Shown: positions 1-64,000 of the stretch, piece by piece | Layout: each line of letters starts with the position of its first letter | How positions within the stretch are numbered: the stretch's first letter is position 1 | NCBI RefSeq assembly: GCF_014204835.1 | Contig: NZ_JACHMD010000001.1 | Location: 3,038,001-3,102,000, forward strand | Reading direction: 5' to 3' | Length of the DNA: 64,000 nucleotides | Source of the DNA: Microbacterium marinum | Lineage (GTDB): Bacteria > Actinomycetota > Actinomycetes > Actinomycetales > Microbacteriaceae | Translations under genes and position numbers: made by a program | Notes under the pieces: generated by a model | The model's input: only the letters and a program-made list of their open reading frames with translations | Told to the model about the DNA's origin: nothing | The model's database searches: none

Positions 1-236
1 CCGCACCGCGGCGATCCGCTGCGAAGTGGACCACACCCACGACGCGGTGCTCGGCGGCGCGACGAAGACATCGAACCTCGCCCATCTCTGCCAACGGCAC
101 CACTCGATGAAGCAGTTCACCGCCTGGAGGGTCCGACAACTCAAGGGTGGCGTCCTCGAATGGACCTCACCCCTCGGCAGGATCTACCGCGAAGACGCAC
201 CCACCCCGGCCGTCGCCTTCACCCCTGCCGCACCCC
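1..236 (+). repeat. Direct repeat, copy 1 (3' end of DUF222/HNH gene)
   Basis: Bases 1-236 align without gaps to 34942-35177 in the same orientation. Two blocks are identical by eye: 98-165 (68 bp) and 184-235 (52 bp). The first ~97 bases differ at about a dozen positions. Confidence 0.9.
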
Positions 237-271
237 CGCGAGACATCGACACCGGCACCGCACCCTTCTGA
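2..271 (+). CDS. DUF222/HNH endonuclease-like protein, C-terminal part (5' truncated by window)
   Basis: Only the last 89 codons lie in the window; the reading frame is open from base 2 and ends at the TGA at 269-271. The residues carry the HNH nuclease core: CEVDHTHDA, then an asparagine-containing NLAHLC segment, then RHH. This is the C-terminal nuclease part of the DUF222 + HNH family, which is highly duplicated in Microbacteriaceae. Most of it is nearly identical at DNA level to the 3' end of the full-length gene at 33830-35206; only the last dozen codons differ. The cellular role of these proteins is not established. The missing N-terminus should contain the DUF222 helical domain. Confidence 0.85.
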   Translation, partial: RTAAIRCEVDHTHDAVLGGATKTSNLAHLCQRHHSMKQFTAWRVRQLKGGVLEWTSPLGRIYREDAPTPAVAFTPAAPPRDIDTGTAPF

Positions 272-280
272 GCGACCGGC

Positions 281-286
281 TAGCGT
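281..286 (+). promoter_or_regulatory. -10 box TAGCGT of a leaderless gene
   Basis: TAGCGT lies six bases before the ATG at 293, so transcription would start at or next to the start codon. There is no Shine-Dalgarno in between. Confidence 0.55.
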
Positions 287-292
287 GGAGCA

Positions 293-1156
293 ATGGCCCG
301 AACGCGCGACTCCGACGACGTCCCGGGCGTGCGACTCTCCGACGGCCGATCGGCGCGGATCATCCCCGGTCGCTTCGCCGGCGGGTGGGAACTCGTCGTC
401 GAGACGACACCGCAGTCGCACGTCGACCTCGACGACCCGTCCCACCTGCACTTCGAATACGTCGCCCGAATGGGCGCGGTCATCGATCAGCTGGGGCTCC
501 CCGGCCAGCCCCTCACGGCGGTGCACCTCGGCGCCGGCGCCATGACGCTCCCCCGCTACGTCGAGCACACCCGACCGGGCTCCCGCCAGCAGGTCATCGA
601 ACTCGAACAGGCGCTCGTCGACCTCGTCCGCGAACACCTCCCCCTCCCCCGCACAGGCCAGCTCCGCGTCCGCATCGGAGACGCCCGCGACGTCGCCGCC
701 CGCCTCCCCGCCGGCCTCACCGGCATCGTCGACCTCATCGTCTCCGACGTCTTCGCCGGAGCCCAGACACCCGCCCACATCACGACCGTCGAGTACTACC
801 GCATCCTCGCCGGGCTCCTCGCCCCGAGCGGCATTCTCCTCATCAACATCGCCGACGGCAACGGTCTCGCGTTCGCCCGCCGCCAGGTCGCCACCGTGCG
901 CTCCGTCCTCGAGCACGTCGTCGCCCTCGCCGAGGTGCGCACGCTCAAGAGCGGACGATTCGGCAACATCGTCATCGCTGCCTCCGCCTCACCACTCCCG
1001 ATGGAGTGGCTCCCCCGCCTCATGGCCGCCGGCCCCCACCCCGCCAAGGTCGCGCACGGCGACGAGCTCGACACCTTCGCGCGCGGCGCCCGCATCGTCA
1101 CCGACGCCGACGCGCAGCCGTCGCCCAAGCCCGCGGCATCCGTCTTCGAACGCTGA
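293..1156 (+). CDS. Spermidine synthase-like (PABS/SAM-binding) protein
   Basis: 287 residues with the Rossmann fold of spermidine synthases and class I methyltransferases. The glycine-rich motif VHLGAGAMTLPRYV is at about residues 77-90, an acidic VIELE strand follows near 99, GDARDV near 128, and DLIVSDVFAGAQTPAHIT near 146, where aminopropyltransferases carry the catalytic Asp. The N-terminal beta region is short. Actinobacterial homologues are annotated as spermidine synthase-like or 'fused MFS/spermidine synthase', but this one has no membrane part. Whether it transfers aminopropyl or methyl groups cannot be told from sequence. The start is fixed by the leaderless promoter just upstream. 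Confidence 0.75.
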   Translation: MARTRDSDDVPGVRLSDGRSARIIPGRFAGGWELVVETTPQSHVDLDDPSHLHFEYVARMGAVIDQLGLPGQPLTAVHLGAGAMTLPRYVEHTRPGSRQQVIELEQALVDLVREHLPLPRTGQLRVRIGDARDVAARLPAGLTGIVDLIVSDVFAGAQTPAHITTVEYYRILAGLLAPSGILLINIADGNGLAFARRQVATVRSVLEHVVALAEVRTLKSGRFGNIVIAASASPLPMEWLPRLMAAGPHPAKVAHGDELDTFARGARIVTDADAQPSPKPAASVFER

Positions 1157-1238
1157 GCGCGCGGCGCGCCCTTCGCCCCATCCGCCTCGCTCGGGCGACA
1201 CTGGACAGACACGTCGGGTGCGTTCGGGAGGAGTCGCC

Positions 1239-1766
1239 GTGAGCTACATCAAGGGATACGACCCGGAGACCCTTCGCGAGATCGTCGACCTCGACCAGTG
1301 CCGGGACCGCCTCGCCGAGCTCGGCGAGCAGCGCAGCCTCGCCGCCATGCTCGAGCGCGTCTGGCTGCTGAAGGTCCTCGACCGTCTCGACGACGCGCTG
1401 GTCGTCTCCGAGCAGTCCGTCCGTCTCGCGCGCATGGCCGGCACCCGCAAGGACCTCCTGCGCGCCCGCGTGCTCCACGCCACGATCCAGCAGTTCCGCG
1501 GCGCCTACGCCGCCGCCATCCACGAACTGAACATGTGCGTCGAAGAAGCAGAGGGCCAGGGCTGGGCGGCGCTCGCGGCCTTCGCGTGCCAGCACCGCGG
1601 CAAGACCTCGTACGACGCCGGCGACTACCCCTCGGCGCGAGCCGACTTCAAGAAGGCGCTGTTCCTCCGCCAAGAAGCGGGCGCCCCCGAAGAGCAGCTC
1701 GAATCGACCCTCCTCGCCATCGAGGCCGCCGACCGGCGACGCGCCGGCGCTTCGGTCGCCAGCTGA
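1239..1766 (+). CDS. TPR-like helical repeat protein
   Basis: 175 residues, almost entirely helical. Repeated A/L-rich helix pairs (for example around SYDAGDYPSARADFKKAL in the C-terminal half) resemble tetratricopeptide repeats, which usually mediate protein-protein contacts. No signal peptide or catalytic motif was seen. I chose the GTG at 1239 rather than the in-frame GTG at 1218, because GGGAGGAG at 1226-1233 is well placed only for the former. No function can be assigned. The gene sits between two leaderless genes on the same strand. Confidence 0.65.
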   Translation: MSYIKGYDPETLREIVDLDQCRDRLAELGEQRSLAAMLERVWLLKVLDRLDDALVVSEQSVRLARMAGTRKDLLRARVLHATIQQFRGAYAAAIHELNMCVEEAEGQGWAALAAFACQHRGKTSYDAGDYPSARADFKKALFLRQEAGAPEEQLESTLLAIEAADRRRAGASVAS

Positions 1767-1783
1767 GTGTCCCACCCCTCCTC

Positions 1784-1789
1784 TACCGT
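1784..1789 (+). promoter_or_regulatory. -10 box TACCGT of a leaderless gene
   Basis: TACCGT is followed by six bases and then the ATG at 1796. No ribosome binding site is present. Confidence 0.55.
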
Positions 1790-1795
1790 CGTCGC

Positions 1796-2284
1796 ATGAC
1801 CGACCCGACCGACGTCCGCCGCGAGGCGGAGGAGCTCCTGCGGACGCACCTCGACGCTTCGTGGTCGTTCGCCTTCGACAACGCCAAGCGCCGGGCCGGA
1901 GCCTGCGACTACCTGCGCAAGCGCATCACGCTGTCGCGATACCTCTCCGCCCGCTACGACGACGAGACGAACCGGCAGACGATCCTCCACGAGATCGCGC
2001 ACGCCCTCGCCGGCCCCGCCGCCGGGCACGGCGCGGACTGGAAGCGCATCGCCCGCAGCCTCGGCTACACCGGAGGGGTGACGCACCGCGGCGAGACCGC
2101 CACCGAGTTGGCGCCCTGGGTCGGCGTCTGCCCCGCCGGCCACATCGCCTACCGCCACCGGCGCGCGACCCGAGCGACGTCGTGCGCGATCTGCGCGCCG
2201 ACGTTCGACGAGCGTCATCTCATCAGCTGGCGTCGTCGCGAGATCAGCGCGGCGACACGGCGAGCGGCACTCGCTCCCCGCTGA
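1796..2284 (+). CDS. SprT-like zinc metallopeptidase-like protein
   Basis: 162 residues. The zincin motif HEIAHALAG is at residues 65-73, with a third histidine in GHGADW at about 78, the pattern of the SprT/Spartan family. C-terminal VCPAGH and SCAIC pairs could form a small zinc ribbon, as in SprT proteins. Eukaryotic Spartan cleaves DNA-protein crosslinks; the role of short bacterial versions is poorly known. The reading frame remains open for 166 codons upstream, but that part only mirrors the TPR gene in another frame. The ATG at 1796 is supported by the -10 box. Confidence 0.8.
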   Translation: MTDPTDVRREAEELLRTHLDASWSFAFDNAKRRAGACDYLRKRITLSRYLSARYDDETNRQTILHEIAHALAGPAAGHGADWKRIARSLGYTGGVTHRGETATELAPWVGVCPAGHIAYRHRRATRATSCAICAPTFDERHLISWRRREISAATRRAALAPR

Positions 2285-2290
2285 TCCCGC

Positions 2291-2926
2291 TCACGCGCGC
2301 GACCACACGCCATCCCGCAGCACCGGCACCGCATCGTCGGCGTCGATCGTCGCTGCCGCGATGACCTCATCGCGCTTGCCCTCGGCGAGCAGCTCCTGAC
2401 CCGAACCGCAGGCGGTCAACAGGTGCCGCACCGCTCCCCGCAGTCCGCGGAAGGCCTCGGATGCCGCGGCTGCCTCCGGCGACGAATGGTCGACGCCCCG
2501 CGCCTCGAGCGCCGCGAGTACCGCACCGGCGCCGAGCTGATCCTCCACCGCGAACCGCAGCTCGGCGCCGGGCTCGCGCCCCGACAGCTCGCCGGCGGCG
2601 ACGATGTTGACGCTCGTTCGGGCCCCGCGCGCGCTCTGCTCGACGAGCACCGCCGCCGCGACCGCCGCAGCGTTGCGGAGGGAGCCGAGCATCACCACGG
2701 CGCCCTGCTCCGCCGCCGCGGAGGCGACTGCGGCACCGTTCAGCGACACGGCGTGCGCGCTCTCGTCGTGCGGCACCGTCTCGCCGGCGGCGACGCGGGC
2801 GGACACCGTCGACGAGAAGCGCAGCACATCCACCACGACGACGACATCGGAAGGGCCGAGTCGCCGCAGGCCCGCGACGCCCCAGTCGAAACGCAGCTGG
2901 TACCGGGACTGGGTGAAGTCGGTCAT
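2291..2926 (-). CDS. comB: 2-phosphosulfolactate phosphatase family protein (ComB-like)
   Basis: 211 residues matching the ComB family: an N-terminal VVVVDVLRFSSTVSARV strand-helix, a central NGAAVASAAAEQGAVVMLGS segment, and VAAGE... VEDQLGAGAVLAAL in the second half. ComB hydrolyses 2-phosphosulfolactate in coenzyme M synthesis in methanogens. Actinobacterial homologues lack that pathway and their substrate is unknown. The ATG overlaps the TGA of the upstream GH3 gene (ATGA), so the two are translationally coupled and probably share the CebR-type operator. Confidence 0.75.
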   Translation of the reverse strand: MTDFTQSRYQLRFDWGVAGLRRLGPSDVVVVVDVLRFSSTVSARVAAGETVPHDESAHAVSLNGAAVASAAAEQGAVVMLGSLRNAAAVAAAVLVEQSARGARTSVNIVAAGELSGREPGAELRFAVEDQLGAGAVLAALEARGVDHSSPEAAAASEAFRGLRGAVRHLLTACGSGQELLAEGKRDEVIAAATIDADDAVPVLRDGVWSRA

Positions 2927-5385
2927 CCCTCCAGGGTACGAGCGGCGACGACCGGCTTCAGCGCGAGCGCCAGCCGCAGGACGTTTCCGGCGGTCCGCTG
3001 CAGCTCACCACGCGTGAGCCCGTCGTCCGCAGCCAGCGATTCCAGGATCGTGTCGTCGGCGTACGACTGGGGTCCCGCCTCGGTCTTCACGCCTCCGGGC
3101 ATGAGCACGTCCACCTGCGCCCGCACCCGGTACGCGTTGTCGCGAAGCGCCGGGAAGTCGGGGTCGACGGCATCCTCCATCCACCAGTCGGTGATGACGA
3201 CGCCCTCGTAGCCCCACTCGTCGCGCAGGACGGTCGTGACGAGGTCGTGGTGGTAGTGCGCCCAGACCCCGTTGATCTGGTTGTACGAGGTCATCAGCGT
3301 CTTCGGCTTCGCCTCGCGGATGCAGATCTCGAAACCGCGCAGGTAGATCTCCCGGAGGGCGCGCTCCGACACCCGCGAGTCGTTGCGGGTGCGGTTGGTC
3401 TCCTGGTTGTTCGCGGCGAAGTGCTTGGGGCAGGCCGACACCCCGACCGACTGCACGCCGCCCACGACGGCCGCGGCGATCGAGCCGGTGACCACCGGGT
3501 CTTCGCTGAAGTACTCGAAGTTGCGGCCGCACAGCGGATCGCGGTGGATGTTCATCCCCGGGCTCAGGAGCACGTCCGACCCCTTCCGGAGCATCTCCTC
3601 GCCGTGCAGCGCCGCCAGCTCGCGCACGAGATCGGTGTTCCAGGTCGAGGCGAGCGCGGTGCCCGAGGGCAGGAGCGATGCGTACGCCGACAGCCGAAGC
3701 CCGCTCGGTCCGTCCGTCGTGGTGATCGGCGGCACACCCTTGGCGCGCAGCGACTCCGACACCCCGCCGAGCACTCCCGCATTGCCCGGAGCGCCGAGCG
3801 GACTGTGCATCGTCACGTCCCCGCGCGCGAGCAGCGCGAGCTCGTCGTCACTCAGCTGGGCGATGAACTCGTCGAGGGATGCCGCGCCCGACCCGACCGC
3901 GTCGAGCCCGATCCCCCGGTCGCCGGTCGGAGTGATCTCCCGCGGGAGACCTGCCGTGATGCGATCACGGCGCAACGCGGTCGCGGTGGGTACCGGCTCA
4001 CGCGCGATCACCGCCGAGCCGTCGACCTCACGGCCGAGCGTGAGACGTTCGAAGGGGACGACCGGCGCGGCGACCTCTGTCAGCCGCCGGACGACGTGCA
4101 AATCCGCGACGTGGAAGGCCGCCACCTGCGCCGCCGAGCGGACGTCGGTGCCGACGAACACCGGGTACTCACCCGGCTCGAGCACCCAGCAGCTGCGATG
4201 CCCGGTCGCGCCGCCGTCGTCGTAGGAGGCGAGGTGGTCGCGACGGACCGTCAGCTCGAGCCGCTCACGCTCGCCCGGCTGAAGGAGCGCCGTCTTGGCG
4301 AAGGCAACGAGCGCGCGTGCCGGCTTGCCGAGCGCGCCGTCGGGGCCACCCGCGTAGACCTGGACGACTTCCTTGCCCGCCCGCGACCCGGTGTTCGTCA
4401 CCTCGACCGTCAGCCGGAGCGACGCGGCATCCTTCTCCTGATCGACCACCGTCACGGCGAAGGTCGTGTAACCGAGGCCGTAGCCGAAGGGGAAGAGGAC
4501 GCGCTCCGGGGCGAACGTCTCGAAGTAGCGGTATCCGACGAAGACGTCCTCGACGTACTCGTTCGCGTCCGGGTGCCCGAAGTTCGGCGCACTCGGATAG
4601 TCGGTGTAGCGCCGCGCGATCGTGTCGGTCAGCTTCCCGCTGGGCGCGAGCTCTCCGGCGAGGACACCGGCCACGGCGCGGGCGCCCTCCATCCCGCCCT
4701 GCCACGCGTACAGCACGGCGCCGATGCGCCGGTCGTAGTCGGCCAGCCACGACAGGTCCATGACGTTGCCGGCGTCGAGCACGACGACGGTGTGCGCGAA
4801 TGCGTCGGTGACGGCATCCAGCAGGGCACGCTCGTCGGCGGTCAGGTAGTAGCTGCCGGGTTCCAGCACGCTCTCCCGCGCCTCTCCGGCCGCGCGACCG
4901 ATCGCGACGACGGCGGTGTCGGCGCGCAGGGCCGCCGCCGCGACGTCGCCTGCGGAGATCGGCATTTCGGGGAAGTGGTGCGGCCACTGGCCCCACGTTG
5001 CGGTGAAGGTGGGCCGGTGGGTCGCCGCCCACGACGCGTACCGGTCGGCGAGTTCGCCGTCGACCTGGATGCCGGCGTCGCGCAGGCCCGCGAGCAGGTT
5101 CCAGATGTAGGGGACCTTCACGTCTCCACCCGAGCCGTACCCGACGGCGAACCAGTCGATCTGCACACGGCCGAAGACGGCTACCCGGTGGCCCTCGAGC
5201 GGCAGCGTGCCGTCGTTGCGGAGGAGTACGACACCCTCGGCGGCGGCCTGACGCGCGGTCCGCGCGAGCGCAGGGTCGAGGGTCGGATCCGTGTCGAGGA
5301 GGAGGGTCGAGATCTGTGCGACCGATTCGACGGGGGCGAGGGTGTGCGAGCGGTCGCCCGATTCGATGGCGGGGTCGAGCGGCAT
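2923..5385 (-). CDS. GH3 beta-glucosidase with permuted domain order
   Basis: 820-residue cytoplasmic glycoside hydrolase of family 3; no signal peptide. The domains run in the reverse of the usual order. The alpha/beta sandwich comes first (GVVLLRNDGTLPL at about residue 50), then a fibronectin-III-like domain (about 300-400), then the TIM barrel (about 430-800) with KHFAANN and the nucleophile Asp733 in VITDWWM. This order is known from Butyrivibrio and Ruminococcus beta-glucosidases. The open frame extends 141 codons upstream over the divergent gene; I chose the ATG at 5385 because AAGGA precedes it and the operator lies just outside. It likely hydrolyses cellobiose or other beta-glucosides taken up as oligosaccharides. 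Confidence 0.85.
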   Translation of the reverse strand: MPLDPAIESGDRSHTLAPVESVAQISTLLLDTDPTLDPALARTARQAAAEGVVLLRNDGTLPLEGHRVAVFGRVQIDWFAVGYGSGGDVKVPYIWNLLAGLRDAGIQVDGELADRYASWAATHRPTFTATWGQWPHHFPEMPISAGDVAAAALRADTAVVAIGRAAGEARESVLEPGSYYLTADERALLDAVTDAFAHTVVVLDAGNVMDLSWLADYDRRIGAVLYAWQGGMEGARAVAGVLAGELAPSGKLTDTIARRYTDYPSAPNFGHPDANEYVEDVFVGYRYFETFAPERVLFPFGYGLGYTTFAVTVVDQEKDAASLRLTVEVTNTGSRAGKEVVQVYAGGPDGALGKPARALVAFAKTALLQPGERERLELTVRRDHLASYDDGGATGHRSCWVLEPGEYPVFVGTDVRSAAQVAAFHVADLHVVRRLTEVAAPVVPFERLTLGREVDGSAVIAREPVPTATALRRDRITAGLPREITPTGDRGIGLDAVGSGAASLDEFIAQLSDDELALLARGDVTMHSPLGAPGNAGVLGGVSESLRAKGVPPITTTDGPSGLRLSAYASLLPSGTALASTWNTDLVRELAALHGEEMLRKGSDVLLSPGMNIHRDPLCGRNFEYFSEDPVVTGSIAAAVVGGVQSVGVSACPKHFAANNQETNRTRNDSRVSERALREIYLRGFEICIREAKPKTLMTSYNQINGVWAHYHHDLVTTVLRDEWGYEGVVITDWWMEDAVDPDFPALRDNAYRVRAQVDVLMPGGVKTEAGPQSYADDTILESLAADDGLTRGELQRTAGNVLRLALALKPVVAARTLEG

Positions 5386-5408
5386 GGCGGTCCTTCGGGA
5401 AATGAGGA

Positions 5409-5422
5409 TGGGAGCGCTCCCA
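5409..5422. promoter_or_regulatory. CebR-type operator TGGGAGCGCTCCCA
   Basis: A perfect 14-bp palindrome, identical to the CebR box described in Streptomyces, 24 bp upstream of the GH3 start codon. CebR is a LacI-family repressor released by cello-oligosaccharides. Repression of the GH3-comB operon is inferred; no CebR gene is adjacent. Confidence 0.8.
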
Positions 5423-5460
5423 CAGTACTCCGTCGAACCGTCCGATGCGAGACTCGACCC

Positions 5461-6054
5461 ATGCGGATCCTTCTGAAGCTCGAACTCGACTGCACACCGG
5501 ATGCCGCCTGGCGAGCCCTCCACTCCTCCCGAGCCATCGCCGAGCTGTACGGCCCGCTCATCGAGATGGTGCCGCTCGAGGCTCAGCCGGCGACCTCGCT
5601 CGAGTCGGGCGCCGACGTTCCCGTCCAGTTGCGCGCGCTCGGCGCCCTCGACATTGGACGCCAGCTCATCCACGTCGAGGACCGCTACACGGAGGACTCG
5701 CATGGCCCCGTTCGCATCCTGCGCGACAGCGGCATCCCGCTGACGGGCCCCCTCTCCCAGCTCGACGTCTGGGATCACCAGATGGCGGTCAGCGCTGTCC
5801 CCGGCCACCCCGACAAGACACTGTGGCGCGATCGTCTCGTCATCGGCGGCATCGCCGCCGGACCGCTCTGGCCTCTCCTGTGGGCGACGTGGCAGTACCG
5901 AGCGATGCGCCTGCGCGCCCTCGCGCCGACCTGGTCGTACGAACCGGAGCCGACCCCGGACGCCGCGAGCACCGAAGCCGCAAACACCGCCGCAACGACC
6001 GAGCCCGCCGCACCCCGGGACGGGGACGGCGGGCCCGGATCTGCAGACCGCTGA
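5461..6054 (+). CDS. SRPBCC (START-like) domain protein
   Basis: 197 residues. The N-terminus MRILLKLELDCTPDAAWRAL and the following GPLIEMVPLE look like the first strand and helix of an SRPBCC/polyketide-cyclase-like lipid-binding fold. A hydrophobic patch (IAAGPLWPLLWATW) near residue 140 could contact a membrane. The last ~35 residues are a low-complexity Pro/Ala/Thr tail. The ATG at 5461 is the first plausible start; the long upstream extension of the frame lies opposite the GH3 gene. It is divergent from GH3 and convergent with the ABC permease, three bases apart. Ligand unknown. Confidence 0.6.
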   Translation: MRILLKLELDCTPDAAWRALHSSRAIAELYGPLIEMVPLEAQPATSLESGADVPVQLRALGALDIGRQLIHVEDRYTEDSHGPVRILRDSGIPLTGPLSQLDVWDHQMAVSAVPGHPDKTLWRDRLVIGGIAAGPLWPLLWATWQYRAMRLRALAPTWSYEPEPTPDAASTEAANTAATTEPAAPRDGDGGPGSADR

Positions 6055-6057
6055 CGA

Positions 6058-7527
6058 TCAGTCGGCGAGCGCCTCGACCGGCGCCGTGCGCGTCGCGATG
6101 CGGGTGGGCACGACCGCAGCCACCAGGGTGAGCGCGGCGGTGGCGACGATCACGATCACGACCGGTAGCCACGGGATGGCCGGAGCGACGAACGTCGGCG
6201 ACATCCAGAGCGGGGGCATGGCCACCGAGCCGAGCAGCGACTGCGCCGCGACCCAGCCGTAGGCGATTCCGAGCGCGAGCCCGAAGACCAGGGAGGTCAC
6301 GGTGACGTGCGCCGCCTCGATGAGCACCATGCGGCGGATCTGAGGCGAGGTCAGCCCGAGCGCGCGCAGCAGGCCGAGTTCGCGGCGGCGCTGCACGACC
6401 CCGATCGTGAGGAGGTTCACGAGACCGACCGCCGCGATCACGGCACTGACGGCGACGAGGCTCATCATGACCGTCGAGAACGAATCCATCATCTGTTCGA
6501 AGGCGACGTCGGGGGTCCCGCCGCCCGAGGCCGTGACGAGGGATTTCGCCGACTCGGACGCCACGGCGAACATGACCACGAGAGCGACCCCCATGACGAC
6601 GCCGATCGCCATCCGACTGGAGCGCTCGGGGTAGCGGATGGCGTTCTGCGCGGCTAGGCGAGCCGTGACCGAGTCTCCGAACAGGCGCCCTGTGGCGTGG
6701 AGGAGTCGCGGCATGATCGCCGTCGCGCCGAGCGTCACCCCGGTGAACGAGAAGAGTCCGCCGAAGAAGGCGACGACGACACCGATCGGCGACAGCATGC
6801 CGAGGAGGATGCCGCCGACCATCAGAGCGACGCCGATGATCCCGAGCGTGAGACTCGCACCGTTGCGCCCGCGCCGGTGAGCGAGCTCGTCGTGGGTCTG
6901 CTCGACGGATCCGCCGAGGGCCTGCAGCGGCGTCACGGTCAGCACGCGCCGCGAACCCGCCCACGCAGCGGCCCAGGTCGTGAGAGCCACCGAGACGGCC
7001 GGCAGGAGGAGAGCGGGTTGGAGCACCGCGTAGTCGGTGGCGACGCCCACGAGCCGGTCCAGGAACGGGATCGCCACGACCGTCCCCACGGTCGCCACGA
7101 CGAGCCCGACGATGGCGCCGATCGCGCCCACGATGAACCCCTGGCGAGCGACCTCGGTGCGCTGCGACCGCGCCGTCGCGCCGATCAGACGCAGGAGCGC
7201 GATGCGCCGGGTGCGGCCGGCGATGATCGTCGCGAAGGTGTTCGCCGTGACGATCGCCGCCACGTAGACGGCGACCGCCAGCAGGATGATGCTGAGGATG
7301 CCGATGACCGCCGCCATTGTTCCGGAGTCGCCGTATTCCTCATTGGCCCGGAAGACCGCGGCGATGTACCCCGTGGCGGAGAGGAGGACGACTCCAAAGG
7401 CCGTAGAGATCGCAGCGACGAGGACGGTCGCCCCCATGCCGCGCTCGCGCAGCCAGCTGAATCGGCTGCTCGGCGCTGGCTCGCTCAGGGCGGCCGGTCG
7501 CGCCGGCACCGTCGTCGTGGCGGTCAC
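6058..7527 (-). CDS. ABC exporter permease, FtsX/MacB type
   Basis: 489 residues with two FtsX-like cores. Hydrophobic segments lie near residues 30-55, in the regions of about 90-115 and 130-195, and again between about 230 and 470. A conserved LRALGLTSPQIRRMV loop and a C-terminal PTRIATRTAPVEALA tail are typical of MacB/LolC-class permeases. With the ATPase it would form an exporter or mechanotransducing complex for a peptide, lipid or antibiotic. The start codon overlaps the ATPase stop (ATGA). The adjacent two-component system suggests envelope-stress or antimicrobial response, as in Bce- and Lia-type modules. Confidence 0.85.
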   Translation of the reverse strand: MTATTTVPARPAALSEPAPSSRFSWLRERGMGATVLVAAISTAFGVVLLSATGYIAAVFRANEEYGDSGTMAAVIGILSIILLAVAVYVAAIVTANTFATIIAGRTRRIALLRLIGATARSQRTEVARQGFIVGAIGAIVGLVVATVGTVVAIPFLDRLVGVATDYAVLQPALLLPAVSVALTTWAAAWAGSRRVLTVTPLQALGGSVEQTHDELAHRRGRNGASLTLGIIGVALMVGGILLGMLSPIGVVVAFFGGLFSFTGVTLGATAIMPRLLHATGRLFGDSVTARLAAQNAIRYPERSSRMAIGVVMGVALVVMFAVASESAKSLVTASGGGTPDVAFEQMMDSFSTVMMSLVAVSAVIAAVGLVNLLTIGVVQRRRELGLLRALGLTSPQIRRMVLIEAAHVTVTSLVFGLALGIAYGWVAAQSLLGSVAMPPLWMSPTFVAPAIPWLPVVIVIVATAALTLVAAVVPTRIATRTAPVEALAD

Positions 7528-8285
7528 GCTGCGGCCTCCGCCGCGAGCATGTGGGCGGAGATCTGCTCGGCGGTCTGCCGGGGCTTGTCCGCGACGATCC
7601 GCCCGTCACCGAGGAACAGCACGCGGTCGGCGTACGAGGCGGCGACGGGATCGTGGGTGACCATCGCGATCGACTGGCCGTGGTCGCGGCTGGCGTTCGC
7701 CATCAGCGCGAGCACCTCTCGGCCCGAGCGCGAGTCGAGGTTCCCCGTCGGCTCATCGGCGAACAGCAGGTCGGGCGACGTGGCGAGGGCTCGCGCGATG
7801 GCCACGCGTTGCTGCTGGCCGCCCGAGAGCTGATGCGGACGGTGGCGCAGACGGGCGGTCAGCCCGAGGGTCTCCACGAGACCGTCGATGCGCGAACGCT
7901 CCAGCGCGCTGGGCCGGCGCCCGTCGAGGTCGAACGGCAGCATGATGTTGCCGATCGCGTCGAGGGTGGGCACGAGGTTGAACGCCTGGAACACGAAGCC
8001 CACACGGCGGCGGCGCAGGATGGTCAGGTCGATGTCAGAGAGGCCGGTGATGTCGGTGTCTCCGATCCAGACGCGCCCCGCGGTCGGGTTGTCGAGGCCC
8101 GCCATGATGTGCATGAGCGTGGACTTGCCCGATCCGGAGGGGCCCATGATGGCGGTGAACTCGCCGCGACGGATTCCGACGGTGACGTCGTCGAGGGCGC
8201 GGACGGTCGACTCGCCCGCGCCGAAGGTCTTCGTGAGGTTCTGGACGCGGGCGGCGAGGCCCATGTCGGAGGTGGTGATCTGCAT
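7524..8285 (-). CDS. ABC exporter ATPase (MacB/LolD type)
   Basis: 253 residues. Walker A GPSGSGKST, Q-loop FVFQAFNLVP, signature LSGGQQQRVAIARAL, Walker B LLFADEPTGNLDS and H-loop MVTHD are all intact. The FNLVPTLDAIGNIMLP region is typical of ATPases paired with FtsX-like permeases. The frame extends upstream to 8348, but I chose the ATG at 8285 because TAGCGT lies seven bases before it, a leaderless arrangement. It drives the permease encoded immediately downstream with a 4-bp overlap. Confidence 0.87.
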   Translation of the reverse strand: MQITTSDMGLAARVQNLTKTFGAGESTVRALDDVTVGIRRGEFTAIMGPSGSGKSTLMHIMAGLDNPTAGRVWIGDTDITGLSDIDLTILRRRRVGFVFQAFNLVPTLDAIGNIMLPFDLDGRRPSALERSRIDGLVETLGLTARLRHRPHQLSGGQQQRVAIARALATSPDLLFADEPTGNLDSRSGREVLALMANASRDHGQSIAMVTHDPVAASYADRVLFLGDGRIVADKPRQTAEQISAHMLAAEAAA

Positions 8286-8292
8286 GTCTTCG

Positions 8293-8298
8293 ACGCTA
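8293..8298 (-). promoter_or_regulatory. -10 box TAGCGT of the ABC exporter operon
   Basis: On the minus strand TAGCGT precedes the ATG at 8285 by seven bases, which favours this start over the longer frame. Confidence 0.5.
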
Positions 8299-8372
8299 CG
8301 AAGGACACGCATCTCCTCGCGTCGGTCGCTCGTCGCTCGCACGTACATCGCGAGGATGATCCGCCTCCGGCG

Positions 8373-9014
8373 TCAGGCGAGGCCGTGTTCGAACGCGAAG
8401 ACGACGAGCTGCACGCGGTCGCGCAGCGCGAGCTTCGCGAGGATGCGGGACACGTGTGTCTTCACCGTCGCCTCCGACAAGAACTCGCGCGCGGCGATCT
8501 CGGCGTTCGACAGCCCGCGGGCGGCGAGCGCGAAGATCTCCCGCTCCCGATCGGTGAGGTCGGCGTACGCCGGAGGCACGGCCCGCGTGGGCTGCCCGAG
8601 GGAAGCGAAGAGCTGTCGGGTCGCGGCGGCGGCGATCACCGACGAACCGGCGTGCACGGTGCGGATCGCCGCGAGGAGGAACTCCGGATCGGCATCCTTC
8701 AGGAGGAATCCGCTCGCCCCCTGCTGGATCGCTCGCGCCGCCGCCTCGTCGAGGTCGAACGTCGTCAACATGACCACCTTCGGCGGATCGGGGTCGCCCA
8801 GCAGCGTCGCCGTCGCGGTCAGGCCGTCCATCACCGGCATCCGGATGTCCATCAGCACGACGTCCGGGCGGGTGGCGCGCACCACCTCGAGCGCCTGCGC
8901 GCCGTCGGACGCCTCGCCGACCACCTCGAGATCGGGCTGCGACGAGACCACCATGCGGATGCCGGCACGGAAAAGCGCCTGATCGTCGACCAGGACGACA
9001 CGGATCACGGTCAT
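8373..9014 (-). CDS. NarL/LuxR-family response regulator
   Basis: 213 residues. The N-terminal receiver domain (about 1-120) has the acidic pair DD at 10-11, phospho-acceptor Asp in VVLMDIRMP (about 55), Thr in MLTTF and Lys in FLLKDAD. The C-terminal LuxR helix-turn-helix (about 150-210) has LTDREREIFALAARGLSNAEIA and TVKTHVSRIL. Its start overlaps the stop of the upstream histidine kinase by 4 bp, so the two form one unit. The exporter genes downstream are the obvious candidate target. Confidence 0.92.
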   Translation of the reverse strand: MTVIRVVLVDDQALFRAGIRMVVSSQPDLEVVGEASDGAQALEVVRATRPDVVLMDIRMPVMDGLTATATLLGDPDPPKVVMLTTFDLDEAAARAIQQGASGFLLKDADPEFLLAAIRTVHAGSSVIAAAATRQLFASLGQPTRAVPPAYADLTDREREIFALAARGLSNAEIAAREFLSEATVKTHVSRILAKLALRDRVQLVVFAFEHGLA

Positions 9015-10207
9015 GAGAACTCTCGCGGGGAATCAGTGGCGGGGGCGCTCAGCCCATCGTCCGCACGAACGGGAAGGGTGGCGGACACGACGAACGCGGA
9101 GCCGTCGGGACCGGCATCGAGGCGGCCGCCGATCAGCTGCGCGCGCTCGCGCATGCCGATGAGGCCGTGCCCGGGCACCCGGCGCTCGGCGCCGGGTTCG
9201 GATGCCGCCTCGTTGCGCACCCGCAGATCGACGCGATCGCCCCACCAGGCGAGCGATACGTCGACGGGTCCACCACTGCCGTGGCGCAGGGCGTTGGTCA
9301 GTGCCTCCTGGAGGATGCGGTAGACCGCGAGCTCCACGGACGCGGGCACCTCCCCGCGCGGTGCGGGATCGACGTCGACACGCAGTTCGACCCCGGCCGC
9401 GCGCACCTGCGCGTACAGCTGTTCGAGATCGGCGAGAGTCGGCTGCGGGCCGTCGGACTGGGAGTGACGCAGCTGGGTCAGCAGCAGGCGGACATCCGAC
9501 AGCGCCGACCGCGCCGTCGTCGAGATCGTGCCGAGCGCCGCCGACTGGGCGGCGGGATCGGCCGCGGCGGCGTAGCGAGCGCCGTCGGACTGCGCGATGA
9601 TCACGGCGAGCGAGTGGGCGACGATGTCGTGCATGTCCCGCGCGATCCGGGTGCGCTCCTGTTCCGCCGCTGTCTCGGCTTCGGCGCGCACCTGTGCGGC
9701 TCGCGTGGCGCGGCCACGGAGGACGTTGCGCACGAGGGCGCCGCTGGTCCACGCGAGCCCCAGCGCGAACAGCGCCGCGATGAGAATGGCGACGGCGGAG
9801 GGGAGGTCGGACCACGAGAACTGGCCGATGAGACCCCAGCGGAACAGGTAGATCGTGATCGCCGCCGAGCCGACGCCGACCGAGGCGAGGCCCGCCCAGA
9901 ACACGACGCGCGAGCCGTACGCCGCCGTGACGTACAGCACCGCGAAGATCGCGATGTCGACGAAGCCGGGGTTCCGCTCCGCCGTCATCTGCAGCAGCGC
10001 GCCAGTCCACGCCACGCCGAGCGACAGCCCCGGCGACAGTCGGCGAACCGCCACCGCCGCGCCCATGATGAGCACGAGGACGACGGCGACCCACTCCGTC
10101 CCCGGGGCAGCCGACGTGACGAGTTCGGCCGGCAGCGCGACGAGCGCGAAGCCGAGCGCGACCAGGACGTCGAAGACCACCTGGAGGGGGCGGAGCTGGC
10201 GGAACAC
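9011..10207 (-). CDS. Sensor histidine kinase, HisKA_3 (NarX/DesK type)
   Basis: 398 residues. Four to six hydrophobic segments fill residues 10-165, with little extracellular material, so this is an intramembrane-sensing kinase. The phospho-acceptor His is in ERTRIARDMHDIVAHSLAV (about residue 196). The HATPase_c domain follows, with a LQEALTNALRHG N-box near 300 and GHGLIGMRER. Such kinases often sense cell-envelope damage or membrane state. GTG start, preceded six bases upstream by TAACGT, so the transcript is probably leaderless. It is co-transcribed with the response regulator. Confidence 0.9.
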   Translation of the reverse strand: MFRQLRPLQVVFDVLVALGFALVALPAELVTSAAPGTEWVAVVLVLIMGAAVAVRRLSPGLSLGVAWTGALLQMTAERNPGFVDIAIFAVLYVTAAYGSRVVFWAGLASVGVGSAAITIYLFRWGLIGQFSWSDLPSAVAILIAALFALGLAWTSGALVRNVLRGRATRAAQVRAEAETAAEQERTRIARDMHDIVAHSLAVIIAQSDGARYAAAADPAAQSAALGTISTTARSALSDVRLLLTQLRHSQSDGPQPTLADLEQLYAQVRAAGVELRVDVDPAPRGEVPASVELAVYRILQEALTNALRHGSGGPVDVSLAWWGDRVDLRVRNEAASEPGAERRVPGHGLIGMRERAQLIGGRLDAGPDGSAFVVSATLPVRADDGLSAPATDSPREFS

Positions 10208-10213
10208 CCTTCG

Positions 10214-10219
10214 ACGTTA
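10214..10219 (-). promoter_or_regulatory. -10 box TAACGT of the two-component operon
   Basis: TAACGT on the minus strand, six bases before the GTG at 10207. Confidence 0.55.
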
Positions 10220-10264
10220 CGCGGCGGCGCGCCAGGCGGCATCCACCCAGCGATGTATCGTGCG

Positions 10265-11206
10265 TCAGCGCCCGGGCAGGTAGACGCGCAGCCCCTGGTC
10301 GATCGCCGAGACGCGCAGGCGGAACCCGTCCTGTCCGACCTGCTCGAGCTCGCCGTCGTGCACGTAGATGTCAGGGGCGCTCCCGGCGCGGACCTCGAGG
10401 TCGATGTCTGCCGACACGATCCGTTCGAGATCGGATGCCGGCGGCATGAGGCGGACCGCGCGCAGCACCGAGATCGAGCGTCGGCCGAACGCGAGCGATG
10501 CCACCGCCCGCATGCGCGTTCCGCGAGCGTGGTGGATGCGGACGTCGACGACGGCGTCGTCGAGCGTCGCTCGCTGCATCATGGCGATGCGCTCGGGATC
10601 GTTGCGCCCCACACCGATGAACACCGACCAGACCGAGGCTCGTCGTCCGCGTCGAGCGATGCCGACGGCGTGTGCGTCGTGCAGGGCCCGCCACGCGGCC
10701 ACGGCACCGCCCCACCATTTGCCGAGACTCGAGCGGCGCTCGCGTTCTACCAGGAGCTCGGGGTATGCGCCGAGGGAGACGGCGTTGAGCACAGTGACGG
10801 GATCTCGGTCGTCGATGCGCACCTCGGCGACGACGACGCTGCGGACCGCGCCGTGCTCGTACGCGTCGAGTCCGGCGTCGACGTCTTCGATGCCGGCCGA
10901 GCGCGCGAAGTGATTGAAGGTTCCGTTCGGCAGCACGAGGAGGGTGAGGTCGTGCCGGCGCGCGAGATGAGCGGCGCGGGAGACCGAGCCGTCCCCGCCG
11001 AGGATGGCCAGCACACGCGGCGCGTCTGACCCCGCGACCGCCTTCGCCACCACGTCGTCGAGCGTCTCGTTCTCGCCCAGCTCGTGCACCGTCGCGCCCG
11101 GCAGCCGGCGCCGGACGTCGGGTACCCGGTCAGGGCGCCCGAGCGAGGCGCCCGAACGCGAGTTCGCGATCACGAGGACCTCAGCGCCGATCGGGTTCTC
11201 GCTCAT
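10265..11206 (-). CDS. Diacylglycerol/sphingosine kinase-like protein
   Basis: 313 residues of the DAGK catalytic fold. NSRSGA near residue 15, the nucleotide-binding ILGGDGSVSRAAH at about 67-79 and LPNGTFNHFAR near 92 match the lipid kinase family. The C-terminal half has the beta-sandwich with VRLMPPASDLERIVSADIDLEV and VHDGELEQVG, corresponding to the family's D-G-E element. Bacterial members phosphorylate diacylglycerol or related lipids at the membrane. The substrate here is not determinable. Confidence 0.82.
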   Translation of the reverse strand: MSENPIGAEVLVIANSRSGASLGRPDRVPDVRRRLPGATVHELGENETLDDVVAKAVAGSDAPRVLAILGGDGSVSRAAHLARRHDLTLLVLPNGTFNHFARSAGIEDVDAGLDAYEHGAVRSVVVAEVRIDDRDPVTVLNAVSLGAYPELLVERERRSSLGKWWGGAVAAWRALHDAHAVGIARRGRRASVWSVFIGVGRNDPERIAMMQRATLDDAVVDVRIHHARGTRMRAVASLAFGRRSISVLRAVRLMPPASDLERIVSADIDLEVRAGSAPDIYVHDGELEQVGQDGFRLRVSAIDQGLRVYLPGR

Positions 11207-11212
11207 CCCGTC

Positions 11213-11218
11213 ACGCTA
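11213..11218 (-). promoter_or_regulatory. -10 box TAGCGT of a leaderless gene
   Basis: TAGCGT on the minus strand, six bases before the ATG at 11206. Confidence 0.55.
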
Positions 11219-11275
11219 AGCCGGCCGTCGCTCGGGTGGCCACCTCTTGACAGCACGGCGACCCCGCCGGCGGGC

Positions 11276-11755
11276 TCAGGCAGGACCGAGCGGGCGATGC
11301 TCGAAGAACGACTGCAGCACGACCGTCGTGCGCGTGTTCACCGACGCCGCGGAACGGATGTCGCGGATGAGGCGCTCGAGATCGCGTGGCGTCGCGACGC
11401 GCACGAACAGCATGTATGCGGCATCCCCCGCGATGGAATGGCACGCCTCGATCTCATCGAGGTGGGCGATCAGCTCGGGTGCGTTGTCGGGCTGACCGGG
11501 ATCCAACGGCGTGATCTCGACGAACGCGGCGAGCGGCTTGCCGACCGTCTCGGGGTCGATGATCGCGCGGTACCCGGTGATCGCCCCCTTCGCCTCAAGG
11601 CGACGCACCCGGGCCTGGGTGGCCGACACCGACAGCTTCGAGACGGCGGAGAGGTCGGCGAGGGTGGCCCGCGCGTTCACGGCGAGCTCCCGGAGGATCG
11701 CGGCATCCGCGTCGTCGCCGAATGCGCGGGCGGATGTCTGGTCGTCGGATGCCAC
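11276..11755 (-). CDS. Lrp/AsnC-family transcriptional regulator
   Basis: 159 residues. The N-terminal winged helix (about 15-75) includes ILRELAVNARATLADLSAVS and ATQARVRRLEAKGAITGY. The C-terminal RAM/AsnC ligand-binding domain (about 85-150) has VEITPLD, EIEACHSIAGDAAYMLFVRV and a TTVVLQSFFEHRPL end. It binds an amino acid or similar effector and forms dimers or octamers. It is divergent from the DUF6421 gene and shares a 120-bp intergenic region with it, so it probably controls that gene and itself. GTG start with TAACGT six bases upstream. Confidence 0.9.
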   Translation of the reverse strand: MASDDQTSARAFGDDADAAILRELAVNARATLADLSAVSKLSVSATQARVRRLEAKGAITGYRAIIDPETVGKPLAAFVEITPLDPGQPDNAPELIAHLDEIEACHSIAGDAAYMLFVRVATPRDLERLIRDIRSAASVNTRTTVVLQSFFEHRPLGPA

Positions 11756-11761
11756 GGTGCG

Positions 11762-11767
11762 ACGTTA
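11762..11767 (-). promoter_or_regulatory. -10 box TAACGT of the Lrp/AsnC gene
   Basis: TAACGT on the minus strand, six bases before the GTG at 11755. The remainder of the gap to 11862 is more AT-rich than its surroundings (TAAATCTT, AGAATC) and is the likely regulator-binding region. Confidence 0.5.
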
Positions 11768-11875
11768 CCGCACCCGAACCACGCGCGCTTCTTCCTGCAC
11801 AAAGGTCGCATACGCCGTAAATCTTCCCGTAGAATCGCGCTGAAACCGTCCCTCGATGCCGTAAGGAGGTCATAC

Positions 11876-13288
11876 ATGAGCACCGTCACCCCCACCCCGA
11901 CGATCATCGGAATGCCCGAGGTGGTCGAAGACCCCCGCGCCGTCATCGACTCCCACGCGTGGCGCCTCCTGAAGTCCGCCGCCACGGCTCTGCAGGCACT
12001 GCAGGATGCCGACGGCTCGGTTCCCCGCCCGGAAGACCACGAATCGGCCCGCGCGCACGTCGACGCCATCATCTCCGGCATCCGTGCCCTCGCACCGGCC
12101 TTCCCGCACGACGGCGATTACCTCCGCGCGAGCGTCGCCGATTTCGAGCGATGGGATGCCGAAGGCTTCGGCGTTCCCGACTTCCTCGACTCGCTCACGG
12201 CGTTCCAGCCGCAGGAGCACCGCGTCGACGGCTTGCGGCACCTCGTCGTCTTCCCGATGTACACGCAGAACGGGTCGCGTCGGCGCCACGTCGAGGCGGT
12301 GCTCGTGGAGGTCATCTGGCCCGAGTTCATCGCCGAGGTCGAGACGACCTACACGAACCGGCTGTTCGTGTCGCTCCGCCTCCTCGACTTCACACCCGGC
12401 TACGACACCAACTCTGCGGTGCTCTTCCCCGAGACCGTCGCGATGCGCGAGGTTCCGACCTTCACGTGGGGCGCGATCTTCCAGGACCGTGAAGCGGCTC
12501 GCTACCGCCGGGTGGTCCGCGCCGCTGCGGAGATCACCCGCCTCGATCTCCCCGACGCCGCCGCTCGGCTCCTTGACGACCAGGCCCTCGCCGAGAAGAC
12601 CTTCGTGATGTGGGACCTGATCCACGACCGGACGCACATGCGCGGCGACCTGCCGTTCGACCCGTTCATGATCAAGCAGCGGATGCCGTACTTCCTGTAC
12701 TCACTGGAAGAGCTCCGGTGCGACCTCACCGCCTTCAGGGAGTGCGTCGCCATCGAACGGCGCCTTTCCGCGGCATCCGAGCTGACGAGCATCGAGGCCG
12801 AGACGCTCGACCAGGCGGGCCTCGTGCAGTTCGCCGTGATCTTCGACCGCATCTTCCGCTTCGCCATCACGGGCACGCGGGAGCGCAACTACGACGGCCT
12901 GGGCGGGCAGCTGCTGTTCGCCTGGCTGCACCGCCGCGGCGTTCTCCACTGGACCGACACGTCGCTCGCGTTCGAGTGGGAGCGCGTTCCCGATGCCGTC
13001 ATCGAGCTCGCGGACGCGATCGACCGGCTGTACTGGGAGTCGATCGACCGACCCAAGGTGGCGCACTGGCTGGCCGCCTACGACCTCGTGCGTTCGACGG
13101 TGACGCCGCACCCCGCGTCGCGGTGGGCGCGAGGGCTGTCCGACGACGTGCTCGCCGGCCCGCCGAAGGGCTACACCGACGCGGTCCTCGACGACGAGTT
13201 CCCGCTGTCGATGTTCTTCGAGGCGCTCGAGAAGAAGATGCGCCCTGTGATCGCGTCGACGGCGGGCATCCGCGGCACCGACGACTGA
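11876..13288 (+). CDS. DUF6421 family protein
   Basis: 470 residues, recognised as the DUF6421 family, which is frequent in Actinobacteria and has no assigned activity. Features include a tryptophan- and phenylalanine-rich middle, WDLIHDRTHMRGDLPFDPFM near residue 243, and an EELRCDLTAFRECV helix near 280; the conserved His/Asp/Glu could be ligands of a metal or cofactor. No signal peptide or membrane segment is visible. A strong Shine-Dalgarno, AAGGAGG at 11863-11869, fixes the ATG. The divergent Lrp/AsnC regulator suggests amino-acid-linked expression. Confidence 0.8.
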   Translation: MSTVTPTPTIIGMPEVVEDPRAVIDSHAWRLLKSAATALQALQDADGSVPRPEDHESARAHVDAIISGIRALAPAFPHDGDYLRASVADFERWDAEGFGVPDFLDSLTAFQPQEHRVDGLRHLVVFPMYTQNGSRRRHVEAVLVEVIWPEFIAEVETTYTNRLFVSLRLLDFTPGYDTNSAVLFPETVAMREVPTFTWGAIFQDREAARYRRVVRAAAEITRLDLPDAAARLLDDQALAEKTFVMWDLIHDRTHMRGDLPFDPFMIKQRMPYFLYSLEELRCDLTAFRECVAIERRLSAASELTSIEAETLDQAGLVQFAVIFDRIFRFAITGTRERNYDGLGGQLLFAWLHRRGVLHWTDTSLAFEWERVPDAVIELADAIDRLYWESIDRPKVAHWLAAYDLVRSTVTPHPASRWARGLSDDVLAGPPKGYTDAVLDDEFPLSMFFEALEKKMRPVIASTAGIRGTDD

Positions 13289-13292
13289 GCGC

Positions 13293-14723
13293 TCAGTCGC
13301 CCGCCACTCCTCCGGCGGCGTGCCGGGAGGAGGGTGGGGCGTGCGCTGGCGTGCCGTCCTCGGCTGCGACCGTGGACGGTGCGGTGGCGTACTCGGCGGA
13401 GAGGATCCGGTAGGAGCGCGTGAGGAAGGCGGCCAGGGCCGCCGCCACCATCACGAGCCCGCCGACCAGGAAGATGAGTGCGATCCCCCGCACCTCGCCC
13501 TCGCCGAGCAGCCATGACCACGCGCGCTCCCCCTCGGCCGTCCGCAGATACGGGATGATCCAGAACTCAGCGATGGGCGCGATCGCGAACGACGTGATCG
13601 GGCCGGTGGAGACTTCCAGCGCCGTCGCGGCGCCGAAGACACGACCCTGACGTTCGAACGGGACGACGCGCTGAATGACGGTCTGCTCTGCCGCCTCGAT
13701 GATCGGCACGAGCGTCATGTACGCCCAGATGCCGAGGGCGTACAGCCACCACCACTCCCGGAGGGTGAACACCGCTCCCAGCAGGCCCATGCCCGCCACC
13801 GCCAGCAAGAGTGTCCTGATCGGGTTGCGACCAAGCCCCTTCGCGGCGACGATGCCCCCGCCGATGAGGAAGCCGGTGGCGGTCACCGCCAAGACGATGC
13901 CCCAGATCTCGACCGCGAAGAGCTCGAGCCCGTACGGGTCCATGAGGGCCATGTACAGACCGCCCACGAGGTTGTTGAAGGTGGAGAAGAGGATCAGGGC
14001 GAACAGGCCGGGCACGGCGCGGATCGCCGCGGCGGCGCCGCGCACGTCGAGGATCTTCGACCCCGGGTCGGGGACGGGGCGCTCCTCGGGGATGCGCAGC
14101 ATCAGGAGGTGCACGAGCGGCAGTGCGGTCAGACCGAGTGCGATCACCAGGGTCCAGCCCATACCGACGATGCCCACGGCCAGGCCCGACAGCGCGCTCG
14201 TGACGATGAAGGCGATGCCTTGGACCGTCCCGACGAGGCCGTTCGCGTTCGCGTGGCGTTCGGTGGGCACCAGGAGGGTGACGGTCGTCGAGAGGGCGAT
14301 GTTGCGGAGGTTCTCGACGACCGCGCCGGTGAGGATGACGCCGGCGAAGAGCCAGAACCACGGACGCCCCAGGTCGAGGATCGCGGATTCGGGCTGCGCG
14401 AGGTAGATGGCCCCGGCAGCGAGGAACGCGGCCAGGGTGAACACCGCCGAGAACACCATGACGGAGTGTTTGCGGAAGCGGTCGACGAGGGTGCCGAACA
14501 CCATCCCGAACACGGCGAGGAGCAGCATGTACGCGCCGCCGATGATGCCCGTCGCGAGCACCGATTTCGTCTCGAGATAGACCCAGAAGGTCAGCGCGAA
14601 CCAGAGGAAGCTCGTCGTGACGTTCGCCACCGCGGTGTTCACCAGCACGTGGAGGAACGTCCGCATTCCGTTCGAGGGAACGGTGCGGGCCGGAGTGGGA
14701 GAACGCGACTCAGCGTCGGTCAT
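13293..14723 (-). CDS. MFS transporter
   Basis: 476 residues with about 12 hydrophobic helices and the MFS loop GTLVDRFRKHSV between helices 2 and 3 (about residue 75). The ERHANANGLVGTVQGIAF segment resembles drug/efflux MFS members of the MFS_3 type. The last ~30 residues are a Pro/Ala-rich cytoplasmic tail. The frame is open far upstream, but I chose the ATG at 14723, which has TACCCT seven bases upstream; an ATG ten codons earlier is a weaker alternative. Substrate unknown. It converges with the DUF6421 gene, four bases apart. Confidence 0.85.
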   Translation of the reverse strand: MTDAESRSPTPARTVPSNGMRTFLHVLVNTAVANVTTSFLWFALTFWVYLETKSVLATGIIGGAYMLLLAVFGMVFGTLVDRFRKHSVMVFSAVFTLAAFLAAGAIYLAQPESAILDLGRPWFWLFAGVILTGAVVENLRNIALSTTVTLLVPTERHANANGLVGTVQGIAFIVTSALSGLAVGIVGMGWTLVIALGLTALPLVHLLMLRIPEERPVPDPGSKILDVRGAAAAIRAVPGLFALILFSTFNNLVGGLYMALMDPYGLELFAVEIWGIVLAVTATGFLIGGGIVAAKGLGRNPIRTLLLAVAGMGLLGAVFTLREWWWLYALGIWAYMTLVPIIEAAEQTVIQRVVPFERQGRVFGAATALEVSTGPITSFAIAPIAEFWIIPYLRTAEGERAWSWLLGEGEVRGIALIFLVGGLVMVAAALAAFLTRSYRILSAEYATAPSTVAAEDGTPAHAPPSSRHAAGGVAGD

Positions 14724-14730
14724 GGGTCCG

Positions 14731-14736
14731 AGGGTA
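14731..14736 (-). promoter_or_regulatory. -10 box TACCCT of the MFS gene
   Basis: TACCCT on the minus strand, seven bases before the ATG at 14723. Confidence 0.45.
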
Positions 14737-14831
14737 GGTCGCGGCTCCGACATCGACAATGACCCATCCACGCGCATACGGCGGCGCGGCACCGGAGTGC
14801 ACCGCGCCGCCGACGCCAGCCCGCCTCGATC

Positions 14832-14837
14832 TAGGCT
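14832..14837 (+). promoter_or_regulatory. -10 box TAGGCT of the threonine aldolase gene
   Basis: TAGGCT, six bases before the GTG at 14844; no ribosome binding site lies between. Confidence 0.55.
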
Positions 14838-14843
14838 GGGACG

Positions 14844-15920
14844 GTGACGACGATCCACGACCGCACGGTCCGTTCCTTCGCCAGCGACAACTACTCCGGG
14901 GTCCACCCCGACGTGCTCGCGGCCATCGCTGCCGCCAACGACGGCCACCAGATCGCCTACGGCGAAGACGTGTACACCGCACGGCTGCAGGAGGTCTTCG
15001 CGCACCACTTCGGCGAAGACGCGCAGGCGTTCCCGGTCTTCAACGGCACCGGGGCGAACGTCACCGGCCTGCAGTCGATGCTGCCCCGGTGGGGCGCCGT
15101 GGTCGCGGCATCCACCGCCCACATCAACGTCGACGAGGGTGGCGCACCCGAGAAGGTCGCGGGCATCAAGATTCTGAACGTCCCGACTGGCGACGGCAAG
15201 CTCACCCCCGAGCTCGTCGACCTGGAAGCGTGGGGTTGGGGCGACGAGCACCGCGCGCAGCCGCTCGTCGTGTCGATCACGCAGTCCACCGAACTCGGCA
15301 CCCTTTACACCCCCGACGAGATCCGGGCGTTAGCCGACCACGCTCACTCCCGCGGCATGCGCCTGCACCTCGACGGCGCGCGCCTGTCCAACGCCGCGGC
15401 CGCCCTCGACCTGCCGATCCGCGCCTTCACCAAGGATGCCGGTGTCGACCTCGTCAGCGCCGGCGGCACGAAGAACGGCGCGCTCGCGGCCGAGGCGATC
15501 GTCGTCCTCGACCCCGCGGCATCCCAGGGCCTCCCCTATCTCCGCAAGCTCAACATGCAGCTGTCGTCGAAGATGCGCTTCGTCTCGGCGCAGCTGATCG
15601 CGCTGTACGAGGGCGACCTGTACCTGCGCAACGCGCGCCACGCCAACGCCATGGCGGCGCGTCTGCGGGCGGCGGTCGAGGCGGGGATCGCCGACGGATC
15701 GATCACCGGCGTGGCCTTCAGCCAGCCGACGCAGGCGAACGGTGTCTTCGCGACACTCCCCGACGGTGTCGCCGATGCGCTCCGCGAGACGTTCCGTTTC
15801 TACGACTGGGATGCCGCGAAGAACGAGGTCCGCTGGATGTGCTCGTTCGACACCACCGAATCCGACGTCGACGCGTTCATCGCGGAACTCGCCCGGCTGA
15901 CCGGCGGTGCGCGCGGCTGA
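14844..15920 (+). CDS. ltaE: Low-specificity L-threonine aldolase
   Basis: 358 residues of the PLP fold-type I beta-eliminating lyase family. FASDNYSGVHP at the N-terminus, FNGTGANVTGLQSM near residue 66, the cofactor-contacting HLDGARLSNAA near 174 and the Schiff-base lysine in GGTKNGAL near 210 are diagnostic. The enzyme splits L-threonine or L-allo-threonine to glycine and acetaldehyde in the cytoplasm. Length is normal. It stands alone between divergent and convergent genes. The GTG start is supported by the leaderless promoter. Confidence 0.87.
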   Translation: MTTIHDRTVRSFASDNYSGVHPDVLAAIAAANDGHQIAYGEDVYTARLQEVFAHHFGEDAQAFPVFNGTGANVTGLQSMLPRWGAVVAASTAHINVDEGGAPEKVAGIKILNVPTGDGKLTPELVDLEAWGWGDEHRAQPLVVSITQSTELGTLYTPDEIRALADHAHSRGMRLHLDGARLSNAAAALDLPIRAFTKDAGVDLVSAGGTKNGALAAEAIVVLDPAASQGLPYLRKLNMQLSSKMRFVSAQLIALYEGDLYLRNARHANAMAARLRAAVEAGIADGSITGVAFSQPTQANGVFATLPDGVADALRETFRFYDWDAAKNEVRWMCSFDTTESDVDAFIAELARLTGGARG

Positions 15921-15923
15921 GGC

Positions 15924-16592
15924 CTACCGGAGCGCGCCGACCGAGGCGAGCGCGAGACGGAGCAGCGTCGACCGGCCGCCCTCCATCTCGGCGGCGAGCG
16001 CGTCGGAGGACGCCTCCTCGGGGGTCATCCAGGTGACCTCGAGCGCGTCCTGACGCGGCTCGCACGTGCCGGTCACCGGAACGACGAACGCGAGAGAGAC
16101 GGCGTGCTGGCGGTCGTCGTGGAACGCGCTGACGCCCGGGATCGGGAAGTACTCCGCAACGGTGAACGGCACCGGCTGAGGCGGCAGGAGCGGGAAGGCC
16201 ATCGGCCCCAGGTCGTTCTCGAGGTGACGGAACAGCGCATCGCGCACCGTCTCGCCGTAGCGGACCCGCCCCGACACGATGGTGCGGGTGATCTCGCCGA
16301 TCGGCGTCGCGCGCAGCAGCACACCGATCTCGGTGACGGCGCCCATCCCGTCGGTGCGGACGGGGATCGCCTCGACGTAGAGCATCGGCAGCCGGCGTCG
16401 CGCCTCGGCCAGTTCGACGTCGGTGAGCCAGGCGGGGTTGCCCGCCGCTCCGCCGCCGGGCGTTCCGAAGGACGCGTCGGCGCTCTGCCGCTCCGACCGC
16501 CCGAATGCCGCCCCGAGATCACGCAGCGGATCCCGTTGCGACCCGTCGTCGTCGCGCTCGTCGGGGTCGGGATCGGGGGTGCGGACGGCCAT
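15924..16592 (-). CDS. NUDIX-fold protein (DUF4916-like)
   Basis: 222 residues. The first ~55 are low complexity. The rest fits a NUDIX fold, with GRVRYGETVRDALFRHLEND standing in the position of the NUDIX box (about 108-127). Its glutamates do not match the canonical REXXEE metal site, so hydrolase activity is uncertain. C-terminal VTWMTPEEASS is the usual NUDIX closing strand-helix. It resembles the actinobacterial DUF4916/NUDIX hydrolase proteins. The ATG is preceded six bases upstream by TATACA. It ends three bases from the threonine aldolase stop. Confidence 0.7.
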   Translation of the reverse strand: MAVRTPDPDPDERDDDGSQRDPLRDLGAAFGRSERQSADASFGTPGGGAAGNPAWLTDVELAEARRRLPMLYVEAIPVRTDGMGAVTEIGVLLRATPIGEITRTIVSGRVRYGETVRDALFRHLENDLGPMAFPLLPPQPVPFTVAEYFPIPGVSAFHDDRQHAVSLAFVVPVTGTCEPRQDALEVTWMTPEEASSDALAAEMEGGRSTLLRLALASVGALR

Positions 16593-16598
16593 GCCTCA

Positions 16599-16604
16599 TG
16601 TATA
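16599..16604 (-). promoter_or_regulatory. -10 box TATACA of the NUDIX gene
   Basis: TATACA on the minus strand, six bases before the ATG at 16592; among the best -10 matches in the window. Confidence 0.6.
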
Positions 16605-16619
16605 CCCGAGGGGATGCCG

Positions 16620-16646
16620 GGGCGCCCGACGCCGGGCCGGGCGCCC
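16620..16646. repeat. Perfect 9-bp inverted repeat in divergent intergenic region
   Basis: GGGCGCCCG and CGGGCGCCC separated by nine bases, between the divergent NUDIX and esterase promoters. It could be a protein-binding dyad; it lies upstream of the esterase -10-like CAGGAT at 16671-16676. Confidence 0.45.
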
Positions 16647-16682
16647 ACCCACGCGACCGGGACCCTGCGGCAGGATGGAGCC

Positions 16683-17405
16683 ATGGTCGCCGCCGCTTCC
16701 CTCGATCCCGACGCCGTGCTCTGGTCTGCGCCGCCTCACGAACGCGCGGGGCGGCCGCTGCTCGTGCTCCTGCACGGGTACGGCTCGAACGAGCAGGACC
16801 TGTTCGGGCTCCTCCCCTATCTGCCGGACGCCTTCGTCGTGGCATCCGTCCGCGCACCGCTGTCGCCGCCGTTCCCCGTGCCGGGGCACTCCTGGTTCCC
16901 GATCGACGGGCCGCAGCGCCGCGACCCCGACCAGGTCGCCGCCGCGGTGACCGGGCTACTCGAGTGGCTCGACGACGTGCGGGGGGATGCCGCGCCGGTG
17001 GGTCTGCTCGGGTTCTCGCAGGGCGGCGCGATGGCGCTTCAGGCGCTCCGCACGCGCCCGGACGCCGCAGCCTTCGCGGTGGTGCTCGCGGGGTTCGCGC
17101 TGCCTGGCGCGGTGGACGGGGATGAGGAACTCGCCGCGGCCCGGCCGCCCGTGTTCTGGGGCCGGGGCTCGCGGGACGAGGTGATCGCGGCGGACCTCGT
17201 CGCCCACACCGCGCAGTGGCTTCCCGATCACGTCGATCTCAGCGGTCGCGTCTACGCGGACCTCGCCCACAGCGTCTCGGAGGACGAACTCGCCGACGTT
17301 CGCGTGTTCCTCGAGAAGCGGCTGGCGGCGATCAGCTGGCCCCGGCTCCTCGAGCGACGAGCGCCACGAGGAAGGCCGCCCGGCCCCGGGTCTCCAGCGG
17401 GTTGA
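16683..17405 (+). CDS. Phospholipase/carboxylesterase (alpha/beta hydrolase)
   Basis: 240 residues, alpha/beta hydrolase of the carboxylesterase/thioesterase (Abhydrolase_2) family. The oxyanion-hole segment LLHGYGSNEQDL is at about 25-36, the nucleophile elbow GFSQGG near 105, an acidic residue in WGRGSRDEVI near 160 and the catalytic His in LAHSVSEDEL near 199. It probably hydrolyses short acyl esters in the cytoplasm. The family normally ends near the FLEKRLA helix; here ~25 extra Pro/Arg-rich residues run over the 3' end of the convergent PucR gene. GGAG precedes the ATG, and CAGGAT lies six bases upstream. Confidence 0.82.
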   Translation: MVAAASLDPDAVLWSAPPHERAGRPLLVLLHGYGSNEQDLFGLLPYLPDAFVVASVRAPLSPPFPVPGHSWFPIDGPQRRDPDQVAAAVTGLLEWLDDVRGDAAPVGLLGFSQGGAMALQALRTRPDAAAFAVVLAGFALPGAVDGDEELAAARPPVFWGRGSRDEVIAADLVAHTAQWLPDHVDLSGRVYADLAHSVSEDELADVRVFLEKRLAAISWPRLLERRAPRGRPPGPGSPAG

Positions 17406-18426
17406 GCCCGGTCAACGCTTCGATGCGCTCCACCCGCTTGCGCACCGTGTTCACGTGCACGAAGAGATCGCTCGCCGCGGAGATGACGGATCCGTCTCGC
17501 TGACACAATCGCTCGACCGTCTCGAGAAGGGTGGTCCGGTGACGTGCGTCATAGTCGATGAGAGGGGCGAGCAGGCGATCGCGGAATGGAGCGAGCTGCT
17601 CGGGAGTGAGTCGCTCGATGAGACCCTCCCATGTCGCGAGATCTCGGGGGCCCCGAGGCGCTCCGTGCCGTGCCGCGAGGGACGCCGCCGCGATCGCCTC
17701 ACGCAACGCTCCCGCGAGGGCGGCCGGATCGACCGGGCCGCTCCACCCCACATCCCCCGCCAGCAGATCGTCGGTAGGCGGACCTGGCTGCGTCGCGGGC
17801 ACGACAGCGACGGAGAATCCGCCGGTCGTTCCCACCAGAGCCGAGTCAAGGGGGCGCAGCACGCGCCCCCTTGCTGCCAGGACCCACACCCCGGGGACGT
17901 CCCCAAGCACGTGGATGAGGCGCTCGCGAAGAACGACAGCGCTGGCGTGGCCGCGGCGGACCATGTCGAAGATCGCTCCCACCGATTCCCGCGCAAGCTC
18001 CTCGGCGTCGTGCCGCTGCTGTTCGTGGGCGATCCGTCGGGTGATCTCGACGAACGGCACATCTGGAGGCACCGACAGCACCGCCAACCCCGCGGCGTTC
18101 GCCGCTGAGATCAACGCCGGAGGCACCGCCGATTCCACGACTCCCAAGGCGTAGCCGATGGCCGCGGGACGAGTGCGCCGGACCGACCGCACGAACGCAC
18201 GCTGAGACGCGGCATCCCGAATCGAAATCCCTGACGTCAGGACGAGCTCCCCGCCACGCAGATACGGCGATGGGTCGAGCAGGTCGGTGGGCAACCCCCA
18301 CCGCACGGCGCGGTCGAGACCCACCGACTCGCCGACGAGATCGATCCGCGGGTGCCCCCAGCGAAGGAGATCGCCCACCCGGAGCACGTCGACCTCCGCG
18401 ACGAGGCGCGATTGGGTCGGGAGCAC
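17332..18426 (-). CDS. PucR-family transcriptional regulator
   Basis: 364 residues. The N-terminal PucR domain (about 10-125) has GLPTDLLDPSPYLRGGELVLTSG. The C-terminal PucR helix-turn-helix (about 295-350) has TLLETVERLCQRDGSVISAA and VHVNTVRKRVERIEALTGL. This family controls purine, pyrimidine and amino-compound catabolism. It is divergent from the cytosine-permease-like/amidohydrolase operon, the likely target. GTG start with TACGGT six bases upstream. Its last 74 bases overlap the esterase on the other strand. Confidence 0.88.
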   Translation of the reverse strand: MLPTQSRLVAEVDVLRVGDLLRWGHPRIDLVGESVGLDRAVRWGLPTDLLDPSPYLRGGELVLTSGISIRDAASQRAFVRSVRRTRPAAIGYALGVVESAVPPALISAANAAGLAVLSVPPDVPFVEITRRIAHEQQRHDAEELARESVGAIFDMVRRGHASAVVLRERLIHVLGDVPGVWVLAARGRVLRPLDSALVGTTGGFSVAVVPATQPGPPTDDLLAGDVGWSGPVDPAALAGALREAIAAASLAARHGAPRGPRDLATWEGLIERLTPEQLAPFRDRLLAPLIDYDARHRTTLLETVERLCQRDGSVISAASDLFVHVNTVRKRVERIEALTGLNPLETRGRAAFLVALVARGAGAS

Positions 18427-18432
18427 GTCGTC

Positions 18433-18438
18433 ACCGTA
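18433..18438 (-). promoter_or_regulatory. -10 box TACGGT of the PucR gene
   Basis: TACGGT on the minus strand, six bases before the GTG at 18426. Confidence 0.5.
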
Positions 18439-18598
18439 CGACCCGCCGATTTCCCTCCGATGACACCGTCGTTTCGGACAGGTGGAGATTCACACACCCC
18501 CCGACCCGGCCCGCTGTCACCGGATCCACTCTTCTGCGCCGTGCAACGGGATCGAAACACAGGACGCGTGGGATGTGACCACTCGGAAAGGAGTGCTC

Positions 18599-19942
18599 AT
18601 GACCTCGACCACCGCGGCATCCGCCGCCCCGGAGCGCGTCGACCGCGACTACCCGCTCGGCCGCGTCCCCCACAGCGCCCGGCAAGGATGGTTCGCCATC
18701 CTCGTCGTCGTCGCCGGCTTCATCTTCTTCACCCCGACGATGGTCACCGGCGGCCAGGTCGCCGGTGCGTTCGGGTTCGCCGCGTTCGTCGGGCTCGCCG
18801 CCGTCGCGTCGGTGGTGCTCGCCCTCTACATCGCCACGCTCGGCGCGACAAGTGCCGCGACGGGGCTTTCCACGGTCCTCCTCGCCCGACTGTCGCTCGG
18901 ACGGGTCGGCGGCAAGTGGGCCTCAATCGTCCTGGGCGGCACGCAGATCGGGTGGTACGGCATCACCGTCGGCATCTTCGCCGACCTCCTCGCGTCCGCG
19001 ATCGGTTGGGAGGTCTCGTGGCCCCTGGCGATCGTGGGCGGCCTGGTGATGGCGACGACCGCGTACTGGGGATTCAAAGGCATCGAGATCCTCTCCTGGG
19101 TGTCGGTCCCGCTCATGTTCGCGCTCTGCATCTGGATCACGGTCGTCTCCGTCGACGAGGTCGGCGGATGGGGTGCCATGTTCGCCACGAGCGGCGACGG
19201 CACGTTGTCGCCGGGCCTGGCGATCACCATGATGATCGGCACGTTCATCTCGGGCGGCACGCAGGTAGGCAACTGGACTCGGTTCGCGAAGAGCCCACGC
19301 ACTGCCTTCCTCATCTGCCTCGGCGTCCTCCTGGTGATCGAGACGGCGATGCTCGTCTTCGGCGGGATCGGCGCGATCGCCTTCGGCGAACCGGACTTCA
19401 CGGCGCTCCTGTTCACGATGGGACTCGCGCTCATGGGCGTCCTGCTGCTGACGTTCAACCTCTGGACCACGAACGACAACACCGCTTACGCCTTCGGGGT
19501 CGCCGGCGCCGAGCTCGCGAACCGCAACGACAAGCGACCGTTCATCATCATCGGCGTGATCGTCGGAATCGCGCTCGCCGTGACGGGCGTCGCGAACGCT
19601 CTCACCGGCTTCCTCGTGACCCTGGGCACCGTGATCCCGCCGCTCGGCGGCGTCATCATCGGCACCTACCTCTTCGTGTGGCGTCGACGCGACCCCGGCA
19701 CCGACGTGACCAGGGTGGGCATGTTCGTGTGGCCCGGCATCGTCGCCTACCTGCTCGGCACGGCGGCCGCCGCATTCGGCGCGTTCACCGGCATCGGCAG
19801 CCCCGCCGTACAGGGCATCGTCGTCGCGATCATCGCGGCTCCCGTCTGCCACGCCCTCGCGCGTCGCTTCGGAAAGGCCCCGACGGACGCCGTCGTCGGC
19901 GACGCGGCATCCACCACGGTCGGAACGGAGGTGTCCGCATGA
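18599..19942 (+). CDS. codB: Cytosine permease-like NCS1 transporter
   Basis: 447 residues with about 12 hydrophobic helices and no signal peptide. The N-terminal RDYPLGRVPHSARQGW, FTPTMVTGGQVAGAF and TLGATSAATGLST regions and the later LWTTNDNTAYAFGVAGAEL are characteristic of CodB-type nucleobase:cation symporters. It imports cytosine or a related base. The Shine-Dalgarno GAAAGGAG at 18586-18593 fixes the ATG. It overlaps the amidohydrolase start by 4 bp (ATGA), giving a transporter-deaminase operon next to a PucR regulator. The exact base transported is inferred from the family. Confidence 0.85.
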   Translation: MTSTTAASAAPERVDRDYPLGRVPHSARQGWFAILVVVAGFIFFTPTMVTGGQVAGAFGFAAFVGLAAVASVVLALYIATLGATSAATGLSTVLLARLSLGRVGGKWASIVLGGTQIGWYGITVGIFADLLASAIGWEVSWPLAIVGGLVMATTAYWGFKGIEILSWVSVPLMFALCIWITVVSVDEVGGWGAMFATSGDGTLSPGLAITMMIGTFISGGTQVGNWTRFAKSPRTAFLICLGVLLVIETAMLVFGGIGAIAFGEPDFTALLFTMGLALMGVLLLTFNLWTTNDNTAYAFGVAGAELANRNDKRPFIIIGVIVGIALAVTGVANALTGFLVTLGTVIPPLGGVIIGTYLFVWRRRDPGTDVTRVGMFVWPGIVAYLLGTAAAAFGAFTGIGSPAVQGIVVAIIAAPVCHALARRFGKAPTDAVVGDAASTTVGTEVSA

Positions 19943-21474
19943 CCGGCACCCTCATCCGAGGCGCACAGGTCATCACGATGGATGCCGCGACAGGATCGAC
20001 CCCGGTGAGTCGGGACATCCGGATCGACGGGGGGGTCTTCACCGAGATCGGCACGGACCTCCCCGCCCAGGTCGGCGACGAGGTCATCGACGGCACCGGG
20101 ATGCTCGTCACGCCGGGGTTCGTCAACGCGCACACGCACTCGTGGGAGTACCTCTACAAAGGTCGCTACGACAACATGCCGCTCGAGCTCTGGATGCTCT
20201 ACGCCTACCCGATCCTCGGTGGGACACCGACGAGTCCCGACATCGTGCGCCTGCGGACACTCATGTTCGCGATGGAATCCATGAAGAACGGCGTCACCAC
20301 GCTCGTCGACGACGTCCTCGAAACCCCGGGGCAGGACCTCGACCAGCTCGCCGCGGTCGCCGGCGCGTACGAAAGCATCGGCATCCGGGCGAACGTGTCG
20401 GGCCACGTCATCAACCGGCCGTTCGTCGACACACTGCCCTTCGTGGCCGACTGGCTCCCCGACGACCTCGTGCGTCAGGTGCGGGCACAACCCGTGCTGT
20501 CGGCCGACGAGTACCTCGACTACTCGCGGACGGCCTTCGAGCGCCACCACGGGGCGGCCGGCGGACGGGTGCGGTACATGCTGGCGCCATCCGGGCCGCA
20601 GCGGTGCACCGACGACCTGCTGGTCGGCGCGACCGAGTTGGCCGCGGAGTACGACGCGGAGGTGCACATCCACGTCCTGGAGACGAAGACCCAGGCGGTC
20701 ACCGGCGATGAGCTCTACGGCGGACAGACCCTCGTCGAACACCTCGATGGGATCGGCGCCATGAGCGAGCGGACGACGTTCGCTCACGGCATCTGGGTCA
20801 CCGACGAGGACATCGAACGCATCGCGCGTCGCGGCACGTCGGTCTCGCACAATGCGATCTCGAACCTGAAGCTCGGCTCCGGTGTGCTGCCCTGGCGGCG
20901 CTACCACGATGCGGGGGTCAACTTGGGTCTCGGCACAGACGGGTGCAGTTCGAGCGACACCCCCCGGCTCATGGAGGTCATGAAGACGGCCGCTCTGCTG
21001 CACAAAGTGACCGAACCCGACCTGACCCGCTGGTCGACCGTCGACGAGGTTCTGCGTGCGGCGACGATCGGCGGTGCGCGCAGCGCCGTCCTGGACGGCT
21101 CGGTCGGGTCGATCGAGGTCGGTAAGCGCGCAGATCTCGTCATGTTCGACACCGAGACGCTCGCCTTCCTGCCGACGAACCGGCTCGAGAATCACCTGGT
21201 CTACAGCGAGAACGGATCCTCCATTGTCCGGGTGATGGTCGACGGCGTCACCACCGTCCTCGACGGCCGTCTCACGCTCATCGACGAGGACGCCGTCATC
21301 GCGTCGTTCCGCGCCGAGATGCCCGGCATCCGCGAGGAGCAGGACCGCCTGGACCGAGTGAACGACGCCTTCGCGCCGGCGTTCTCACGGATGTACGAGC
21401 AGGCGTCCGGCATGCCCACGGCAGTCAACCGCTGGACGGGGGACGAGCGGACCTGGGTGCACCAACCGGTGTGA
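19939..21474 (+). CDS. Amidohydrolase (ATZ/TRZ, cytosine/guanine deaminase-like)
   Basis: 511 residues of the metal-dependent amidohydrolase superfamily. The metal-site residues are visible: NAHTHSWEY near residue 66, VHIHVLE near 242, FAHGIW near 279 and the catalytic Asp in GLGTDGCSSSD near 333. The C-terminal beta-sandwich contains GSIEVGKRADLVMFD. Homologues deaminate or dechlorinate N-heterocycles (guanine, triazines, methylthioadenosine). The N-terminal HTHS and long C-terminal tail place it near the SsnA/TrzA group. Coupling to the CodB-like permease and PucR suggests an imported nucleobase-like substrate. Confidence 0.82.
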   Translation: MTGTLIRGAQVITMDAATGSTPVSRDIRIDGGVFTEIGTDLPAQVGDEVIDGTGMLVTPGFVNAHTHSWEYLYKGRYDNMPLELWMLYAYPILGGTPTSPDIVRLRTLMFAMESMKNGVTTLVDDVLETPGQDLDQLAAVAGAYESIGIRANVSGHVINRPFVDTLPFVADWLPDDLVRQVRAQPVLSADEYLDYSRTAFERHHGAAGGRVRYMLAPSGPQRCTDDLLVGATELAAEYDAEVHIHVLETKTQAVTGDELYGGQTLVEHLDGIGAMSERTTFAHGIWVTDEDIERIARRGTSVSHNAISNLKLGSGVLPWRRYHDAGVNLGLGTDGCSSSDTPRLMEVMKTAALLHKVTEPDLTRWSTVDEVLRAATIGGARSAVLDGSVGSIEVGKRADLVMFDTETLAFLPTNRLENHLVYSENGSSIVRVMVDGVTTVLDGRLTLIDEDAVIASFRAEMPGIREEQDRLDRVNDAFAPAFSRMYEQASGMPTAVNRWTGDERTWVHQPV

Positions 21475-21484
21475 CCATGGGGTC

Positions 21485-21531
21485 GGATGCCAGGGGTCGG
21501 TGCCGAGTGGAGGCGCCGACCTCTGGCATCC
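21485..21531 (+). terminator. Long inverted repeat downstream of the amidohydrolase
   Basis: GGATGCCAG...GGTGCC pairs with GGCGCC...CTGGCATCC around a 7-base loop, nearly perfect over 20 bp, starting 10 bases after the TGA. There is no T-tract. It probably terminates or stabilises the codB-amidohydrolase mRNA. Confidence 0.6.
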
Positions 21532-21587
21532 GTTCGCCGTCGTCGCTACCATGGTCGACGTCCTGTCCCGAGTGTGAGGAAGAGCCG

Positions 21588-21617
21588 TTGAAGGCAATCG
21601 ACGCGATCGCGCTGTGA
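21588..21617 (+). CDS. Putative regulatory leader peptide MKAIDAIAL
   Basis: A nine-codon ORF with a TTG start, preceded by GAGGAAGAG at 21576-21584. It lies 185 bases upstream of the ABC-F gene and just before a series of strong hairpins. A second, overlapping-context micro-ORF (MVDVLSRV, 21551-21577) precedes it but has no ribosome binding site. Leader peptides are known upstream of ABC-F and other ribosome-protection genes, where stalling exposes the resistance gene. That role is inferred here from position only. Confidence 0.4.
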   Translation: MKAIDAIAL

Positions 21618-21655
21618 TCCCGCGCTGACCCGTCGACCCTCCTCGAGGACGAATC

Positions 21656-21751
21656 CGACGGTCCGCCCGGTGATCAGATCATCGACCAGCGCGGACCGTC
21701 GCCCTTCGACGCAGCACCTCGGTGCTGCCCGGACGCATCGAGCGCTGCGTC
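21656..21751 (+). promoter_or_regulatory. Hairpin series in the ABC-F 5' leader (possible attenuator)
   Basis: Three consecutive stem-loops are visible. CGACGGTCCGC (21656-21666) pairs perfectly with GCGGACCGTCG (21691-21701). GCAGCAC/GTGCTGC at 21711-21728 has a CTCG tetraloop. GACGCA/TGCGTC spans 21732-21751. Together with the micro-ORF they fill the otherwise gene-free stretch 21532-21801. No T-tract follows, so any termination would be atypical or Rho-dependent; sequestering the ribosome binding site is another option. Confidence 0.45.
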
Positions 21752-21801
21752 GCGGATCGTGGGCACACGCGTCTGCGCACCCCTGAACACGGGAGGCGCT
21801 C

Positions 21802-23466
21802 ATGCCCCATACCCTCACCTCTGCGGTCACCCTCGACCGCCTGTCCTTCACCTGGCCCGACGGGTCCGTCGCGCTCAGCGACGTGTCCGGCGCCTTCGGC
21901 GTGCGCCGCACCGGCCTCGTCGGTCGCAACGGATCGGGGAAGTCCACCCTGCTGGCCCTCATCGCCGGCGGACTGCAACCGACGTCGGGCACCATCTCGA
22001 CGAGCGGGCGCGTCGATCTGCTGCCGCAGCAGCTGACCCTCGACACGGGGCGCCGCGTCGCCGAGCTCCTCGGCGTCGCACGTGCGCTCGACGCGGTCCG
22101 CGCGATCGAGCGCGGCGACACGGATGAGCGTCACTTCGACGCGGTCGGCGACGACTGGGACGTCGAGGCGCGGGCGCGCGCGGGACTCGCGGAGGTCGGC
22201 CTCCCGGCCGATGCGCTGGACCGCCGCGTCGGTGAGCTCTCGGGTGGGGAGGCTGTGCTCACCGCGCTCATCGGCATCCGTCTGCGCGGCGCCGAGATCG
22301 CCCTACTCGACGAACCGACCAACAACCTCGACCGCGACGCCCGCGCACGCGTCCGCGAGCTGGTGCGCGGCTGGCGCGGCACGCTGATCGTCGTGAGCCA
22401 CGACACCGCGCTCCTGGAGGATCTCGACGACACCGCCGAGCTGTACGGCAGCGACCTGTCGGTCTTCGGCGGTCCCTATTCGCAGTGGCGCGCCTGGCTC
22501 GACACCGAGCAGGCCGCGGCCGCCCAGGCGGAGACGGCCGCGCGACAGCTCCTCAAACGGGAGAAGCGCGATCGGCAGCAGGTGGAGTCCGCGATCTCGA
22601 CCCGGAACGCGCAAGGCAAGAAGGCCGCCTTCGAGCGGTCGGCGCCGCGCATCGTGCTCGGCGCCAAGAAGCGCGCCGCGCAGGTGACCGCGGGGCGGTT
22701 GCGCATGGAGGCGAATGAGAAGGTGGATGCCGCGCGAGCAGCCGTCGACACCGCCGGTCGGCGGGTGCGCGACGATGACGCGGTGCGGATCGATCTGCCC
22801 GACCCCGAGGTCGGGTCGGGTCGTCGCATCGCCACCCTCGGCGACGGCGAGCGGTCGTGGGTGCTGCAGGGGCCGGAACGCGTCGCGCTGATCGGCCCGA
22901 ACGGGGCCGGCAAGACGACGCTGCTGGAGCGGCTCGTCGCGTCGGCGGGAGGTGCGGACGATGCGCCGAATGCAGGTCCAGCCGGTGCTGAGGCCGCCGC
23001 GGGGCGACCCGACCGTGCGATTCCCCTGCACTCAGCACACGCCGTCGCGCACACCGACCGGGTCGGGTACCTCTCGCAGAGGGTCGACGGGCTCGACGAA
23101 GCGGCATCCGTCCTGGAGAACATCCGCACCGCGGCGCCGGGCGCGGGCGATGTCGAGCTGCGGAATCGGCTGGCGAGGTTCCTCGTGCGCGGCGACGCCG
23201 TGCACCGGCCCGTGTCGGCGCTCTCCGGGGGCGAGCGCTTCCGGGTCGCTCTGGCGCAGCTGCTGTTGGCGGAGCCGGCGCCGCACCTGCTGGTGCTCGA
23301 CGAGCCGACGAACAACCTCGACCTCGACACCGTCGACCAGCTCGTCGAGGCCATCGCCGCCTACCGGGGTGCGGTTCTGGTCGTCAGCCACGACGACGCC
23401 TTTCTGGCGCGGATCGACCCGAACCTGACCCTGGAGTTGCGGGACGGGGTGATGACCGAGGTGTGA
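21802..23466 (+). CDS. ABC-F family ATPase (ribosome-associated)
   Basis: 554 residues with two ABC domains and no membrane segment. Domain 1 has GRNGSGKST (about 40), LSGGEAVLTALIGI and ALLDEPTNNLDRD. The linker (about 235-320) is charged and helical, with KREKRDRQQVESAISTRNAQ, as in the ribosome P-site-reaching linker of ABC-F proteins. Domain 2 has GPNGAGKTT, LSGGERFRVALAQLLLAEP and VLDEPTNNLDLD. Domain 2 carries an extra Ala/Gly/Pro-rich insert after Walker A. ABC-F proteins rescue antibiotic-stalled ribosomes or tune translation. GGGAGG precedes the ATG. The structured leader suggests inducible expression. Confidence 0.88.
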   Translation: MPHTLTSAVTLDRLSFTWPDGSVALSDVSGAFGVRRTGLVGRNGSGKSTLLALIAGGLQPTSGTISTSGRVDLLPQQLTLDTGRRVAELLGVARALDAVRAIERGDTDERHFDAVGDDWDVEARARAGLAEVGLPADALDRRVGELSGGEAVLTALIGIRLRGAEIALLDEPTNNLDRDARARVRELVRGWRGTLIVVSHDTALLEDLDDTAELYGSDLSVFGGPYSQWRAWLDTEQAAAAQAETAARQLLKREKRDRQQVESAISTRNAQGKKAAFERSAPRIVLGAKKRAAQVTAGRLRMEANEKVDAARAAVDTAGRRVRDDDAVRIDLPDPEVGSGRRIATLGDGERSWVLQGPERVALIGPNGAGKTTLLERLVASAGGADDAPNAGPAGAEAAAGRPDRAIPLHSAHAVAHTDRVGYLSQRVDGLDEAASVLENIRTAAPGAGDVELRNRLARFLVRGDAVHRPVSALSGGERFRVALAQLLLAEPAPHLLVLDEPTNNLDLDTVDQLVEAIAAYRGAVLVVSHDDAFLARIDPNLTLELRDGVMTEV

Positions 23467-23534
23467 GCGGTGCCGCGGTGACGCCCCACCGCAACCCCCA
23501 CCGCGATGTCGGAGGTTCGCGCGATGATGGTCGG

Positions 23535-26500
23535 ATGTCGGACGTGCTCGAACGGTTCAGCCCTGCCACGCAGGACTGGTTCCGCAGCGCCTTCGCGGCG
23601 CCGACGAACGCGCAGTCGGGCGCCTGGCAGACGATCTCGGCGGGCAAGCACGCTCTCGTCGTCGCGCCGACCGGATCGGGCAAGACCCTCTCCGCGTTCC
23701 TCTGGGCGCTCGACCGCATCTTCCGCGACAAGGCGAACGAGCCCGCCCCGGCGTCAGACAAGAAGAAGAAGCGGGCGGATGCCGGCGCCCCCCGCACCCG
23801 GGTCCTCTACGTCTCGCCCCTCAAAGCCCTCGGCGTCGACGTCGAGCGCAACCTCCGGTCGCCGCTCGTGGGCATCGGCCAGTCGGCCCGGCGGCTCGGC
23901 CTGCCCGCGCCGGACGTATCCGTCGGCGTGCGGTCGGGCGACACACCGTCGGCGGATCGGCGCCGGCTGCTCGCGGACCCGCCGGACATCCTCATCACGA
24001 CACCGGAGTCGCTCTACCTGATGCTGACGTCGCAGGCGGCGGAGACGCTGCGCGGCATCCATACCGTCATCGTCGACGAGGTCCACGCGGTCGCTGCCAC
24101 CAAGCGCGGAGCACACCTCGCGGTGAGCCTCGAACGGCTCGACGCGCTGCTCGATCGTCCGGCGCAGCGCATCGGCCTGTCGGCGACCGTCCGGCCCATC
24201 GACGAGGTGGCGCGATTCCTCGGCGGCGCAGCGCCCGTCGAGATCGTCGCGCCCAAGGCGAGCAAGGCCTTCGATCTGTCGGTCGTCGTTCCCATCGGCG
24301 ACATGACCAACCCGCCGCCCCCGCCCGGCGACGCGGCGGAGGCGGAGAGCGAGAGCGTCGACCCCGACGACGATGACGGCGACAGCGGCGACTGGTACAC
24401 ACCCCCGCAGTCCTCGGAGATGACGGGATCGGTCTGGCCGCATGTCGAGGAAGCGATCGTCGACCGCATCCTCGCGCACCGCTCCACGATCGTGTTCTCC
24501 AACTCCCGGCGGCTCGCCGAGCGACTGACGGGACGGCTTAACGAGATCTACGCGGAGCGGGTCGGCATCGACTTCGCCGACCAGACGGTGCCCGCCGCAA
24601 TGAGGGTCCCGGTAGCAGAGGCTCCGGGCGGCGCGAATGCGCCGTCTGGAGGAGCGGTCAGGGCGGCGCAGGCCGGAGCTTCGGCGGGCGTCGAGGCGAT
24701 CCTCGCGAAGGCGCACCACGGCTCGGTCTCGAAGGAGCAGCGCGCGCAGGTCGAAGACGAGCTCAAGTCCGGGGTGCTCCGCTGCGTCGTCGCGACCAGC
24801 AGCCTCGAGCTCGGCATCGACATGGGCGCCGTGGATCTCGTGATCCAGGTGGAGGCACCGCCGTCCGCGGCATCCGGTCTGCAGCGCGTCGGTCGCGCCG
24901 GCCACCAAGTCGGCGAGGTCAGCCGCGCCGCGCTCTTCCCCAAGCATCGCGGCGACGTCCTCCACACCGCCGTGGTCACCGAGCGCATGCTCGCCGGGCA
25001 GATCGAGGCGATCGCCGTTCCTCAGAACCCGCTCGACATCCTCGCGCAGCAGACGATCGCGGCGTCCGCCGTCGGCACCCTCGACGTCGAGGGCTGGTTC
25101 GAGACCGTCAAGCGCTCCGCTCCCTTCCGTTCGCTTCCCCGCTCGGCCTACGAGGCGACGCTCGACCTGCTGGCCGGACGGTATCCGTCCGACGCATTCG
25201 CCGAGCTGCGCCCCCGCGTCGTGTGGGATCGGGATGCCGGAACGGTCACCGGCCGGCCGGGTGCGCAGCGCATCGCCGTCACCAGCGGCGGCACCATCCC
25301 CGACCGCGGCCTGTTCGGCGTCTTCATCTCCGGAGAGACTCGCAATGCCCGTGTCGGTGAGCTCGACGAGGAGATGGTTTACGAGTCGCGTGTCGGCGAC
25401 GTGTTCACGCTCGGCACGACGAGCTGGCGGATCGTCGAAATCACCCACGACCGCGTCAACGTGCTGCCCGCATACGGCCAGCCGGGCAAGCTCCCGTTCT
25501 GGCACGGCGACGGGCTCGGCAGGCCCGCCGAGCTGGGCGAGGCGCTCGGAAAGTTCTCGCGCGAGCTCTCTACAGCGAAGCCCGAGAAGGCCACCGAGCG
25601 GCTCCGGGAGTCCGGCCTCGACGACAATGCGATCGGCAACCTGCTCGCCTACATCGGCGAGCAGCGCGAGGCCACCGGCAGTCTGCCCACCGACAAGACG
25701 CTGACCGTCGAGCGGTCCCGCGACGAGGTCGGCGACTGGCGCGTCATCCTGCATTCCCCGTACGGCATGCATGTGCACGCGCCGTGGGCGCTGGCCGTGA
25801 ATGCACGCATCCGCGAGCGCCTCGGCGTCGAAGGCGCCGCCGTGGCGAGCGACGACGGCATCATCGCCCGCGTTCCCGACACCGACGCCGAACCTCCCGG
25901 AGCCGACCTCTTCGTCTTCGATCCCGACGAGCTCGAACAGCTCGTCACGTCCGAGGTGGGAGGGTCGGCGCTCTTCGCGTCGCGCTTCCGCGAATGCGCC
26001 GCCCGCGCGCTGCTCCTGCCGCGCCTCAACCCCAACAAGCGTTCGCCCCTCTGGCAGCAGCGGCAACGATCGGCACAGCTGCTCGAAGTCGCCAAGGAAC
26101 ACCCGACGTTCCCGATCATCCTCGAGACGCTGCGCGAAGTGCTCCAGGATGTCTACGACCTCCCGGCGCTGCTCCGCATCGCACGGAGCATCGGCGACCG
26201 CCGGATCCGACTGGTCGAGACGACGACGAGCTCGCCGTCACCGTACGCACGCGACCTGCTGTTCGGATATGTCGGCGCGTTCATGTACGAGGGCGACTCC
26301 CCCTTGGCCGAACGGCGCGCGGCCGCGTTGTCGGTGGATCCGGCGCTGCTGAGCGAACTCCTCGGCAAGATCGAGATGCGCGAGCTGCTCGATCCCGGCG
26401 TGATTGCACAGTATGAGCGCGAGCTCCAGCGCCTCGATCCGACCCGGCGCGTCCGCGGGATGGAAGGTGTCGCCGACCTCCTCCGGCTGCTGGGACCACT

Positions 26501-28343
26501 CTCCGCGAAGGAAGTCGCCGAGAGGCTCGAGAGCCCTACCGGCGCTCTCCTCGAGGGCGAATCGGATGCCGCGGCATCCCCCGCGGCGGAAGCCGAGTCC
26601 GACACGTCGTCGACGCGCGCGCCCGCAACCGAGGCCGAAGCAGCCGGTCTGCTCGCCGAACTCGTCGACGCCCGGCGCGCCATCCGCGTCACGATCGGCG
26701 GCGAGGTCCGCGTCGCCGGTATCGAGGATGCCGGTCGACTGCGTGACGCCCTCGGCGCGGCGCTGCCGGTCGGCATCCCGACCGCCTTCGTCGAACCGCT
26801 CCCCGACCCGCTGGCCGACCTCGTCGCACGGTACGCACGGACGCACGGTCCGTTCCGGACGTCGGAGGTCGCGACGAGGCTCGGCATCGGCGGGGCCGTG
26901 GCGCGGCAGACGCTCCAACGCCTCGAGGCGCAGGGGCGGCTCGCGAGCGGGTTCTTCCTGCCCGCCGATTCCGCGCACACCGACGATCTCGAGTGGTGCG
27001 ACAGCGAAGTGCTCCGGCGGATCCGGATGCGCTCCCTCGCCGCGATCCGCGGCAGTGTCGAGCCTGTCGCACCCGAGGCTCTGGGTCGCTTCCTGCCGGT
27101 GTGGCAGCACCTGACGCGTCCGCTGGAGGGCGTCGACGGAGTCTTGGCGGTCGTGGAGCAGCTGGCGGGGGTCCCGCTGCCGGCGAGCGCGTGGGAATCG
27201 CTGATCCTGCCTTCCCGGGTGCGCGGCTACTCCCCCGCTCTGCTCGACGAGCTCACCGCGACCGGCGAGGTGCTGTGGTCGGGGCACGGCTCACTGCCCG
27301 GGCGCGACGGGTGGATCGCCCTCCACCCGGCCGACGCGGCGACACTCACCCTCGATCCGTCGGCCGACGAGGTGACCCCCTTCGAGCAGTCGATCCTCGA
27401 CGCCCTGACGGCCGGCGGCGCGTACTTCGCCGTGCAACTCGCCGGCATGGTCGAGGCGCCGAACGAACAGACCGTCATCGACGCACTGTGGAACCTCACC
27501 TGGTCGGGGCGGGTCACCAACGACACCTTCGCCCCGGTGCGAAGCCTGCTCGGCGGCGGGGCTCAGGCCCACCGGGTCACGCGGCGGACGCCCCGCACCC
27601 GGATGTTCCGCGGCACGCCCCTCGCGGCGACCGGCAGGACCGCGCCGCAGCGCCCCGCACTCGTCGGCGGACGCTGGTCGCTGCTCCCGACACCCGACGA
27701 CGACGCGACGCTGCGCGCGACCGCGACGGCGGGACTCCTGCTCGAACGCTACGGCGTCGTCACCCGCGGATCGGTGCAGTCAGAGGGCGTCCCCGGCGGG
27801 TTCGCCCAGGTGTACCGGATCCTGGCGGGATTCGAGGATGCCGGGCACTGCCGACGCGGCTACTTCGTGGAGAAGCTCGGCGCCGCGCAGTTCGCGACCT
27901 CGGCCACCGTCGATCGCCTGCGCGAGTTCGCCTCGGTGCCCGAGCCGGCACCGCTCGCCGCGCGGACGCTCGCGGCGACCGATCCGGCGAACCCCTACGG
28001 TGCGGCGCTGAACTGGCCCTCGCTCGAGGGCGTCACGCACCGACCGGGCCGGAAGGCGGGAGGCCTCGTCGTCCTCGTGGACGGCGCGCTCGTCCTGTAC
28101 CTCGAGCGCGGTGGTCGCACCGCCCTCGTGTTCACCGAAGCCGAGGATGTTCTTGCCGCCGCCGCGCGGAGCCTCGTCGAGACGGTGAGGACGCACCGCC
28201 TCGACACACTCACCATCGAGCAGGTGAGCGGCACGTTCGTCTACTCCCACCCGGCGGGTCGGGCGCTGCGCGACGCAGGCTTCGTCGAATCCCCGAAGGG
28301 CCTCACGCTGCGTCGTGGGTCACGGGAACCGCAGCATGCCTGA
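23535..28343 (+). CDS. lhr: Lhr-type ATP-dependent DNA helicase
   Basis: 1602 residues, a full-length large helicase-related (Lhr) protein. The superfamily 2 core occupies the first ~500 residues: Q-motif region TNAQSGAW, Walker A APTGSGKT, DEVH box IVDEVHAV, motif III LSATVRP and motif VI QRVGRAGHQ. Acidic (about 265-285) and Ala/Gly-rich inserts interrupt the core. The long C-terminal part matches the Lhr winged-helix, beta-barrel and C-terminal domains. Lhr is a 3'-5' helicase linked to repair of crosslinks and oxidative damage in mycobacteria. I prefer the ATG at 23535; a GTG overlapping the ABC-F stop at 23463 would add 24 atypical residues. It overlaps nei2 by 8 bp. Confidence 0.93.
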   Translation: MSDVLERFSPATQDWFRSAFAAPTNAQSGAWQTISAGKHALVVAPTGSGKTLSAFLWALDRIFRDKANEPAPASDKKKKRADAGAPRTRVLYVSPLKALGVDVERNLRSPLVGIGQSARRLGLPAPDVSVGVRSGDTPSADRRRLLADPPDILITTPESLYLMLTSQAAETLRGIHTVIVDEVHAVAATKRGAHLAVSLERLDALLDRPAQRIGLSATVRPIDEVARFLGGAAPVEIVAPKASKAFDLSVVVPIGDMTNPPPPPGDAAEAESESVDPDDDDGDSGDWYTPPQSSEMTGSVWPHVEEAIVDRILAHRSTIVFSNSRRLAERLTGRLNEIYAERVGIDFADQTVPAAMRVPVAEAPGGANAPSGGAVRAAQAGASAGVEAILAKAHHGSVSKEQRAQVEDELKSGVLRCVVATSSLELGIDMGAVDLVIQVEAPPSAASGLQRVGRAGHQVGEVSRAALFPKHRGDVLHTAVVTERMLAGQIEAIAVPQNPLDILAQQTIAASAVGTLDVEGWFETVKRSAPFRSLPRSAYEATLDLLAGRYPSDAFAELRPRVVWDRDAGTVTGRPGAQRIAVTSGGTIPDRGLFGVFISGETRNARVGELDEEMVYESRVGDVFTLGTTSWRIVEITHDRVNVLPAYGQPGKLPFWHGDGLGRPAELGEALGKFSRELSTAKPEKATERLRESGLDDNAIGNLLAYIGEQREATGSLPTDKTLTVERSRDEVGDWRVILHSPYGMHVHAPWALAVNARIRERLGVEGAAVASDDGIIARVPDTDAEPPGADLFVFDPDELEQLVTSEVGGSALFASRFRECAARALLLPRLNPNKRSPLWQQRQRSAQLLEVAKEHPTFPIILETLREVLQDVYDLPALLRIARSIGDRRIRLVETTTSSPSPYARDLLFGYVGAFMYEGDSPLAERRAAALSVDPALLSELLGKIEMRELLDPGVIAQYERELQRLDPTRRVRGMEGVADLLRLLGPLSAKEVAERLESPTGALLEGESDAAASPAAEAESDTSSTRAPATEAEAAGLLAELVDARRAIRVTIGGEVRVAGIEDAGRLRDALGAALPVGIPTAFVEPLPDPLADLVARYARTHGPFRTSEVATRLGIGGAVARQTLQRLEAQGRLASGFFLPADSAHTDDLEWCDSEVLRRIRMRSLAAIRGSVEPVAPEALGRFLPVWQHLTRPLEGVDGVLAVVEQLAGVPLPASAWESLILPSRVRGYSPALLDELTATGEVLWSGHGSLPGRDGWIALHPADAATLTLDPSADEVTPFEQSILDALTAGGAYFAVQLAGMVEAPNEQTVIDALWNLTWSGRVTNDTFAPVRSLLGGGAQAHRVTRRTPRTRMFRGTPLAATGRTAPQRPALVGGRWSLLPTPDDDATLRATATAGLLLERYGVVTRGSVQSEGVPGGFAQVYRILAGFEDAGHCRRGYFVEKLGAAQFATSATVDRLREFASVPEPAPLAARTLAATDPANPYGAALNWPSLEGVTHRPGRKAGGLVVLVDGALVLYLERGGRTALVFTEAEDVLAAAARSLVETVRTHRLDTLTIEQVSGTFVYSHPAGRALRDAGFVESPKGLTLRRGSREPQHA

Positions 28344-29109
28344 GGGCGACACCGTCTTCCGTGCGGCCCGTCGGCTCGACGAAGCGCTCGCAGGCCACGA
28401 GGTCACGCGCTTCGAGATCCGCGTGCCCCGCAGCGCCGTCGCCGACCTGCGGGGCGAGGTCGTCCACGGCGTCGTCCCTCGCGGTAAGCACCTCCTGATG
28501 CGGATCGGTGATCAGACGCTGCACTCCCATCTGAAGATGGAGGGCCGCTGGCACGTCTACCGACCGGGGCAACGCTGGCGGGCGCCCGCGTATCAGGCTC
28601 GCGCGATCGTGGGCACGAAGCCGGCCGACGCGGTCGGTTTCGAGCTCGCGATGGTCGAAGTCCTCCCGACGGCCGAAGAAGCTCGGGTCGTGGGGCACCT
28701 CGGCCCCGATCCGCTCGCCGCTGACTGGGATCCCTCAGACGCGGCAGCACGCGTCGCGGCGGATCAGCGCGCCATCCACGTCGCCCTCCTCGATCAGCGC
28801 AACGTCGCGGGATTCGGCAACGAGTACGCGAACGAGCTCCTCTTCGTGCGCGGCATCCGTCCCACCGCCCTGGCCGCAGAGGTTGACGTCGCCGGGCTGA
28901 TCGAGACCGGCGCACGCATGATCCAGGCGAACCGCGATCGACAGGGGCGCACCTTCACCGGCGACAACCGGCCGGGGCAGCAGACCTGGGTCTACCGCCG
29001 CGAGGGCAAGCCCTGCCGGCGCTGCGGCACGCTGATCCGCGGTTCGGAACTCGGCTCGCGCGCCACGAGCGAGCGGATCATCTTCTGGTGTCCGGTTTGT
29101 CAGCCGTGA
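28336..29109 (+). CDS. nei2: Endonuclease VIII-like DNA glycosylase (Fpg/Nei family)
   Basis: 257 residues. The mature N-terminus MPEGDT supplies the catalytic Pro2 and Glu3 of the Fpg/Nei family. HLKMEGRWHVY carries the family's conserved lysine. The helix-two-turn-helix has LLDQRNVAGFGNEYANELLF, and the C-terminal zinc finger has CRRCG and CPVC. The enzyme removes oxidised pyrimidines and nicks the abasic site. Its start lies inside the last codons of lhr, so the two are translationally coupled, an arrangement conserved in Actinobacteria that suggests a shared repair role. Confidence 0.92.
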   Translation: MPEGDTVFRAARRLDEALAGHEVTRFEIRVPRSAVADLRGEVVHGVVPRGKHLLMRIGDQTLHSHLKMEGRWHVYRPGQRWRAPAYQARAIVGTKPADAVGFELAMVEVLPTAEEARVVGHLGPDPLAADWDPSDAAARVAADQRAIHVALLDQRNVAGFGNEYANELLFVRGIRPTALAAEVDVAGLIETGARMIQANRDRQGRTFTGDNRPGQQTWVYRREGKPCRRCGTLIRGSELGSRATSERIIFWCPVCQP

Positions 29110-29122
29110 CGCCTCTCGGAGT

Positions 29123-29416
29123 TCAGTCCGACGAAAGACCCACGATGCGGTAGCGGCGCTCCAGCCCCGCCGTCGCCCTGCCCCACTCGCTGTCGGCCAT
29201 GCGGCGTTGATGCGCGCGGAACGCGGCTTCATCGACGAAGAGCTCCTCGACCGACCACGCCCGGCCCCCGCCGAGCGGCGTGATCTCGAATCGCACGCAG
29301 CCGGGTTCGGCGAGCGTCAGCTCGATGTGCTCGGCGAGGTGGCGGCGGACGACGTCGGCCTCCTCCTCCGACCGGCAGATGAGCCGACCGGTCAGACGCA
29401 CGCCGCCGATATCCAC
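29123..29416 (-). CDS. ABM-domain protein (putative quinol monooxygenase)
   Basis: 97 residues, the size of a single antibiotic-biosynthesis-monooxygenase (dimeric alpha-beta barrel) domain. LTGRLICRSEEEADVVRRHL, LAEPGCVRFEIT and SVEELFVDEAAFRAHQ follow the pattern seen in YgiN-like proteins. These act on quinols or aromatic substrates without cofactors. GTG start one base after the stop of the YitT-like gene, so the two form an operon. Convergent with nei2. Substrate unknown. Confidence 0.7.
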   Translation of the reverse strand: MDIGGVRLTGRLICRSEEEADVVRRHLAEHIELTLAEPGCVRFEITPLGGGRAWSVEELFVDEAAFRAHQRRMADSEWGRATAGLERRYRIVGLSSD

Positions 29417-29417
29417 G

Positions 29418-30131
29418 TCAGTGCCCGATGTAGCGGCCGGGCCGGTGGTTGAGTGCCAGGACGATGTTCAACACGACGGCTCCGGCCGCGGACATGAGCA
29501 CGTTCGGCCAGGGGACGACGAGCAGTGCGAGCAGGATGATGAGGACATCGAAGACCATCATCGTCCACCCGACGCGGATGCCGGTGGCGTCGTGGATCAC
29601 GAGAGCGACCACGTTGATGCCGCCGAGGCTCGACCCGTGACGGAACACGATCAGCAGGCCGATTCCCGCCAGGAGGTTGCCGGCGAGGGTGCCGAAGACG
29701 GGGTCTATCGATTCGACCTGCAGGAGGCGTTCGATCACCACAGAGAAGCCCGAGACGAGCGCGACGGAGACGGCGGTGCGCAGCGAGAACGCCCAGCCCC
29801 GCTTCCAGACGGCGAGCGCCGCGAAAGGCAGGTTCACCGCGGCGAAGAGGGCCCAGAACGGCCATGCCACCGCGTGGCCGAGCAGGAGCGAGAGCCCCGC
29901 TGTGCCCCCGGTGACGGCGACGCTGAGGTCGAGGAGGAACAGCCCGAGCGACACGGTGAACGTTCCCGTCAGCAAGCCCACCACATCGTCGAGCAGGGTG
30001 TGCGGCGCCGCCTTCTGTTCGAAGACGAGAGACGGGCCCGTTTCGGGTGCGGCGACGTCGATGGCATCACCCGCCGGGGAGAGATCCCCCGCTGCGGCGG
30101 GGTCGGAGAGCGGGTCTCGGGCGTCGGTCAC
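29418..30131 (-). CDS. YitT family membrane protein
   Basis: 237 residues. An acidic 45-residue N-terminal tail is followed by five or six membrane helices. The GTFTVSLGLFLLDLSVAVTG start of helix 1, GTAGLSLLLG, and the glycine-rich FRHGSSLGGINVVALVIHDATGI are typical of the YitT/YczE family. Function of the family is unknown; some members are linked to transport. GTG start with TAGGGT six bases upstream. It is the first gene of an operon with the ABM-domain gene. Confidence 0.75.
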   Translation of the reverse strand: MTDARDPLSDPAAAGDLSPAGDAIDVAAPETGPSLVFEQKAAPHTLLDDVVGLLTGTFTVSLGLFLLDLSVAVTGGTAGLSLLLGHAVAWPFWALFAAVNLPFAALAVWKRGWAFSLRTAVSVALVSGFSVVIERLLQVESIDPVFGTLAGNLLAGIGLLIVFRHGSSLGGINVVALVIHDATGIRVGWTMMVFDVLIILLALLVVPWPNVLMSAAGAVVLNIVLALNHRPGRYIGH

Positions 30132-30137
30132 CGCAAC

Positions 30138-30143
30138 ACCCTA
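30138..30143 (-). promoter_or_regulatory. -10 box TAGGGT of the YitT operon
   Basis: TAGGGT on the minus strand, six bases before the GTG at 30131. Confidence 0.5.
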
Positions 30144-30228
30144 TATACCTCGCGGTCAACCCCGTGTTTCGCATCCATCTGAGGGAATGAAATGTACGTA
30201 CGCGCGTTGTACCCGGCAAGGAGGTTCC

Positions 30229-30636
30229 GTGGGTAAGAACTACATCGACATCGAGAACGACCGAGGCGAGACGCTGCGCTACCGCAAGCACGTCAACGGA
30301 CGCGGCTTGATCGCGAACGGCGCCAAGGTGCACCCGAGCGCGCTCGTCGAAGCAGGGGCTTACGTCGAACCCGGCGCCCAGATCGCCGCCGGCGCACACA
30401 TCGGCCGCGGCGTCTGGATCGAGCCGGATGCCGTGATCGGCCCGAACGCCGAGATCGCCCCCCACGCGCACATCGGCCCCGGCGCGGCGATCGGCCCCGG
30501 CGCGAAGATCGGCGTCCGCACCTTCATCGGCGCGGGTGCCCGCGTGGCCGGTGAATCGCTCATCGGAGACGACGAGAGCGTCGGCGACGGCGAGCGGATC
30601 GCCACCGACCGACGCGGTCTGCGACTCGCAGCCTGA
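30229..30636 (+). CDS. Left-handed beta-helix (hexapeptide repeat) protein
   Basis: 135 residues. A short N-terminal head (YIDIENDRGETLRYRKHVNG) is followed by about ten hexapeptide turns of the pattern [ILV]-[GA]-x-x-[AG]-x between residues 28 and 115, ending in an acidic loop. Such coils form trimers in acyltransferases and gamma-carbonic anhydrases. No catalytic histidine triad or acyltransferase signature is evident. The GTG start is fixed by a strong AAGGAGG at 30218-30224. It may be a structural or cryptic enzyme scaffold; I cannot assign a function. Confidence 0.65.
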   Translation: MGKNYIDIENDRGETLRYRKHVNGRGLIANGAKVHPSALVEAGAYVEPGAQIAAGAHIGRGVWIEPDAVIGPNAEIAPHAHIGPGAAIGPGAKIGVRTFIGAGARVAGESLIGDDESVGDGERIATDRRGLRLAA

Positions 30637-30652
30637 CCGCCGTTGAGCCGAT

Positions 30653-30668
30653 GGCGTCGGAAGACGCC
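30653..30668 (+). terminator. Short GC stem-loop after the hexapeptide gene
   Basis: GGCGTC and GACGCC around a GGAA tetraloop, 16 bases after the stop codon and directly before the next promoter. Only 6 bp of stem and no real T-run. Confidence 0.35.
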
Positions 30669-30670
30669 GT

Positions 30671-30676
30671 TAGCAT
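30671..30676 (+). promoter_or_regulatory. -10 box TAGCAT of the thermonuclease gene
   Basis: TAGCAT, six bases before the ATG at 30683. Confidence 0.55.
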
Positions 30677-30682
30677 CGCCCC

Positions 30683-31246
30683 ATGTCCACCCGTCGCCGG
30701 CTGCTCCTCGGAGCGGCCGGCGTTCTGCTTCTCACGCTGGTTCTCTTCGCCGTCCTGACGGGTCAGGGCGGACGGGCGCAACCGGAGACGACGGAGAACG
30801 TGGCGCTGCCAGACTCGGCATCCGTGTTCACGGTGGAGTACGTCTTCGACGGAGACACAATCGAGGCGAGACCGGTGGATGCCGGGGCGCGGCGGGTCGC
30901 CGGGACCACGGAATCCGTGCGGATGCGCCTGATCGGCATCGACACCCCCGAGGGCACGCCGACGCCCGAGTGCGGGGCGGAGGCGGCCCGCGACCGGCTG
31001 CGCGATCTGCTCCCCGAGGGATCCCGCGTGTGGATCGACGTGGATGCTGAGCCACGCGATCGCTACGACCGCCTCCTGGTCTACCTCTGGTCGCGGGAGG
31101 GCGAGTTCGTGAACGCGACGCTCGTCCGCGAGGGGCACGCCGTCGCGCTCCGCATCGAGCCGAACGTCGCCCACGCCGAGCTGTTCGCTGCGGAGGAGGA
31201 TGCCGCACGGCGAGACGGCACCGGCGGCTGGAGCGCCTGCGGCTGA
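30683..31246 (+). CDS. Secreted or membrane-anchored thermonuclease (SNase domain)
   Basis: 187 residues. A basic start and hydrophobic segment (about 7-25) form a signal peptide or anchor. The SNase fold covers about 48-185. Residues equivalent to the staphylococcal nuclease active site are visible: DGDT near 57, RLIGIDTPEG (Arg, Asp, Glu) near 87, and DRYDRLLVYLW with the second Arg near 126. It would degrade DNA or RNA outside the membrane with calcium. Leaderless promoter directly upstream. Confidence 0.87.
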   Translation: MSTRRRLLLGAAGVLLLTLVLFAVLTGQGGRAQPETTENVALPDSASVFTVEYVFDGDTIEARPVDAGARRVAGTTESVRMRLIGIDTPEGTPTPECGAEAARDRLRDLLPEGSRVWIDVDAEPRDRYDRLLVYLWSREGEFVNATLVREGHAVALRIEPNVAHAELFAAEEDAARRDGTGGWSACG

Positions 31247-31275
31247 CCGACACCGGCATGCGGAGGCGTCGCGGC

Positions 31276-31281
31276 TACGCT
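31276..31281 (+). promoter_or_regulatory. -10 box TACGCT of a leaderless gene
   Basis: TACGCT, six bases before the ATG at 31288. Confidence 0.55.
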
Positions 31282-31287
31282 GAGCCC

Positions 31288-32043
31288 ATGGCAGCGCGCG
31301 GTGGATCGTCCAGTCGGGGTGGATCGCCACGCCGAGGCGGAGCGGCCGGCAAAGGCGGCTCCCGGAGCGGAGGCGCCCGCCCGTCCGGCGGCTCCGCCCG
31401 AAAGAGCACCCCGAAGCGGAACGACCGTGAGGCCCCGGCGACACCGACGCCCGCGGGCCCGTTCCGCCTCGGCGCCGTCCCCGGAGCGACCCCCGGCAAG
31501 TGGATCGACACGTGGAAGCAGCGGATGCCGCATGTCGCCCTCGACCTCACCTCGCTCACGGTCGCGGATCAGCGCTCCGCTCTCGCCCGCGGAGAGGTGG
31601 ATGCGGCGATCGTCCGGCTTCCCCTCGACGCCGACGGTCTCCATGTGATTCCGCTCTACGACGAGGTCACCGTCGTGGTCTGCGACGTGGATTCCCCGCT
31701 GACCGCCGCTGACGAGCTCACCGAGGCCGACCTCGAGGGGGAGGTCGTGATCGTGCCGGGCGACGACGTCCTCGGCATCCGTCTCGAGGGAACCGCATCG
31801 CCTCGGTTCGATAACCCCGCCACGACCGGCGAGGCGATCGAGACCGTGGCGACGGGCGTCGGAGTGGTGGTCGTGCCGATGTCGTTGGCCCGGCTCCATC
31901 ACCGCAAAGACGTCACGTTCCGCCCGCTGGTCGGCGCACCGACCTCGTCGGTCGCCCTCGCGTGGCCGGTCGATGCGACGACCCCCCTGGTCGACGCCTT
32001 CGTGGGGATCGTGCGCGGCCGGACCGCGAACTCCTCGCGCTGA
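31288..32043 (+). CDS. LysR-type substrate-binding domain protein without HTH
   Basis: 251 residues. Residues 1-55 are a disordered, strongly basic Gly/Ser/Arg tract (repeats of RGG and SGG). From about 58 the sequence follows the LysR effector-binding domain: FRLGAVPGATPGKW, LARGEVDAAIVRLP, VIPLYDEVTVVV, TGEAIETVATGVGVVVVPMSLA. No helix-turn-helix is present. Similar proteins occur in Microbacteriaceae; the basic tail may bind nucleic acid non-specifically or be an N-terminal replacement. Not a truncation by frameshift, since the promoter and ATG sit right at the tail. Ligand unknown. Confidence 0.7.
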   Translation: MAARGGSSSRGGSPRRGGAAGKGGSRSGGARPSGGSARKSTPKRNDREAPATPTPAGPFRLGAVPGATPGKWIDTWKQRMPHVALDLTSLTVADQRSALARGEVDAAIVRLPLDADGLHVIPLYDEVTVVVCDVDSPLTAADELTEADLEGEVVIVPGDDVLGIRLEGTASPRFDNPATTGEAIETVATGVGVVVVPMSLARLHHRKDVTFRPLVGAPTSSVALAWPVDATTPLVDAFVGIVRGRTANSSR

Positions 32044-32072
32044 CGCCGCCGGGTCGGGCCCCGGGGGCGATT

Positions 32073-32078
32073 TAGAAT
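32073..32078 (+). promoter_or_regulatory. -10 box TAGAAT of a leaderless gene
   Basis: TAGAAT, six bases before the ATG at 32085. Confidence 0.6.
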
Positions 32079-32084
32079 CGACCC

Positions 32085-32810
32085 ATGGCTCCGCTCGTCT
32101 ACCTCTGCGTCCGCCCGCAGGTGGATGCCGCGGATGGGGAGTATGCGTCGTTCGCCGCGGCGATGCAGCTCGACGCCGACGGTCTCGAGCGCTGGAACCT
32201 GGTCGAGGAGCCGCTCCCGGCCGACGTGTTCACCCGCTGGCGCGGGTTCGTCGTGGGAGGCAGCCCGTTCAACACCACCGACGACGACGCCGCGAAGTCG
32301 GCGGCGCAGCGTCAGATCGAGGCGGGGCTCGAGGCCGTGGCACTCGAGGCCGCTGCCGGCCGGACTGCCGCGCTGTTCACCTGCTTCGGGATCGGCGTCG
32401 CGACGCGTGCTCTGGGCGGCGAGGTGACGCGCGACTATCCCGAGGGCACGGGCCCCACATCGATCGAGCTGACCGATGACGGACGCGTCGATGCCCTCTT
32501 CGGCGGCATCGCCCCGGCCTTCACGGCCCTGACCGCTCACAAGGAGGGGACGGCACGGCTGCCGGACGGCGCGGTTCTGCTGGCCCGGAACGACGACTGT
32601 CCTGTGCAGGCCTACCGTGTCGGCGATCGCCTGTACGCAACGCAGTTCCACCCCGAGCCGACCGGCGTCGCGTTCACCGAACGCATGACGATCTACCGGA
32701 ACCACGGATACTTCGACGCGAGCGAGTACGACCTCGTCGCCGAGCGCGTGCTCGCCGCGGATCTCCTCGAAGCGCAGCGCCTTCTGCGCGCTTTCGCGAC
32801 AGCGTTCTGA
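32085..32810 (+). CDS. Class I glutamine amidotransferase-like protein
   Basis: 241 residues. The nucleophile Cys lies in LFTCFGIGVA (about 107), and the His/Glu pair in ATQFHPEPTGVAF (about 189-191), completing the class I triad. No synthetase domain is fused, so it resembles the stand-alone 'GMP synthase-like' amidotransferases that hydrolyse small amides or gamma-glutamyl compounds. The C-terminus contains YRNHGYF, usual for this subgroup. Partner and substrate unknown. Confidence 0.82.
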   Translation: MAPLVYLCVRPQVDAADGEYASFAAAMQLDADGLERWNLVEEPLPADVFTRWRGFVVGGSPFNTTDDDAAKSAAQRQIEAGLEAVALEAAAGRTAALFTCFGIGVATRALGGEVTRDYPEGTGPTSIELTDDGRVDALFGGIAPAFTALTAHKEGTARLPDGAVLLARNDDCPVQAYRVGDRLYATQFHPEPTGVAFTERMTIYRNHGYFDASEYDLVAERVLAADLLEAQRLLRAFATAF

Positions 32811-32821
32811 ATCGGCGCGCG

Positions 32822-33640
32822 TCAGCGGCGCAGGGCGAGCTCGCCCCGGCGACCCGTCGCCCACATGACGAGCGGGACCAGCACGACGATGGCGGCCGCG
32901 ACCCACGCAGCGATGGCCACGGGAGTCGACTCGGGTTCGCCCGAGAATCGACCGACACCGATCCAGAGCAGCCCCCATGCCGAGGCCAGCGCCGGAGCGA
33001 GTCGTCCGCCCGTGGCGATCGCGGTGGCACCGGCGATGAGCACCACCACGACGAGGACCGCGATGCCCCACGCGTCGGCGACTTCGGCCCATGAACTCGG
33101 GGCGACCTCTGCAGTGAGCCACGCGGTCGTATTGGCCACCGTGGCGAGCGTCACCCATCCGAGGTGCAGTCCGACGGTGACGTCGGTGAAGAGGGTCTCG
33201 GCGATCGTCCGCGGCGGGGTGCGCACGAGGATCCGGATGGTCGCCCCGAGCGCGGCGAGAAGCAGCACGATCGTGATGACCGTCAGGATCAGGGTCGTGA
33301 ACTGCGCGGCGAGGAGCCACGCTCCGTTGAGGACGGCGGTCAGGGCGATCGGGTAGCCCGCGCGACGCTGACGTTCGCTGTCGCGCTGCGAGGGCAGGGC
33401 CTGCCACACGGTGTACGCGATCATGAACAGGTAGATGAGGCTCCAGATGGAGAACGCGGAACTCGCCGGCGCGAGCACTGTGGCGTTCGCTGACAACGCG
33501 CCGCCCTGCAGATCCTGCACGGGTGTACCCCCGAGCACGCCGGCGCCGAACATGGCCGCGATGATCATGAAGACGACTGCCGAGATGACGACGATCTGAC
33601 GGGTGATGTCGGAACGGGATGCCGCGGCGGAACTCATCAT
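32822..33640 (-). CDS. TspO/MBR-like (tryptophan-rich sensory) membrane protein
   Basis: 272 residues with about seven to eight hydrophobic segments. The APASSAFSIWSLIYLFMIAY segment near residue 58 and GLHLGWVTLATVANTTAWL near 150 are typical of the proteins annotated as tryptophan-rich sensory protein in Actinobacteria, distant relatives of TspO. Possible roles are porphyrin or stress-ligand binding. The frame extends to a GTG at 33691, but I chose the ATG at 33640 because TACCGT lies seven bases upstream. It is divergent from the DUF222/HNH gene. Confidence 0.7.
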   Translation of the reverse strand: MMSSAAASRSDITRQIVVISAVVFMIIAAMFGAGVLGGTPVQDLQGGALSANATVLAPASSAFSIWSLIYLFMIAYTVWQALPSQRDSERQRRAGYPIALTAVLNGAWLLAAQFTTLILTVITIVLLLAALGATIRILVRTPPRTIAETLFTDVTVGLHLGWVTLATVANTTAWLTAEVAPSSWAEVADAWGIAVLVVVVLIAGATAIATGGRLAPALASAWGLLWIGVGRFSGEPESTPVAIAAWVAAAIVVLVPLVMWATGRRGELALRR

Positions 33641-33647
33641 GCGGTTC

Positions 33648-33653
33648 ACGGTA
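33648..33653 (-). promoter_or_regulatory. -10 box TACCGT of the TspO-like gene
   Basis: TACCGT on the minus strand, seven bases before the ATG at 33640; supports this start. Confidence 0.45.
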
Positions 33654-33829
33654 TGCGCGGAGCGTGGATGGGTCAGCATCGTTGACAACACGCGCGCATC
33701 GGCCTACCACGGGGCGGATCGGCCCGCCTCTGGGCCGCGCGTGAAGATGAGCGATCTCTCATCTGATCGGGCGTTTCGGGTGGTGGAAATGCGGGCGGGA
33801 ATGTCGGAGGCCCTCACCAGAATGAGGGT

Positions 33830-35206
33830 ATGACCAGCACGGCGGAGACTCCCGGATCGGACGCGTTCCTCGCGTCTTTGGCTGGGTTCGTGCATGAGGT
33901 CGAGTCCGCCGGGCGGCAGGTCGCGGCGGCGCAGATCCGTGAGATCCGGGTGCTCGCCGCGGCGGGTCGGCTCGCGGAGACCCAGTCGGCGGGGTCGCCG
34001 GGTCGGGTGCGAGAGCACGACATGATCCTCCGATCGATCGCGGCGGAACTCGGCGGCGTGATGCGGGTCGCCGACCGGACCGTGCAACGCCGGATCAGCG
34101 ATGCCCGCGTGATCGTGGAGGACTTCCCGGGCGCCCTGGCCGCGTGGGAGACGGGTGCCATCACGCGAGGCCACGTGCTCGTCATCGTCGAGACCGGGTC
34201 GGTCGTTCCGCCGGAGCTGCGAGCCGAGTTCGAGACCGCGGCGATCACCCGGTGCGAGCGGGATACACCGAACCGCGTGCGAGCGGAGCTCGAGATCCTG
34301 GCGCAGCGGATGCACCCGCGGTCGTTCACCGAACGCCACGCGGAGGCGACCGCGGGACGGTGCGTACGGGTCCTCCCTGGGCGCGATGGGATGTCCGATC
34401 TGGTCGCGACGCTTCCGACGGCAATCGTCGAGGGCGTGCATGATCGGCTGACACAGATGGCGCGGGCGATCATCGACACCCGCGGTGAGCGGGCCGATGC
34501 CGCAAGCGGCGACCGCACTGCGGGTGCCGTCGACGACGCGGGGATCGACGCCCACGACCGGCACGAGGCGATCACGACCGACGCCCGGTCCGCCGACCAG
34601 GTCCGTGCCGATGTGTTCGCCGACCTGCTCCTCGCGGGCACGCCCGCCCTCGACGACACGCGCGACACGACCGCGGGTCCGCTCGGTGCGATCCGGGCAC
34701 GAGTGCAGGTCGTCATCCCCGCCCTGGCGCTCGCGGGTGCGGACGAAGCGTGCGACCTCGTCGGCCGCTCCCCCATCGACCCGACCACCGCGCGGCTGCT
34801 CGCCGGGTCGACGCCCACGTGGGAACGACTCGTCACCGACCCGATCACCGGCACCGTGCTCGCCGTGGACTCGTACCGAGTACCCAGTGCGATGCGCCGG
34901 TACCTGCAAGCCCGCGACCAGCACTGCCGATTCCCCGGATGCCGCACCGCGGCGATCCGCTGCGAAGTCGATCACACCCACGACGCGGCGCTCGGCGGGG
35001 CGACGGAAACGACGAATCTCGCGCATCTCTGCCAACGCCACCACTCGATGAAGCAGTTCACCGCCTGGAGGGTCCGACAACTCAAGGGTGGCGTCCTCGA
35101 ATGGACTTCACCCCTTGGCAGGACCTACCGCGAAGACGCACCCACCCCGGCCGTCGCCTTCACCCCTGCCGCACCCACGCACGACGACGGCCGAGCACCC
35201 TATTGA
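33830..35206 (+). CDS. DUF222/HNH endonuclease domain protein, full length
   Basis: 458 residues. The helical DUF222 domain fills about residues 10-310, with QIREIRVLAAAGRLAE and EFETAAITRCERDTPNRVRAE helices. The HNH domain (about 365-420) has RFPGCRTAAIRCEVDHTHD, an NLAHLC segment and RHH, giving the Cys and His residues of a beta-beta-alpha metal finger. These proteins are numerous in Microbacteriaceae and their biological role is unknown; mobile-element or toxin-like functions have been suggested. CAGAAT lies six bases before the ATG. Its 3' part duplicates the gene at the left end of the window. Confidence 0.88.
   Translation: MTSTAETPGSDAFLASLAGFVHEVESAGRQVAAAQIREIRVLAAAGRLAETQSAGSPGRVREHDMILRSIAAELGGVMRVADRTVQRRISDARVIVEDFPGALAAWETGAITRGHVLVIVETGSVVPPELRAEFETAAITRCERDTPNRVRAELEILAQRMHPRSFTERHAEATAGRCVRVLPGRDGMSDLVATLPTAIVEGVHDRLTQMARAIIDTRGERADAASGDRTAGAVDDAGIDAHDRHEAITTDARSADQVRADVFADLLLAGTPALDDTRDTTAGPLGAIRARVQVVIPALALAGADEACDLVGRSPIDPTTARLLAGSTPTWERLVTDPITGTVLAVDSYRVPSAMRRYLQARDQHCRFPGCRTAAIRCEVDHTHDAALGGATETTNLAHLCQRHHSMKQFTAWRVRQLKGGVLEWTSPLGRTYREDAPTPAVAFTPAAPTHDDGRAPY
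34942..35177 (+). repeat. Direct repeat, copy 2 (3' end of DUF222/HNH gene)
   Basis: Same orientation as and gap-free alignment to 1-236, 34.9 kb away. Confidence 0.9.
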
Positions 35207-35219
35207 GCCCGCCGCCCGC

Positions 35220-36938
35220 TCACCGACCGATGACGACCGCCGACTCCGGCGCGATGACGAGGGATTCGCCCGCGGCGTCGGGCTCGCGCGTCGCGATCCA
35301 CACGTCACCGCCCGCAACCTCCCACGGCTCATCCGTCAGGTTCACGACGATGCGCACATCCCGGCGCCGGAGCACATAGCGCCGACCCGATTCGCGCACC
35401 TCGACCTCCGCATCCCGGCCACCCGGACCGGGATCCGTCAGCTGGGGCCGCTCGCGCCGTAACCGGGCCAGACTCCGATACAGGTCGAGCAGACGACCGT
35501 GCTCACCCTTCTCCCGCTCGTCCCAATCGAGCTTCGACCGCTCGAAGGTCGCCGGATCATTGGGCAGCGGCACGATGCTCTCGTCCCACCCCATCTTCAC
35601 GAACTCTGCGATCCGCCCCTTCGCCGTCGCCTCGGCGAGCTCGGGCTCGGGGTGCGAGGTGAAGAACTGCCACGGCGTCGACGCGCCCCACTCCTCGCCC
35701 ATGAACAGCATCGGCGTGCCCGGCGCGGTCAGCGTCAGCACCGCCGCGATCGCCAGCCGATCGGCCGACAGCGTCGCCGTCAGACGGTCGCCCGCCGCAC
35801 GGTTGCCGATCTGATCGTGATCCTGCGCGTACGTCACGAGGCGCCACGATGCCGCGTCGTCGGGCACCGGCTTGCCGTGATCCCGCTCACGGAACGACGA
35901 GTAGGTCCCGTTGTGGAAGAACCCCTCGGTCCACACCTTCGGCAGCGCCTCGGGATCGGCGAAGTCCTCGTAATACCCGACCGTCTCGCCGGTGAGCGCG
36001 ACGTGCACGGCGTGGTGCCAGTCGTCCGACCACTGCGCCGCCAGACCGTACCCGCCGGCCTCGCGTGGCAGGAACATCACCGGATCGTTCAGGTCGCTCT
36101 CTGCGATCAACGTCAACGGCCGCCCGACGTGCGCGCTCAGCGCATCGGCACGCTCCGCGATCTCCTGCAGGATGTGCACCGGTTGCTCGCCGGACTCGTG
36201 CAGGGCGTGCACGGCATCGAGCCGCAAACCGTCGACGTGATAATCCCGCAGCCACATCAACGTGTTCTCGACAATGAACTCGCGCACCGCCGACTCGTCC
36301 AGGTTCAGGCTGTCGCCCCATGTGTTCCGCGACCCGTCGCGCAGGTACGGCCCGAACTCCGGCAGGTAGTTGCCACTCGGGCCGAGGTGGTTGTAGACGA
36401 CGTCCTGGATCACCGCGAGGCCCGCCGCATGCGCGGCATCCACGAATCGCTGATACGCCGCAGGTCCGCCATAGGTCTCCTGCACGGCGTACCAGAGCAC
36501 ACCGTCGTACCCCCAGTTGTGCGTTCCGTTGAAGGCGTTCACCGGCAGCAGCTCGATGTGGGTCACCCCGATGTCGACGAGATGATCGAATCGGGCGATC
36601 GCGGCATCCAACGTCCCCTCCGGGGTGAACGTGCCCAGGTGGAGTTCGTAGATCAGCCCTCCCGCCAGCTGCCGGCCGGTCCAGTCGCCATCGGTCCAGG
36701 GGAAGGATGCCGGCTCGTACCAGGCCGACGCCTCGTGCACGCCCCGAGGCTGACGCCGCGAGCGCGGGTCGGGTCGCACGCTCTCGGCGTCGCCCAGGAC
36801 GAACCCGTACTCGTCACCGTCCGCGAGTTCGACGTCGGCGCGCCACCAGCCGTCCGCCGCCGCGTGCAGGGCGACGTCCTCCCGCCCGGGGCGACGTAGT
36901 CGCACCCGCTCCTGACGCGGAGCCCACACCTCGATCAT
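35220..36938 (-). CDS. treZ: Malto-oligosyltrehalose trehalohydrolase (TreZ)
   Basis: 572 residues, GH13. An N-terminal beta domain (about 1-90, [15 protein letters not shown]) is followed by the barrel with [15 protein letters not shown], the nucleophile Asp in [10 protein letters not shown] (about 220), acid/base Glu in [10 protein letters not shown] (about 255) and DHDQIGN (about 347). It releases trehalose from maltooligosyltrehalose. The ATG overlaps the treY stop (ATGA). The frame extends 123 codons upstream only because it runs opposite treY. Last gene of treX-treY-treZ. Confidence 0.93.
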
Positions 36939-39289
36939 GAGACGTTCCCTTCCTGGATCTCGTCGACCGGCACGAGCAAGGCCACCGGATAGGTTTCCAA
37001 CAGCTCCGCCAGCCGCACCGCGGTGCCCTCGAAGCGACGTCCGGTCAGGACGTCCACCGTGGGACCCGAGTGGCGCAGCAGCAGCGTGTCGCCCCAGCCG
37101 CCTCGGGCGGCGAGGCCCACGGGCAGACGGGTGGCCACGGCGACCGCGCCGCCGCGGTCGAACGCGACGGCATGCTCTTCGGCCGAACCGACGACGGTCA
37201 TCGGCGTGTACCGCGTGAACAGCTCGGGCTGGTCTCGACGCAGCCGCAGGGCCCTCGAGGTCACCAGGAGCTTGACCGCGCCGGATGCGTCGATCCCCGG
37301 CATCCATCCCTCGTCGAGACGGGCCAGCAGGCGCCGCCGCTCCTCGAAATCGACCTCGCGGCGATTGTCGGGATCGACGAGGCTGTGGTCCCAGAGCTCC
37401 GTGCCCTGATACACGTCAGGGACGCCGGGACCGGCGATCTGCAGCAGCTTCATCGACAGCGAGTTCGACCGACCGTGGGGGGTGATCTCCTCGACGAACG
37501 CTTCCACGATCCGACGGGCGTCGCCGAACGCGGCATCCACCATCGCATGCATCCGCTCCTCGAACGCCTCATCGGGAGAGGTCCACGTCGTGCTCAACCC
37601 CGCCTCGCGCGACGCCTTCTCGGCGTACGCGTGCAGTCGCTCGCGGCTCGCGGGCCACGCCCCGACGATCGCCTGCCAGAGCAGGTTGTCGAGCGGGCCG
37701 TCGTCCGTCGACGCGACGGCGCGCAGCTCGCCCAGCACCTCGGCCCAGCGCTCCGGCAGTTCCGAGAGCACCGCGAGCCGGGCCCGCACGTCTTCGCTGC
37801 GCTTCGTGTCGTGCGTCGACAGCGCCGTCATCGCCTTCGGCCACGTCGACTGGCGGCGAGCGGATGCCGCGTGGAACGCGTCCACTCCGGCGGTCCAGTG
37901 GTGCGGGTCGCCGCCCACCTCGGTCAGCGAGGTGAGCCGCGTCCAGCGGTAGAACGTGGTGTCCTCGACGCCCTTGGCCATGACGGGTCCCGTGAGCTGC
38001 ATGAAGCGGCGGGTGAACTCGCCCTCCGGGGAGACGGCAAGTCGCGCCGCGATCGTCCGGAACACCGGCGCGAGATCGGGCCGACGTTCGGACGCCGTGA
38101 ACACCGCGTCCGCCACGTGATCCGCTCCCGCCGGGAGATACGCGCGGTACACCGGGAACGCGGCCAGCATCTCGGCGAGCGCGTCCTCCCACCCCCCGTC
38201 CGTTGCGCCGCCCCGGTCCGCGGGAGCGACGAGGTTCGTCAGCCGCAGCAGCTCCGCCCGGAGTCCGCCGGTCGCCCACGCGAGCTTCGCCTCATGGACG
38301 ACATCGTCGTAGTCCGGCTCATCGCGGCCGCGCAGGTGCGCGTCGAGACGAGCCAGCCGCGCTTCACCGGCCGGATCGGTCAGCACCCAGTCGAGAGCGG
38401 CCATCGCGTCGTACCCGGTCGTGCCGTCGGTCGCCCACCAGGCGGGAAGGTCTTCGCCGTGCTCGAGGATCTTCTCGACGAGCACATACGCATCGCCGGT
38501 CGCGGCGGCCAGCAGGTCGAGGTAGCCGCCGGGGTCGGCGAGTCCGTCGGGGTGATCCACCCGCAGGCCGTCGGCGAGTCCCTCGCGGATCCAGCGGACG
38601 ATCTCGACGTGGGTCGCGTCGAAGACCGCGGGGTCTTCGACGCGGACACCGGCGAGCGTCGTCACCGCGAAGAACCGCCGGTAGTTCAGCTCGGCATCGC
38701 GTCGCCAGAACAGCAGCTCGTAGTGCTGCCGCTCGAGCACCTCCGCAACGGGCCCCTCCCCTGTCCCGTCCGCGAGCGGGAACTCATGGTCGAAGTAGCG
38801 CACGACACCGGCATCCGTGTCGATCGTGATCTCGCCGGCGTCGATGGCGACCTCGAGTTCACTGCCGAGGACGGGCAGTCGAACCCGTCCGCCGAGCGCC
38901 CAGTTGATGTCGAACGCCGCCGCGTGCGGCGACGCCTGCCCCTGCCGGAGCACGTCCCACCACCATGGGTTCTGCCTCGGGTCGGAGACGCCCTGATGGT
39001 TCGGCACGATGTCCACGAGCACGCCGAGTCCCGCGTCACGCGCGGCTGCCGAGAAGCGATCGAGGCCCGCCGCGCCGCCCCGCTCGGGGTCGATGGTCGT
39101 CGGATCGACGACGTCGTAGCCGTGATCCGATCCGCTCGTCGCCGTGAGTAGGGGCGACAGGTACGCCCAGTCCACGCCGAGCTGTCGGAGGTAGTCCGCC
39201 AGCTCGGCGGCGGAGTTGAGGTCGAATCCGCGCCGGATCTGCAGCCGGTAGGTCGATACGGGCGCCGGGCGATGGGGTGAGCGGGTCAC
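36935..39289 (-). CDS. treY: Maltooligosyl trehalose synthase (TreY)
   Basis: 784 residues, GH13. The N-terminal [25 protein letters not shown], nucleophile region [14 protein letters not shown] (near 248) and acid/base [12 protein letters not shown] are diagnostic. It rearranges the reducing-end alpha-1,4 bond of maltodextrins to an alpha,alpha-1,1 bond. It starts 33 bases after the treX stop and ends in a 4-bp overlap with treZ, so the operon is tightly coupled. Trehalose made this way serves as osmoprotectant and as an envelope-lipid sugar in Actinobacteria. Confidence 0.93.
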
Positions 39290-39322
39290 GGCATCCTTCT
39301 GTTCCGTCGAGAGGGTCGGCTG

Positions 39323-41533
39323 TCAGTGCGGCAGTTCGGCCGGAGGCGCCTGCGCAGGGATCACATCGATCGTTCCCGTGAGGGCTGCGAGCGACGCCGC
39401 CACCGACGGGTCGGACTCGACGATCTCCTCCTCGTGGTCGCGCAGGACGACGAGGGCCTTCGCCCCGACCGTCACCGAACCGCCGGGTTCGATCACGGGA
39501 CTGTCCGCCGCCCCGCCGGCCGTGTCGACCAGCACCTCCCAGCGCGGGCTCGCCGTCGCGGTGGGGATGGTGAAGTCGACGGCCTCATCGCCCGCGTTGA
39601 AGTACACGAAGAAGTGACGATCGTGGATCTCCTCGCCACGGCGGTCACGCTCGCGGATGCCGTCACCGTTGAGGAACACGCCGACGGCGCGGCCGAAGCC
39701 CGAGTCCCAGTCCTCCGGCTGCATCTCCGAGCCGTCGGGGCGGACCCACGCGATGTCGGGCAGCGGCGAGCCTTCTTCGCGACGCACCGGACGTCCGTCG
39801 AAGAAGCGCCGGCGTCGGAACGTCGGGTGGTCCCGCCGCAGCCGGGCGAGCACCGAGGTGAACTCAACCAGGGGCTGGTCGACGGAGCTCCAGTCGATCC
39901 AGGTGATCTCGTTGTCCTGCGCGTAGCCGTTGTTGTTGCCGCCCTGGGTCCTGCCGAGCTCGTCGCCGTGCGAGATCATCGGCACGCCCTGGCTGAGCAG
40001 GAGCGTCGCGAGGAAGTTGCGCTGCTGGCGCGCCCGCACGGTGAGGATTTCGGGATCGTCCGTGGCACCTTCGACGCCGTGGTTGAACGACCGGTTGTGG
40101 GACTCTCCGTCGTTGTTGTCCTCGCCGTTGGCCTCATTGTGCTTCTCGTTGTACGAGACGAGGTCGCGCAGCGTGAATCCGTCGTGGGCGGTGACGAAGT
40201 TGATGGATGCCACCGGCCAACGCCCGTCCTGCTCGTACAGGTCAGCCGACCCGGTGAGCCGCAGCGCGAACTCGCCGAGGGTGGAGGGCTCGCCACGCCA
40301 GAAGTCGCGAACCGTGTCGCGGTACTTCCCGTTCCATTCCGTCCACTGCGGCGGGAAATTGCCGACCTGGTAGCCGCCGGGGCCGATGTCCCAGGGCTCC
40401 GCGATCAGCTTCACCTGGCTCACTACCGGGTCCTGCTGCACGAGTTCGAAGAACGCCGACAGTCGGTCGACGTCGTAGAACTCGCGAGCGAGCGTGGAGG
40501 CGAGGTCGAATCGGAAGCCGTCGACGTGCATCTCGAGCACCCAGTACCGCAGCGAGTCCATGATGAGCTGCAGCGTGTGCGGGTTGCCGACGTTGAGGCT
40601 GTTGCCCGTGCCGGTGTAGTCGGTGTAGTACCGCTTGTCGTCGTCTTCGAGGCGGTAGTACGCCGCGTTGTCGATGCCGCGCATCGAGAGCGTCGGGCCC
40701 ATGTGGTTGCCCTCGGCGGTGTGGTTGTAGACGACGTCGAGGATCACCTCGATGCCCGCGGCGTGCAGCGCACGGACCATCGCCTTGAACTCCTGCACCT
40801 GCTGGCCGACGCCGCCCGCGGCGGAGTACGTGTTCTGCGGCGCGAGGAACGCGATCGTGTTGTAGCCCCAGTAGTTGGAGAGCTCCTTCTCCTGCAGCGT
40901 CGAGTCGTTCACGAATTGGTGCACCGGCATGAGCTCGAGCGCCGTCACACCGATCTTCTTGAGATGCTCGATGACCACGGGATGCGCGATCGCGCTGTAG
41001 GTGCCGCGGATGTCCTCGGGGATGTCGGGGTGCGTCATCGTGAGGCCCTTCACGTGGGCTTCGTAGATGACGCTCTCGGCGTACGGCGTCTTCGGCTGGC
41101 GGTCGCCCTGCCAGTCGAAGTAGGGGTTGACGACGACGCCCTTCATCATGGCCGCGGCCGAGTCGTCGTCATTGGTCGAGTCGGGGTCGCCGAAGGTGTA
41201 GCTGAAGACCGACTGGTCCCACTCGATCTGGCCGTCGACCGCCTTCGCGTACGGGTCCAGCAGGAGCTTGTTCGGGTTGAACCGCTGACCGTTCGCCGGG
41301 TCGTACGGGCCGTGGACGCGGTAGCCGTAGCGCTGCCCCGGCTGCACCGACGGGAGGTAGGCGTGCCAGACGAAGGCATCGACGTCGATCAGCTCGACGC
41401 GCGTCTCCTCACCGTTCTCGTCGAACAGGCAGAGCTCGACCTTCTCGGCGCCCTCGCTGAACAGGGCGAAGTTCGTCCCGTTCCCGTCGAAGGTGGCTCC
41501 CAGCGGATAGGCGGATCCGGGCCATACCTGCAT
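39323..41533 (-). CDS. treX: Glycogen debranching enzyme GlgX/TreX
   Basis: 736 residues, GH13 isoamylase type. The N-terminal CBM48-like domain (about 1-150) begins WPGSAYPLGATFDGNGTN. The barrel has VVYNHTAEGNHMGPTLS, nucleophile region DGFRFDLASTL, acid/base LIAEPWDIGPGGYQ and VTAHDGFTL. It removes alpha-1,6 branches from glycogen, supplying linear maltodextrin to TreY. First gene of the operon; GGGGAG precedes the ATG. The 95-base upstream gap has TAGCGT and TAGTGT boxes on the minus strand as possible -10 elements. A long antisense frame exists but has no coding features. Confidence 0.92.
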   Translation of the reverse strand: MQVWPGSAYPLGATFDGNGTNFALFSEGAEKVELCLFDENGEETRVELIDVDAFVWHAYLPSVQPGQRYGYRVHGPYDPANGQRFNPNKLLLDPYAKAVDGQIEWDQSVFSYTFGDPDSTNDDDSAAAMMKGVVVNPYFDWQGDRQPKTPYAESVIYEAHVKGLTMTHPDIPEDIRGTYSAIAHPVVIEHLKKIGVTALELMPVHQFVNDSTLQEKELSNYWGYNTIAFLAPQNTYSAAGGVGQQVQEFKAMVRALHAAGIEVILDVVYNHTAEGNHMGPTLSMRGIDNAAYYRLEDDDKRYYTDYTGTGNSLNVGNPHTLQLIMDSLRYWVLEMHVDGFRFDLASTLAREFYDVDRLSAFFELVQQDPVVSQVKLIAEPWDIGPGGYQVGNFPPQWTEWNGKYRDTVRDFWRGEPSTLGEFALRLTGSADLYEQDGRWPVASINFVTAHDGFTLRDLVSYNEKHNEANGEDNNDGESHNRSFNHGVEGATDDPEILTVRARQQRNFLATLLLSQGVPMISHGDELGRTQGGNNNGYAQDNEITWIDWSSVDQPLVEFTSVLARLRRDHPTFRRRRFFDGRPVRREEGSPLPDIAWVRPDGSEMQPEDWDSGFGRAVGVFLNGDGIRERDRRGEEIHDRHFFVYFNAGDEAVDFTIPTATASPRWEVLVDTAGGAADSPVIEPGGSVTVGAKALVVLRDHEEEIVESDPSVAASLAALTGTIDVIPAQAPPAELPH

Positions 41534-41628
41534 GCGTTCTCCCCAGTTAGGTGGAAGGCCACACTATCCACGCTATGTGTCCGGGCTGGGGCCCTTGACA
41601 CGACGTCCTCGCGAGGCAGGAGATCGAC

Positions 41629-42102
41629 TCAGCGCAACGACAGCAGATCGTCGAGGTACTCCGCGAGAGCACGCGTCGCTCCGGACGCGCTCCATCGCAC
41701 CTGCGGGACGCCCGCCGCGAGGGACAGGATTCCCGAGCGTTCACCTCGGTCGACCGCCGCGGGGTCCAGCTCCTCCCACCCGAGGTGGACGACCTCCCCC
41801 TCCGCGAAACCGCCCCGATGTGCTGCGGCGGCACGATCGGAGCGCGCACGCTGCGACTCGGCGGTGTACCCGCGCACCGCATCGTGACGCGCGCGCAGGA
41901 TCTCCCCCGTCGCGAACACCCGGTCATCGCCGATCAGAAGCACCCCGACATGCCAGGCGTCCGTGACGGGCACGATGCGCGGCGCCCGACCCAGGCCGAG
42001 CAATCGACGGGATGCCGCCCAGTCGCCCAGCCGCTCGCGCGGCGATCCGGCCAGCCGCTCGCGTGCAGCGTTCAGGATCGCATCGGTCGTGGCATCCGTC
42101 AT
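41629..42102 (-). CDS. Conserved hypothetical protein
   Basis: 157 residues, soluble, with no motif I can name. An N-terminal helical part (ILNAARERLAGSPRERLGDW) is followed by a beta-rich stretch including VTDAWHVGVLLIGDDRVFATG and a second helix GYTAESQRARSDRAAAAHR. The frame continues ten codons further, but the ATG at 42102 has GACAAT six bases upstream, like the leaderless genes around it. It lies between the alarmone synthetase and the trehalose operon, 32 bases downstream of nothing co-transcribed. Related sequences are probably limited to Actinobacteria. Confidence 0.55.
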   Translation of the reverse strand: MTDATTDAILNAARERLAGSPRERLGDWAASRRLLGLGRAPRIVPVTDAWHVGVLLIGDDRVFATGEILRARHDAVRGYTAESQRARSDRAAAAHRGGFAEGEVVHLGWEELDPAAVDRGERSGILSLAAGVPQVRWSASGATRALAEYLDDLLSLR

Positions 42103-42134
42103 CGTCCCATTGTCGACCCGCACGAGCCGCACTG

Positions 42135-42839
42135 TCAGACGAAGATCGTTGCGCCCGCGCCCGCGCCCTCGGGCTGCGGCGGCTGCCCGCCGCGGATCTC
42201 GCGGTGAAGCCGCTCCATTCGGGCATCGAGCTCGGCGGCGGTGTCCGCGGCATCCTTCAGCCCCGCCAGGAGATCGGCCGGAACCTGGCGTTCGTACTTG
42301 TAGTAGATCTTGTGCTCGAGGCTGGCCCAGAAGTCCATCGCGATCGTCCGGAACTGCACCTCGACCGGCACGTCGACCCGACCGGTCGAGAGGAACACGG
42401 GCACCTCGACGATGACGTGCAGGCTCTTGTAGCCGTTCTCCTTCGGCACCGCGATGTAGTCCTTGACCTCGCGCACACGGATGTCGTCCTGCGCGGTGAG
42501 GAGGTCGAACAGCCGGTAGGCGTCGGTCACGAAGCTGCAGGTGATGCGGATGCCTGCGATGTCGGTGATGCCGGAGCGGATTGACTCGAAGTCGGGGTCG
42601 ATGCCTTTGCGCTGGATCTTCTCCACGAGGCTGTCGGGAGTCTTCACCCGACTCGAGACGTGCTCGATCGGGTTGTAGTCGTGCATCTCGTGGAACTCCT
42701 CGCGGAGGATCGAGATCTTGGTCTCCACCTCCTGGAGCCCGAAGCGATACTCCATGAGGAAACGCTGGAACTCGTCGCGCATCGCCCGGAGGGATGCCGC
42801 CGACACGGTGATCTGCTGCTCGTCGAGCGGGGTGGGCAT
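42135..42839 (-). CDS. Small alarmone synthetase (RelA/SpoT synthetase domain)
   Basis: 234 residues, a single (p)ppGpp synthetase domain without hydrolase or TGS/ACT regions. IRSGITDIAGIRITCSFV near 96, VKDYIAVPKENGYKSLHVIV near 135 and VEVQFRTIAMDFWASLEHKI near 170 carry the substrate-binding Lys/Tyr and catalytic Glu of the RelP/RelQ class. It transfers pyrophosphate from ATP to GDP or GTP. Such enzymes respond to cell-wall or antibiotic stress. The ATG at 42839 has TACCGT seven bases upstream; the longer frame overlaps the LacI gene and is discarded. Confidence 0.87.
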   Translation of the reverse strand: MPTPLDEQQITVSAASLRAMRDEFQRFLMEYRFGLQEVETKISILREEFHEMHDYNPIEHVSSRVKTPDSLVEKIQRKGIDPDFESIRSGITDIAGIRITCSFVTDAYRLFDLLTAQDDIRVREVKDYIAVPKENGYKSLHVIVEVPVFLSTGRVDVPVEVQFRTIAMDFWASLEHKIYYKYERQVPADLLAGLKDAADTAAELDARMERLHREIRGGQPPQPEGAGAGATIFV

Positions 42840-42846
42840 GGCTCCG

Positions 42847-42852
42847 ACGGTA
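42847..42852 (-). promoter_or_regulatory. -10 box TACCGT of the alarmone synthetase gene
   Basis: TACCGT on the minus strand, seven bases before the ATG at 42839, between that gene and the LacI stop codon. Confidence 0.45.
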
Positions 42853-42862
42853 CGGGGGCGGC

Positions 42863-43876
42863 CTACGAGGGTGCTGTGAGCTGCGGTGGCGCGGTCGTGG
42901 CGCGCGGAACGAGCGCCGTGGGCAGGCGCAAGTGGGTCTGCTCCGGCGTGCCGCCGCCCATCAATTCGAGGAGCAGAGTGACGGCCTCGGCGCCGAGACG
43001 CTGCATCGGCTGGCGCACGGTGGTGAGGGCCGGGGTCGCCTGCGACGCGTCGGGGACATCGTCGAAGCCGACCACGGAGAGGTCGCGAGGGACGGACAGC
43101 CCGTGTTCGTGCGCGACGCGGACGACGGTGAGGGCCGACACGTCGTTCGCGGCGAACACCGCCGTGGGGCGGTCGTGGCGACGGAGCAGCCGTGTCGCCG
43201 CTTCGCGGGAGATGTCCTGGTCGTAGCTCCCGACGCCCACCAGGGTGGTGTCGAACGGAATGCGGGCGTCGTCGAGTGCACGGCGATACCCGCCTTCCCG
43301 AAGCATCGACGACCGCAGGTCGGGGCGGCCGGCGACGAACCCGATGCGGCGGTGGCCGAGCGAGATCAGGTAGGCGACCGCGTGCCGCGCTCCGGCGAAG
43401 CTGTCGGACTCTACGGTGGGCAGATCGGCGGGACCGGTGTGGGGATCGATCGCGACCACCGGAACCTCGGCGGACACGTTGACGACCGTGGGAGTGACCA
43501 TGATGACTCCGTCGACGAGCGTGCCGCTGAGGCGGCTCAGCGAGCGGCGTTCCCACCCTTCGCTGGACACCTGCCGCGACCCGCTGTAGGCGAGCAGGTC
43601 GAGCCGGGAGTCGCGGAGGGCGGCACCGACGCCCTTGAGGACTTCTGCCGAGAACGGCTCGAAGTCGGCGACGAGGACGCCGACGACGCCGGTCTGCCGC
43701 GCGCGCATGCTGCTGGCGACGAGGCTCGATTCATACCCGAGGTCGGCCACCGCCGTCAGGACCCGCTGAACGGTGTCGGGCGCCACACCGTACCGACCGT
43801 TGACGGCTTTGGACACCGTCGCCACGGACACGCCCGCCGCGGCGGCGACATCGTGGATCGTCGCACGGCGCTTCAT
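42863..43876 (-). CDS. LacI-family repressor (BxlR-like)
   Basis: 337 residues. The LacI helix-turn-helix ATIHDVAAAAGVSVATVSKA starts at residue 5; the hinge follows near 45. The periplasmic-binding-like effector domain (about 60-330) has VGVLVADFEPF, LGHRRIGFVAG and DLSVVGFDDVPDA. It is divergent from a sugar-binding protein, two permeases and a GH3 enzyme, the same order as Streptomyces bxlR-bxlEFGA, so a xylo-oligosaccharide effector is likely. I chose the ATG at 43876 because the helix-turn-helix begins there and TACGCT lies seven bases upstream; a 20-residue extension would cover the operator. Confidence 0.87.
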   Translation of the reverse strand: MKRRATIHDVAAAAGVSVATVSKAVNGRYGVAPDTVQRVLTAVADLGYESSLVASSMRARQTGVVGVLVADFEPFSAEVLKGVGAALRDSRLDLLAYSGSRQVSSEGWERRSLSRLSGTLVDGVIMVTPTVVNVSAEVPVVAIDPHTGPADLPTVESDSFAGARHAVAYLISLGHRRIGFVAGRPDLRSSMLREGGYRRALDDARIPFDTTLVGVGSYDQDISREAATRLLRRHDRPTAVFAANDVSALTVVRVAHEHGLSVPRDLSVVGFDDVPDASQATPALTTVRQPMQRLGAEAVTLLLELMGGGTPEQTHLRLPTALVPRATTAPPQLTAPS

Positions 43877-43883
43877 GGACCGA

Positions 43884-43889
43884 AGCGTA
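43884..43889 (-). promoter_or_regulatory. -10 box TACGCT of the LacI gene
   Basis: TACGCT on the minus strand, seven bases before the ATG at 43876. The -35 position would fall inside the 43900-43919 operator, giving autorepression. Confidence 0.45.
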
Positions 43890-43899
43890 CCCCGATGGA

Positions 43900-43919
43900 A
43901 AACCTTTTCGAAAACGTTT
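43900..43919. promoter_or_regulatory. LacI-type operator, 20-bp near-perfect palindrome
   Basis: AAACCTTTTCGAAAACGTTT: half-sites AAAC(C/G)TTTTC are complementary except at one position, centred on the CpG at 43909-43910. It lies between the divergent LacI and sugar-transport genes and overlaps both predicted -35 regions. Confidence 0.75.
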
Positions 43920-43946
43920 GACGCCAGCGGCAACAATTCTCAGAAT
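43918..43946 (+). promoter_or_regulatory. Promoter of the sugar ABC transporter operon
   Basis: TTGACG (43918-43923) and CAGAAT (43941-43946) with a 17-bp spacer. The -35 abuts the operator. A leader of about 75 bases precedes the ATG at 44028. Confidence 0.6.
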
Positions 43947-44027
43947 GGCGAAGTACCCGACATGCACCGTCGGGCCATCGGCACCTCGATGACCGAGCGT
44001 GCACTCAACGAAGAGAATGGTGATCAC

Positions 44028-45317
44028 ATGAGGACCAGACGGTTCGCAATGGGGGCCGCGGCCTTCGCCGCCGCAGCGCTCGTGATGAGCGGATGTGCCG
44101 CGGGGGGCGGCGACACGGGGAGCGACGGCAACGTCGAGATGACCCTGTGGCAGAACTCGACGACCGGCCCCGGCCAGCAGTTCTGGAAGGACGCCATCGC
44201 GGCATTCGAAGAGGAGAACGACGGCGTCACGATCAAGATGCAGTCCGTCCAGAACGAAGACATGGACGGCAAGCTCCAGACGGCGCTCAACGCGGGCGAT
44301 CCGCCCGACATCTTCCTACAGCGCGGCGGCGGCAAGATGACCGCGATGGTCAACGCCGGCCAGCTGATGGACCTCACGGACCTCATTTCGGATGACATCC
44401 GGGGCGAGATCTCCGAGGGTTCGTTCGCCGCTGAGACGTATCAGGACAAGGTGTGGGCGATGCCCCTGTCGGTCCTGCCCGGCGGCTTCTTCTACAGCCA
44501 GGACGCCTTCGACGAGGCGGGCATCACCGAGAACCCCACCACGATCGACGACCTCAAGGACGCGGTCGGCGAGCTGAAGGGCACCGGCATCGCGCCCATC
44601 GCCCTCGGCGCGAAGGATGCGTGGCCGGCGGCGCACTGGTACTACTTCTTCGCGATCCGCGAGTGCAGCCCGAAGGTGATCGAAGAGACCGGCGACTCGA
44701 AGGACTTCAGCGACGAGTGCTGGACGCGGGCCGCGGACGACCTCATCGACTTCGCGGAGACGGAGCCGTTCAACGAGGGCTTCCTCACCACCGCCGCCCA
44801 GCAGGGCGCCGGCAGCTCGGCCGGCCTCATCGCCAACCGCAAGGCCGCGATGGAGCTCATGGGCGCCTGGAACCCCGGCGTGATCGCGTCGCTGACTCCG
44901 GACGAGAAGCCGCTCCCCGACCTCGCCTGGTTCCCCTTCCCCGAGCTCGACGGCGGTGATGGCGAGCCCGGCTCGATCATGGGTGGCGTCGACGGCTACT
45001 CCTGCGCCGCGCAGGCGCCGAAGGAGTGCGCCGACTTCCTCAACTTCATCGCGAGCTCCGAGCAGCAGAAGGCGTACTACCAGGCCTTCCAGTCGCCGCC
45101 GGTCAACTCCGTTGCACAGGAAGAGGTCACCGAGCCCTACCTGCAGCAGATCCTCGAGGCGTACAACAACGCTCCGTTCGTGTCGCAGTGGCTCGACACG
45201 GTCCTCGGCCAGAACGTGGGCAACGCGCTCAACGTGGCGGTCGTCGACCTGCTCGCGGGCAACAGCGACTCGGGCAAGTTCATCGAGGCCGTGACCGCGG
45301 CAGGCGCGCAAGGCTGA
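44028..45317 (+). CDS. ABC sugar-binding lipoprotein (xylo-oligosaccharide type)
   Basis: 429 residues. A lipoprotein signal peptide ends in the lipobox LVMSGC, so the mature protein is anchored by Cys22 or 23 outside the membrane. The rest is a family 1 extracellular solute-binding fold: MTLWQNSTTGPGQQFWKDAI, GDPPDIFLQ, ELMGAWNPGVI and a C-terminal helical lobe. It begins the operon with two permeases and a GH3 enzyme, like BxlE of Streptomyces, which binds xylobiose. The open frame continues upstream through the promoter; the ATG at 44028 begins the signal peptide. Sugar specificity is inferred from context. Confidence 0.87.
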   Translation: MRTRRFAMGAAAFAAAALVMSGCAAGGGDTGSDGNVEMTLWQNSTTGPGQQFWKDAIAAFEEENDGVTIKMQSVQNEDMDGKLQTALNAGDPPDIFLQRGGGKMTAMVNAGQLMDLTDLISDDIRGEISEGSFAAETYQDKVWAMPLSVLPGGFFYSQDAFDEAGITENPTTIDDLKDAVGELKGTGIAPIALGAKDAWPAAHWYYFFAIRECSPKVIEETGDSKDFSDECWTRAADDLIDFAETEPFNEGFLTTAAQQGAGSSAGLIANRKAAMELMGAWNPGVIASLTPDEKPLPDLAWFPFPELDGGDGEPGSIMGGVDGYSCAAQAPKECADFLNFIASSEQQKAYYQAFQSPPVNSVAQEEVTEPYLQQILEAYNNAPFVSQWLDTVLGQNVGNALNVAVVDLLAGNSDSGKFIEAVTAAGAQG

Positions 45318-45319
45318 GT

Positions 45320-46336
45320 ATGGACACCCGCGAGATGTCCGACACGGACGCATCCGATCTCGCGCAGCACGACGGGGGCGGCATCACGCCGCCCCCGTCC
45401 GTGCCGCGAGTACGCCGCAAGCCGCGCGGTCTCGGCTGGGCGGGGCGCCTCGAGGTGCTGCTGCTGGCCGGACCCGCCGTGGTGTTCTTCCTGGGCTTCG
45501 TCATCCTGCCGGTCGCCATGGCGGCCTACTACGGGTTCTTCCGCTGGTCCGGGTTCGGCCCGGCGACGGAATTCGTCGGTCTGCAGAACTACATCACGAT
45601 CTTCAGCGACCCGAACTTCCAGAGCGCGCTCGCCCACAACGGCTTCATCGTCCTGATGTCGATCGTCCTGCAGGGACCGATCGCCATCCTCCTGGCGCTG
45701 CTGCTGAACCGGAAGATGCGTGGCCAGTCGGTCATCCGCGTCCTGATCTTCGTCCCCTACGTCATCGCCGAGGTCGTCGTCGGCACCGGGTTCAGCCTCC
45801 TGCTGTCGACCAACGGCGCCGCCAACGGGATGCTCGAGAAGCTGGGCCTGGGCGGCCTCGCGCAGGACTGGCTCGCCGACCCGTCGATCGCTATCTGGAC
45901 ACTCATGGCGATCCTCACGTGGAAGTACGTCGGGTTCGCCGTCATCCTCTTCCTCGCCGGGCTCCAGGGCATCCCCGAGGAGCTCTACGAGGCGGCCGCC
46001 ATCGACGGCGCCTCCTACTGGCAGATCCAGCGCCGCATCGCGTTGCCGCTGCTCGCCCCGACCCTGCGGATCTGGGCGTTCCTGTCGATCATCGGCGCAC
46101 TCCAGCTGTTCGACCTCGTCTACATCATCTGGGGGCAGTACGTCTCCTCCGTCGCTGGCACCAACACGATGGCGATCTACATGGTCGTGACCGGCCGCAA
46201 TGCCGGCAACTTCGGCTACGGAAACGCCGTCGCCGTCGTGATCTTCGTGATCTCCCTCATCGTCGCGCTGATCTACCAGCGCTCCGTCCTCCGCCGCGAC
46301 ACCGCCGGTGCCATCACAGAGAGGGGCGTTCAGTGA
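45320..46336 (+). CDS. Sugar ABC transporter permease (MalF/CUT1 type)
   Basis: 338 residues. A 45-residue Pro/Arg-rich cytoplasmic tail precedes six membrane helices. The ATPase-docking EAA loop reads EELYEAAAIDGASYWQIQRR at about residue 220-240. It starts three bases after the stop codon of the binding protein and overlaps the next permease (GTGA). It pairs with that permease as the membrane channel. No ATPase gene is in the operon. Confidence 0.9.
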   Translation: MDTREMSDTDASDLAQHDGGGITPPPSVPRVRRKPRGLGWAGRLEVLLLAGPAVVFFLGFVILPVAMAAYYGFFRWSGFGPATEFVGLQNYITIFSDPNFQSALAHNGFIVLMSIVLQGPIAILLALLLNRKMRGQSVIRVLIFVPYVIAEVVVGTGFSLLLSTNGAANGMLEKLGLGGLAQDWLADPSIAIWTLMAILTWKYVGFAVILFLAGLQGIPEELYEAAAIDGASYWQIQRRIALPLLAPTLRIWAFLSIIGALQLFDLVYIIWGQYVSSVAGTNTMAIYMVVTGRNAGNFGYGNAVAVVIFVISLIVALIYQRSVLRRDTAGAITERGVQ

Positions 46337-47220
46337 GCGCCACCATGACCTTGACCACGGCTCCACCGGCAGGCGCCGCCCCGCGCCGCGCGCCGCGTCC
46401 GAAGCTGCCGTGGGGCTCCCCCGCCGTCTACTTCATCGCGTTCCTCGTCATCGCGCTCATGCTCGGACCGGTGATCTACATCATCATCGGCGGCTTCCGC
46501 TCGAACTCCGCGATCACGGTGGACCCGGCCGGATTCCCCGACCCGTGGAACATCGACAACTACGTCGGCGTCATCACCAGCGGACAGTTCTGGAGCCAGG
46601 TCGGCAACTCGACGCTCGTCGCCCTCGCGACGACGGTCGGCGCCGTGGCACTCGGACTGGCCGCCAGCTACGTCATCGCTCGGTACAGCTTCCGCGGCCG
46701 GGGTGTCCTCTACGCGCTCTTCGCCGCCGGCCTGATGTTCCCCATCACCGTCGCGATCACGCCGCTGTACATCGTGGTGCGCTCGCTCGGACTCATGAAC
46801 ACCCTTCCGGGGGTCATCCTGCCGCAGATCGCGTTCGCACTGCCGACGACGATCATCATCCTGGTCCCGTTCCTCCGCGCCATCCCCGACGAGATCCAGG
46901 AGGCCGCCTATCTCGACGGCTGCGGACGCCTGTCGTTCTTCTGGCGCATGGTGCTGCCGTTGGCCGTCCCGGGTGTCATCACGGTCGGCATCCTCGCCTT
47001 CATCGGCAGCTGGAACGCCTACCTCCTGCCGCTGTTCATCCTCAACAACGAGGCGCAGTTCACCCTCCCCCTGGGTGTGCAGGCGTTCTCCTCGCAATAC
47101 TCCGTCGACACCGCTCGCGTGTTGGCGTTCACGTCGCTGTCCATGCTCCCCGCTCTGGTCTTCTTCAGCCTGTTCGAGCGGCGCATCGTCGGCGGTCTCA
47201 CCGGCGCAGTGAAGGGCTGA
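46333..47220 (+). CDS. Sugar ABC transporter permease (MalG/CUT1 type)
   Basis: 295 residues with six membrane helices. The EAA loop IPDEIQEAAYLDGCGRLSFF lies near residue 185-205. The GTG start overlaps the preceding permease stop by four bases. GAQ-like C-terminus and the SNSAITVDPAGFPDPWNIDNY periplasmic loop are usual for the second CUT1 subunit. Followed one base later by the GH3 gene, so transport and intracellular hydrolysis are coupled. Confidence 0.9.
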   Translation: MSATMTLTTAPPAGAAPRRAPRPKLPWGSPAVYFIAFLVIALMLGPVIYIIIGGFRSNSAITVDPAGFPDPWNIDNYVGVITSGQFWSQVGNSTLVALATTVGAVALGLAASYVIARYSFRGRGVLYALFAAGLMFPITVAITPLYIVVRSLGLMNTLPGVILPQIAFALPTTIIILVPFLRAIPDEIQEAAYLDGCGRLSFFWRMVLPLAVPGVITVGILAFIGSWNAYLLPLFILNNEAQFTLPLGVQAFSSQYSVDTARVLAFTSLSMLPALVFFSLFERRIVGGLTGAVKG

Positions 47221-47221
47221 C

Positions 47222-49522
47222 ATGACCGATTCCCCGACGCAGGGCTCCGCGCGCGTGCGCGACCTGCTCGCACAGATGACGCTCGACGAGAAGGCCGCGC
47301 AGCTCGTCGGCTACTGGGTCGACCAGGGCGGCGAGGTCGTCGCCCCACTCGCCGACGAGATGGTCACGACCACCCGTTACGCCGATGCCACCGCGCACGG
47401 GCTGGGGCACCTGACCCGCGTCTACGGCACCCGGCCGGTCGACCCGGTCGAGCGCGCCGACTGGCTCTGGCAGGAGCAGCGGCGCCTCAAGACGGAGACC
47501 CGTCTCGGCATCCCCGCGATCGTGCACGAGGAATGCCTGACCGGACTCGCCGCGTGGAAGGCGGCGACCTTCCCCACCCCGCTCGCATGGGGAGCGTCAT
47601 TCGACCCCGAACTGGTCGCCGAGATGGCCGAGGCGATCGGCGCGTCGATGCGCGAGCTCGGCGTGCACCAGGGCCTCGCCCCCGTGCTCGACGTCATCCG
47701 CGATCCACGGTGGGGACGCGTCGACGAGTGCATCGGCGAAGACCCGTACCTCGTCGGCACCGTCGGCACCGCCTATGTCCGCGGCCTGCAGTCGAGCGGG
47801 GTGGATGCCACGTTGAAGCACTTCGTCGGATATTCGGCGTCGCAGGCGGCGCGCAACCACGCGCCCGTCCATGCCGGTCCCCGCGAGCTCGCCGACGTCT
47901 TCCTGCCGCCGTTCGAGATGGCTCTGCGTGACGGCGGAGCCCGCTCGGTCATGAACTCCTACGCCGAGATCGACGGCGAGCCGGTCGCCGCGAGCGGCCA
48001 CTACCTCGGTGACGTCCTGCGCGGCTCGCTCGGGTTCGCCGGCCCCGTCGTCTCGGACTACTTCTCCGTCGCGTTCCTGCAGTCCACCCACGGTGTCGCC
48101 GCAGATCTCGGCGAGGCGGCGGAGCTGGCGCTGCGCGCCGGCATCGACGTCGAGCTCCCCACGGGAGACGCCTACGCCGCCCCGCTGCTGCAGCGCGTCC
48201 GCGACGGGATCCTCGACGAGTCGGTCCTGGACCTCGCTGTGCTGCGCGTCCTGGAGCAGAAGGAGCGGCTCGGGCTGCTGGATGAGACCTTCGACACGGC
48301 GCCGACGGAGATCGACCTCGACGCTCCGCGCCACCGCGACCTCGCCCGGCGGCTCGCGGCGGAGTCGGTCGTGCTGCTGTCGAACGACGGGGCCCTGCCC
48401 GCTGCTCCCGTCCGCCGCATCGCTCTCATCGGTCCGAACGCCGACTCGTCCGACGCGCTCATGGGCTGCTACTCCTTCGTGAACCATGTGCTCGCCCACC
48501 ACCCCGGCACTCCCGCGGGCATCGAGATCCCGACTCTGAAGGACGCGCTGCGCGCGGAGTACCCGGATGCCGCTGTCGAGACTGTCGCCGGCTGCGACGT
48601 CGAAGGCGACGACCCGTCCGGCATCGCCGAGGCCGTCGCCGCTGCCCGGGGAGCCGAGCTGGCCGTCGTCGTCGTCGGCGACCGCGCAGGCCTCTTCGGC
48701 CGAGGCACGGTCGGCGAGGGCAACGACGTCGACGACCTCGAGCTGCCCGGCGTGCAGCGACAGCTCGTCGAGGAGGTCATCGCGACGGGTACTCCTGTCG
48801 TCATGGTCGTCCTCTCGGGCCGCCCGTACGCCATCGGGTGGGCCCTCGACGGTGTGGAGCGCCCGGCCGCCGTGCTCCAGGCCTTCTTCCCCGGCGAAGA
48901 GGGCGCCGACGCCATCGCCGGCATCGTGTCCGGCCGGACCGTCCCCTCGGGCCGCCTCCCGGTATCGCTGCCGCGGTCCGCCGGCGCCCAGCCCTTCACC
49001 TACCTCCACCCGAAGCTGGGCGGTCGCAGTGACATCACGAGCGCCGACCCGACGCCGGTCCGTTCGTTCGGCTTCGGTCTCAGCTACACGACGTTCTCAC
49101 ACGAAGACATCGAGGTGGCAGAGCAGTCCGCCACGACCGACGCTCTCACCGTGTCCGTCACGGTGCGCAACACCGGCCGCGTGGCCGGCGCCGACGTCGT
49201 GCAGCTCTACGGCCACGACGTGGTCGGCAGCACGACGCGGCCCGTCGCGCAGCTCCTCGCGTACCACCGCATCACGCTCGGCGCCGGCGAATCCGCACGT
49301 GTGCGGTTCGAGGTCCCGGCATCCCGATTCGCCTATGCCGGACGCGACGCCCGCCGCGCCGTCGAGCCGGGACGCGTCGACCTGTGGGTCGGGCCGTCCA
49401 GCGCGGACCGCGAGACGGTCGCGTCGGTGGAGTTCACCGGCCCCGTGCATGTCATCGATCCGGACGAGCCCCGCATCGCGACGGCCGACGTGGTGACGCT
49501 CGTGGGTGCGACGTCCGCATAG
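47222..49522 (+). CDS. GH3 beta-xylosidase/beta-glucosidase (BxlA-like)
   Basis: 766 residues, no signal peptide, so intracellular. The canonical order is seen: TIM barrel first (about 10-360) with KHFVGYSASQAARNH and the nucleophile Asp279 in VVSDYFSV, then the alpha/beta sandwich (about 370-610) with ESVVLLSNDGALPAA, then a fibronectin-III-like domain (about 650-740) with SFGFGLSYTTF. As the last gene of the transporter operon it should cleave imported xylo-oligosaccharides. Beta-xylosidase activity is inferred from the bxlEFGA-like synteny; beta-glucosidase activity cannot be excluded. Confidence 0.87.
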   Translation: MTDSPTQGSARVRDLLAQMTLDEKAAQLVGYWVDQGGEVVAPLADEMVTTTRYADATAHGLGHLTRVYGTRPVDPVERADWLWQEQRRLKTETRLGIPAIVHEECLTGLAAWKAATFPTPLAWGASFDPELVAEMAEAIGASMRELGVHQGLAPVLDVIRDPRWGRVDECIGEDPYLVGTVGTAYVRGLQSSGVDATLKHFVGYSASQAARNHAPVHAGPRELADVFLPPFEMALRDGGARSVMNSYAEIDGEPVAASGHYLGDVLRGSLGFAGPVVSDYFSVAFLQSTHGVAADLGEAAELALRAGIDVELPTGDAYAAPLLQRVRDGILDESVLDLAVLRVLEQKERLGLLDETFDTAPTEIDLDAPRHRDLARRLAAESVVLLSNDGALPAAPVRRIALIGPNADSSDALMGCYSFVNHVLAHHPGTPAGIEIPTLKDALRAEYPDAAVETVAGCDVEGDDPSGIAEAVAAARGAELAVVVVGDRAGLFGRGTVGEGNDVDDLELPGVQRQLVEEVIATGTPVVMVVLSGRPYAIGWALDGVERPAAVLQAFFPGEEGADAIAGIVSGRTVPSGRLPVSLPRSAGAQPFTYLHPKLGGRSDITSADPTPVRSFGFGLSYTTFSHEDIEVAEQSATTDALTVSVTVRNTGRVAGADVVQLYGHDVVGSTTRPVAQLLAYHRITLGAGESARVRFEVPASRFAYAGRDARRAVEPGRVDLWVGPSSADRETVASVEFTGPVHVIDPDEPRIATADVVTLVGATSA

Positions 49523-49531
49523 TCCTCGAGA

Positions 49532-49575
49532 GCCACAAGGGCCCCCGCCGTTCGCACGGCGGGGGCCCTCTTGGC
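49532..49575. terminator. Bidirectional terminator hairpin
   Basis: AGGGCCCCCGCCG at 49538-49550 pairs perfectly with CGGCGGGGGCCCT at 49557-49569 around TTCGCA; GCCACA/TTGGC extends it imperfectly. It lies between the convergent GH3 and arabinofuranosidase genes. Confidence 0.85.
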
Positions 49576-49589
49576 TTCTGGGGACCAGA

Positions 49590-51101
49590 TCACCGCAGCG
49601 TGACCACGACCCACGACACCCGCGGCAGTGCGACCCTCACGACGCCGTCGGCGCTCCGGTCGAGGTGGAGCTCGCGGAGCGCGACACGCTCCGGATCCTC
49701 GAGCGTGTTCCGCGCGTGCATGTCGTCGTCGGCGAGCACCTGCGCGGTCATCGTGGTCACCTCTCCGAGCAGCGTGAGGTCGATCTCGAGCGTCACCTCT
49801 TCGTCGAGGCTGCGATTGACGGCGAACAGTGCCGTCGACCCCGTGGCGGGGTCGTGCGTGGCGACCGCATCGACAATCGGAACGCGACCGTACTGCGCCG
49901 TGTCGTACTCGGGCGAGTCGAGCCGGACGTCGAGTGCGCGGCCGCGCGAGAGACGGGCGGACTCCGCGAAGGGGAAGAACGTGGTCTGACGCCAGGCGGG
50001 ACCGCCGGGCTCGGTCATGATCGGCGCGATCACATTCACGAGCTGGGCGAGGCTCGCCGCCTTGACCCGGTCGGCGTGACGCAGGAGGGAGATCAGCAGG
50101 TTGCCCACGACGACGGCATCCATCACCCGATAGCTGTCCTCCAGCAGACGCGGCGCAACGGGCCACTGGTCGATCTCGGTGATCTTGTCGACCTCGGTGA
50201 ACCGCGACTGATACCAGACGTTCCATTCGTCGAACGAGATGTTGATCCGCTTGTCGCTGCCGCGGGCCGCCCCCACGGCGTCGGCGGTCGCGACGACGCT
50301 CTCGATGAAGCGGTCCATGTCGGTCGCGGATGCCAGGAAGCTGCCGTCATCGCCGTCTTTCGGCTCGTAGTACGCGTGGCACGAGATGAAGTCGACGTCC
50401 TCGTACGTGCGCTCGAGGACGACACGCTCCCACTCGCCGAACGTGGGCATCTGCGCGCCCGAGCTGCCGCAGACCACGAGCTCGACGCCGGGGTCGACCT
50501 GTCGCATCGCCTTCGCCGTCTTCGATGCGATCTCGGCGTACTCGGCCGGCGTGCTCGCGCCGAGCTGCCAGGGGCCGTCCATCTCGTTTCCGAGACACCA
50601 CATCCGGATACCGTGCGGCTGGGGCGTGCCGTTCGCGGCGCGGCGGTCCGACCAGAACGAGCCGCCGGGGACGTTCGCGTATTCGAGCACGTCGAGCGCC
50701 TCGAGCACGCCACGCGTCCCGAGGTTCACGGCGTACATGAGCTCGGTGTCGGTCTTGCGCGCCCAGCGAGCGAACTCATCGAGGCCGATCTCGTTCGTCT
50801 CGGTGGAGTGCCAGGCGAGGTCGAGGCGACGGGGACGCTCCTCCCGGGGACCGACACCGTCCTCCCAGCGGTAGCCCGAGACGAAGTTGCCGCCCGGGTA
50901 CCGCACGGTGGTGACGCCGAGCTCGCGCACGAGGGCCATGACGTCGGTGCGGAAGCCGTCCTCGTCGGCGGAGGGATGCGAGGGCTCGTACAGCCCGTCG
51001 TACACGCAGCGTCCCAGGTGCTCCACGAAGGAGCCGAAGAGTCGGCGGTCCACCTCTCCCACAGACAGGCGAGGGTCGAGGGTCACGCGTGCAGTGGTCA
51101 T
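49590..51101 (-). CDS. GH51 alpha-L-arabinofuranosidase
   Basis: 503 residues, no signal peptide. FGSFVEHLGRCVYDGLYEPSHP at the N-terminus, acid/base Glu173 in CLGNEMDGPW and nucleophile Glu292 in FDEWNVWY match GH51, as do the C-terminal beta-sandwich strands. It removes arabinose side chains from arabinoxylan oligosaccharides inside the cell. The frame extends 15 codons to a GTG overlapping the preceding stop, but GGAAGA and the family's usual start favour the ATG at 51101. Last gene of the xylA operon. Confidence 0.92.
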   Translation of the reverse strand: MTTARVTLDPRLSVGEVDRRLFGSFVEHLGRCVYDGLYEPSHPSADEDGFRTDVMALVRELGVTTVRYPGGNFVSGYRWEDGVGPREERPRRLDLAWHSTETNEIGLDEFARWARKTDTELMYAVNLGTRGVLEALDVLEYANVPGGSFWSDRRAANGTPQPHGIRMWCLGNEMDGPWQLGASTPAEYAEIASKTAKAMRQVDPGVELVVCGSSGAQMPTFGEWERVVLERTYEDVDFISCHAYYEPKDGDDGSFLASATDMDRFIESVVATADAVGAARGSDKRINISFDEWNVWYQSRFTEVDKITEIDQWPVAPRLLEDSYRVMDAVVVGNLLISLLRHADRVKAASLAQLVNVIAPIMTEPGGPAWRQTTFFPFAESARLSRGRALDVRLDSPEYDTAQYGRVPIVDAVATHDPATGSTALFAVNRSLDEEVTLEIDLTLLGEVTTMTAQVLADDDMHARNTLEDPERVALRELHLDRSADGVVRVALPRVSWVVVTLR

Positions 51102-51142
51102 TCCGGTCTTCCGTTCGGACGGGATCGGGGCCCCGCTGACGG

Positions 51143-52234
51143 TCACCGCCAGCGCTCCGGCGGGGTCAGCGGGACGAGGGGCGGCACGTCGACGCGCGTG
51201 TCGATCTCGACCCGGCGGTTCTCGCGCGAGGACCGCAGCAGGCTCTCCATCACGTCGAGGACGTGCAGCGCCATGCGAGCGTCGGCGCGGGGGCCCGTCG
51301 GCGACGTGAACGCGTCGATGAGCCCGACGCCGCGACCGGCGCCGACGTAGCCCGCCGACGGCGCGACGGTCTCCCAGTCCACCCCGCCGAGTCTGCGGAT
51401 GCGGACGTCGCCGTCGAACATGTTCGGGTCGGGGACCATGAGCGATCCGGCATCACCGTGCACCTCGATCGGCGGCGCGGACGTCGCGACGCCGTCGAAG
51501 CTCGTCACGATGGTCGAGACCGCTCCGCTCGCGTGCTCCAGGAGTCCGCTGACATGCGTGTCGACCTCGACGGGCACGGTCCGGCCGGCGCGCGGGCCCG
51601 TCGCGATCGTCCGCTCGGCGCGCATGCGGCGCCCGGCGCCCGAGACGGCGACGACCGGCCCGAGCAGATGGACGAGACTCGTCAGATAGTACGGCCCCAT
51701 GTCGAACAGCGGCCCGCCGCCGGGCGCGTAGTAGAAGTCGGGGGCGGGATGCCACGCCTCGTGCCCCGGCGAGATCCAGGTCGCGGTCGCCGCGACCGGC
51801 CGCCCGAGCGCGCCGTCGTCGATGAGCCGGCGGGCGGTCTGCACCCCGGTGCCGAGGACGGTGTCAGGGGCGCCGCCGAACCGCACGCCGGCGGCATCCG
51901 CGGCCGCCACGAGATCCCGCCCCTCCGCGACCGTCATCGTCAGCGGCTTCTCGCCGTAGACGGACCTGCCGGCCGCGATCGCGGCGCGGGCGATGTCCGC
52001 GTGCGCAGCAGGGATCGTCAGGTTGAGCACCGTCTGCACCTCGCCACCGGCCATCAGGTCATCGACCGACATCGCCCGGGCGTGCGGAAGGGATGCCGCT
52101 GCCTCGGCCGCGCGCGCGGCATCCAGATCCGCAACGGCCACGATTCGCACGGCACTTCCGGCGGCGAACGTGTCGAGGTACTGGCGCGAGATGACCCCGA
52201 GCCCGACGATGCCTACGGCGTGCGGCCGGCCCAC
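51143..52234 (-). CDS. Gfo/Idh/MocA family oxidoreductase
   Basis: 363 residues. The NAD(P)-binding Rossmann motif is [17 protein letters not shown] (about 7-23). The catalytic-lysine EKPLTMTVAEG is near 90. The second domain has DMGPYYLTSLVHLLG. The family oxidises or reduces sugars, often at C3. The GTG start lies 22 bases inside the ThuA-like gene, with GAGAGGGG at good spacing. Together with the ThuA-like protein it resembles ThuB/ThuA, which process 3-keto sugars. Substrate in this locus unknown, presumably a xylan-derived sugar. Confidence 0.82.
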   Translation of the reverse strand: MGRPHAVGIVGLGVISRQYLDTFAAGSAVRIVAVADLDAARAAEAAASLPHARAMSVDDLMAGGEVQTVLNLTIPAAHADIARAAIAAGRSVYGEKPLTMTVAEGRDLVAAADAAGVRFGGAPDTVLGTGVQTARRLIDDGALGRPVAATATWISPGHEAWHPAPDFYYAPGGGPLFDMGPYYLTSLVHLLGPVVAVSGAGRRMRAERTIATGPRAGRTVPVEVDTHVSGLLEHASGAVSTIVTSFDGVATSAPPIEVHGDAGSLMVPDPNMFDGDVRIRRLGGVDWETVAPSAGYVGAGRGVGLIDAFTSPTGPRADARMALHVLDVMESLLRSSRENRRVEIDTRVDVPPLVPLTPPERWR

Positions 52235-52914
52235 AGCAGGCCCCTCTCGATGATGGTGCGGACATCGGGGTGGCGGAGGACGTCCGGTGAGTGGCCCGGC
52301 GTGGCGACGAAGATCCGCCCGGCGCCCCACTCGCGCGTCCACACGGCGGGGCTCACGATCGGCCGATGCCACGGGTGGTAGCTCTGCGTCGGATGCGTCG
52401 TCGTAGCCAGCACGTCGATGAGGTCGTCGTGGAGCACCCAGTACTGCTCGGTGTGCAGCGCGAAGTCGCCGATCCCCTGGGTGATCGGGTGCGCGCGGCC
52501 GAGATCGGTGATCTCGACGACGTAGTCGAGGTAGTTGTCGCGTTCGTCGCCGGGGCGTTCGTCGGGCTGACGCCCGGGGTGCGTCGCGAACTGGCCGCCG
52601 ACGAGCTGGAGGTAGTCGGCCTCGTTGCGGAAGGAATCGGCGATCCCGCCGTGCCAGCCGGCGAACCCGGCGCCCGCGGCGACGGCGTCGCGCAGCCCCT
52701 TGCTCGCCTCGCGCGAGATGGTCGACATCGTCACGCACTGGAGGATGAGGTCGACGTCCGCCATCGCGGCGCCGTCGGCGTACACCTCCGGGCTGTCCTC
52801 GACCCGCACCTCGAAGCCCTGCTCCCGCAGGAACGGCAGGAACAGCTCGGTCGCCTCGACGGGGTGGTGCCCGTCCCACCCGCCGCGGACGACGAGCGCG
52901 TGACGCCCGGTCAG
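52213..52914 (-). CDS. ThuA-like protein, probable CTG start
   Basis: 233 residues of the ThuA (trehalose utilisation) family, a glutamine-amidotransferase-like fold: [50 protein letters not shown] and a C-terminal [16 protein letters not shown]. No ATG, GTG or TTG is found in frame near the family start. The CTG at 52914 overlaps the xylB TGA (CTGA) and has GGAGGAGG four bases upstream, so CTG is the probable start. ThuA-type proteins act on 3-keto-glycosides made by the partner oxidoreductase, encoded directly downstream. Confidence 0.75.
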
Positions 52915-54311
52915 CGGGCCTCCTCCGCGCGGCGCAGCGCGACGCGATCGTACTGCTCGCGCACGAGCGGGCGAGGGTCGGATGCGGCCTCCCGATCCAT
53001 GTCGACGGACCATTCCGGCCAGGCGCCGGCGAGGACGGCCGCGGCCTGCAGCGCGGCACCGCGGGCGACGTACTCGCCGGGGGCGGGGACGGCGACGGGA
53101 ACGTCGAAGACCTGCGCGGCCGCGGCCGCGACGGCGGGATTGCGCGCGGCGCCGCCGACGAGGAGGACGCGCTCTGCGGTCACGCCGAGCGCCCGGATCG
53201 CGTCGAGGCCGGTCGCAAGACCCGCGAGCATCCCCTCGACGGCGGCGCGGGCCAGGTTCTCGCGGGTCGTGTTCTCCAGCGAGAGGCCGGACAGCGACGC
53301 ACGCGCCTGCGGCAGGTTCGGCGTCCGCTCGCCCTCGAACCACGGCACGAGGACGACGCCGCCGGCACCGGGCTCAGCGGCGGCGGCGAGGTCGGTGAGG
53401 CCGTCGTGGTCGACGCCCAGCAGCCGCGCGGTCGCATCGAGCACCCGCGCCGCGTTGAGGGTCGCGACGAGCGGCAGGAACCGGCCGGACGCGTCCGCGA
53501 ATCCGGCGACCGTTCCGGTCGGGTCGACGGTGCGCGTCTCGCTGACGGCGAAGACGGTCCCCGACGTGCCGATCGAGACGACGACGTCGCCGGCGCGGGC
53601 GCCCACGCCGAGCGCCGCGCCCGCGTTGTCGCCGGCGCCGGGGGCGACGCGGCGACCGTCGGCGTCGGCCACATGACCGAGGGCCGGCAGCACGCGCGGC
53701 AGGATCGCGTCGCGACCGAGGGCGGCGACGAGCAGGTCGCGGTCGTAGTCGCCGCTGGACGGGTCCCAGTACCCGGTCCCCGATGCGTCCGAGCGGTCGG
53801 TGATCAGCTCGGCGAGGTCGGGACGGTCGGGCCCGAAGCCCCGCAGCCGCCATGTGAGCCAATCGTGCGGGAGCGCGACGGCCGCCACCCGCGCGGCGTT
53901 GTCCGGTTCGGCATCCCGCAGCCAGCGCAGCTTCGTGATCGTGAAGGATGCCACGGGGACGAGCCCGCTGCGCTGCGCGAGCTGCTCGGCGCCGAGCTCG
54001 GTCGTGAGGTCGGATGCCGCGCCCGCCGAACGGGTGTCGTTCCACAGCAGCGCGTCACGCACGACGCGGCCCGCGTCGTCGAGCGCGACCATGCCGTGCT
54101 GCTGGCCGCCGATCGACCAGGCGGCGACGTCCCCCATTCCGCCGGCGTCCGCGATCGCCGCCTGGAGCGCGATCCACCACGCCTCGGGATCGACGGACGT
54201 GCCGTCCGGGTGCGTGGCCCGCCCCGTCCGGAGAATGGCGCCGGTCGCGGCATCCGCGATCACGACCTTGCACGACTGCGTCGACGAATCGACGCCCATC
54301 ACCAGGACCAT
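52911..54311 (-). CDS. xylB: Xylulokinase
   Basis: 466 residues of the FGGY carbohydrate kinase family. The N-terminal [18 protein letters not shown] phosphate loop, [14 protein letters not shown] with the Asp/His region of xylulokinases, [12 protein letters not shown] and [12 protein letters not shown] for ATP binding are all present. It phosphorylates D-xylulose for the pentose phosphate pathway. GGAGAG precedes the ATG at 54311, 29 bases after xylA. Its stop overlaps the ThuA-like start. Confidence 0.92.
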
Positions 54312-54340
54312 CAGGTCACTCTCCGACGGGGCGGGGCGGG

Positions 54341-55528
54341 TCAGCGAGCGCCGAGCAGGTGCTCGGTCGCGAGCTGCTGCAGTCGGACGAACCCGCCGCC
54401 CTTGCCGCCGAAGTAGGCCGCCGGGTCGAAGTCCTCGTAGGCCGAACGGTCGGCGAGGAAGTCGTCGTAGGTCTCGCCCGGGTTCAGGGTCGGTGTCGAC
54501 AGCTCGTCCACCTTGGCCGCGGCGAGCGCCTCTTGCACCTCGGGGTCGGCGCGGAACGCCGCCGCCCGCTCCTTGAGCAGCAGGTAGGTGCGCATGTTCG
54601 CCGCCGCGGACTCCCAGACGCCGGTCTCGTCCTCGGTGCGGCTCGGCTTGTAGTCGAAGTGGCGGGGGCCCTCGTACGCGGGGATGCCGCCGGGGCCGCC
54701 GTTCTCGAGCAGGTCGACGAGCGCGAACGCATTGTGCAGGTCGCCGTGACCGAACACGAGGTCCTGGTCGTACTTGATGCCGCGCTGACCGTTGAGGTCG
54801 ATGTGGAAGAGCTTGCCGTGGTACAGCGCCTGCGCGATGCCGGCGGCGAAGTTCAGGCCCGCCATCTGCTCGTGGCCGACCTCGGGGTTGAGGCCCACGA
54901 GCTCGGGACGCTCGAGCGAGTCGATGAAGGCGATGGCGTGACCGAGCGTGGGCAGCAGGATGTCGCCGCGCGGCTCGTTCGGCTTCGGCTCGATGGCGAA
55001 CTTGATGTCGTAACCCTTGTCGGTGACGTAATCGCCGAGCAAGTTGACGGCCTCGCGGTAGCGCTCGAGCGCCTGCCGGATGTCCTTCGCGGAGTCGTAT
55101 TCGGCGCCCTCGCGGCCACCCCACATCACGAACGTCTTGGCGCCCAGCTCGGCACCGAGGTCGAGCTGACGGAACACTTTGCGAAGGGCGTACCGGCGCA
55201 CGTCGCGGTCGTTCGCGGTGAAACCGCCGTCCTTGAAGACGGGGGCGCTGAACAGGTTGGTCGTGACCATCGGCACGATGAGTCCGGTTGCATCGAGCGC
55301 ACCCTTGAGGCGGTCGATCTGCGTCTGACGTTCGGCGTCGGTGGACCCGAAGGCGAACAGGTCGTCGTCGTGGAAGGTCAGGCCGTACGCGCCGAGCTCG
55401 GCGAGCTTCTCGACCGCGTGCACGACGTCGAGAGCGGGGCGGGTCGGGCCACCGAACGGGTCGGCGCCGTTGTAACCGACGGTCCACAGACCGAAGCTGA
55501 ACTTGTCGGCGGGGGTGGGGGTGGGCAT
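54341..55528 (-). CDS. xylA: Xylose isomerase
   Basis: 395 residues, actinobacterial (class I) length. [18 protein letters not shown] at the start, catalytic His53 and Asp56 in TFHDDDLF, metal ligands in [21 protein letters not shown] and [15 protein letters not shown]. It interconverts D-xylose and D-xylulose. AAGGAG precedes the ATG at 55528; the longer frame passes over the operator. First gene of an operon xylA-xylB-thuA-gfo-GH51. Confidence 0.96.
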
Positions 55529-55552
55529 GACGCTCCTTCGCGAGCCGGTAAA

Positions 55553-55571
55553 TGTTGCTGACAACAACGTA
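55553..55571 (-). promoter_or_regulatory. xylA promoter and XylR-type operator
   Basis: Inverted repeat TGTTG-CTGA-CAACA at 55553-55566, overlapping a minus-strand -10-like TACGTT (55566-55571), so the dyad sits at the predicted transcription start. A ROK-type xylose repressor is encoded at 61257-62426. Confidence 0.6.
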
Positions 55572-55661
55572 TCCCATCCCCGGCGGCGCGCCAACCCTCC
55601 ATTCCTCCGGCGCGAGGTGGCATGATCGGGTCCGCCATCTCCCGTCGACGTGAGGAAGCCG

Positions 55662-56669
55662 ATGTCCGATCACCCCCGCGTCACGCTCGCGATGATCGCC
55701 GCCGAAGCAGGCGTCTCGAAAGCCACCGTGTCGAAGGTCCTCAACGGCCGCACCGATGTCTCGGCAGGCACGCGATCGCGCCTCGAGAGGCTGCTGCAGA
55801 GCCACGGCTACCGGCGCCGCCCCGCGGCATCCCCCTCCCGCACGATCGAAGTGGTCCTGTCCGATCTCGACGCGGGCTGGTCGCTCGAGGTCACCGGCGG
55901 GATCGAGCGCACCGCGCACGAGGCGGGCTTCTCCGTGATCCTCACCGTGAGCGGAGATCGTCATGCCCCCGCGGACGAGTGGCTCGACGGCGTGCTGCTG
56001 CGCCGCCCGGCGGGCGTCGTGCTCATGTTCGCCGACCTTCCCCGGGAGCAGCGAGAGAAGCTGCGGGCACGGGGGATGCCGTTCGCCATCATCGCCCCGT
56101 CAGGCGATCCCTCGCCCGGGGTCCCCTCGGTGGGCTCAGCGAATCGCGACGGCGCGTTCGCGGCGACGCGTCACCTCATCGAGCTGGGGCATCGTCGGAT
56201 CGCCGCGATCACCGGTCCGCGCGACATGATGTGCTCCGTCGCCCGCCTCGAGGGCTACCGGGAGGCCATGGCCGCCGCCCGTCTTCCCGTCGACCCGGAC
56301 TGGGTGCGTTTCGGCACCTTCCTCCCGGCAGGCGGCGAAGTGCACGCGCGTGAGCTCCTGGCGCGGCGGGACCGGCCCACCGCCGTCTTCGCCGGCAGCG
56401 ACCTGCAGGCGCTGGGGGTGATCGCCGCCGCGACCGCGACAGGGCTGGCCGTGCCAACGGATCTCTCGGTGGTGGGCTACGACGACATCGCCCTGGCTCG
56501 GTGGATGAGCCCGCAGCTCACCACCGTGCACCAGCCACTCGCACGCATGGGGGCCGAGGCGGCGCGCATGGTGCTCCATCTCGCGGAAGGCGGGGTCGCC
56601 GATTCTCGGCGCATCGACCTGCCCGCGCGTCTGGTCGTCCGAGGCAGTTCGGCACCCGTGGCCGCCTGA
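55662..56669 (+). CDS. LacI-family transcriptional regulator
   Basis: 335 residues. Helix-turn-helix [20 protein letters not shown] at residues 7-26, hinge near 55, and a periplasmic-binding-like effector domain with [11 protein letters not shown] and [16 protein letters not shown]. It is divergent from xylA and directly upstream of the xylanase, on the same strand, so it probably controls one or both. TGAGGAAG favours the ATG at 55662 over a GTG four codons earlier. Effector unknown, plausibly xylo-oligosaccharide. Confidence 0.87.
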
Positions 56670-56692
56670 CGCACCGGATCGCGCGAACCGTC

Positions 56693-56757
56693 CGAAACTC
56701 GGGGCTCAGGTTTCGTAACGGTTCCGTCTCGGCAGGTCCTGCGGGCGGCGGACCTGC
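56693..56757 (+). promoter_or_regulatory. Two dyads upstream of the xylanase gene
   Basis: CGAAAC-N11-GTTTCG at 56693-56715 and a perfect GCAGGTCC-N10-GGACCTGC at 56732-56757. The second abuts a -10-like TATGTT at 56759-56764. Either may be a LacI operator; the second could also end lacI transcription. Confidence 0.45.
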
Positions 56758-56801
56758 ATATGTTTGCGGCGCCGACAAATAACCCGCGCAAAGGAGCGCT
56801 C

Positions 56802-59800
56802 GTGAACCCCCGCCCCCGACGCCTGACCGTTTCCGCCGTCCTCGCGGCAACAGCCCTCATCGCCGCGCCCCTGGCCCCTGCCGCAGCGGCCGCCGAGCCG
56901 CCTCCACCGATCGTGTCCGCCTCGTTCGACGACGGCACCCTCGGCGCCGGCCTCGCCCAGAGCGGCGGAGGCGCCGGGACACTGACGTTCGCCGACGGCG
57001 CACTCGTCGTCAACGATCGGACAGCCGACTATGTCGGCATCCAGACCGCTCCCGGCGTCCTCGAGCCGGAGACGCAGTACACCGTCAGCGCGAAGGTCCG
57101 GCTCGCGCCGGGCACACCGGCGACGTCCGCCCGCTGGGTCGGCTTTCCCGGCTACAGCTGGATCGGCAACAGCGCCGTGACGGCGGATGCCTGGACGACG
57201 ATCGCGGGCACCTGGACCAGCCCTGCGGCAGCCGCCGACGAGACGAAGATCTACCTCGGCACGGGCGACATCGCCGGGACGAGCGGCTATACCTTTCTCG
57301 TGGACGACGTGCTGATCACCGGCCCCGCCGCCACCGAACCCGGGCCCGATCCCGACGTCGTCCCCGGCGGCGCGGTGAATCCCACCACCACTCCCGTCGC
57401 GACGGCTCTCGGCACCGGAGACGTCGCCGCGCTCACCTTCGACGACGGCCCGAACGGCGCGACGACCGCGGCCCTGCTCGACTACCTCGGCGAGAAGGAC
57501 ATCTCAGCCGTCTTCTGCGTCATCGGTCAGAACATCCAGGCCGAGGGGGGCGCCGCGCTGCTGAAGCGCATGGTCGCCGAGGGTCACACGCTCTGCAACC
57601 ACACGACCGGGTACGCCGACATGGGCTCGTGGTCCGCGGATCGCATCCGCACCGATCTCGTCGAGAACCTGCGCATCATCCGTGACGCGCTGGGCGACCC
57701 CACCGCAGCCGTGCCGTTCTTCCGCGCTCCCAACGGCAGCTGGGGCGCGACGCCCGGCGTCGCCGTCTCGCTCGGCATGCAGCCCCTCGCCGTCGTGAAC
57801 ACGATCTCGGACTGGGAGGAGACCGACGCGGACGTCCTCACCGCCAACCTGCGGACCGCGATGAAGCCGGGGCAGGTCGTCCTCGTCCACGACGGCGGCG
57901 GCGACCGCGACCCGTCGCTGCAAGCCGTCCGGACCGTCGTCGACGAGCGTCTCGCCGCCGGATGGCAGTTCACGCTCCCCACCGGGACCCCCGGTGCGGA
58001 CGCCCCCACAGACCCGACCGACCCCACCGAGCCCGGCACGCCGGCGCCCGGCACCGTCCTCGTGGACGACGACTTCGACGACGGTACCGTCGGCGCCTGG
58101 ACCGCACGCGCGGGCTCGGGCGACTCGAACCCGACGGTCTCGGCGGTCGCGGGCGGCGCCGCGGGCACGGCGTACGCGGCACAGGTCTCCGACCGCACGC
58201 ACGAGGGCGACGGCATGCAGCTCGACGTCGTCGACACGCTCCTCCCCGGCCAGACCTACCGCTTCTCCGCTCAGGTGCGCTTCGCGCCGGGTGCCGACCG
58301 CGGACAGGGCCTCACCGTCTCGATGCGCACCGTCAACGGCGGCTCCGTGTCGTTCACGAACCTGCTGCAGGCCGACAGCGCCTCCGCCGGCGAGTGGACC
58401 ACCGTGAGCGGTGACATCACGATCCCCGGCTACGACAGCGCGGCCGAGCTGTACGTCGAAGCGCGCTACAACTCCGGCAACACGTCGACCTTCCTCGTCG
58501 ACCAGATCACGGTCGCGGTGCCCGAGGAGAACGACATCGACCTCAGCCTCGTCCCGCTGAAGGACACCGTCGACTTCCCGGTGGGCGTCGCGATCGACGA
58601 GCGCGAGACGACCGGGTCGGCGGCTGACCTCCTGGAGCACCACTTCGACCAGATCAGCCCCGAGAACCACATGAAGGTGGAGGCCTGGTACGACGAGGAT
58701 CGCCGCTTCACGCGGCACTCGCAGGCCACCGCGCTGCTCGACTACGCGCAGCAGAACGACCTCCGGCTGTACGGGCACGTCCTGCTGTGGCACTCGCAGA
58801 CCCCGGCCTGGTTCTTCCAGGATGCCGACGGGCGTGAGCTGACGGCATCCGCCGCCGACAAGGAGCTGCTGCGGGACCGTCTCGCGACGCACATCGATGA
58901 TGTCGCCGCCTCCATCGCGGACGACTACGGACTGTTCGGCTCGCCGACGAACCCGCTCGTGGCGTGGGACGTCGTCAACGAGGTCATCTCCGACCAGGCG
59001 ACCCCGGACGGCCTGCGCACGAGTCGCTGGCACGATGTGCTCGGCGAGGAGTACATCGGTCTGGCCTTCCGGCTCGCCGACGAGGCCTTCAACGACCGGT
59101 ACGCCGCGCCCGGGACCGACCGCCCGGTGAAGCTGTTCATCAACGACTACAACACCGAGCAGGACCGCAAGGGCGCGCAGTACGCGGCGCTCGTGAACCG
59201 GCTGGTGGATGACGGCGTCCCGATCGACGGCGTGGGGCACCAGTTCCATGTCTCGGTGAACACGCCCGTCTCGGCACTCGCGGGTGCGCTCGACCGCTTC
59301 GCGGGCCTGGGCCTCGCGCAGGAGGTCACCGAGCTCGACGTCACCGTCAACCCGGCGACCGAACCGAACATCATCCGGCAGGGCTATTACTACCGCGACG
59401 CGTTCCGGCTGTTCCGCAGTTACCACGCTGCGGCCCCCGCCGCCGAGAAGCTGTTCGCCGTCACCGTCTGGGGTCTGACGGACACCCGGTCGTGGCGCGC
59501 AGAGCAGGCGCCCCTGCTGTTCACGGGCGACCTCGCGGCGAAGCCGGCGTACTACGGCGCCATCGACGACGCGGACGGCATCCCCGCCCTCGTCACGACC
59601 GCGGACGTGTTCGGCGGCGACGTCCCGCTCGACGACGACTTCACGGAGTCGATCGCGTGGCGGAACCTGCCCGAGAAGACGCTGATCGGCTCGGCCGGTG
59701 GCGGCTTCCAGACCCGCTGGAACGACGATCACCTCACGGTGTTGGTGCGGAGCGAGGTCGAGCCCGACCGGATCGACTTCACGTACGGCGACGAGGAGGT

Positions 59801-61148
59801 CCGCTACGGCGGGAACGGCGCGCTCGAGGGACGCACGGCCGAGGTCGACGGGGAGTTCCTCTCGGTCATCCACCTGCCGCACACCGCACCGACGGTCGGC
59901 GCCACGGCCGCCTTCGATCTGCGGATCGTGGCCGGCGGCGACGTCGTCGGCTCGTGGAACGAGGCGGGCGCGACCGGCCGGCTCACCTACCTGGAGCCGC
60001 TATCGTTCCTGGAGATCCCCCAGGGCGGCGAGGTCGAGATCGACGGCGAGGTGGATCCCGCGTGGGCGGACGCCGCGACGGCTCGCACCGCGACGCGCGT
60101 CGAGGGCAGCGCCGACGGCGCCCAGGCGGACGTGCGCACGATGTGGCGGGGCAACACGCTGTACGCCCTGTTCGAGGTGACGGACGCGGAGATCGACGGG
60201 TCCAACAGCGACCCGTGGAACCGCGACGGCGTGGAGATCTTCCTCGATCTCGGCAACGCGAAGAACGGCCCCTACGGGCCGAACGACACGCAGATCCGCA
60301 TCACTGCCGACAACGATGTCTCTTTCGGCACGGGTGATGCCGCGCTGCAGCAGGCGCGCCTGCTCGACAGTGCGACGGCCAGGTCGGCCGACGGCTACGT
60401 GGTGGAGGCGGCGGTCGCGCTCGTCGGGCAGTCCGGCGGTCAGAGCGACGTGCCGCTCGGTGGCGAAGACACGTTCCACGGCATCGACTTCCAGGTCAAC
60501 GACGGACGCGGCGGCTCCCGCTTCGCCGTTCACACCTGGGCGGAGCCGACCGGAACGGGCTACCAGACCACGGCCCGCTGGGGCGTCGCGCACCTCGTGA
60601 CGGAGTCCGGCGAACCCGGTCAGCCCGGCGAACCCGGCGAACCCGGCGAACCTGGCGAGCCCGGTGAGCCCGGCGAACCTGGTCAGCCCGGCGAACCCGG
60701 TCAGCCGAGCGAGCCCGGCGAACCCGGCGAACCCGGTCAGCCGGAGGAACCAGGGGCCGACGAGGAGTGGGCGCAGATCGACGTCGGCTCGGGTCGGGTC
60801 TCCCGCGGCGACGAGCTCGAGGTCCGCGTGAGCGGCCTGGAGCCCGGGCAGCGGATCGGCGCGACCCTGTTCAGCGACCCGATCGTCGTTCGCGGCATCC
60901 CCGCCGCAGACGAGGACGGCGAGATCGCCTTCACGGTGGCCATTCCGGCTGACTTCGAGCTCGGCGCGCACACGCTCGTCGTGACCTCCGCGGGGCTGGC
61001 GGACATCCGCGTTCCGATCACGGTGGTGGCGGGGCGGGCGCTCGGCGCCACCGGCAGTCAGCTGCCCTGGGGCGTCGCTCTGCTGGGCGCGCTCCTCGTG
61101 ACGACGGGCGGTCTGCTGTCGGTGATCCGCAAGCGCCGCGTCGCCTGA
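56802..61148 (+). CDS. Wall-anchored bifunctional xylan deacetylase/GH10 endoxylanase
   Basis: 1448 residues, secreted by a Sec signal peptide (cut near AAAAEPP, about 30). Domains in order: CBM4/9-22-like (about 38-185), CE4 NodB deacetylase (about 200-396; TFDDGP with Asp214/215, His262/267), second CBM4/9-22-like (about 420-570), GH10 (about 580-925; acid/base Glu727 in WDVVNEV, nucleophile Glu844 in VTELDVTV), a CBM9-related spacer, CBM9 (about 1070-1266), a GEPG linker, a beta domain and a C-terminal LGATG signal (about 1414), hydrophobic helix and RKRR tail. It should cut and deacetylate xylan at the cell surface. The GTG at 56802 has AAAGGAG; an ATG 14 codons earlier lacks it. Confidence 0.92.
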   Translation: MNPRPRRLTVSAVLAATALIAAPLAPAAAAAEPPPPIVSASFDDGTLGAGLAQSGGGAGTLTFADGALVVNDRTADYVGIQTAPGVLEPETQYTVSAKVRLAPGTPATSARWVGFPGYSWIGNSAVTADAWTTIAGTWTSPAAAADETKIYLGTGDIAGTSGYTFLVDDVLITGPAATEPGPDPDVVPGGAVNPTTTPVATALGTGDVAALTFDDGPNGATTAALLDYLGEKDISAVFCVIGQNIQAEGGAALLKRMVAEGHTLCNHTTGYADMGSWSADRIRTDLVENLRIIRDALGDPTAAVPFFRAPNGSWGATPGVAVSLGMQPLAVVNTISDWEETDADVLTANLRTAMKPGQVVLVHDGGGDRDPSLQAVRTVVDERLAAGWQFTLPTGTPGADAPTDPTDPTEPGTPAPGTVLVDDDFDDGTVGAWTARAGSGDSNPTVSAVAGGAAGTAYAAQVSDRTHEGDGMQLDVVDTLLPGQTYRFSAQVRFAPGADRGQGLTVSMRTVNGGSVSFTNLLQADSASAGEWTTVSGDITIPGYDSAAELYVEARYNSGNTSTFLVDQITVAVPEENDIDLSLVPLKDTVDFPVGVAIDERETTGSAADLLEHHFDQISPENHMKVEAWYDEDRRFTRHSQATALLDYAQQNDLRLYGHVLLWHSQTPAWFFQDADGRELTASAADKELLRDRLATHIDDVAASIADDYGLFGSPTNPLVAWDVVNEVISDQATPDGLRTSRWHDVLGEEYIGLAFRLADEAFNDRYAAPGTDRPVKLFINDYNTEQDRKGAQYAALVNRLVDDGVPIDGVGHQFHVSVNTPVSALAGALDRFAGLGLAQEVTELDVTVNPATEPNIIRQGYYYRDAFRLFRSYHAAAPAAEKLFAVTVWGLTDTRSWRAEQAPLLFTGDLAAKPAYYGAIDDADGIPALVTTADVFGGDVPLDDDFTESIAWRNLPEKTLIGSAGGGFQTRWNDDHLTVLVRSEVEPDRIDFTYGDEEVRYGGNGALEGRTAEVDGEFLSVIHLPHTAPTVGATAAFDLRIVAGGDVVGSWNEAGATGRLTYLEPLSFLEIPQGGEVEIDGEVDPAWADAATARTATRVEGSADGAQADVRTMWRGNTLYALFEVTDAEIDGSNSDPWNRDGVEIFLDLGNAKNGPYGPNDTQIRITADNDVSFGTGDAALQQARLLDSATARSADGYVVEAAVALVGQSGGQSDVPLGGEDTFHGIDFQVNDGRGGSRFAVHTWAEPTGTGYQTTARWGVAHLVTESGEPGQPGEPGEPGEPGEPGEPGEPGQPGEPGQPSEPGEPGEPGQPEEPGADEEWAQIDVGSGRVSRGDELEVRVSGLEPGQRIGATLFSDPIVVRGIPAADEDGEIAFTVAIPADFELGAHTLVVTSAGLADIRVPITVVAGRALGATGSQLPWGVALLGALLVTTGGLLSVIRKRRVA
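60609..60755 (+). repeat. Tandem GEP/GQP-G codon repeats (linker)
   Basis: About 49 codons of Gly-(Glu/Gln)-Pro triplets, encoded by variants of GGCGAACCC and GGTCAGCCC. Synonymous variation between units argues for selection on the protein as well as slippage. Confidence 0.9.
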
Positions 61149-61157
61149 CCGCGGATC

Positions 61158-61201
61158 ATCGCGGAGGGGGTCCCGGACGCCGGGGCTCCCTCCGCGATTT
61201 T
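61158..61201 (+). terminator. Rho-independent terminator after the xylanase
   Basis: ATCGCGGAGGG and CTCCCTCCGCGAT arms of a long GC stem with a short ACG loop, followed by TTTT at 61198-61201. The best classical terminator in the window. Confidence 0.9.
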
Positions 61202-61219
61202 GCCGCAGAGGGCAACAAA
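61198..61219. promoter_or_regulatory. Candidate operator of the ROK repressor
   Basis: TTTTGCC-GCAGA-GGGCAACAAA: inverted TTGCC and GGCAA arms, sharing the CAACAA half with the xylA operator. Located just upstream of the ROK gene promoter. Confidence 0.45.
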
Positions 61220-61244
61220 CCTCGGTGCGGGCGGAGCGCTTGGC

Positions 61245-61250
61245 TATGGT
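61245..61250 (+). promoter_or_regulatory. -10 box TATGGT of the ROK gene
   Basis: TATGGT, six bases before the GTG at 61257; no ribosome binding site. Confidence 0.6.
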
Positions 61251-61256
61251 GATCAC

Positions 61257-62426
61257 GTGAGCGAGCAGGGTCGAACGATCGAGTCCGTGCGGCGAGCGAA
61301 CCTGGGCGGCATCCTCGGCATCGTGCACCGCGAGGGACCGCAGTCGCGTGCCGCGCTGACCGAAGCGACCGGCCTCAACCGGTCGACGATCGCCGACTTG
61401 GTGGGCACGCTCGTGACCTTCGGCCTCGTCGAGGAGCGCGCACCGGATCCGTCGCACCGCGTCGGCCGCCCCTCCCCCATGGTCGCCGTGCATCCGCGGG
61501 TCGTCGCGATCGCGGTGAACCCCGAAGTGGACGCCCTCGAGATCGCCGCCGTCGGCCTCGACCGCGAGATCCGCGCTGTCGTCGTCCTGCCGCAGGACGC
61601 CGTGCTGAGCCCGGATGACGCCGCTCGCCTCGTCGCCGAGCAGGTCGACACCTGGCGTGCCAGCGAACTGGCCGACGCCCGCATTCTCGGCGTCGGACTC
61701 GCCGTGCCGGGCCTGGTCCGCAGCGACGACGGACTCGTCCGCGACGCTCCGCACCTCGGCTGGGTCGACACGCCGCTCCGCGACATCGTCGCACAGGCGA
61801 CCGGACTCCCCGTCGTCGTCGGCAACGACGCGACCCTCGGCACGCTCGCTGAGCACCTGTTCGGCGCCGCGCGCGGCATCGATCAGGTCGTCTACCTCAA
61901 CGGCGGTGCGAGCGGTATCGGCGGCGGCATCATCGTGAACGGGATGCCGGTGCTCGGCGCCGGCGGCTACGCCGGCGAGTTCGGCCAGAACCGTCCCGGC
62001 ATCGCCACCCTCGCCGATCGCCGTGCCCGCGACGGCGTCCTCGAGGACGAGGTGAGCCGCGCCCGACTCCTCGCCGTCGTCGGGCTCACCCGGGCGGACG
62101 ACCGAGAGCTGGCATCCGCTCTGACATCAGCGGCGGGCACGCCGTCGGTCGCCGGCGAGATCGATCGGCAACGGCGCATCATCGCGACCGCGCTGTCGAA
62201 CGCGGTGAACGTGCTCAACCCGTCAGCCATCGTGCTGGGCGGCTTCCTTTCGGTGCTCGCGGAGCTCGACAACGACGCGCTGGTTCAGGCCGTGAGAGCT
62301 CAGGCGATGCCCGCGTGCGGCGAGGACCTGCGCATTCTCCCTGCGGAGCTCGCCGAGCACCGACTGCTCATCGGTGCCGCCGAGTCGGTCTTCGCCGAGG
62401 TGCTCGCGAACCCGTCGCCGGCCTGA
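61257..62426 (+). CDS. ROK-family repressor (XylR-like)
   Basis: 389 residues. The N-terminal winged helix (about 10-75) has NLGGILGIVHREGPQSRAAL and TGLNRSTIADLVGTLV. The ROK sugar-binding domain (about 80-380) has GVGLAVPGLV, VVVGNDATLGTLAEHLFGAA and GGGIIVNGMPVLGAGGYAGEFG. The usual zinc-binding CxCGxxGCxE is absent: the segment after GEFG has no cysteine. This places it with the XylR-type regulators rather than sugar kinases. Likely target is the xylA operon. The GTG is fixed by TATGGT; a longer frame would start within the terminator. Confidence 0.87.
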   Translation: MSEQGRTIESVRRANLGGILGIVHREGPQSRAALTEATGLNRSTIADLVGTLVTFGLVEERAPDPSHRVGRPSPMVAVHPRVVAIAVNPEVDALEIAAVGLDREIRAVVVLPQDAVLSPDDAARLVAEQVDTWRASELADARILGVGLAVPGLVRSDDGLVRDAPHLGWVDTPLRDIVAQATGLPVVVGNDATLGTLAEHLFGAARGIDQVVYLNGGASGIGGGIIVNGMPVLGAGGYAGEFGQNRPGIATLADRRARDGVLEDEVSRARLLAVVGLTRADDRELASALTSAAGTPSVAGEIDRQRRIIATALSNAVNVLNPSAIVLGGFLSVLAELDNDALVQAVRAQAMPACGEDLRILPAELAEHRLLIGAAESVFAEVLANPSPA

Positions 62427-62442
62427 CGGAGTCTCGCTCGGA

Positions 62443-63138
62443 TCAGCGCGGTCCGGGACGGACCGTGAGGTCGCTGATCACCGCATCACGCGGCAGGTCG
62501 AGGGCGGTGAGGGTGGCCGTGACGACGGATGCCGGGTCGATCCAGGCGCTGGGGTCGTAGGCGGCGCCTTCCTGCTCGTGCACTTTCGCCTGCATCGGGG
62601 TCGCAGTGCGGCCTGGGTAGATCGTCGTGACGCGCACGCCGTGCGGCGCCTCTTCGCCGCGCAGCGCATCGGCAAGCGCCTTCAACCCGTGCTTGGATGC
62701 CGCGTACGCCGCCCACTCGGGATGCGCGGTGAGCCCGGCGCCGGAGTTCACGAAGACGATCTGGCCGCGCGCCGCACGAACGCGGAGCAGCAGGAGCCGG
62801 GTGAGCTCGGCGGGCGCGACGAGGTTGACGGCGAGCTGCTCGTTCCACGACGTGACGGGCAGGTCGGCGACGTGCCCGAGGTCGACGATGCCGGCGGCGT
62901 GCACGATCGCGTCGATGTGCTCGGGCAGGTCGGCTGCCTCGAGCGCCGCTGCGAGCCGCTCAGGCTGCGCGAGGTCGGCGATCACGGCGCGGGATCCCGG
63001 CAGCGCGGCGGTGAGCTCCTCGGCGCGAGCGGCGCTGCGGGCGGTGACGATGAGTCGGTCGCCGCGGGCGGCGAGGCGCTCTGCGAGGAGGCGGCCGATG
63101 CCCGAGCCGGCACCGGTGACGACGATGGTGTGCGGCAT
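62443..63138 (-). CDS. SDR family oxidoreductase
   Basis: 231 residues. The cofactor motif is TGAGSGIGRLLA (about 8-19), the family's NAG reads HAAGIVDLG near 82, and the catalytic Ser/Tyr/Lys lie in VNSGAG and YAASKHGLKA near 145-150. NADP-type preference is suggested by TARS after strand 2. Short classical SDR; substrate unknown. GGGAGG lies almost directly before the ATG. If the neighbouring SDR ended at its normal stop there would be a 47-base gap. Confidence 0.87.
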   Translation of the reverse strand: MPHTIVVTGAGSGIGRLLAERLAARGDRLIVTARSAARAEELTAALPGSRAVIADLAQPERLAAALEAADLPEHIDAIVHAAGIVDLGHVADLPVTSWNEQLAVNLVAPAELTRLLLLRVRAARGQIVFVNSGAGLTAHPEWAAYAASKHGLKALADALRGEEAPHGVRVTTIYPGRTATPMQAKVHEQEGAAYDPSAWIDPASVVTATLTALDLPRDAVISDLTVRPGPR

Positions 63139-63850
63139 CCTCCCATCCTCCCATCCACCACGTGCCCGTGACTTCGGGCTGGCCCTCAGAACGCGCGGAG
63201 AAGCCGCCGTCGGTGTGAAGGAGCTGACCGCTGATCCAGCGCCCTTCGTCAGAGAGTAAGAAAGCGGTGATGCCCGCGATGTCCTTGGGTGTGCCGGCTC
63301 TGCCCAGTGGGTGGTGCGCCGTCAGCGCTGTTCGCGTCTCGTCGTCCATCCAGCCGGTATCGATCGGACCCGGGTTCACGACATTGGCCGAAATGCCCTT
63401 TGCGCCGAGCTCACGCGCAGCGGATATGACGATCCGGTCCAGTGCGCCCTTGGATGCGCCGTACGGGAGGTTGCCGGTTGTGTGATCGCTGGTGAATGCG
63501 ACGATCGCTCCACCGCCCTCGTCGACTTCGCGAGCGAACGCGGCGATGAGCAGCAGGGTTGCCCGGGCATTGACGGCGACGTGCATGTCGAAGCTCGCGG
63601 CGGTGGTGTCGAGAATGCCGGATTCCACGTCGTGAGCATGGCTGAGGACGAGGGCAGACAGCGGACCCCGCTCGCGCGTGATCCGTTCGATGAGCTCGGT
63701 CGGGGCCGACGGGTCTGACAGATCGCACGGGTAGTCGCCGCTGCCCAGGTCGCTGATCACAACCTCCCACCCGTCCGCCACCAAGCGGGGAACGATGCCG
63801 GCGGCGATGCTGTCGGCACGCGCAGCTCCGGTCACGAGTGCGAGAGCCAT
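62960..63850 (-). CDS. SDR family oxidoreductase with out-of-frame 3' extension
   Basis: As sequenced, 296 residues. The first ~222 are a complete classical SDR: TGAARADSIAAGIV, catalytic YGASKGALDR near 145, NVVNPGPIDTGWM and the closing GQLLHTDGGFSAR. The remaining ~75 residues (from about SEGQ) are Arg/His-rich and simply read the downstream SDR gene in another frame, overlapping it by 179 bases. A TGA at 63188-63186 lies one base out of frame just after GGFSAR, so a one-base deletion near 63190-63200 has probably removed the true stop. The ATG at 63850 has TACCCT six bases upstream. Confidence 0.8.
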   Translation of the reverse strand: MALALVTGAARADSIAAGIVPRLVADGWEVVISDLGSGDYPCDLSDPSAPTELIERITRERGPLSALVLSHAHDVESGILDTTAASFDMHVAVNARATLLLIAAFAREVDEGGGAIVAFTSDHTTGNLPYGASKGALDRIVISAARELGAKGISANVVNPGPIDTGWMDDETRTALTAHHPLGRAGTPKDIAGITAFLLSDEGRWISGQLLHTDGGFSARSEGQPEVTGTWWMGGWEDAAHHRRHRCRLGHRPPPRRAPRRPRRPTHRHRPQRRSRRGAHRRAAGIPRRDRRPRAA

Positions 63851-63856
63851 GGGTTG

Positions 63857-63862
63857 AGGGTA
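63857..63862 (-). promoter_or_regulatory. -10 box TACCCT of the SDR gene
   Basis: TACCCT on the minus strand, six bases before the ATG at 63850. Confidence 0.5.
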
Positions 63863-63916
63863 ACGGCACCGCCACGACCTCGCGAGTTGCCCGCGTCGAC
63901 TCGTCGGCGACGAGGC

Positions 63917-64000
63917 CTACTCGACAGCGACGATCGGTCCGCTCCCGGTTAAGCAGTACTCGGTGCCATCGGAACGGCGTTCGACGAGCTGGTAGTCGAC
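63917..64000 (-). CDS. C-terminal end of an unidentified gene (cut by window)
   Basis: An open minus-strand frame enters from the right edge and stops at the TAG at 63917-63919. It ends VDYQLVERRSDGTEYC and then LTGSGPIVAVE. The beta-hairpin-like composition could be the end of a small soluble domain. It contains a rare TTA leucine codon. Too short to classify; the frame may not be a gene. Confidence 0.4.
   Translation of the reverse strand, partial: VDYQLVERRSDGTEYCLTGSGPIVAVE

Follow-up and report, generated by a model that had tools for sequence, protein, structure and literature searches.

The window, that is, the whole 64-kb stretch of Microbacterium marinum DNA analyzed here, contains at least 19 genes with a TAnnnT box 6 or 7 nt before the start codon, as an earlier note on this DNA had claimed. 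On the forward strand, with a spacing of 6 nt, they encode a 287-aa protein without an assigned family (281..295, TAGCGT before ATG; no Pfam match and no orthologue in the fetched loci), an SprT-like protein (1784..1798, TACCGT, ATG; box at 6 or 7 nt in 17/17 orthologues, the fraction being given in the same way below), a beta-eliminating lyase (14832..14846, TAGGCT, GTG; 35/72, with 36/72 at 8 or 9 nt only), a nuclease (SNase) homologue (30671..30685, TAGCAT, ATG; 5/6), a LysR substrate-binding-domain protein (31276..31290, TACGCT, ATG; 28/29), a class I glutamine amidotransferase (32073..32087, TAGAAT, ATG; 26/27, the other at 8 or 9 nt) and a ROK regulator (61245..61259, TATGGT, GTG; 1/1). 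On the reverse strand, the same spacing is found before genes for a 2-phosphosulpholactate phosphatase family protein (2924..2938, TACCCT, ATG; 17/17), a sensor histidine kinase (10205..10219, TAACGT, GTG; 26/28, plus one at 8 or 9 nt), a diacylglycerol kinase catalytic domain (11204..11218, TAGCGT, ATG; 19/19), an Lrp/AsnC regulator (11753..11767, TAACGT, GTG; 42/46, with 4/46 at 8 or 9 nt), a PucR regulator (18424..18438, TACGGT, GTG; 1/1), a YitT membrane protein (30129..30143, TAGGGT, GTG; only 8/23) and a short-chain dehydrogenase (63848..63862, TACCCT, ATG; 0/1). A spacing of 7 nt, always before ATG on the reverse strand, occurs in genes for an ABC transporter ATPase (8283..8298, TAGCGT), an MFS transporter (14721..14736, TACCCT), a TspO/MBR family protein (33638..33653, TACCGT), a RelA/SpoT-domain protein located 23 nt downstream of a LacI gene (42837..42852, TACCGT) and a LacI regulator (43874..43889, TACGCT).

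Among the 19 sites listed previously, 18 matched the pattern letter for letter, namely 13 of the 14 given at 6 nt and all five given at 7 nt. The exception was 16592- (16590..16604), a DUF4916/Nudix gene with TATACA 6 nt before ATG. On the other hand, 2926- (TACCCT-GGAGGG-ATG) was missing from that list and fits the pattern. When all 3587 ATG/GTG codons on both strands of the window were considered, TAnnnT was found before 14 of them at 6 nt and before seven at 7 nt, and the other 24 offsets (0 to 25) carried 21 in total. Two of the seven matches at 7 nt (33817- and 41562-) were not gene starts; we rejected them as additional leaderless small ORFs, because the ORFs are short and the number is close to that expected by chance at a single offset. 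It should be noted that the gene at 63850- was not kept by our coding-content caller, which kept an overlapping one at 62443-63138.

A genome-wide count of TAnnnT, set as a check beforehand, revealed enrichment at 6 and 7 nt relative to both other offsets and out-of-frame starts. The genome comprises 3.12 Mb, and the sample covered 27.7% of it, including 40 stretches spread round the genome beyond the window; genes were called by our own coding-content script instead of standard annotation, and for the main count the starts of 764 genes were called from coding content alone. The box was present before these starts 89 times at 6 nt and 20 times at 7 nt, against a background mean of 2.1 per offset at 11-25. 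Outside the window (715 genes) it occurred 77, 18, 11 and 8 times at 6, 7, 8 and 9 nt, respectively, with 0 to 6 at each remaining offset from 0 to 40, and no peak could be observed at 1239 out-of-frame ATG/GTG codons. In relatives (1094 genes from 80 loci, all copies of one region), the corresponding numbers were 148 at 6 nt, 44 at 7 nt and 29 at 8 nt. Two variants were also raised at 6 nt, CAnnnT (28, background 6.8) and GAnnnT (20, background 8.3); AAnnnT was not (3 vs 2.4 in the 764 genes), nor was any base change at -11 or -7 in the same genes. Thus, A at -11 and T at -7 are required, which are the two bases read by sigma, and -12 tolerates C or G. The summed excesses correspond to about 153 of the 764 genes (∼20%) fitting the leaderless pattern. 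No -35 signal was detected in 109 box genes, since matches to TTGACA were flat at spacers of 8-29 from the box, and no clear downstream signal was found at the first base of codon 2 (A in 53/109 box genes vs 288/655 others).

The earlier statement that these genes lack a convincing Shine-Dalgarno sequence is broadly correct. Duplex energies of 20 starts (the 19 listed and 2926-) ranged from +0.7 to -7.7 kcal/mol, and only three reached -7.0 or lower: 18426- (-7.4), 30131- (-7.0) and 61257 (-7.7); 11% of 1070 random gene-internal positions did likewise. In the set whose starts rest on coding content only, energies of -6.5 or lower were obtained for 9% of the 109 box genes and 32% of the 655 other genes. 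The median was -3.1 for both 170 box genes and the 1070 gene-internal sites; for 602 other genes it was -6.4, a value inflated because this energy had helped to choose their starts. Shine-Dalgarno pairing of box genes is therefore near background.

The bases preceding the start codon varied with spacing. At 7 nt, position -1 was a pyrimidine in 30/36 of our own genes and 67/81 of those in relatives (baseline 54-58%), and at 8 nt both -1 and -2 were pyrimidines in 11/15 of our own (baseline 29%), with binomial p-values of 0.0002 and 0.0005 for the own 7-nt and 8-nt classes, respectively. A pyrimidine pair likewise precedes GTG in the beta-eliminating lyase orthologues that have 8-nt spacing. 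At 6 nt no shift is required, and pyrimidines at -1 were near baseline (65/110 own and 91/168 in relatives). Our own 9-nt candidates departed from this rule.

Further analysis of orthologues showed that a box lay near a start in 330 of 394 rows at 6 or 7 nt, and in 373 when 8-9 nt were counted, compared with 10 of 442 rows for control genes. Any in-frame ATG/GTG near the aligned start could carry the box, and the controls were equally free. As controls we took the other 30 called genes in the window except 29416- and 42132-; 24 of these 28 had orthologues, and six genes supplied the majority of the 442 rows. We discarded, without tallying them, rows whose identity was below 50%, whose coverage was low or whose upstream sequence was too short, as well as those that lacked an ATG/GTG candidate or had identical flanks. 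The exceptions to conservation were YitT (8/23) and 63850 (0/1), and 293 had no orthologues. The amidotransferase 32085 had the box in 19/19 best whole-genome matches, a set overlapping its 27 orthologues; the best-scoring loci among the 59 genomes searched comprised 19 relatives for this gene and 29 for the RelA-like gene. Because the loci were best-scoring matches, close relatives are over-represented, and as all relatives belong to one genus, neither conservation nor their initiator counts are independent observations.

The need for A-11 and T-7, the pyrimidines at 7- and 8-nt spacing and the near-background Shine-Dalgarno pairing point to a -10 element and to transcription beginning at the start codon itself, as the earlier note had proposed; position and conservation, observed directly in the DNA like these other features, also support it, and we consider this reading very probably correct. 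From these observations we infer the RNA 5' end, the sigma factor and the binding of ribosomes to a 5'-terminal start codon. The box would serve the housekeeping sigma factor as its -10 element, RNA polymerase would start at the first base of the start codon to give an mRNA without a leader, and ribosomes would begin at the 5'-terminal AUG/GUG. If polymerase picks a purine 7-9 bases past the box, pyrimidines would be kept before the codon at spacings of 7 or 8 so that the first usable purine is the A or G of ATG/GTG. Roughly 20% of genes, mainly the first in transcription units, would be built in this way.

An alternative is that the box is a promoter element with transcription beginning 1-5 nt upstream of the codon, which would give a very short leader. 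The 9-nt class (8/715 genes outside the window) would suit it, especially as the base 3 nt ahead of the codon is a purine in 9 of our 11 own 9-nt candidates, as expected for a 3-nt leader; however, the 7- and 8-nt classes avoid purines exactly where a short leader would begin, and we regard this alternative as improbable. It is far less probable still that the box is the stop codon of an upstream gene (TAG/TAA) involved in translational coupling: although 65% of 110 boxes at 6 nt begin with TAG or TAA (third place 58% G and 7% A), about one-third begin with TAC or TAT, T is needed at the sixth place, CAnnnT and GAnnnT are enriched too, and 72 of 146 box genes (6 or 7 nt) have their upstream neighbour on the other strand. 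Hardly any weight can be given to chance or reader selection in GC-rich sequence, since, even though the window is denser in box genes than the rest of the sample (18/49 vs 128/723, Fisher p 0.002, post-hoc), the same peak is present in the 40 stretches round the rest of the genome, where its loss was looked for and not seen, and in the 80 loci of relatives (copies of one region, not independent).

With regard to operons, the suggestion that internal genes rely on Shine-Dalgarno sequences held as a tendency. The ratio of first to internal genes was 88:17 for box genes and 382:247 for others (odds ratio 3.3), 17 of 105 box genes having an upstream gene on the same strand no more than 40 nt away; transcription units were judged by strand and 40-nt distance only, and 30 of the 764 genes, having no upstream neighbour in their stretch, were excluded. 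When Pfam families were tallied for 109 box genes and for 109 non-box genes in promoter-proximal positions, the suggestion that regulators are leaderless found no support genome-wide. Among the 25 families listed for each set (25/185 and 25/150), LacI, TetR and response-regulator families (two each) appeared only in the non-box set, ROK (two) only in the box set and histidine-kinase ATPase (two) in both, counts too small to argue against a modest regulator bias. The boxed genes of the window do include several regulators (Lrp, PucR, LacI, ROK and histidine kinase); its LacI gene at 43876 is boxed and that at 55662 is not.

The leaderless pattern is real, conserved and ordinary for the phylum, and is already well known in this bacterial group. 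In 86 of 89 Actinobacteria genomes, TA-led genes make up about 20% of the total, with TAnnnT about 10 bp upstream of the start codon and three middle bases uninformative in high-GC groups, and operon-distal genes have been argued to need Shine-Dalgarno sequences (Zheng et al., 2011; PMC3160421). Our data share this placement and proportion, the uninformative middle bases and, as a tendency, the operon-distal reliance. Leifsonia and Clavibacter are absent from the main text of that study, and the spacing-dependent pyrimidine rule found here does not appear in the available part of it. In Mycobacterium tuberculosis, a TANNNT -10 without a -35 motif was reported, with starts at a purine having C at -1 and T at +2, leaderless transcripts for one in four genes that have a primary start, and growth functions depleted among them (Cortes et al., 2013; PMC3898074). 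A 5'-terminal ATG/GTG has been reported to be both necessary and sufficient for leaderless initiation in M. smegmatis and M. tuberculosis, and genes leaderless in one species were frequently so in the other (Shell et al., 2015; PMC4633059). Those studies were based on measured transcript ends and on ribosome profiling and reporters, respectively, whereas our evidence comes from sequence alone. Judged by titles and abstract openings, none of the open-access papers listed for leaderless genes and Microbacterium maps transcripts of this genus; the same literature yielded nothing on leaderless transcription starts in Microbacteriaceae, only an archaeal transcriptome and a synthetic-biology review for Clavibacter leaderless starts, and only Cupriavidus work for leaderless mRNA with GeneMarkS-2. 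With the general phenomenon established, the surprise is small. Nevertheless, our results suggest that start prediction based on Shine-Dalgarno sequences only could err for about one-fifth of the genes of a Microbacterium, and the spacing/pyrimidine rule may serve as a test for leaderless starts where RNA data are absent.

For the DUF4916 gene at 16592- (TATACA-TGAGGC-ATG, without T at -7), 78 of the 80 nearest loci carried TATACA, 72 of them with a spacing of 6 nt to the start, and 30 of 50 wider loci had TAnnnT or [CG]AnnnT boxes. This gene is probably leaderless with a variant box, and the family appears to retain the distance between box and start while the box loses its T at -7. Another class-wide set of 30 loci (no candidate start in 16, no box in 14) was superseded by the 50-locus reading, and DUF4916 N-termini apparently differ in length class-wide. 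A second, DUF4916-like box class (GGTAnnn[ACG]) was sought genome-wide in our own sample and rejected (three at 6 nt, 0-4 at other offsets).

The box also helps to fix the start codons of about 20 genes in the window, five of them ambiguous. The choices made by the box are backed by an orthologue box at 8285 (17/17; preferred to 8348), 14723 (37/38), 33640 (19/20, the other at 8 or 9 nt), 42839 (29/29 best-scoring relatives) and 43876 (3/3). The exact start position agreed for 42839 in 17/29 and, at an identity cut-off of 45%, for 8285 (16/16), but at this cut-off N-termini vary for 14723 (offset 0 in 6/37). Start positions also differ among orthologues of Lrp (11755-), yet a box lies at 6-9 nt in 46/46, as though the box shifts along when the protein N-terminus shifts. 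Whether in this genus the start codon moves during evolution together with the -10 box and the initiator pyrimidines, as a single unit, seems to us evenly balanced; if so, the transcription start would be predictable to the base. Finally, 41533- and 55662 can apparently differ between species, with no leader in one and a short Shine-Dalgarno leader in another, and genes that seem to switch in this way within one genus would provide a direct test bed for the gain or loss of leaders.

The genome is a single contig of 3,124,335 bp, and we sampled 27.7% of it (864 kb), comprising the window (bases 3038001-3102000) and 40 scattered 20-kb stretches. Genes were called on codon content alone, blind to upstream signal, which gave 786 genes, 764 of them with sufficient upstream sequence (49 in the window and 715 outside). 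Before the 715 starts outside the window, the box (TAnnnT) lay 6 nt from the start codon in 77 cases, 7 nt in 18, 8 nt in 11 and 9 nt in 8, and elsewhere between 0 and 40 nt each offset held 0 to 6 boxes. No TAnnnT peak was observed before 1239 wrong-frame ATG/GTG codons of the same regions. The positional enrichment that the earlier note had proposed as a check is present beyond the window, with offset and frame, not shuffled sequence, as controls.

The note had listed 19 window genes with the box 6 or 7 nt before ATG/GTG and considered the box a -10 element with transcription starting on the start codon. Letter-by-letter reading matched 18 of the 19; the exception, 16592- (genes are named by start-codon position, a trailing minus marking the minus strand), has TATACA. 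A further start with a box, 2926-, had been overlooked. Of all 3587 ATG/GTG on both window strands, 14 had TAnnnT at 6 nt and 7 had it at 7 nt; the remaining 24 offsets together gave 21 occurrences. Box genes were denser in the window (18/49) than elsewhere in the sample (128/723; p 0.002, post hoc), and their share reached 33-42% in the five densest 20-kb stretches outside it.

Among single-position variants at 6 nt, CAnnnT (28 vs a background of 6.8) and GAnnnT (20 vs 8.3) were enriched, and AAnnnT was not (3 vs 2.4). Any change of the second-place A or the sixth-place T, the bases read by the sigma factor in the -10 element, abolished the peak. Summed over box variants, the excesses corresponded to ~153 of 764 genes (20%). 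At its 3' end the 16S gene carries the usual GGATCACCTCCTTTCT, the exact position of that end being assumed here. With coding-only starts, 9% of the 109 box genes had a Shine-Dalgarno pairing energy of -6.5 or lower, compared with 32% of the other 655; the median energies (-3.1 vs -6.4) differed more, a contrast that is inflated because the non-box starts were there chosen partly by the same energy. Three box genes, 18426-, 30131- and 61257, had energies of -7.0 to -7.7, a level reached by 11% of random gene-internal sites.

The bases between box and codon bear on where the RNA starts. At 7-nt spacing, a pyrimidine directly preceded the start codon in 30/36 cases in this genome and 67/81 in relatives (baseline 54-58%), whereas at 6 nt its frequency was close to baseline (65/110 and 91/168, respectively). 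At 8 nt, both preceding bases were pyrimidines in 11/15 own cases (baseline 29%) and in 32/37 cases in relatives, apparently mostly from one gene, the beta-eliminating lyase (14844). The preference reported for mycobacterial polymerase is a purine start (+1) flanked by C at -1 and T at +2 (PMC3898074), and C at -1 with a pyrimidine at +2 is also reported in PMC4633059. Given these preferences, pyrimidines before the codon would push the RNA 5' end onto the A/G of ATG/GTG. The 9-nt class breaks this rule (pyrimidine at -3 in 2/11) and might be a small class with 3-nt leaders.

Among relatives, almost all of them congeners, the box was well conserved: it lay at 6/7 nt in 330 of 394 orthologues of boxed genes, or 373 including 8/9 nt, compared with 10/442 for 28 other window genes under an identical search. 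It was kept in all orthologues of SprT (17/17), 2926- (17/17), the ABC gene (8285-; 17/17), DAGK (19/19), the RelA-like gene (29/29) and LacI (43876-; 3/3), and in nearly all of those of MFS (37/38), LysR-like (28/29), GATase (26/27), TspO (19/20), histidine kinase (26/28), Lrp (42/46) and SNase (5/6). Conservation was weak for YitT (8/23) and barely testable for SDR (0/1), PucR (1/1) and ROK (1/1), and 293 had no orthologue among the loci compared. The Lrp start varied between species and the box shifted along with it; in the beta-eliminating lyase, 36/72 orthologues had 8/9-nt spacing, mostly with pyrimidines preceding GTG. Three of the 10 control positives were a distant in-frame codon of 16614, and the other seven came from two genes. 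One, 41533- (isoamylase/GlgX-like), has a Shine-Dalgarno-like site in this genome, probably with a short leader; 3/6 orthologues carry a box at the start, 6 nt before GTG in congeners L236 and L241 (TAGGGT, TAGTGT) and 7 nt in L237. The other, the LacI-family regulator 55662 (plus strand), has a weak Shine-Dalgarno-like start (energy -5.7), and the box lies 6 nt before ATG in 4/4 orthologues found.

The variant box of the DUF4916/Nudix gene 16592- (GGTATACA-like, A at -7; 16590-16604, minus strand) was compared with loci L043-L122 and L173-L222 of related genomes. Of the 80 nearest loci, 78 share TATACA and 72 have it 6 nt from the start, but it is not genus-wide: five other same-genus genomes gave one TATACA, one TAGCGT and three with neither. 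In the wider comparison, in which 50 loci were read out of 76 places listed, 20 had TAnnnT at 6/7 nt (two families showing TATGAT and TACGAT), 10 had [CG]AnnnT (including CAGAAT in two sister genera), one had TATACA and 19 had no box. A few [CG]AnnnT cases (GAGGAT, for example) may instead be Shine-Dalgarno sites, and several boxless loci had GGTAGAA-like letters at the box place, as judged by eye. These comparisons point to 16592- as a probable leaderless gene whose box is a variant. No second genome-wide class of such boxes was seen in our genome sample.

The earlier note had also associated Shine-Dalgarno sites with operon-internal genes and leaderless starts with regulators. The former was borne out as a tendency (first-in-unit to internal, 88:17 for box genes vs 382:247 for others); for the latter, family tallies, with small counts, showed no regulator excess among box genes. 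Zheng et al. 2011 (PMC3160421) describe the same signal, at ~20% of genes in 86/89 Actinobacteria genomes, and argue that Shine-Dalgarno is necessary for operon-distal genes. In mycobacteria, Cortes 2013 (PMC3898074) and Shell 2015 (PMC4633059) used transcript mapping and ribosome profiling to show leaderless genes. No -35 motif was visible upstream of our boxes, as is likewise stated for M. tuberculosis in PMC3898074. Searches of an open-access library turned up no Microbacterium transcript mapping. The boxed starts described here are a sound, well-conserved case of an already known phenomenon.

Some additional features were observed. Upstream of the RelA/SpoT-domain gene 42839- (42863-42879, minus strand), a TCnCAG block spans 27-22 nt before the box; its CAG was invariant in 29/29 orthologues, and a CTCGTAG-like block follows it; the region overlaps the LacI gene end in the window, and the TCnCAG block is possibly a regulator site. 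Just upstream of the box of the LacI gene 43876- lies a AACGTTTTCGAAAAGGTTTT stretch (about 43899-43918, minus strand), which we take to resemble a LacI-type operator, and autoregulation through this putative operator is possible. Finally, 62443-63138 and 62960-63850 (both minus strand) are plausible genes that overlap by ~180 bp, and one start or gene of this pair may be wrong.
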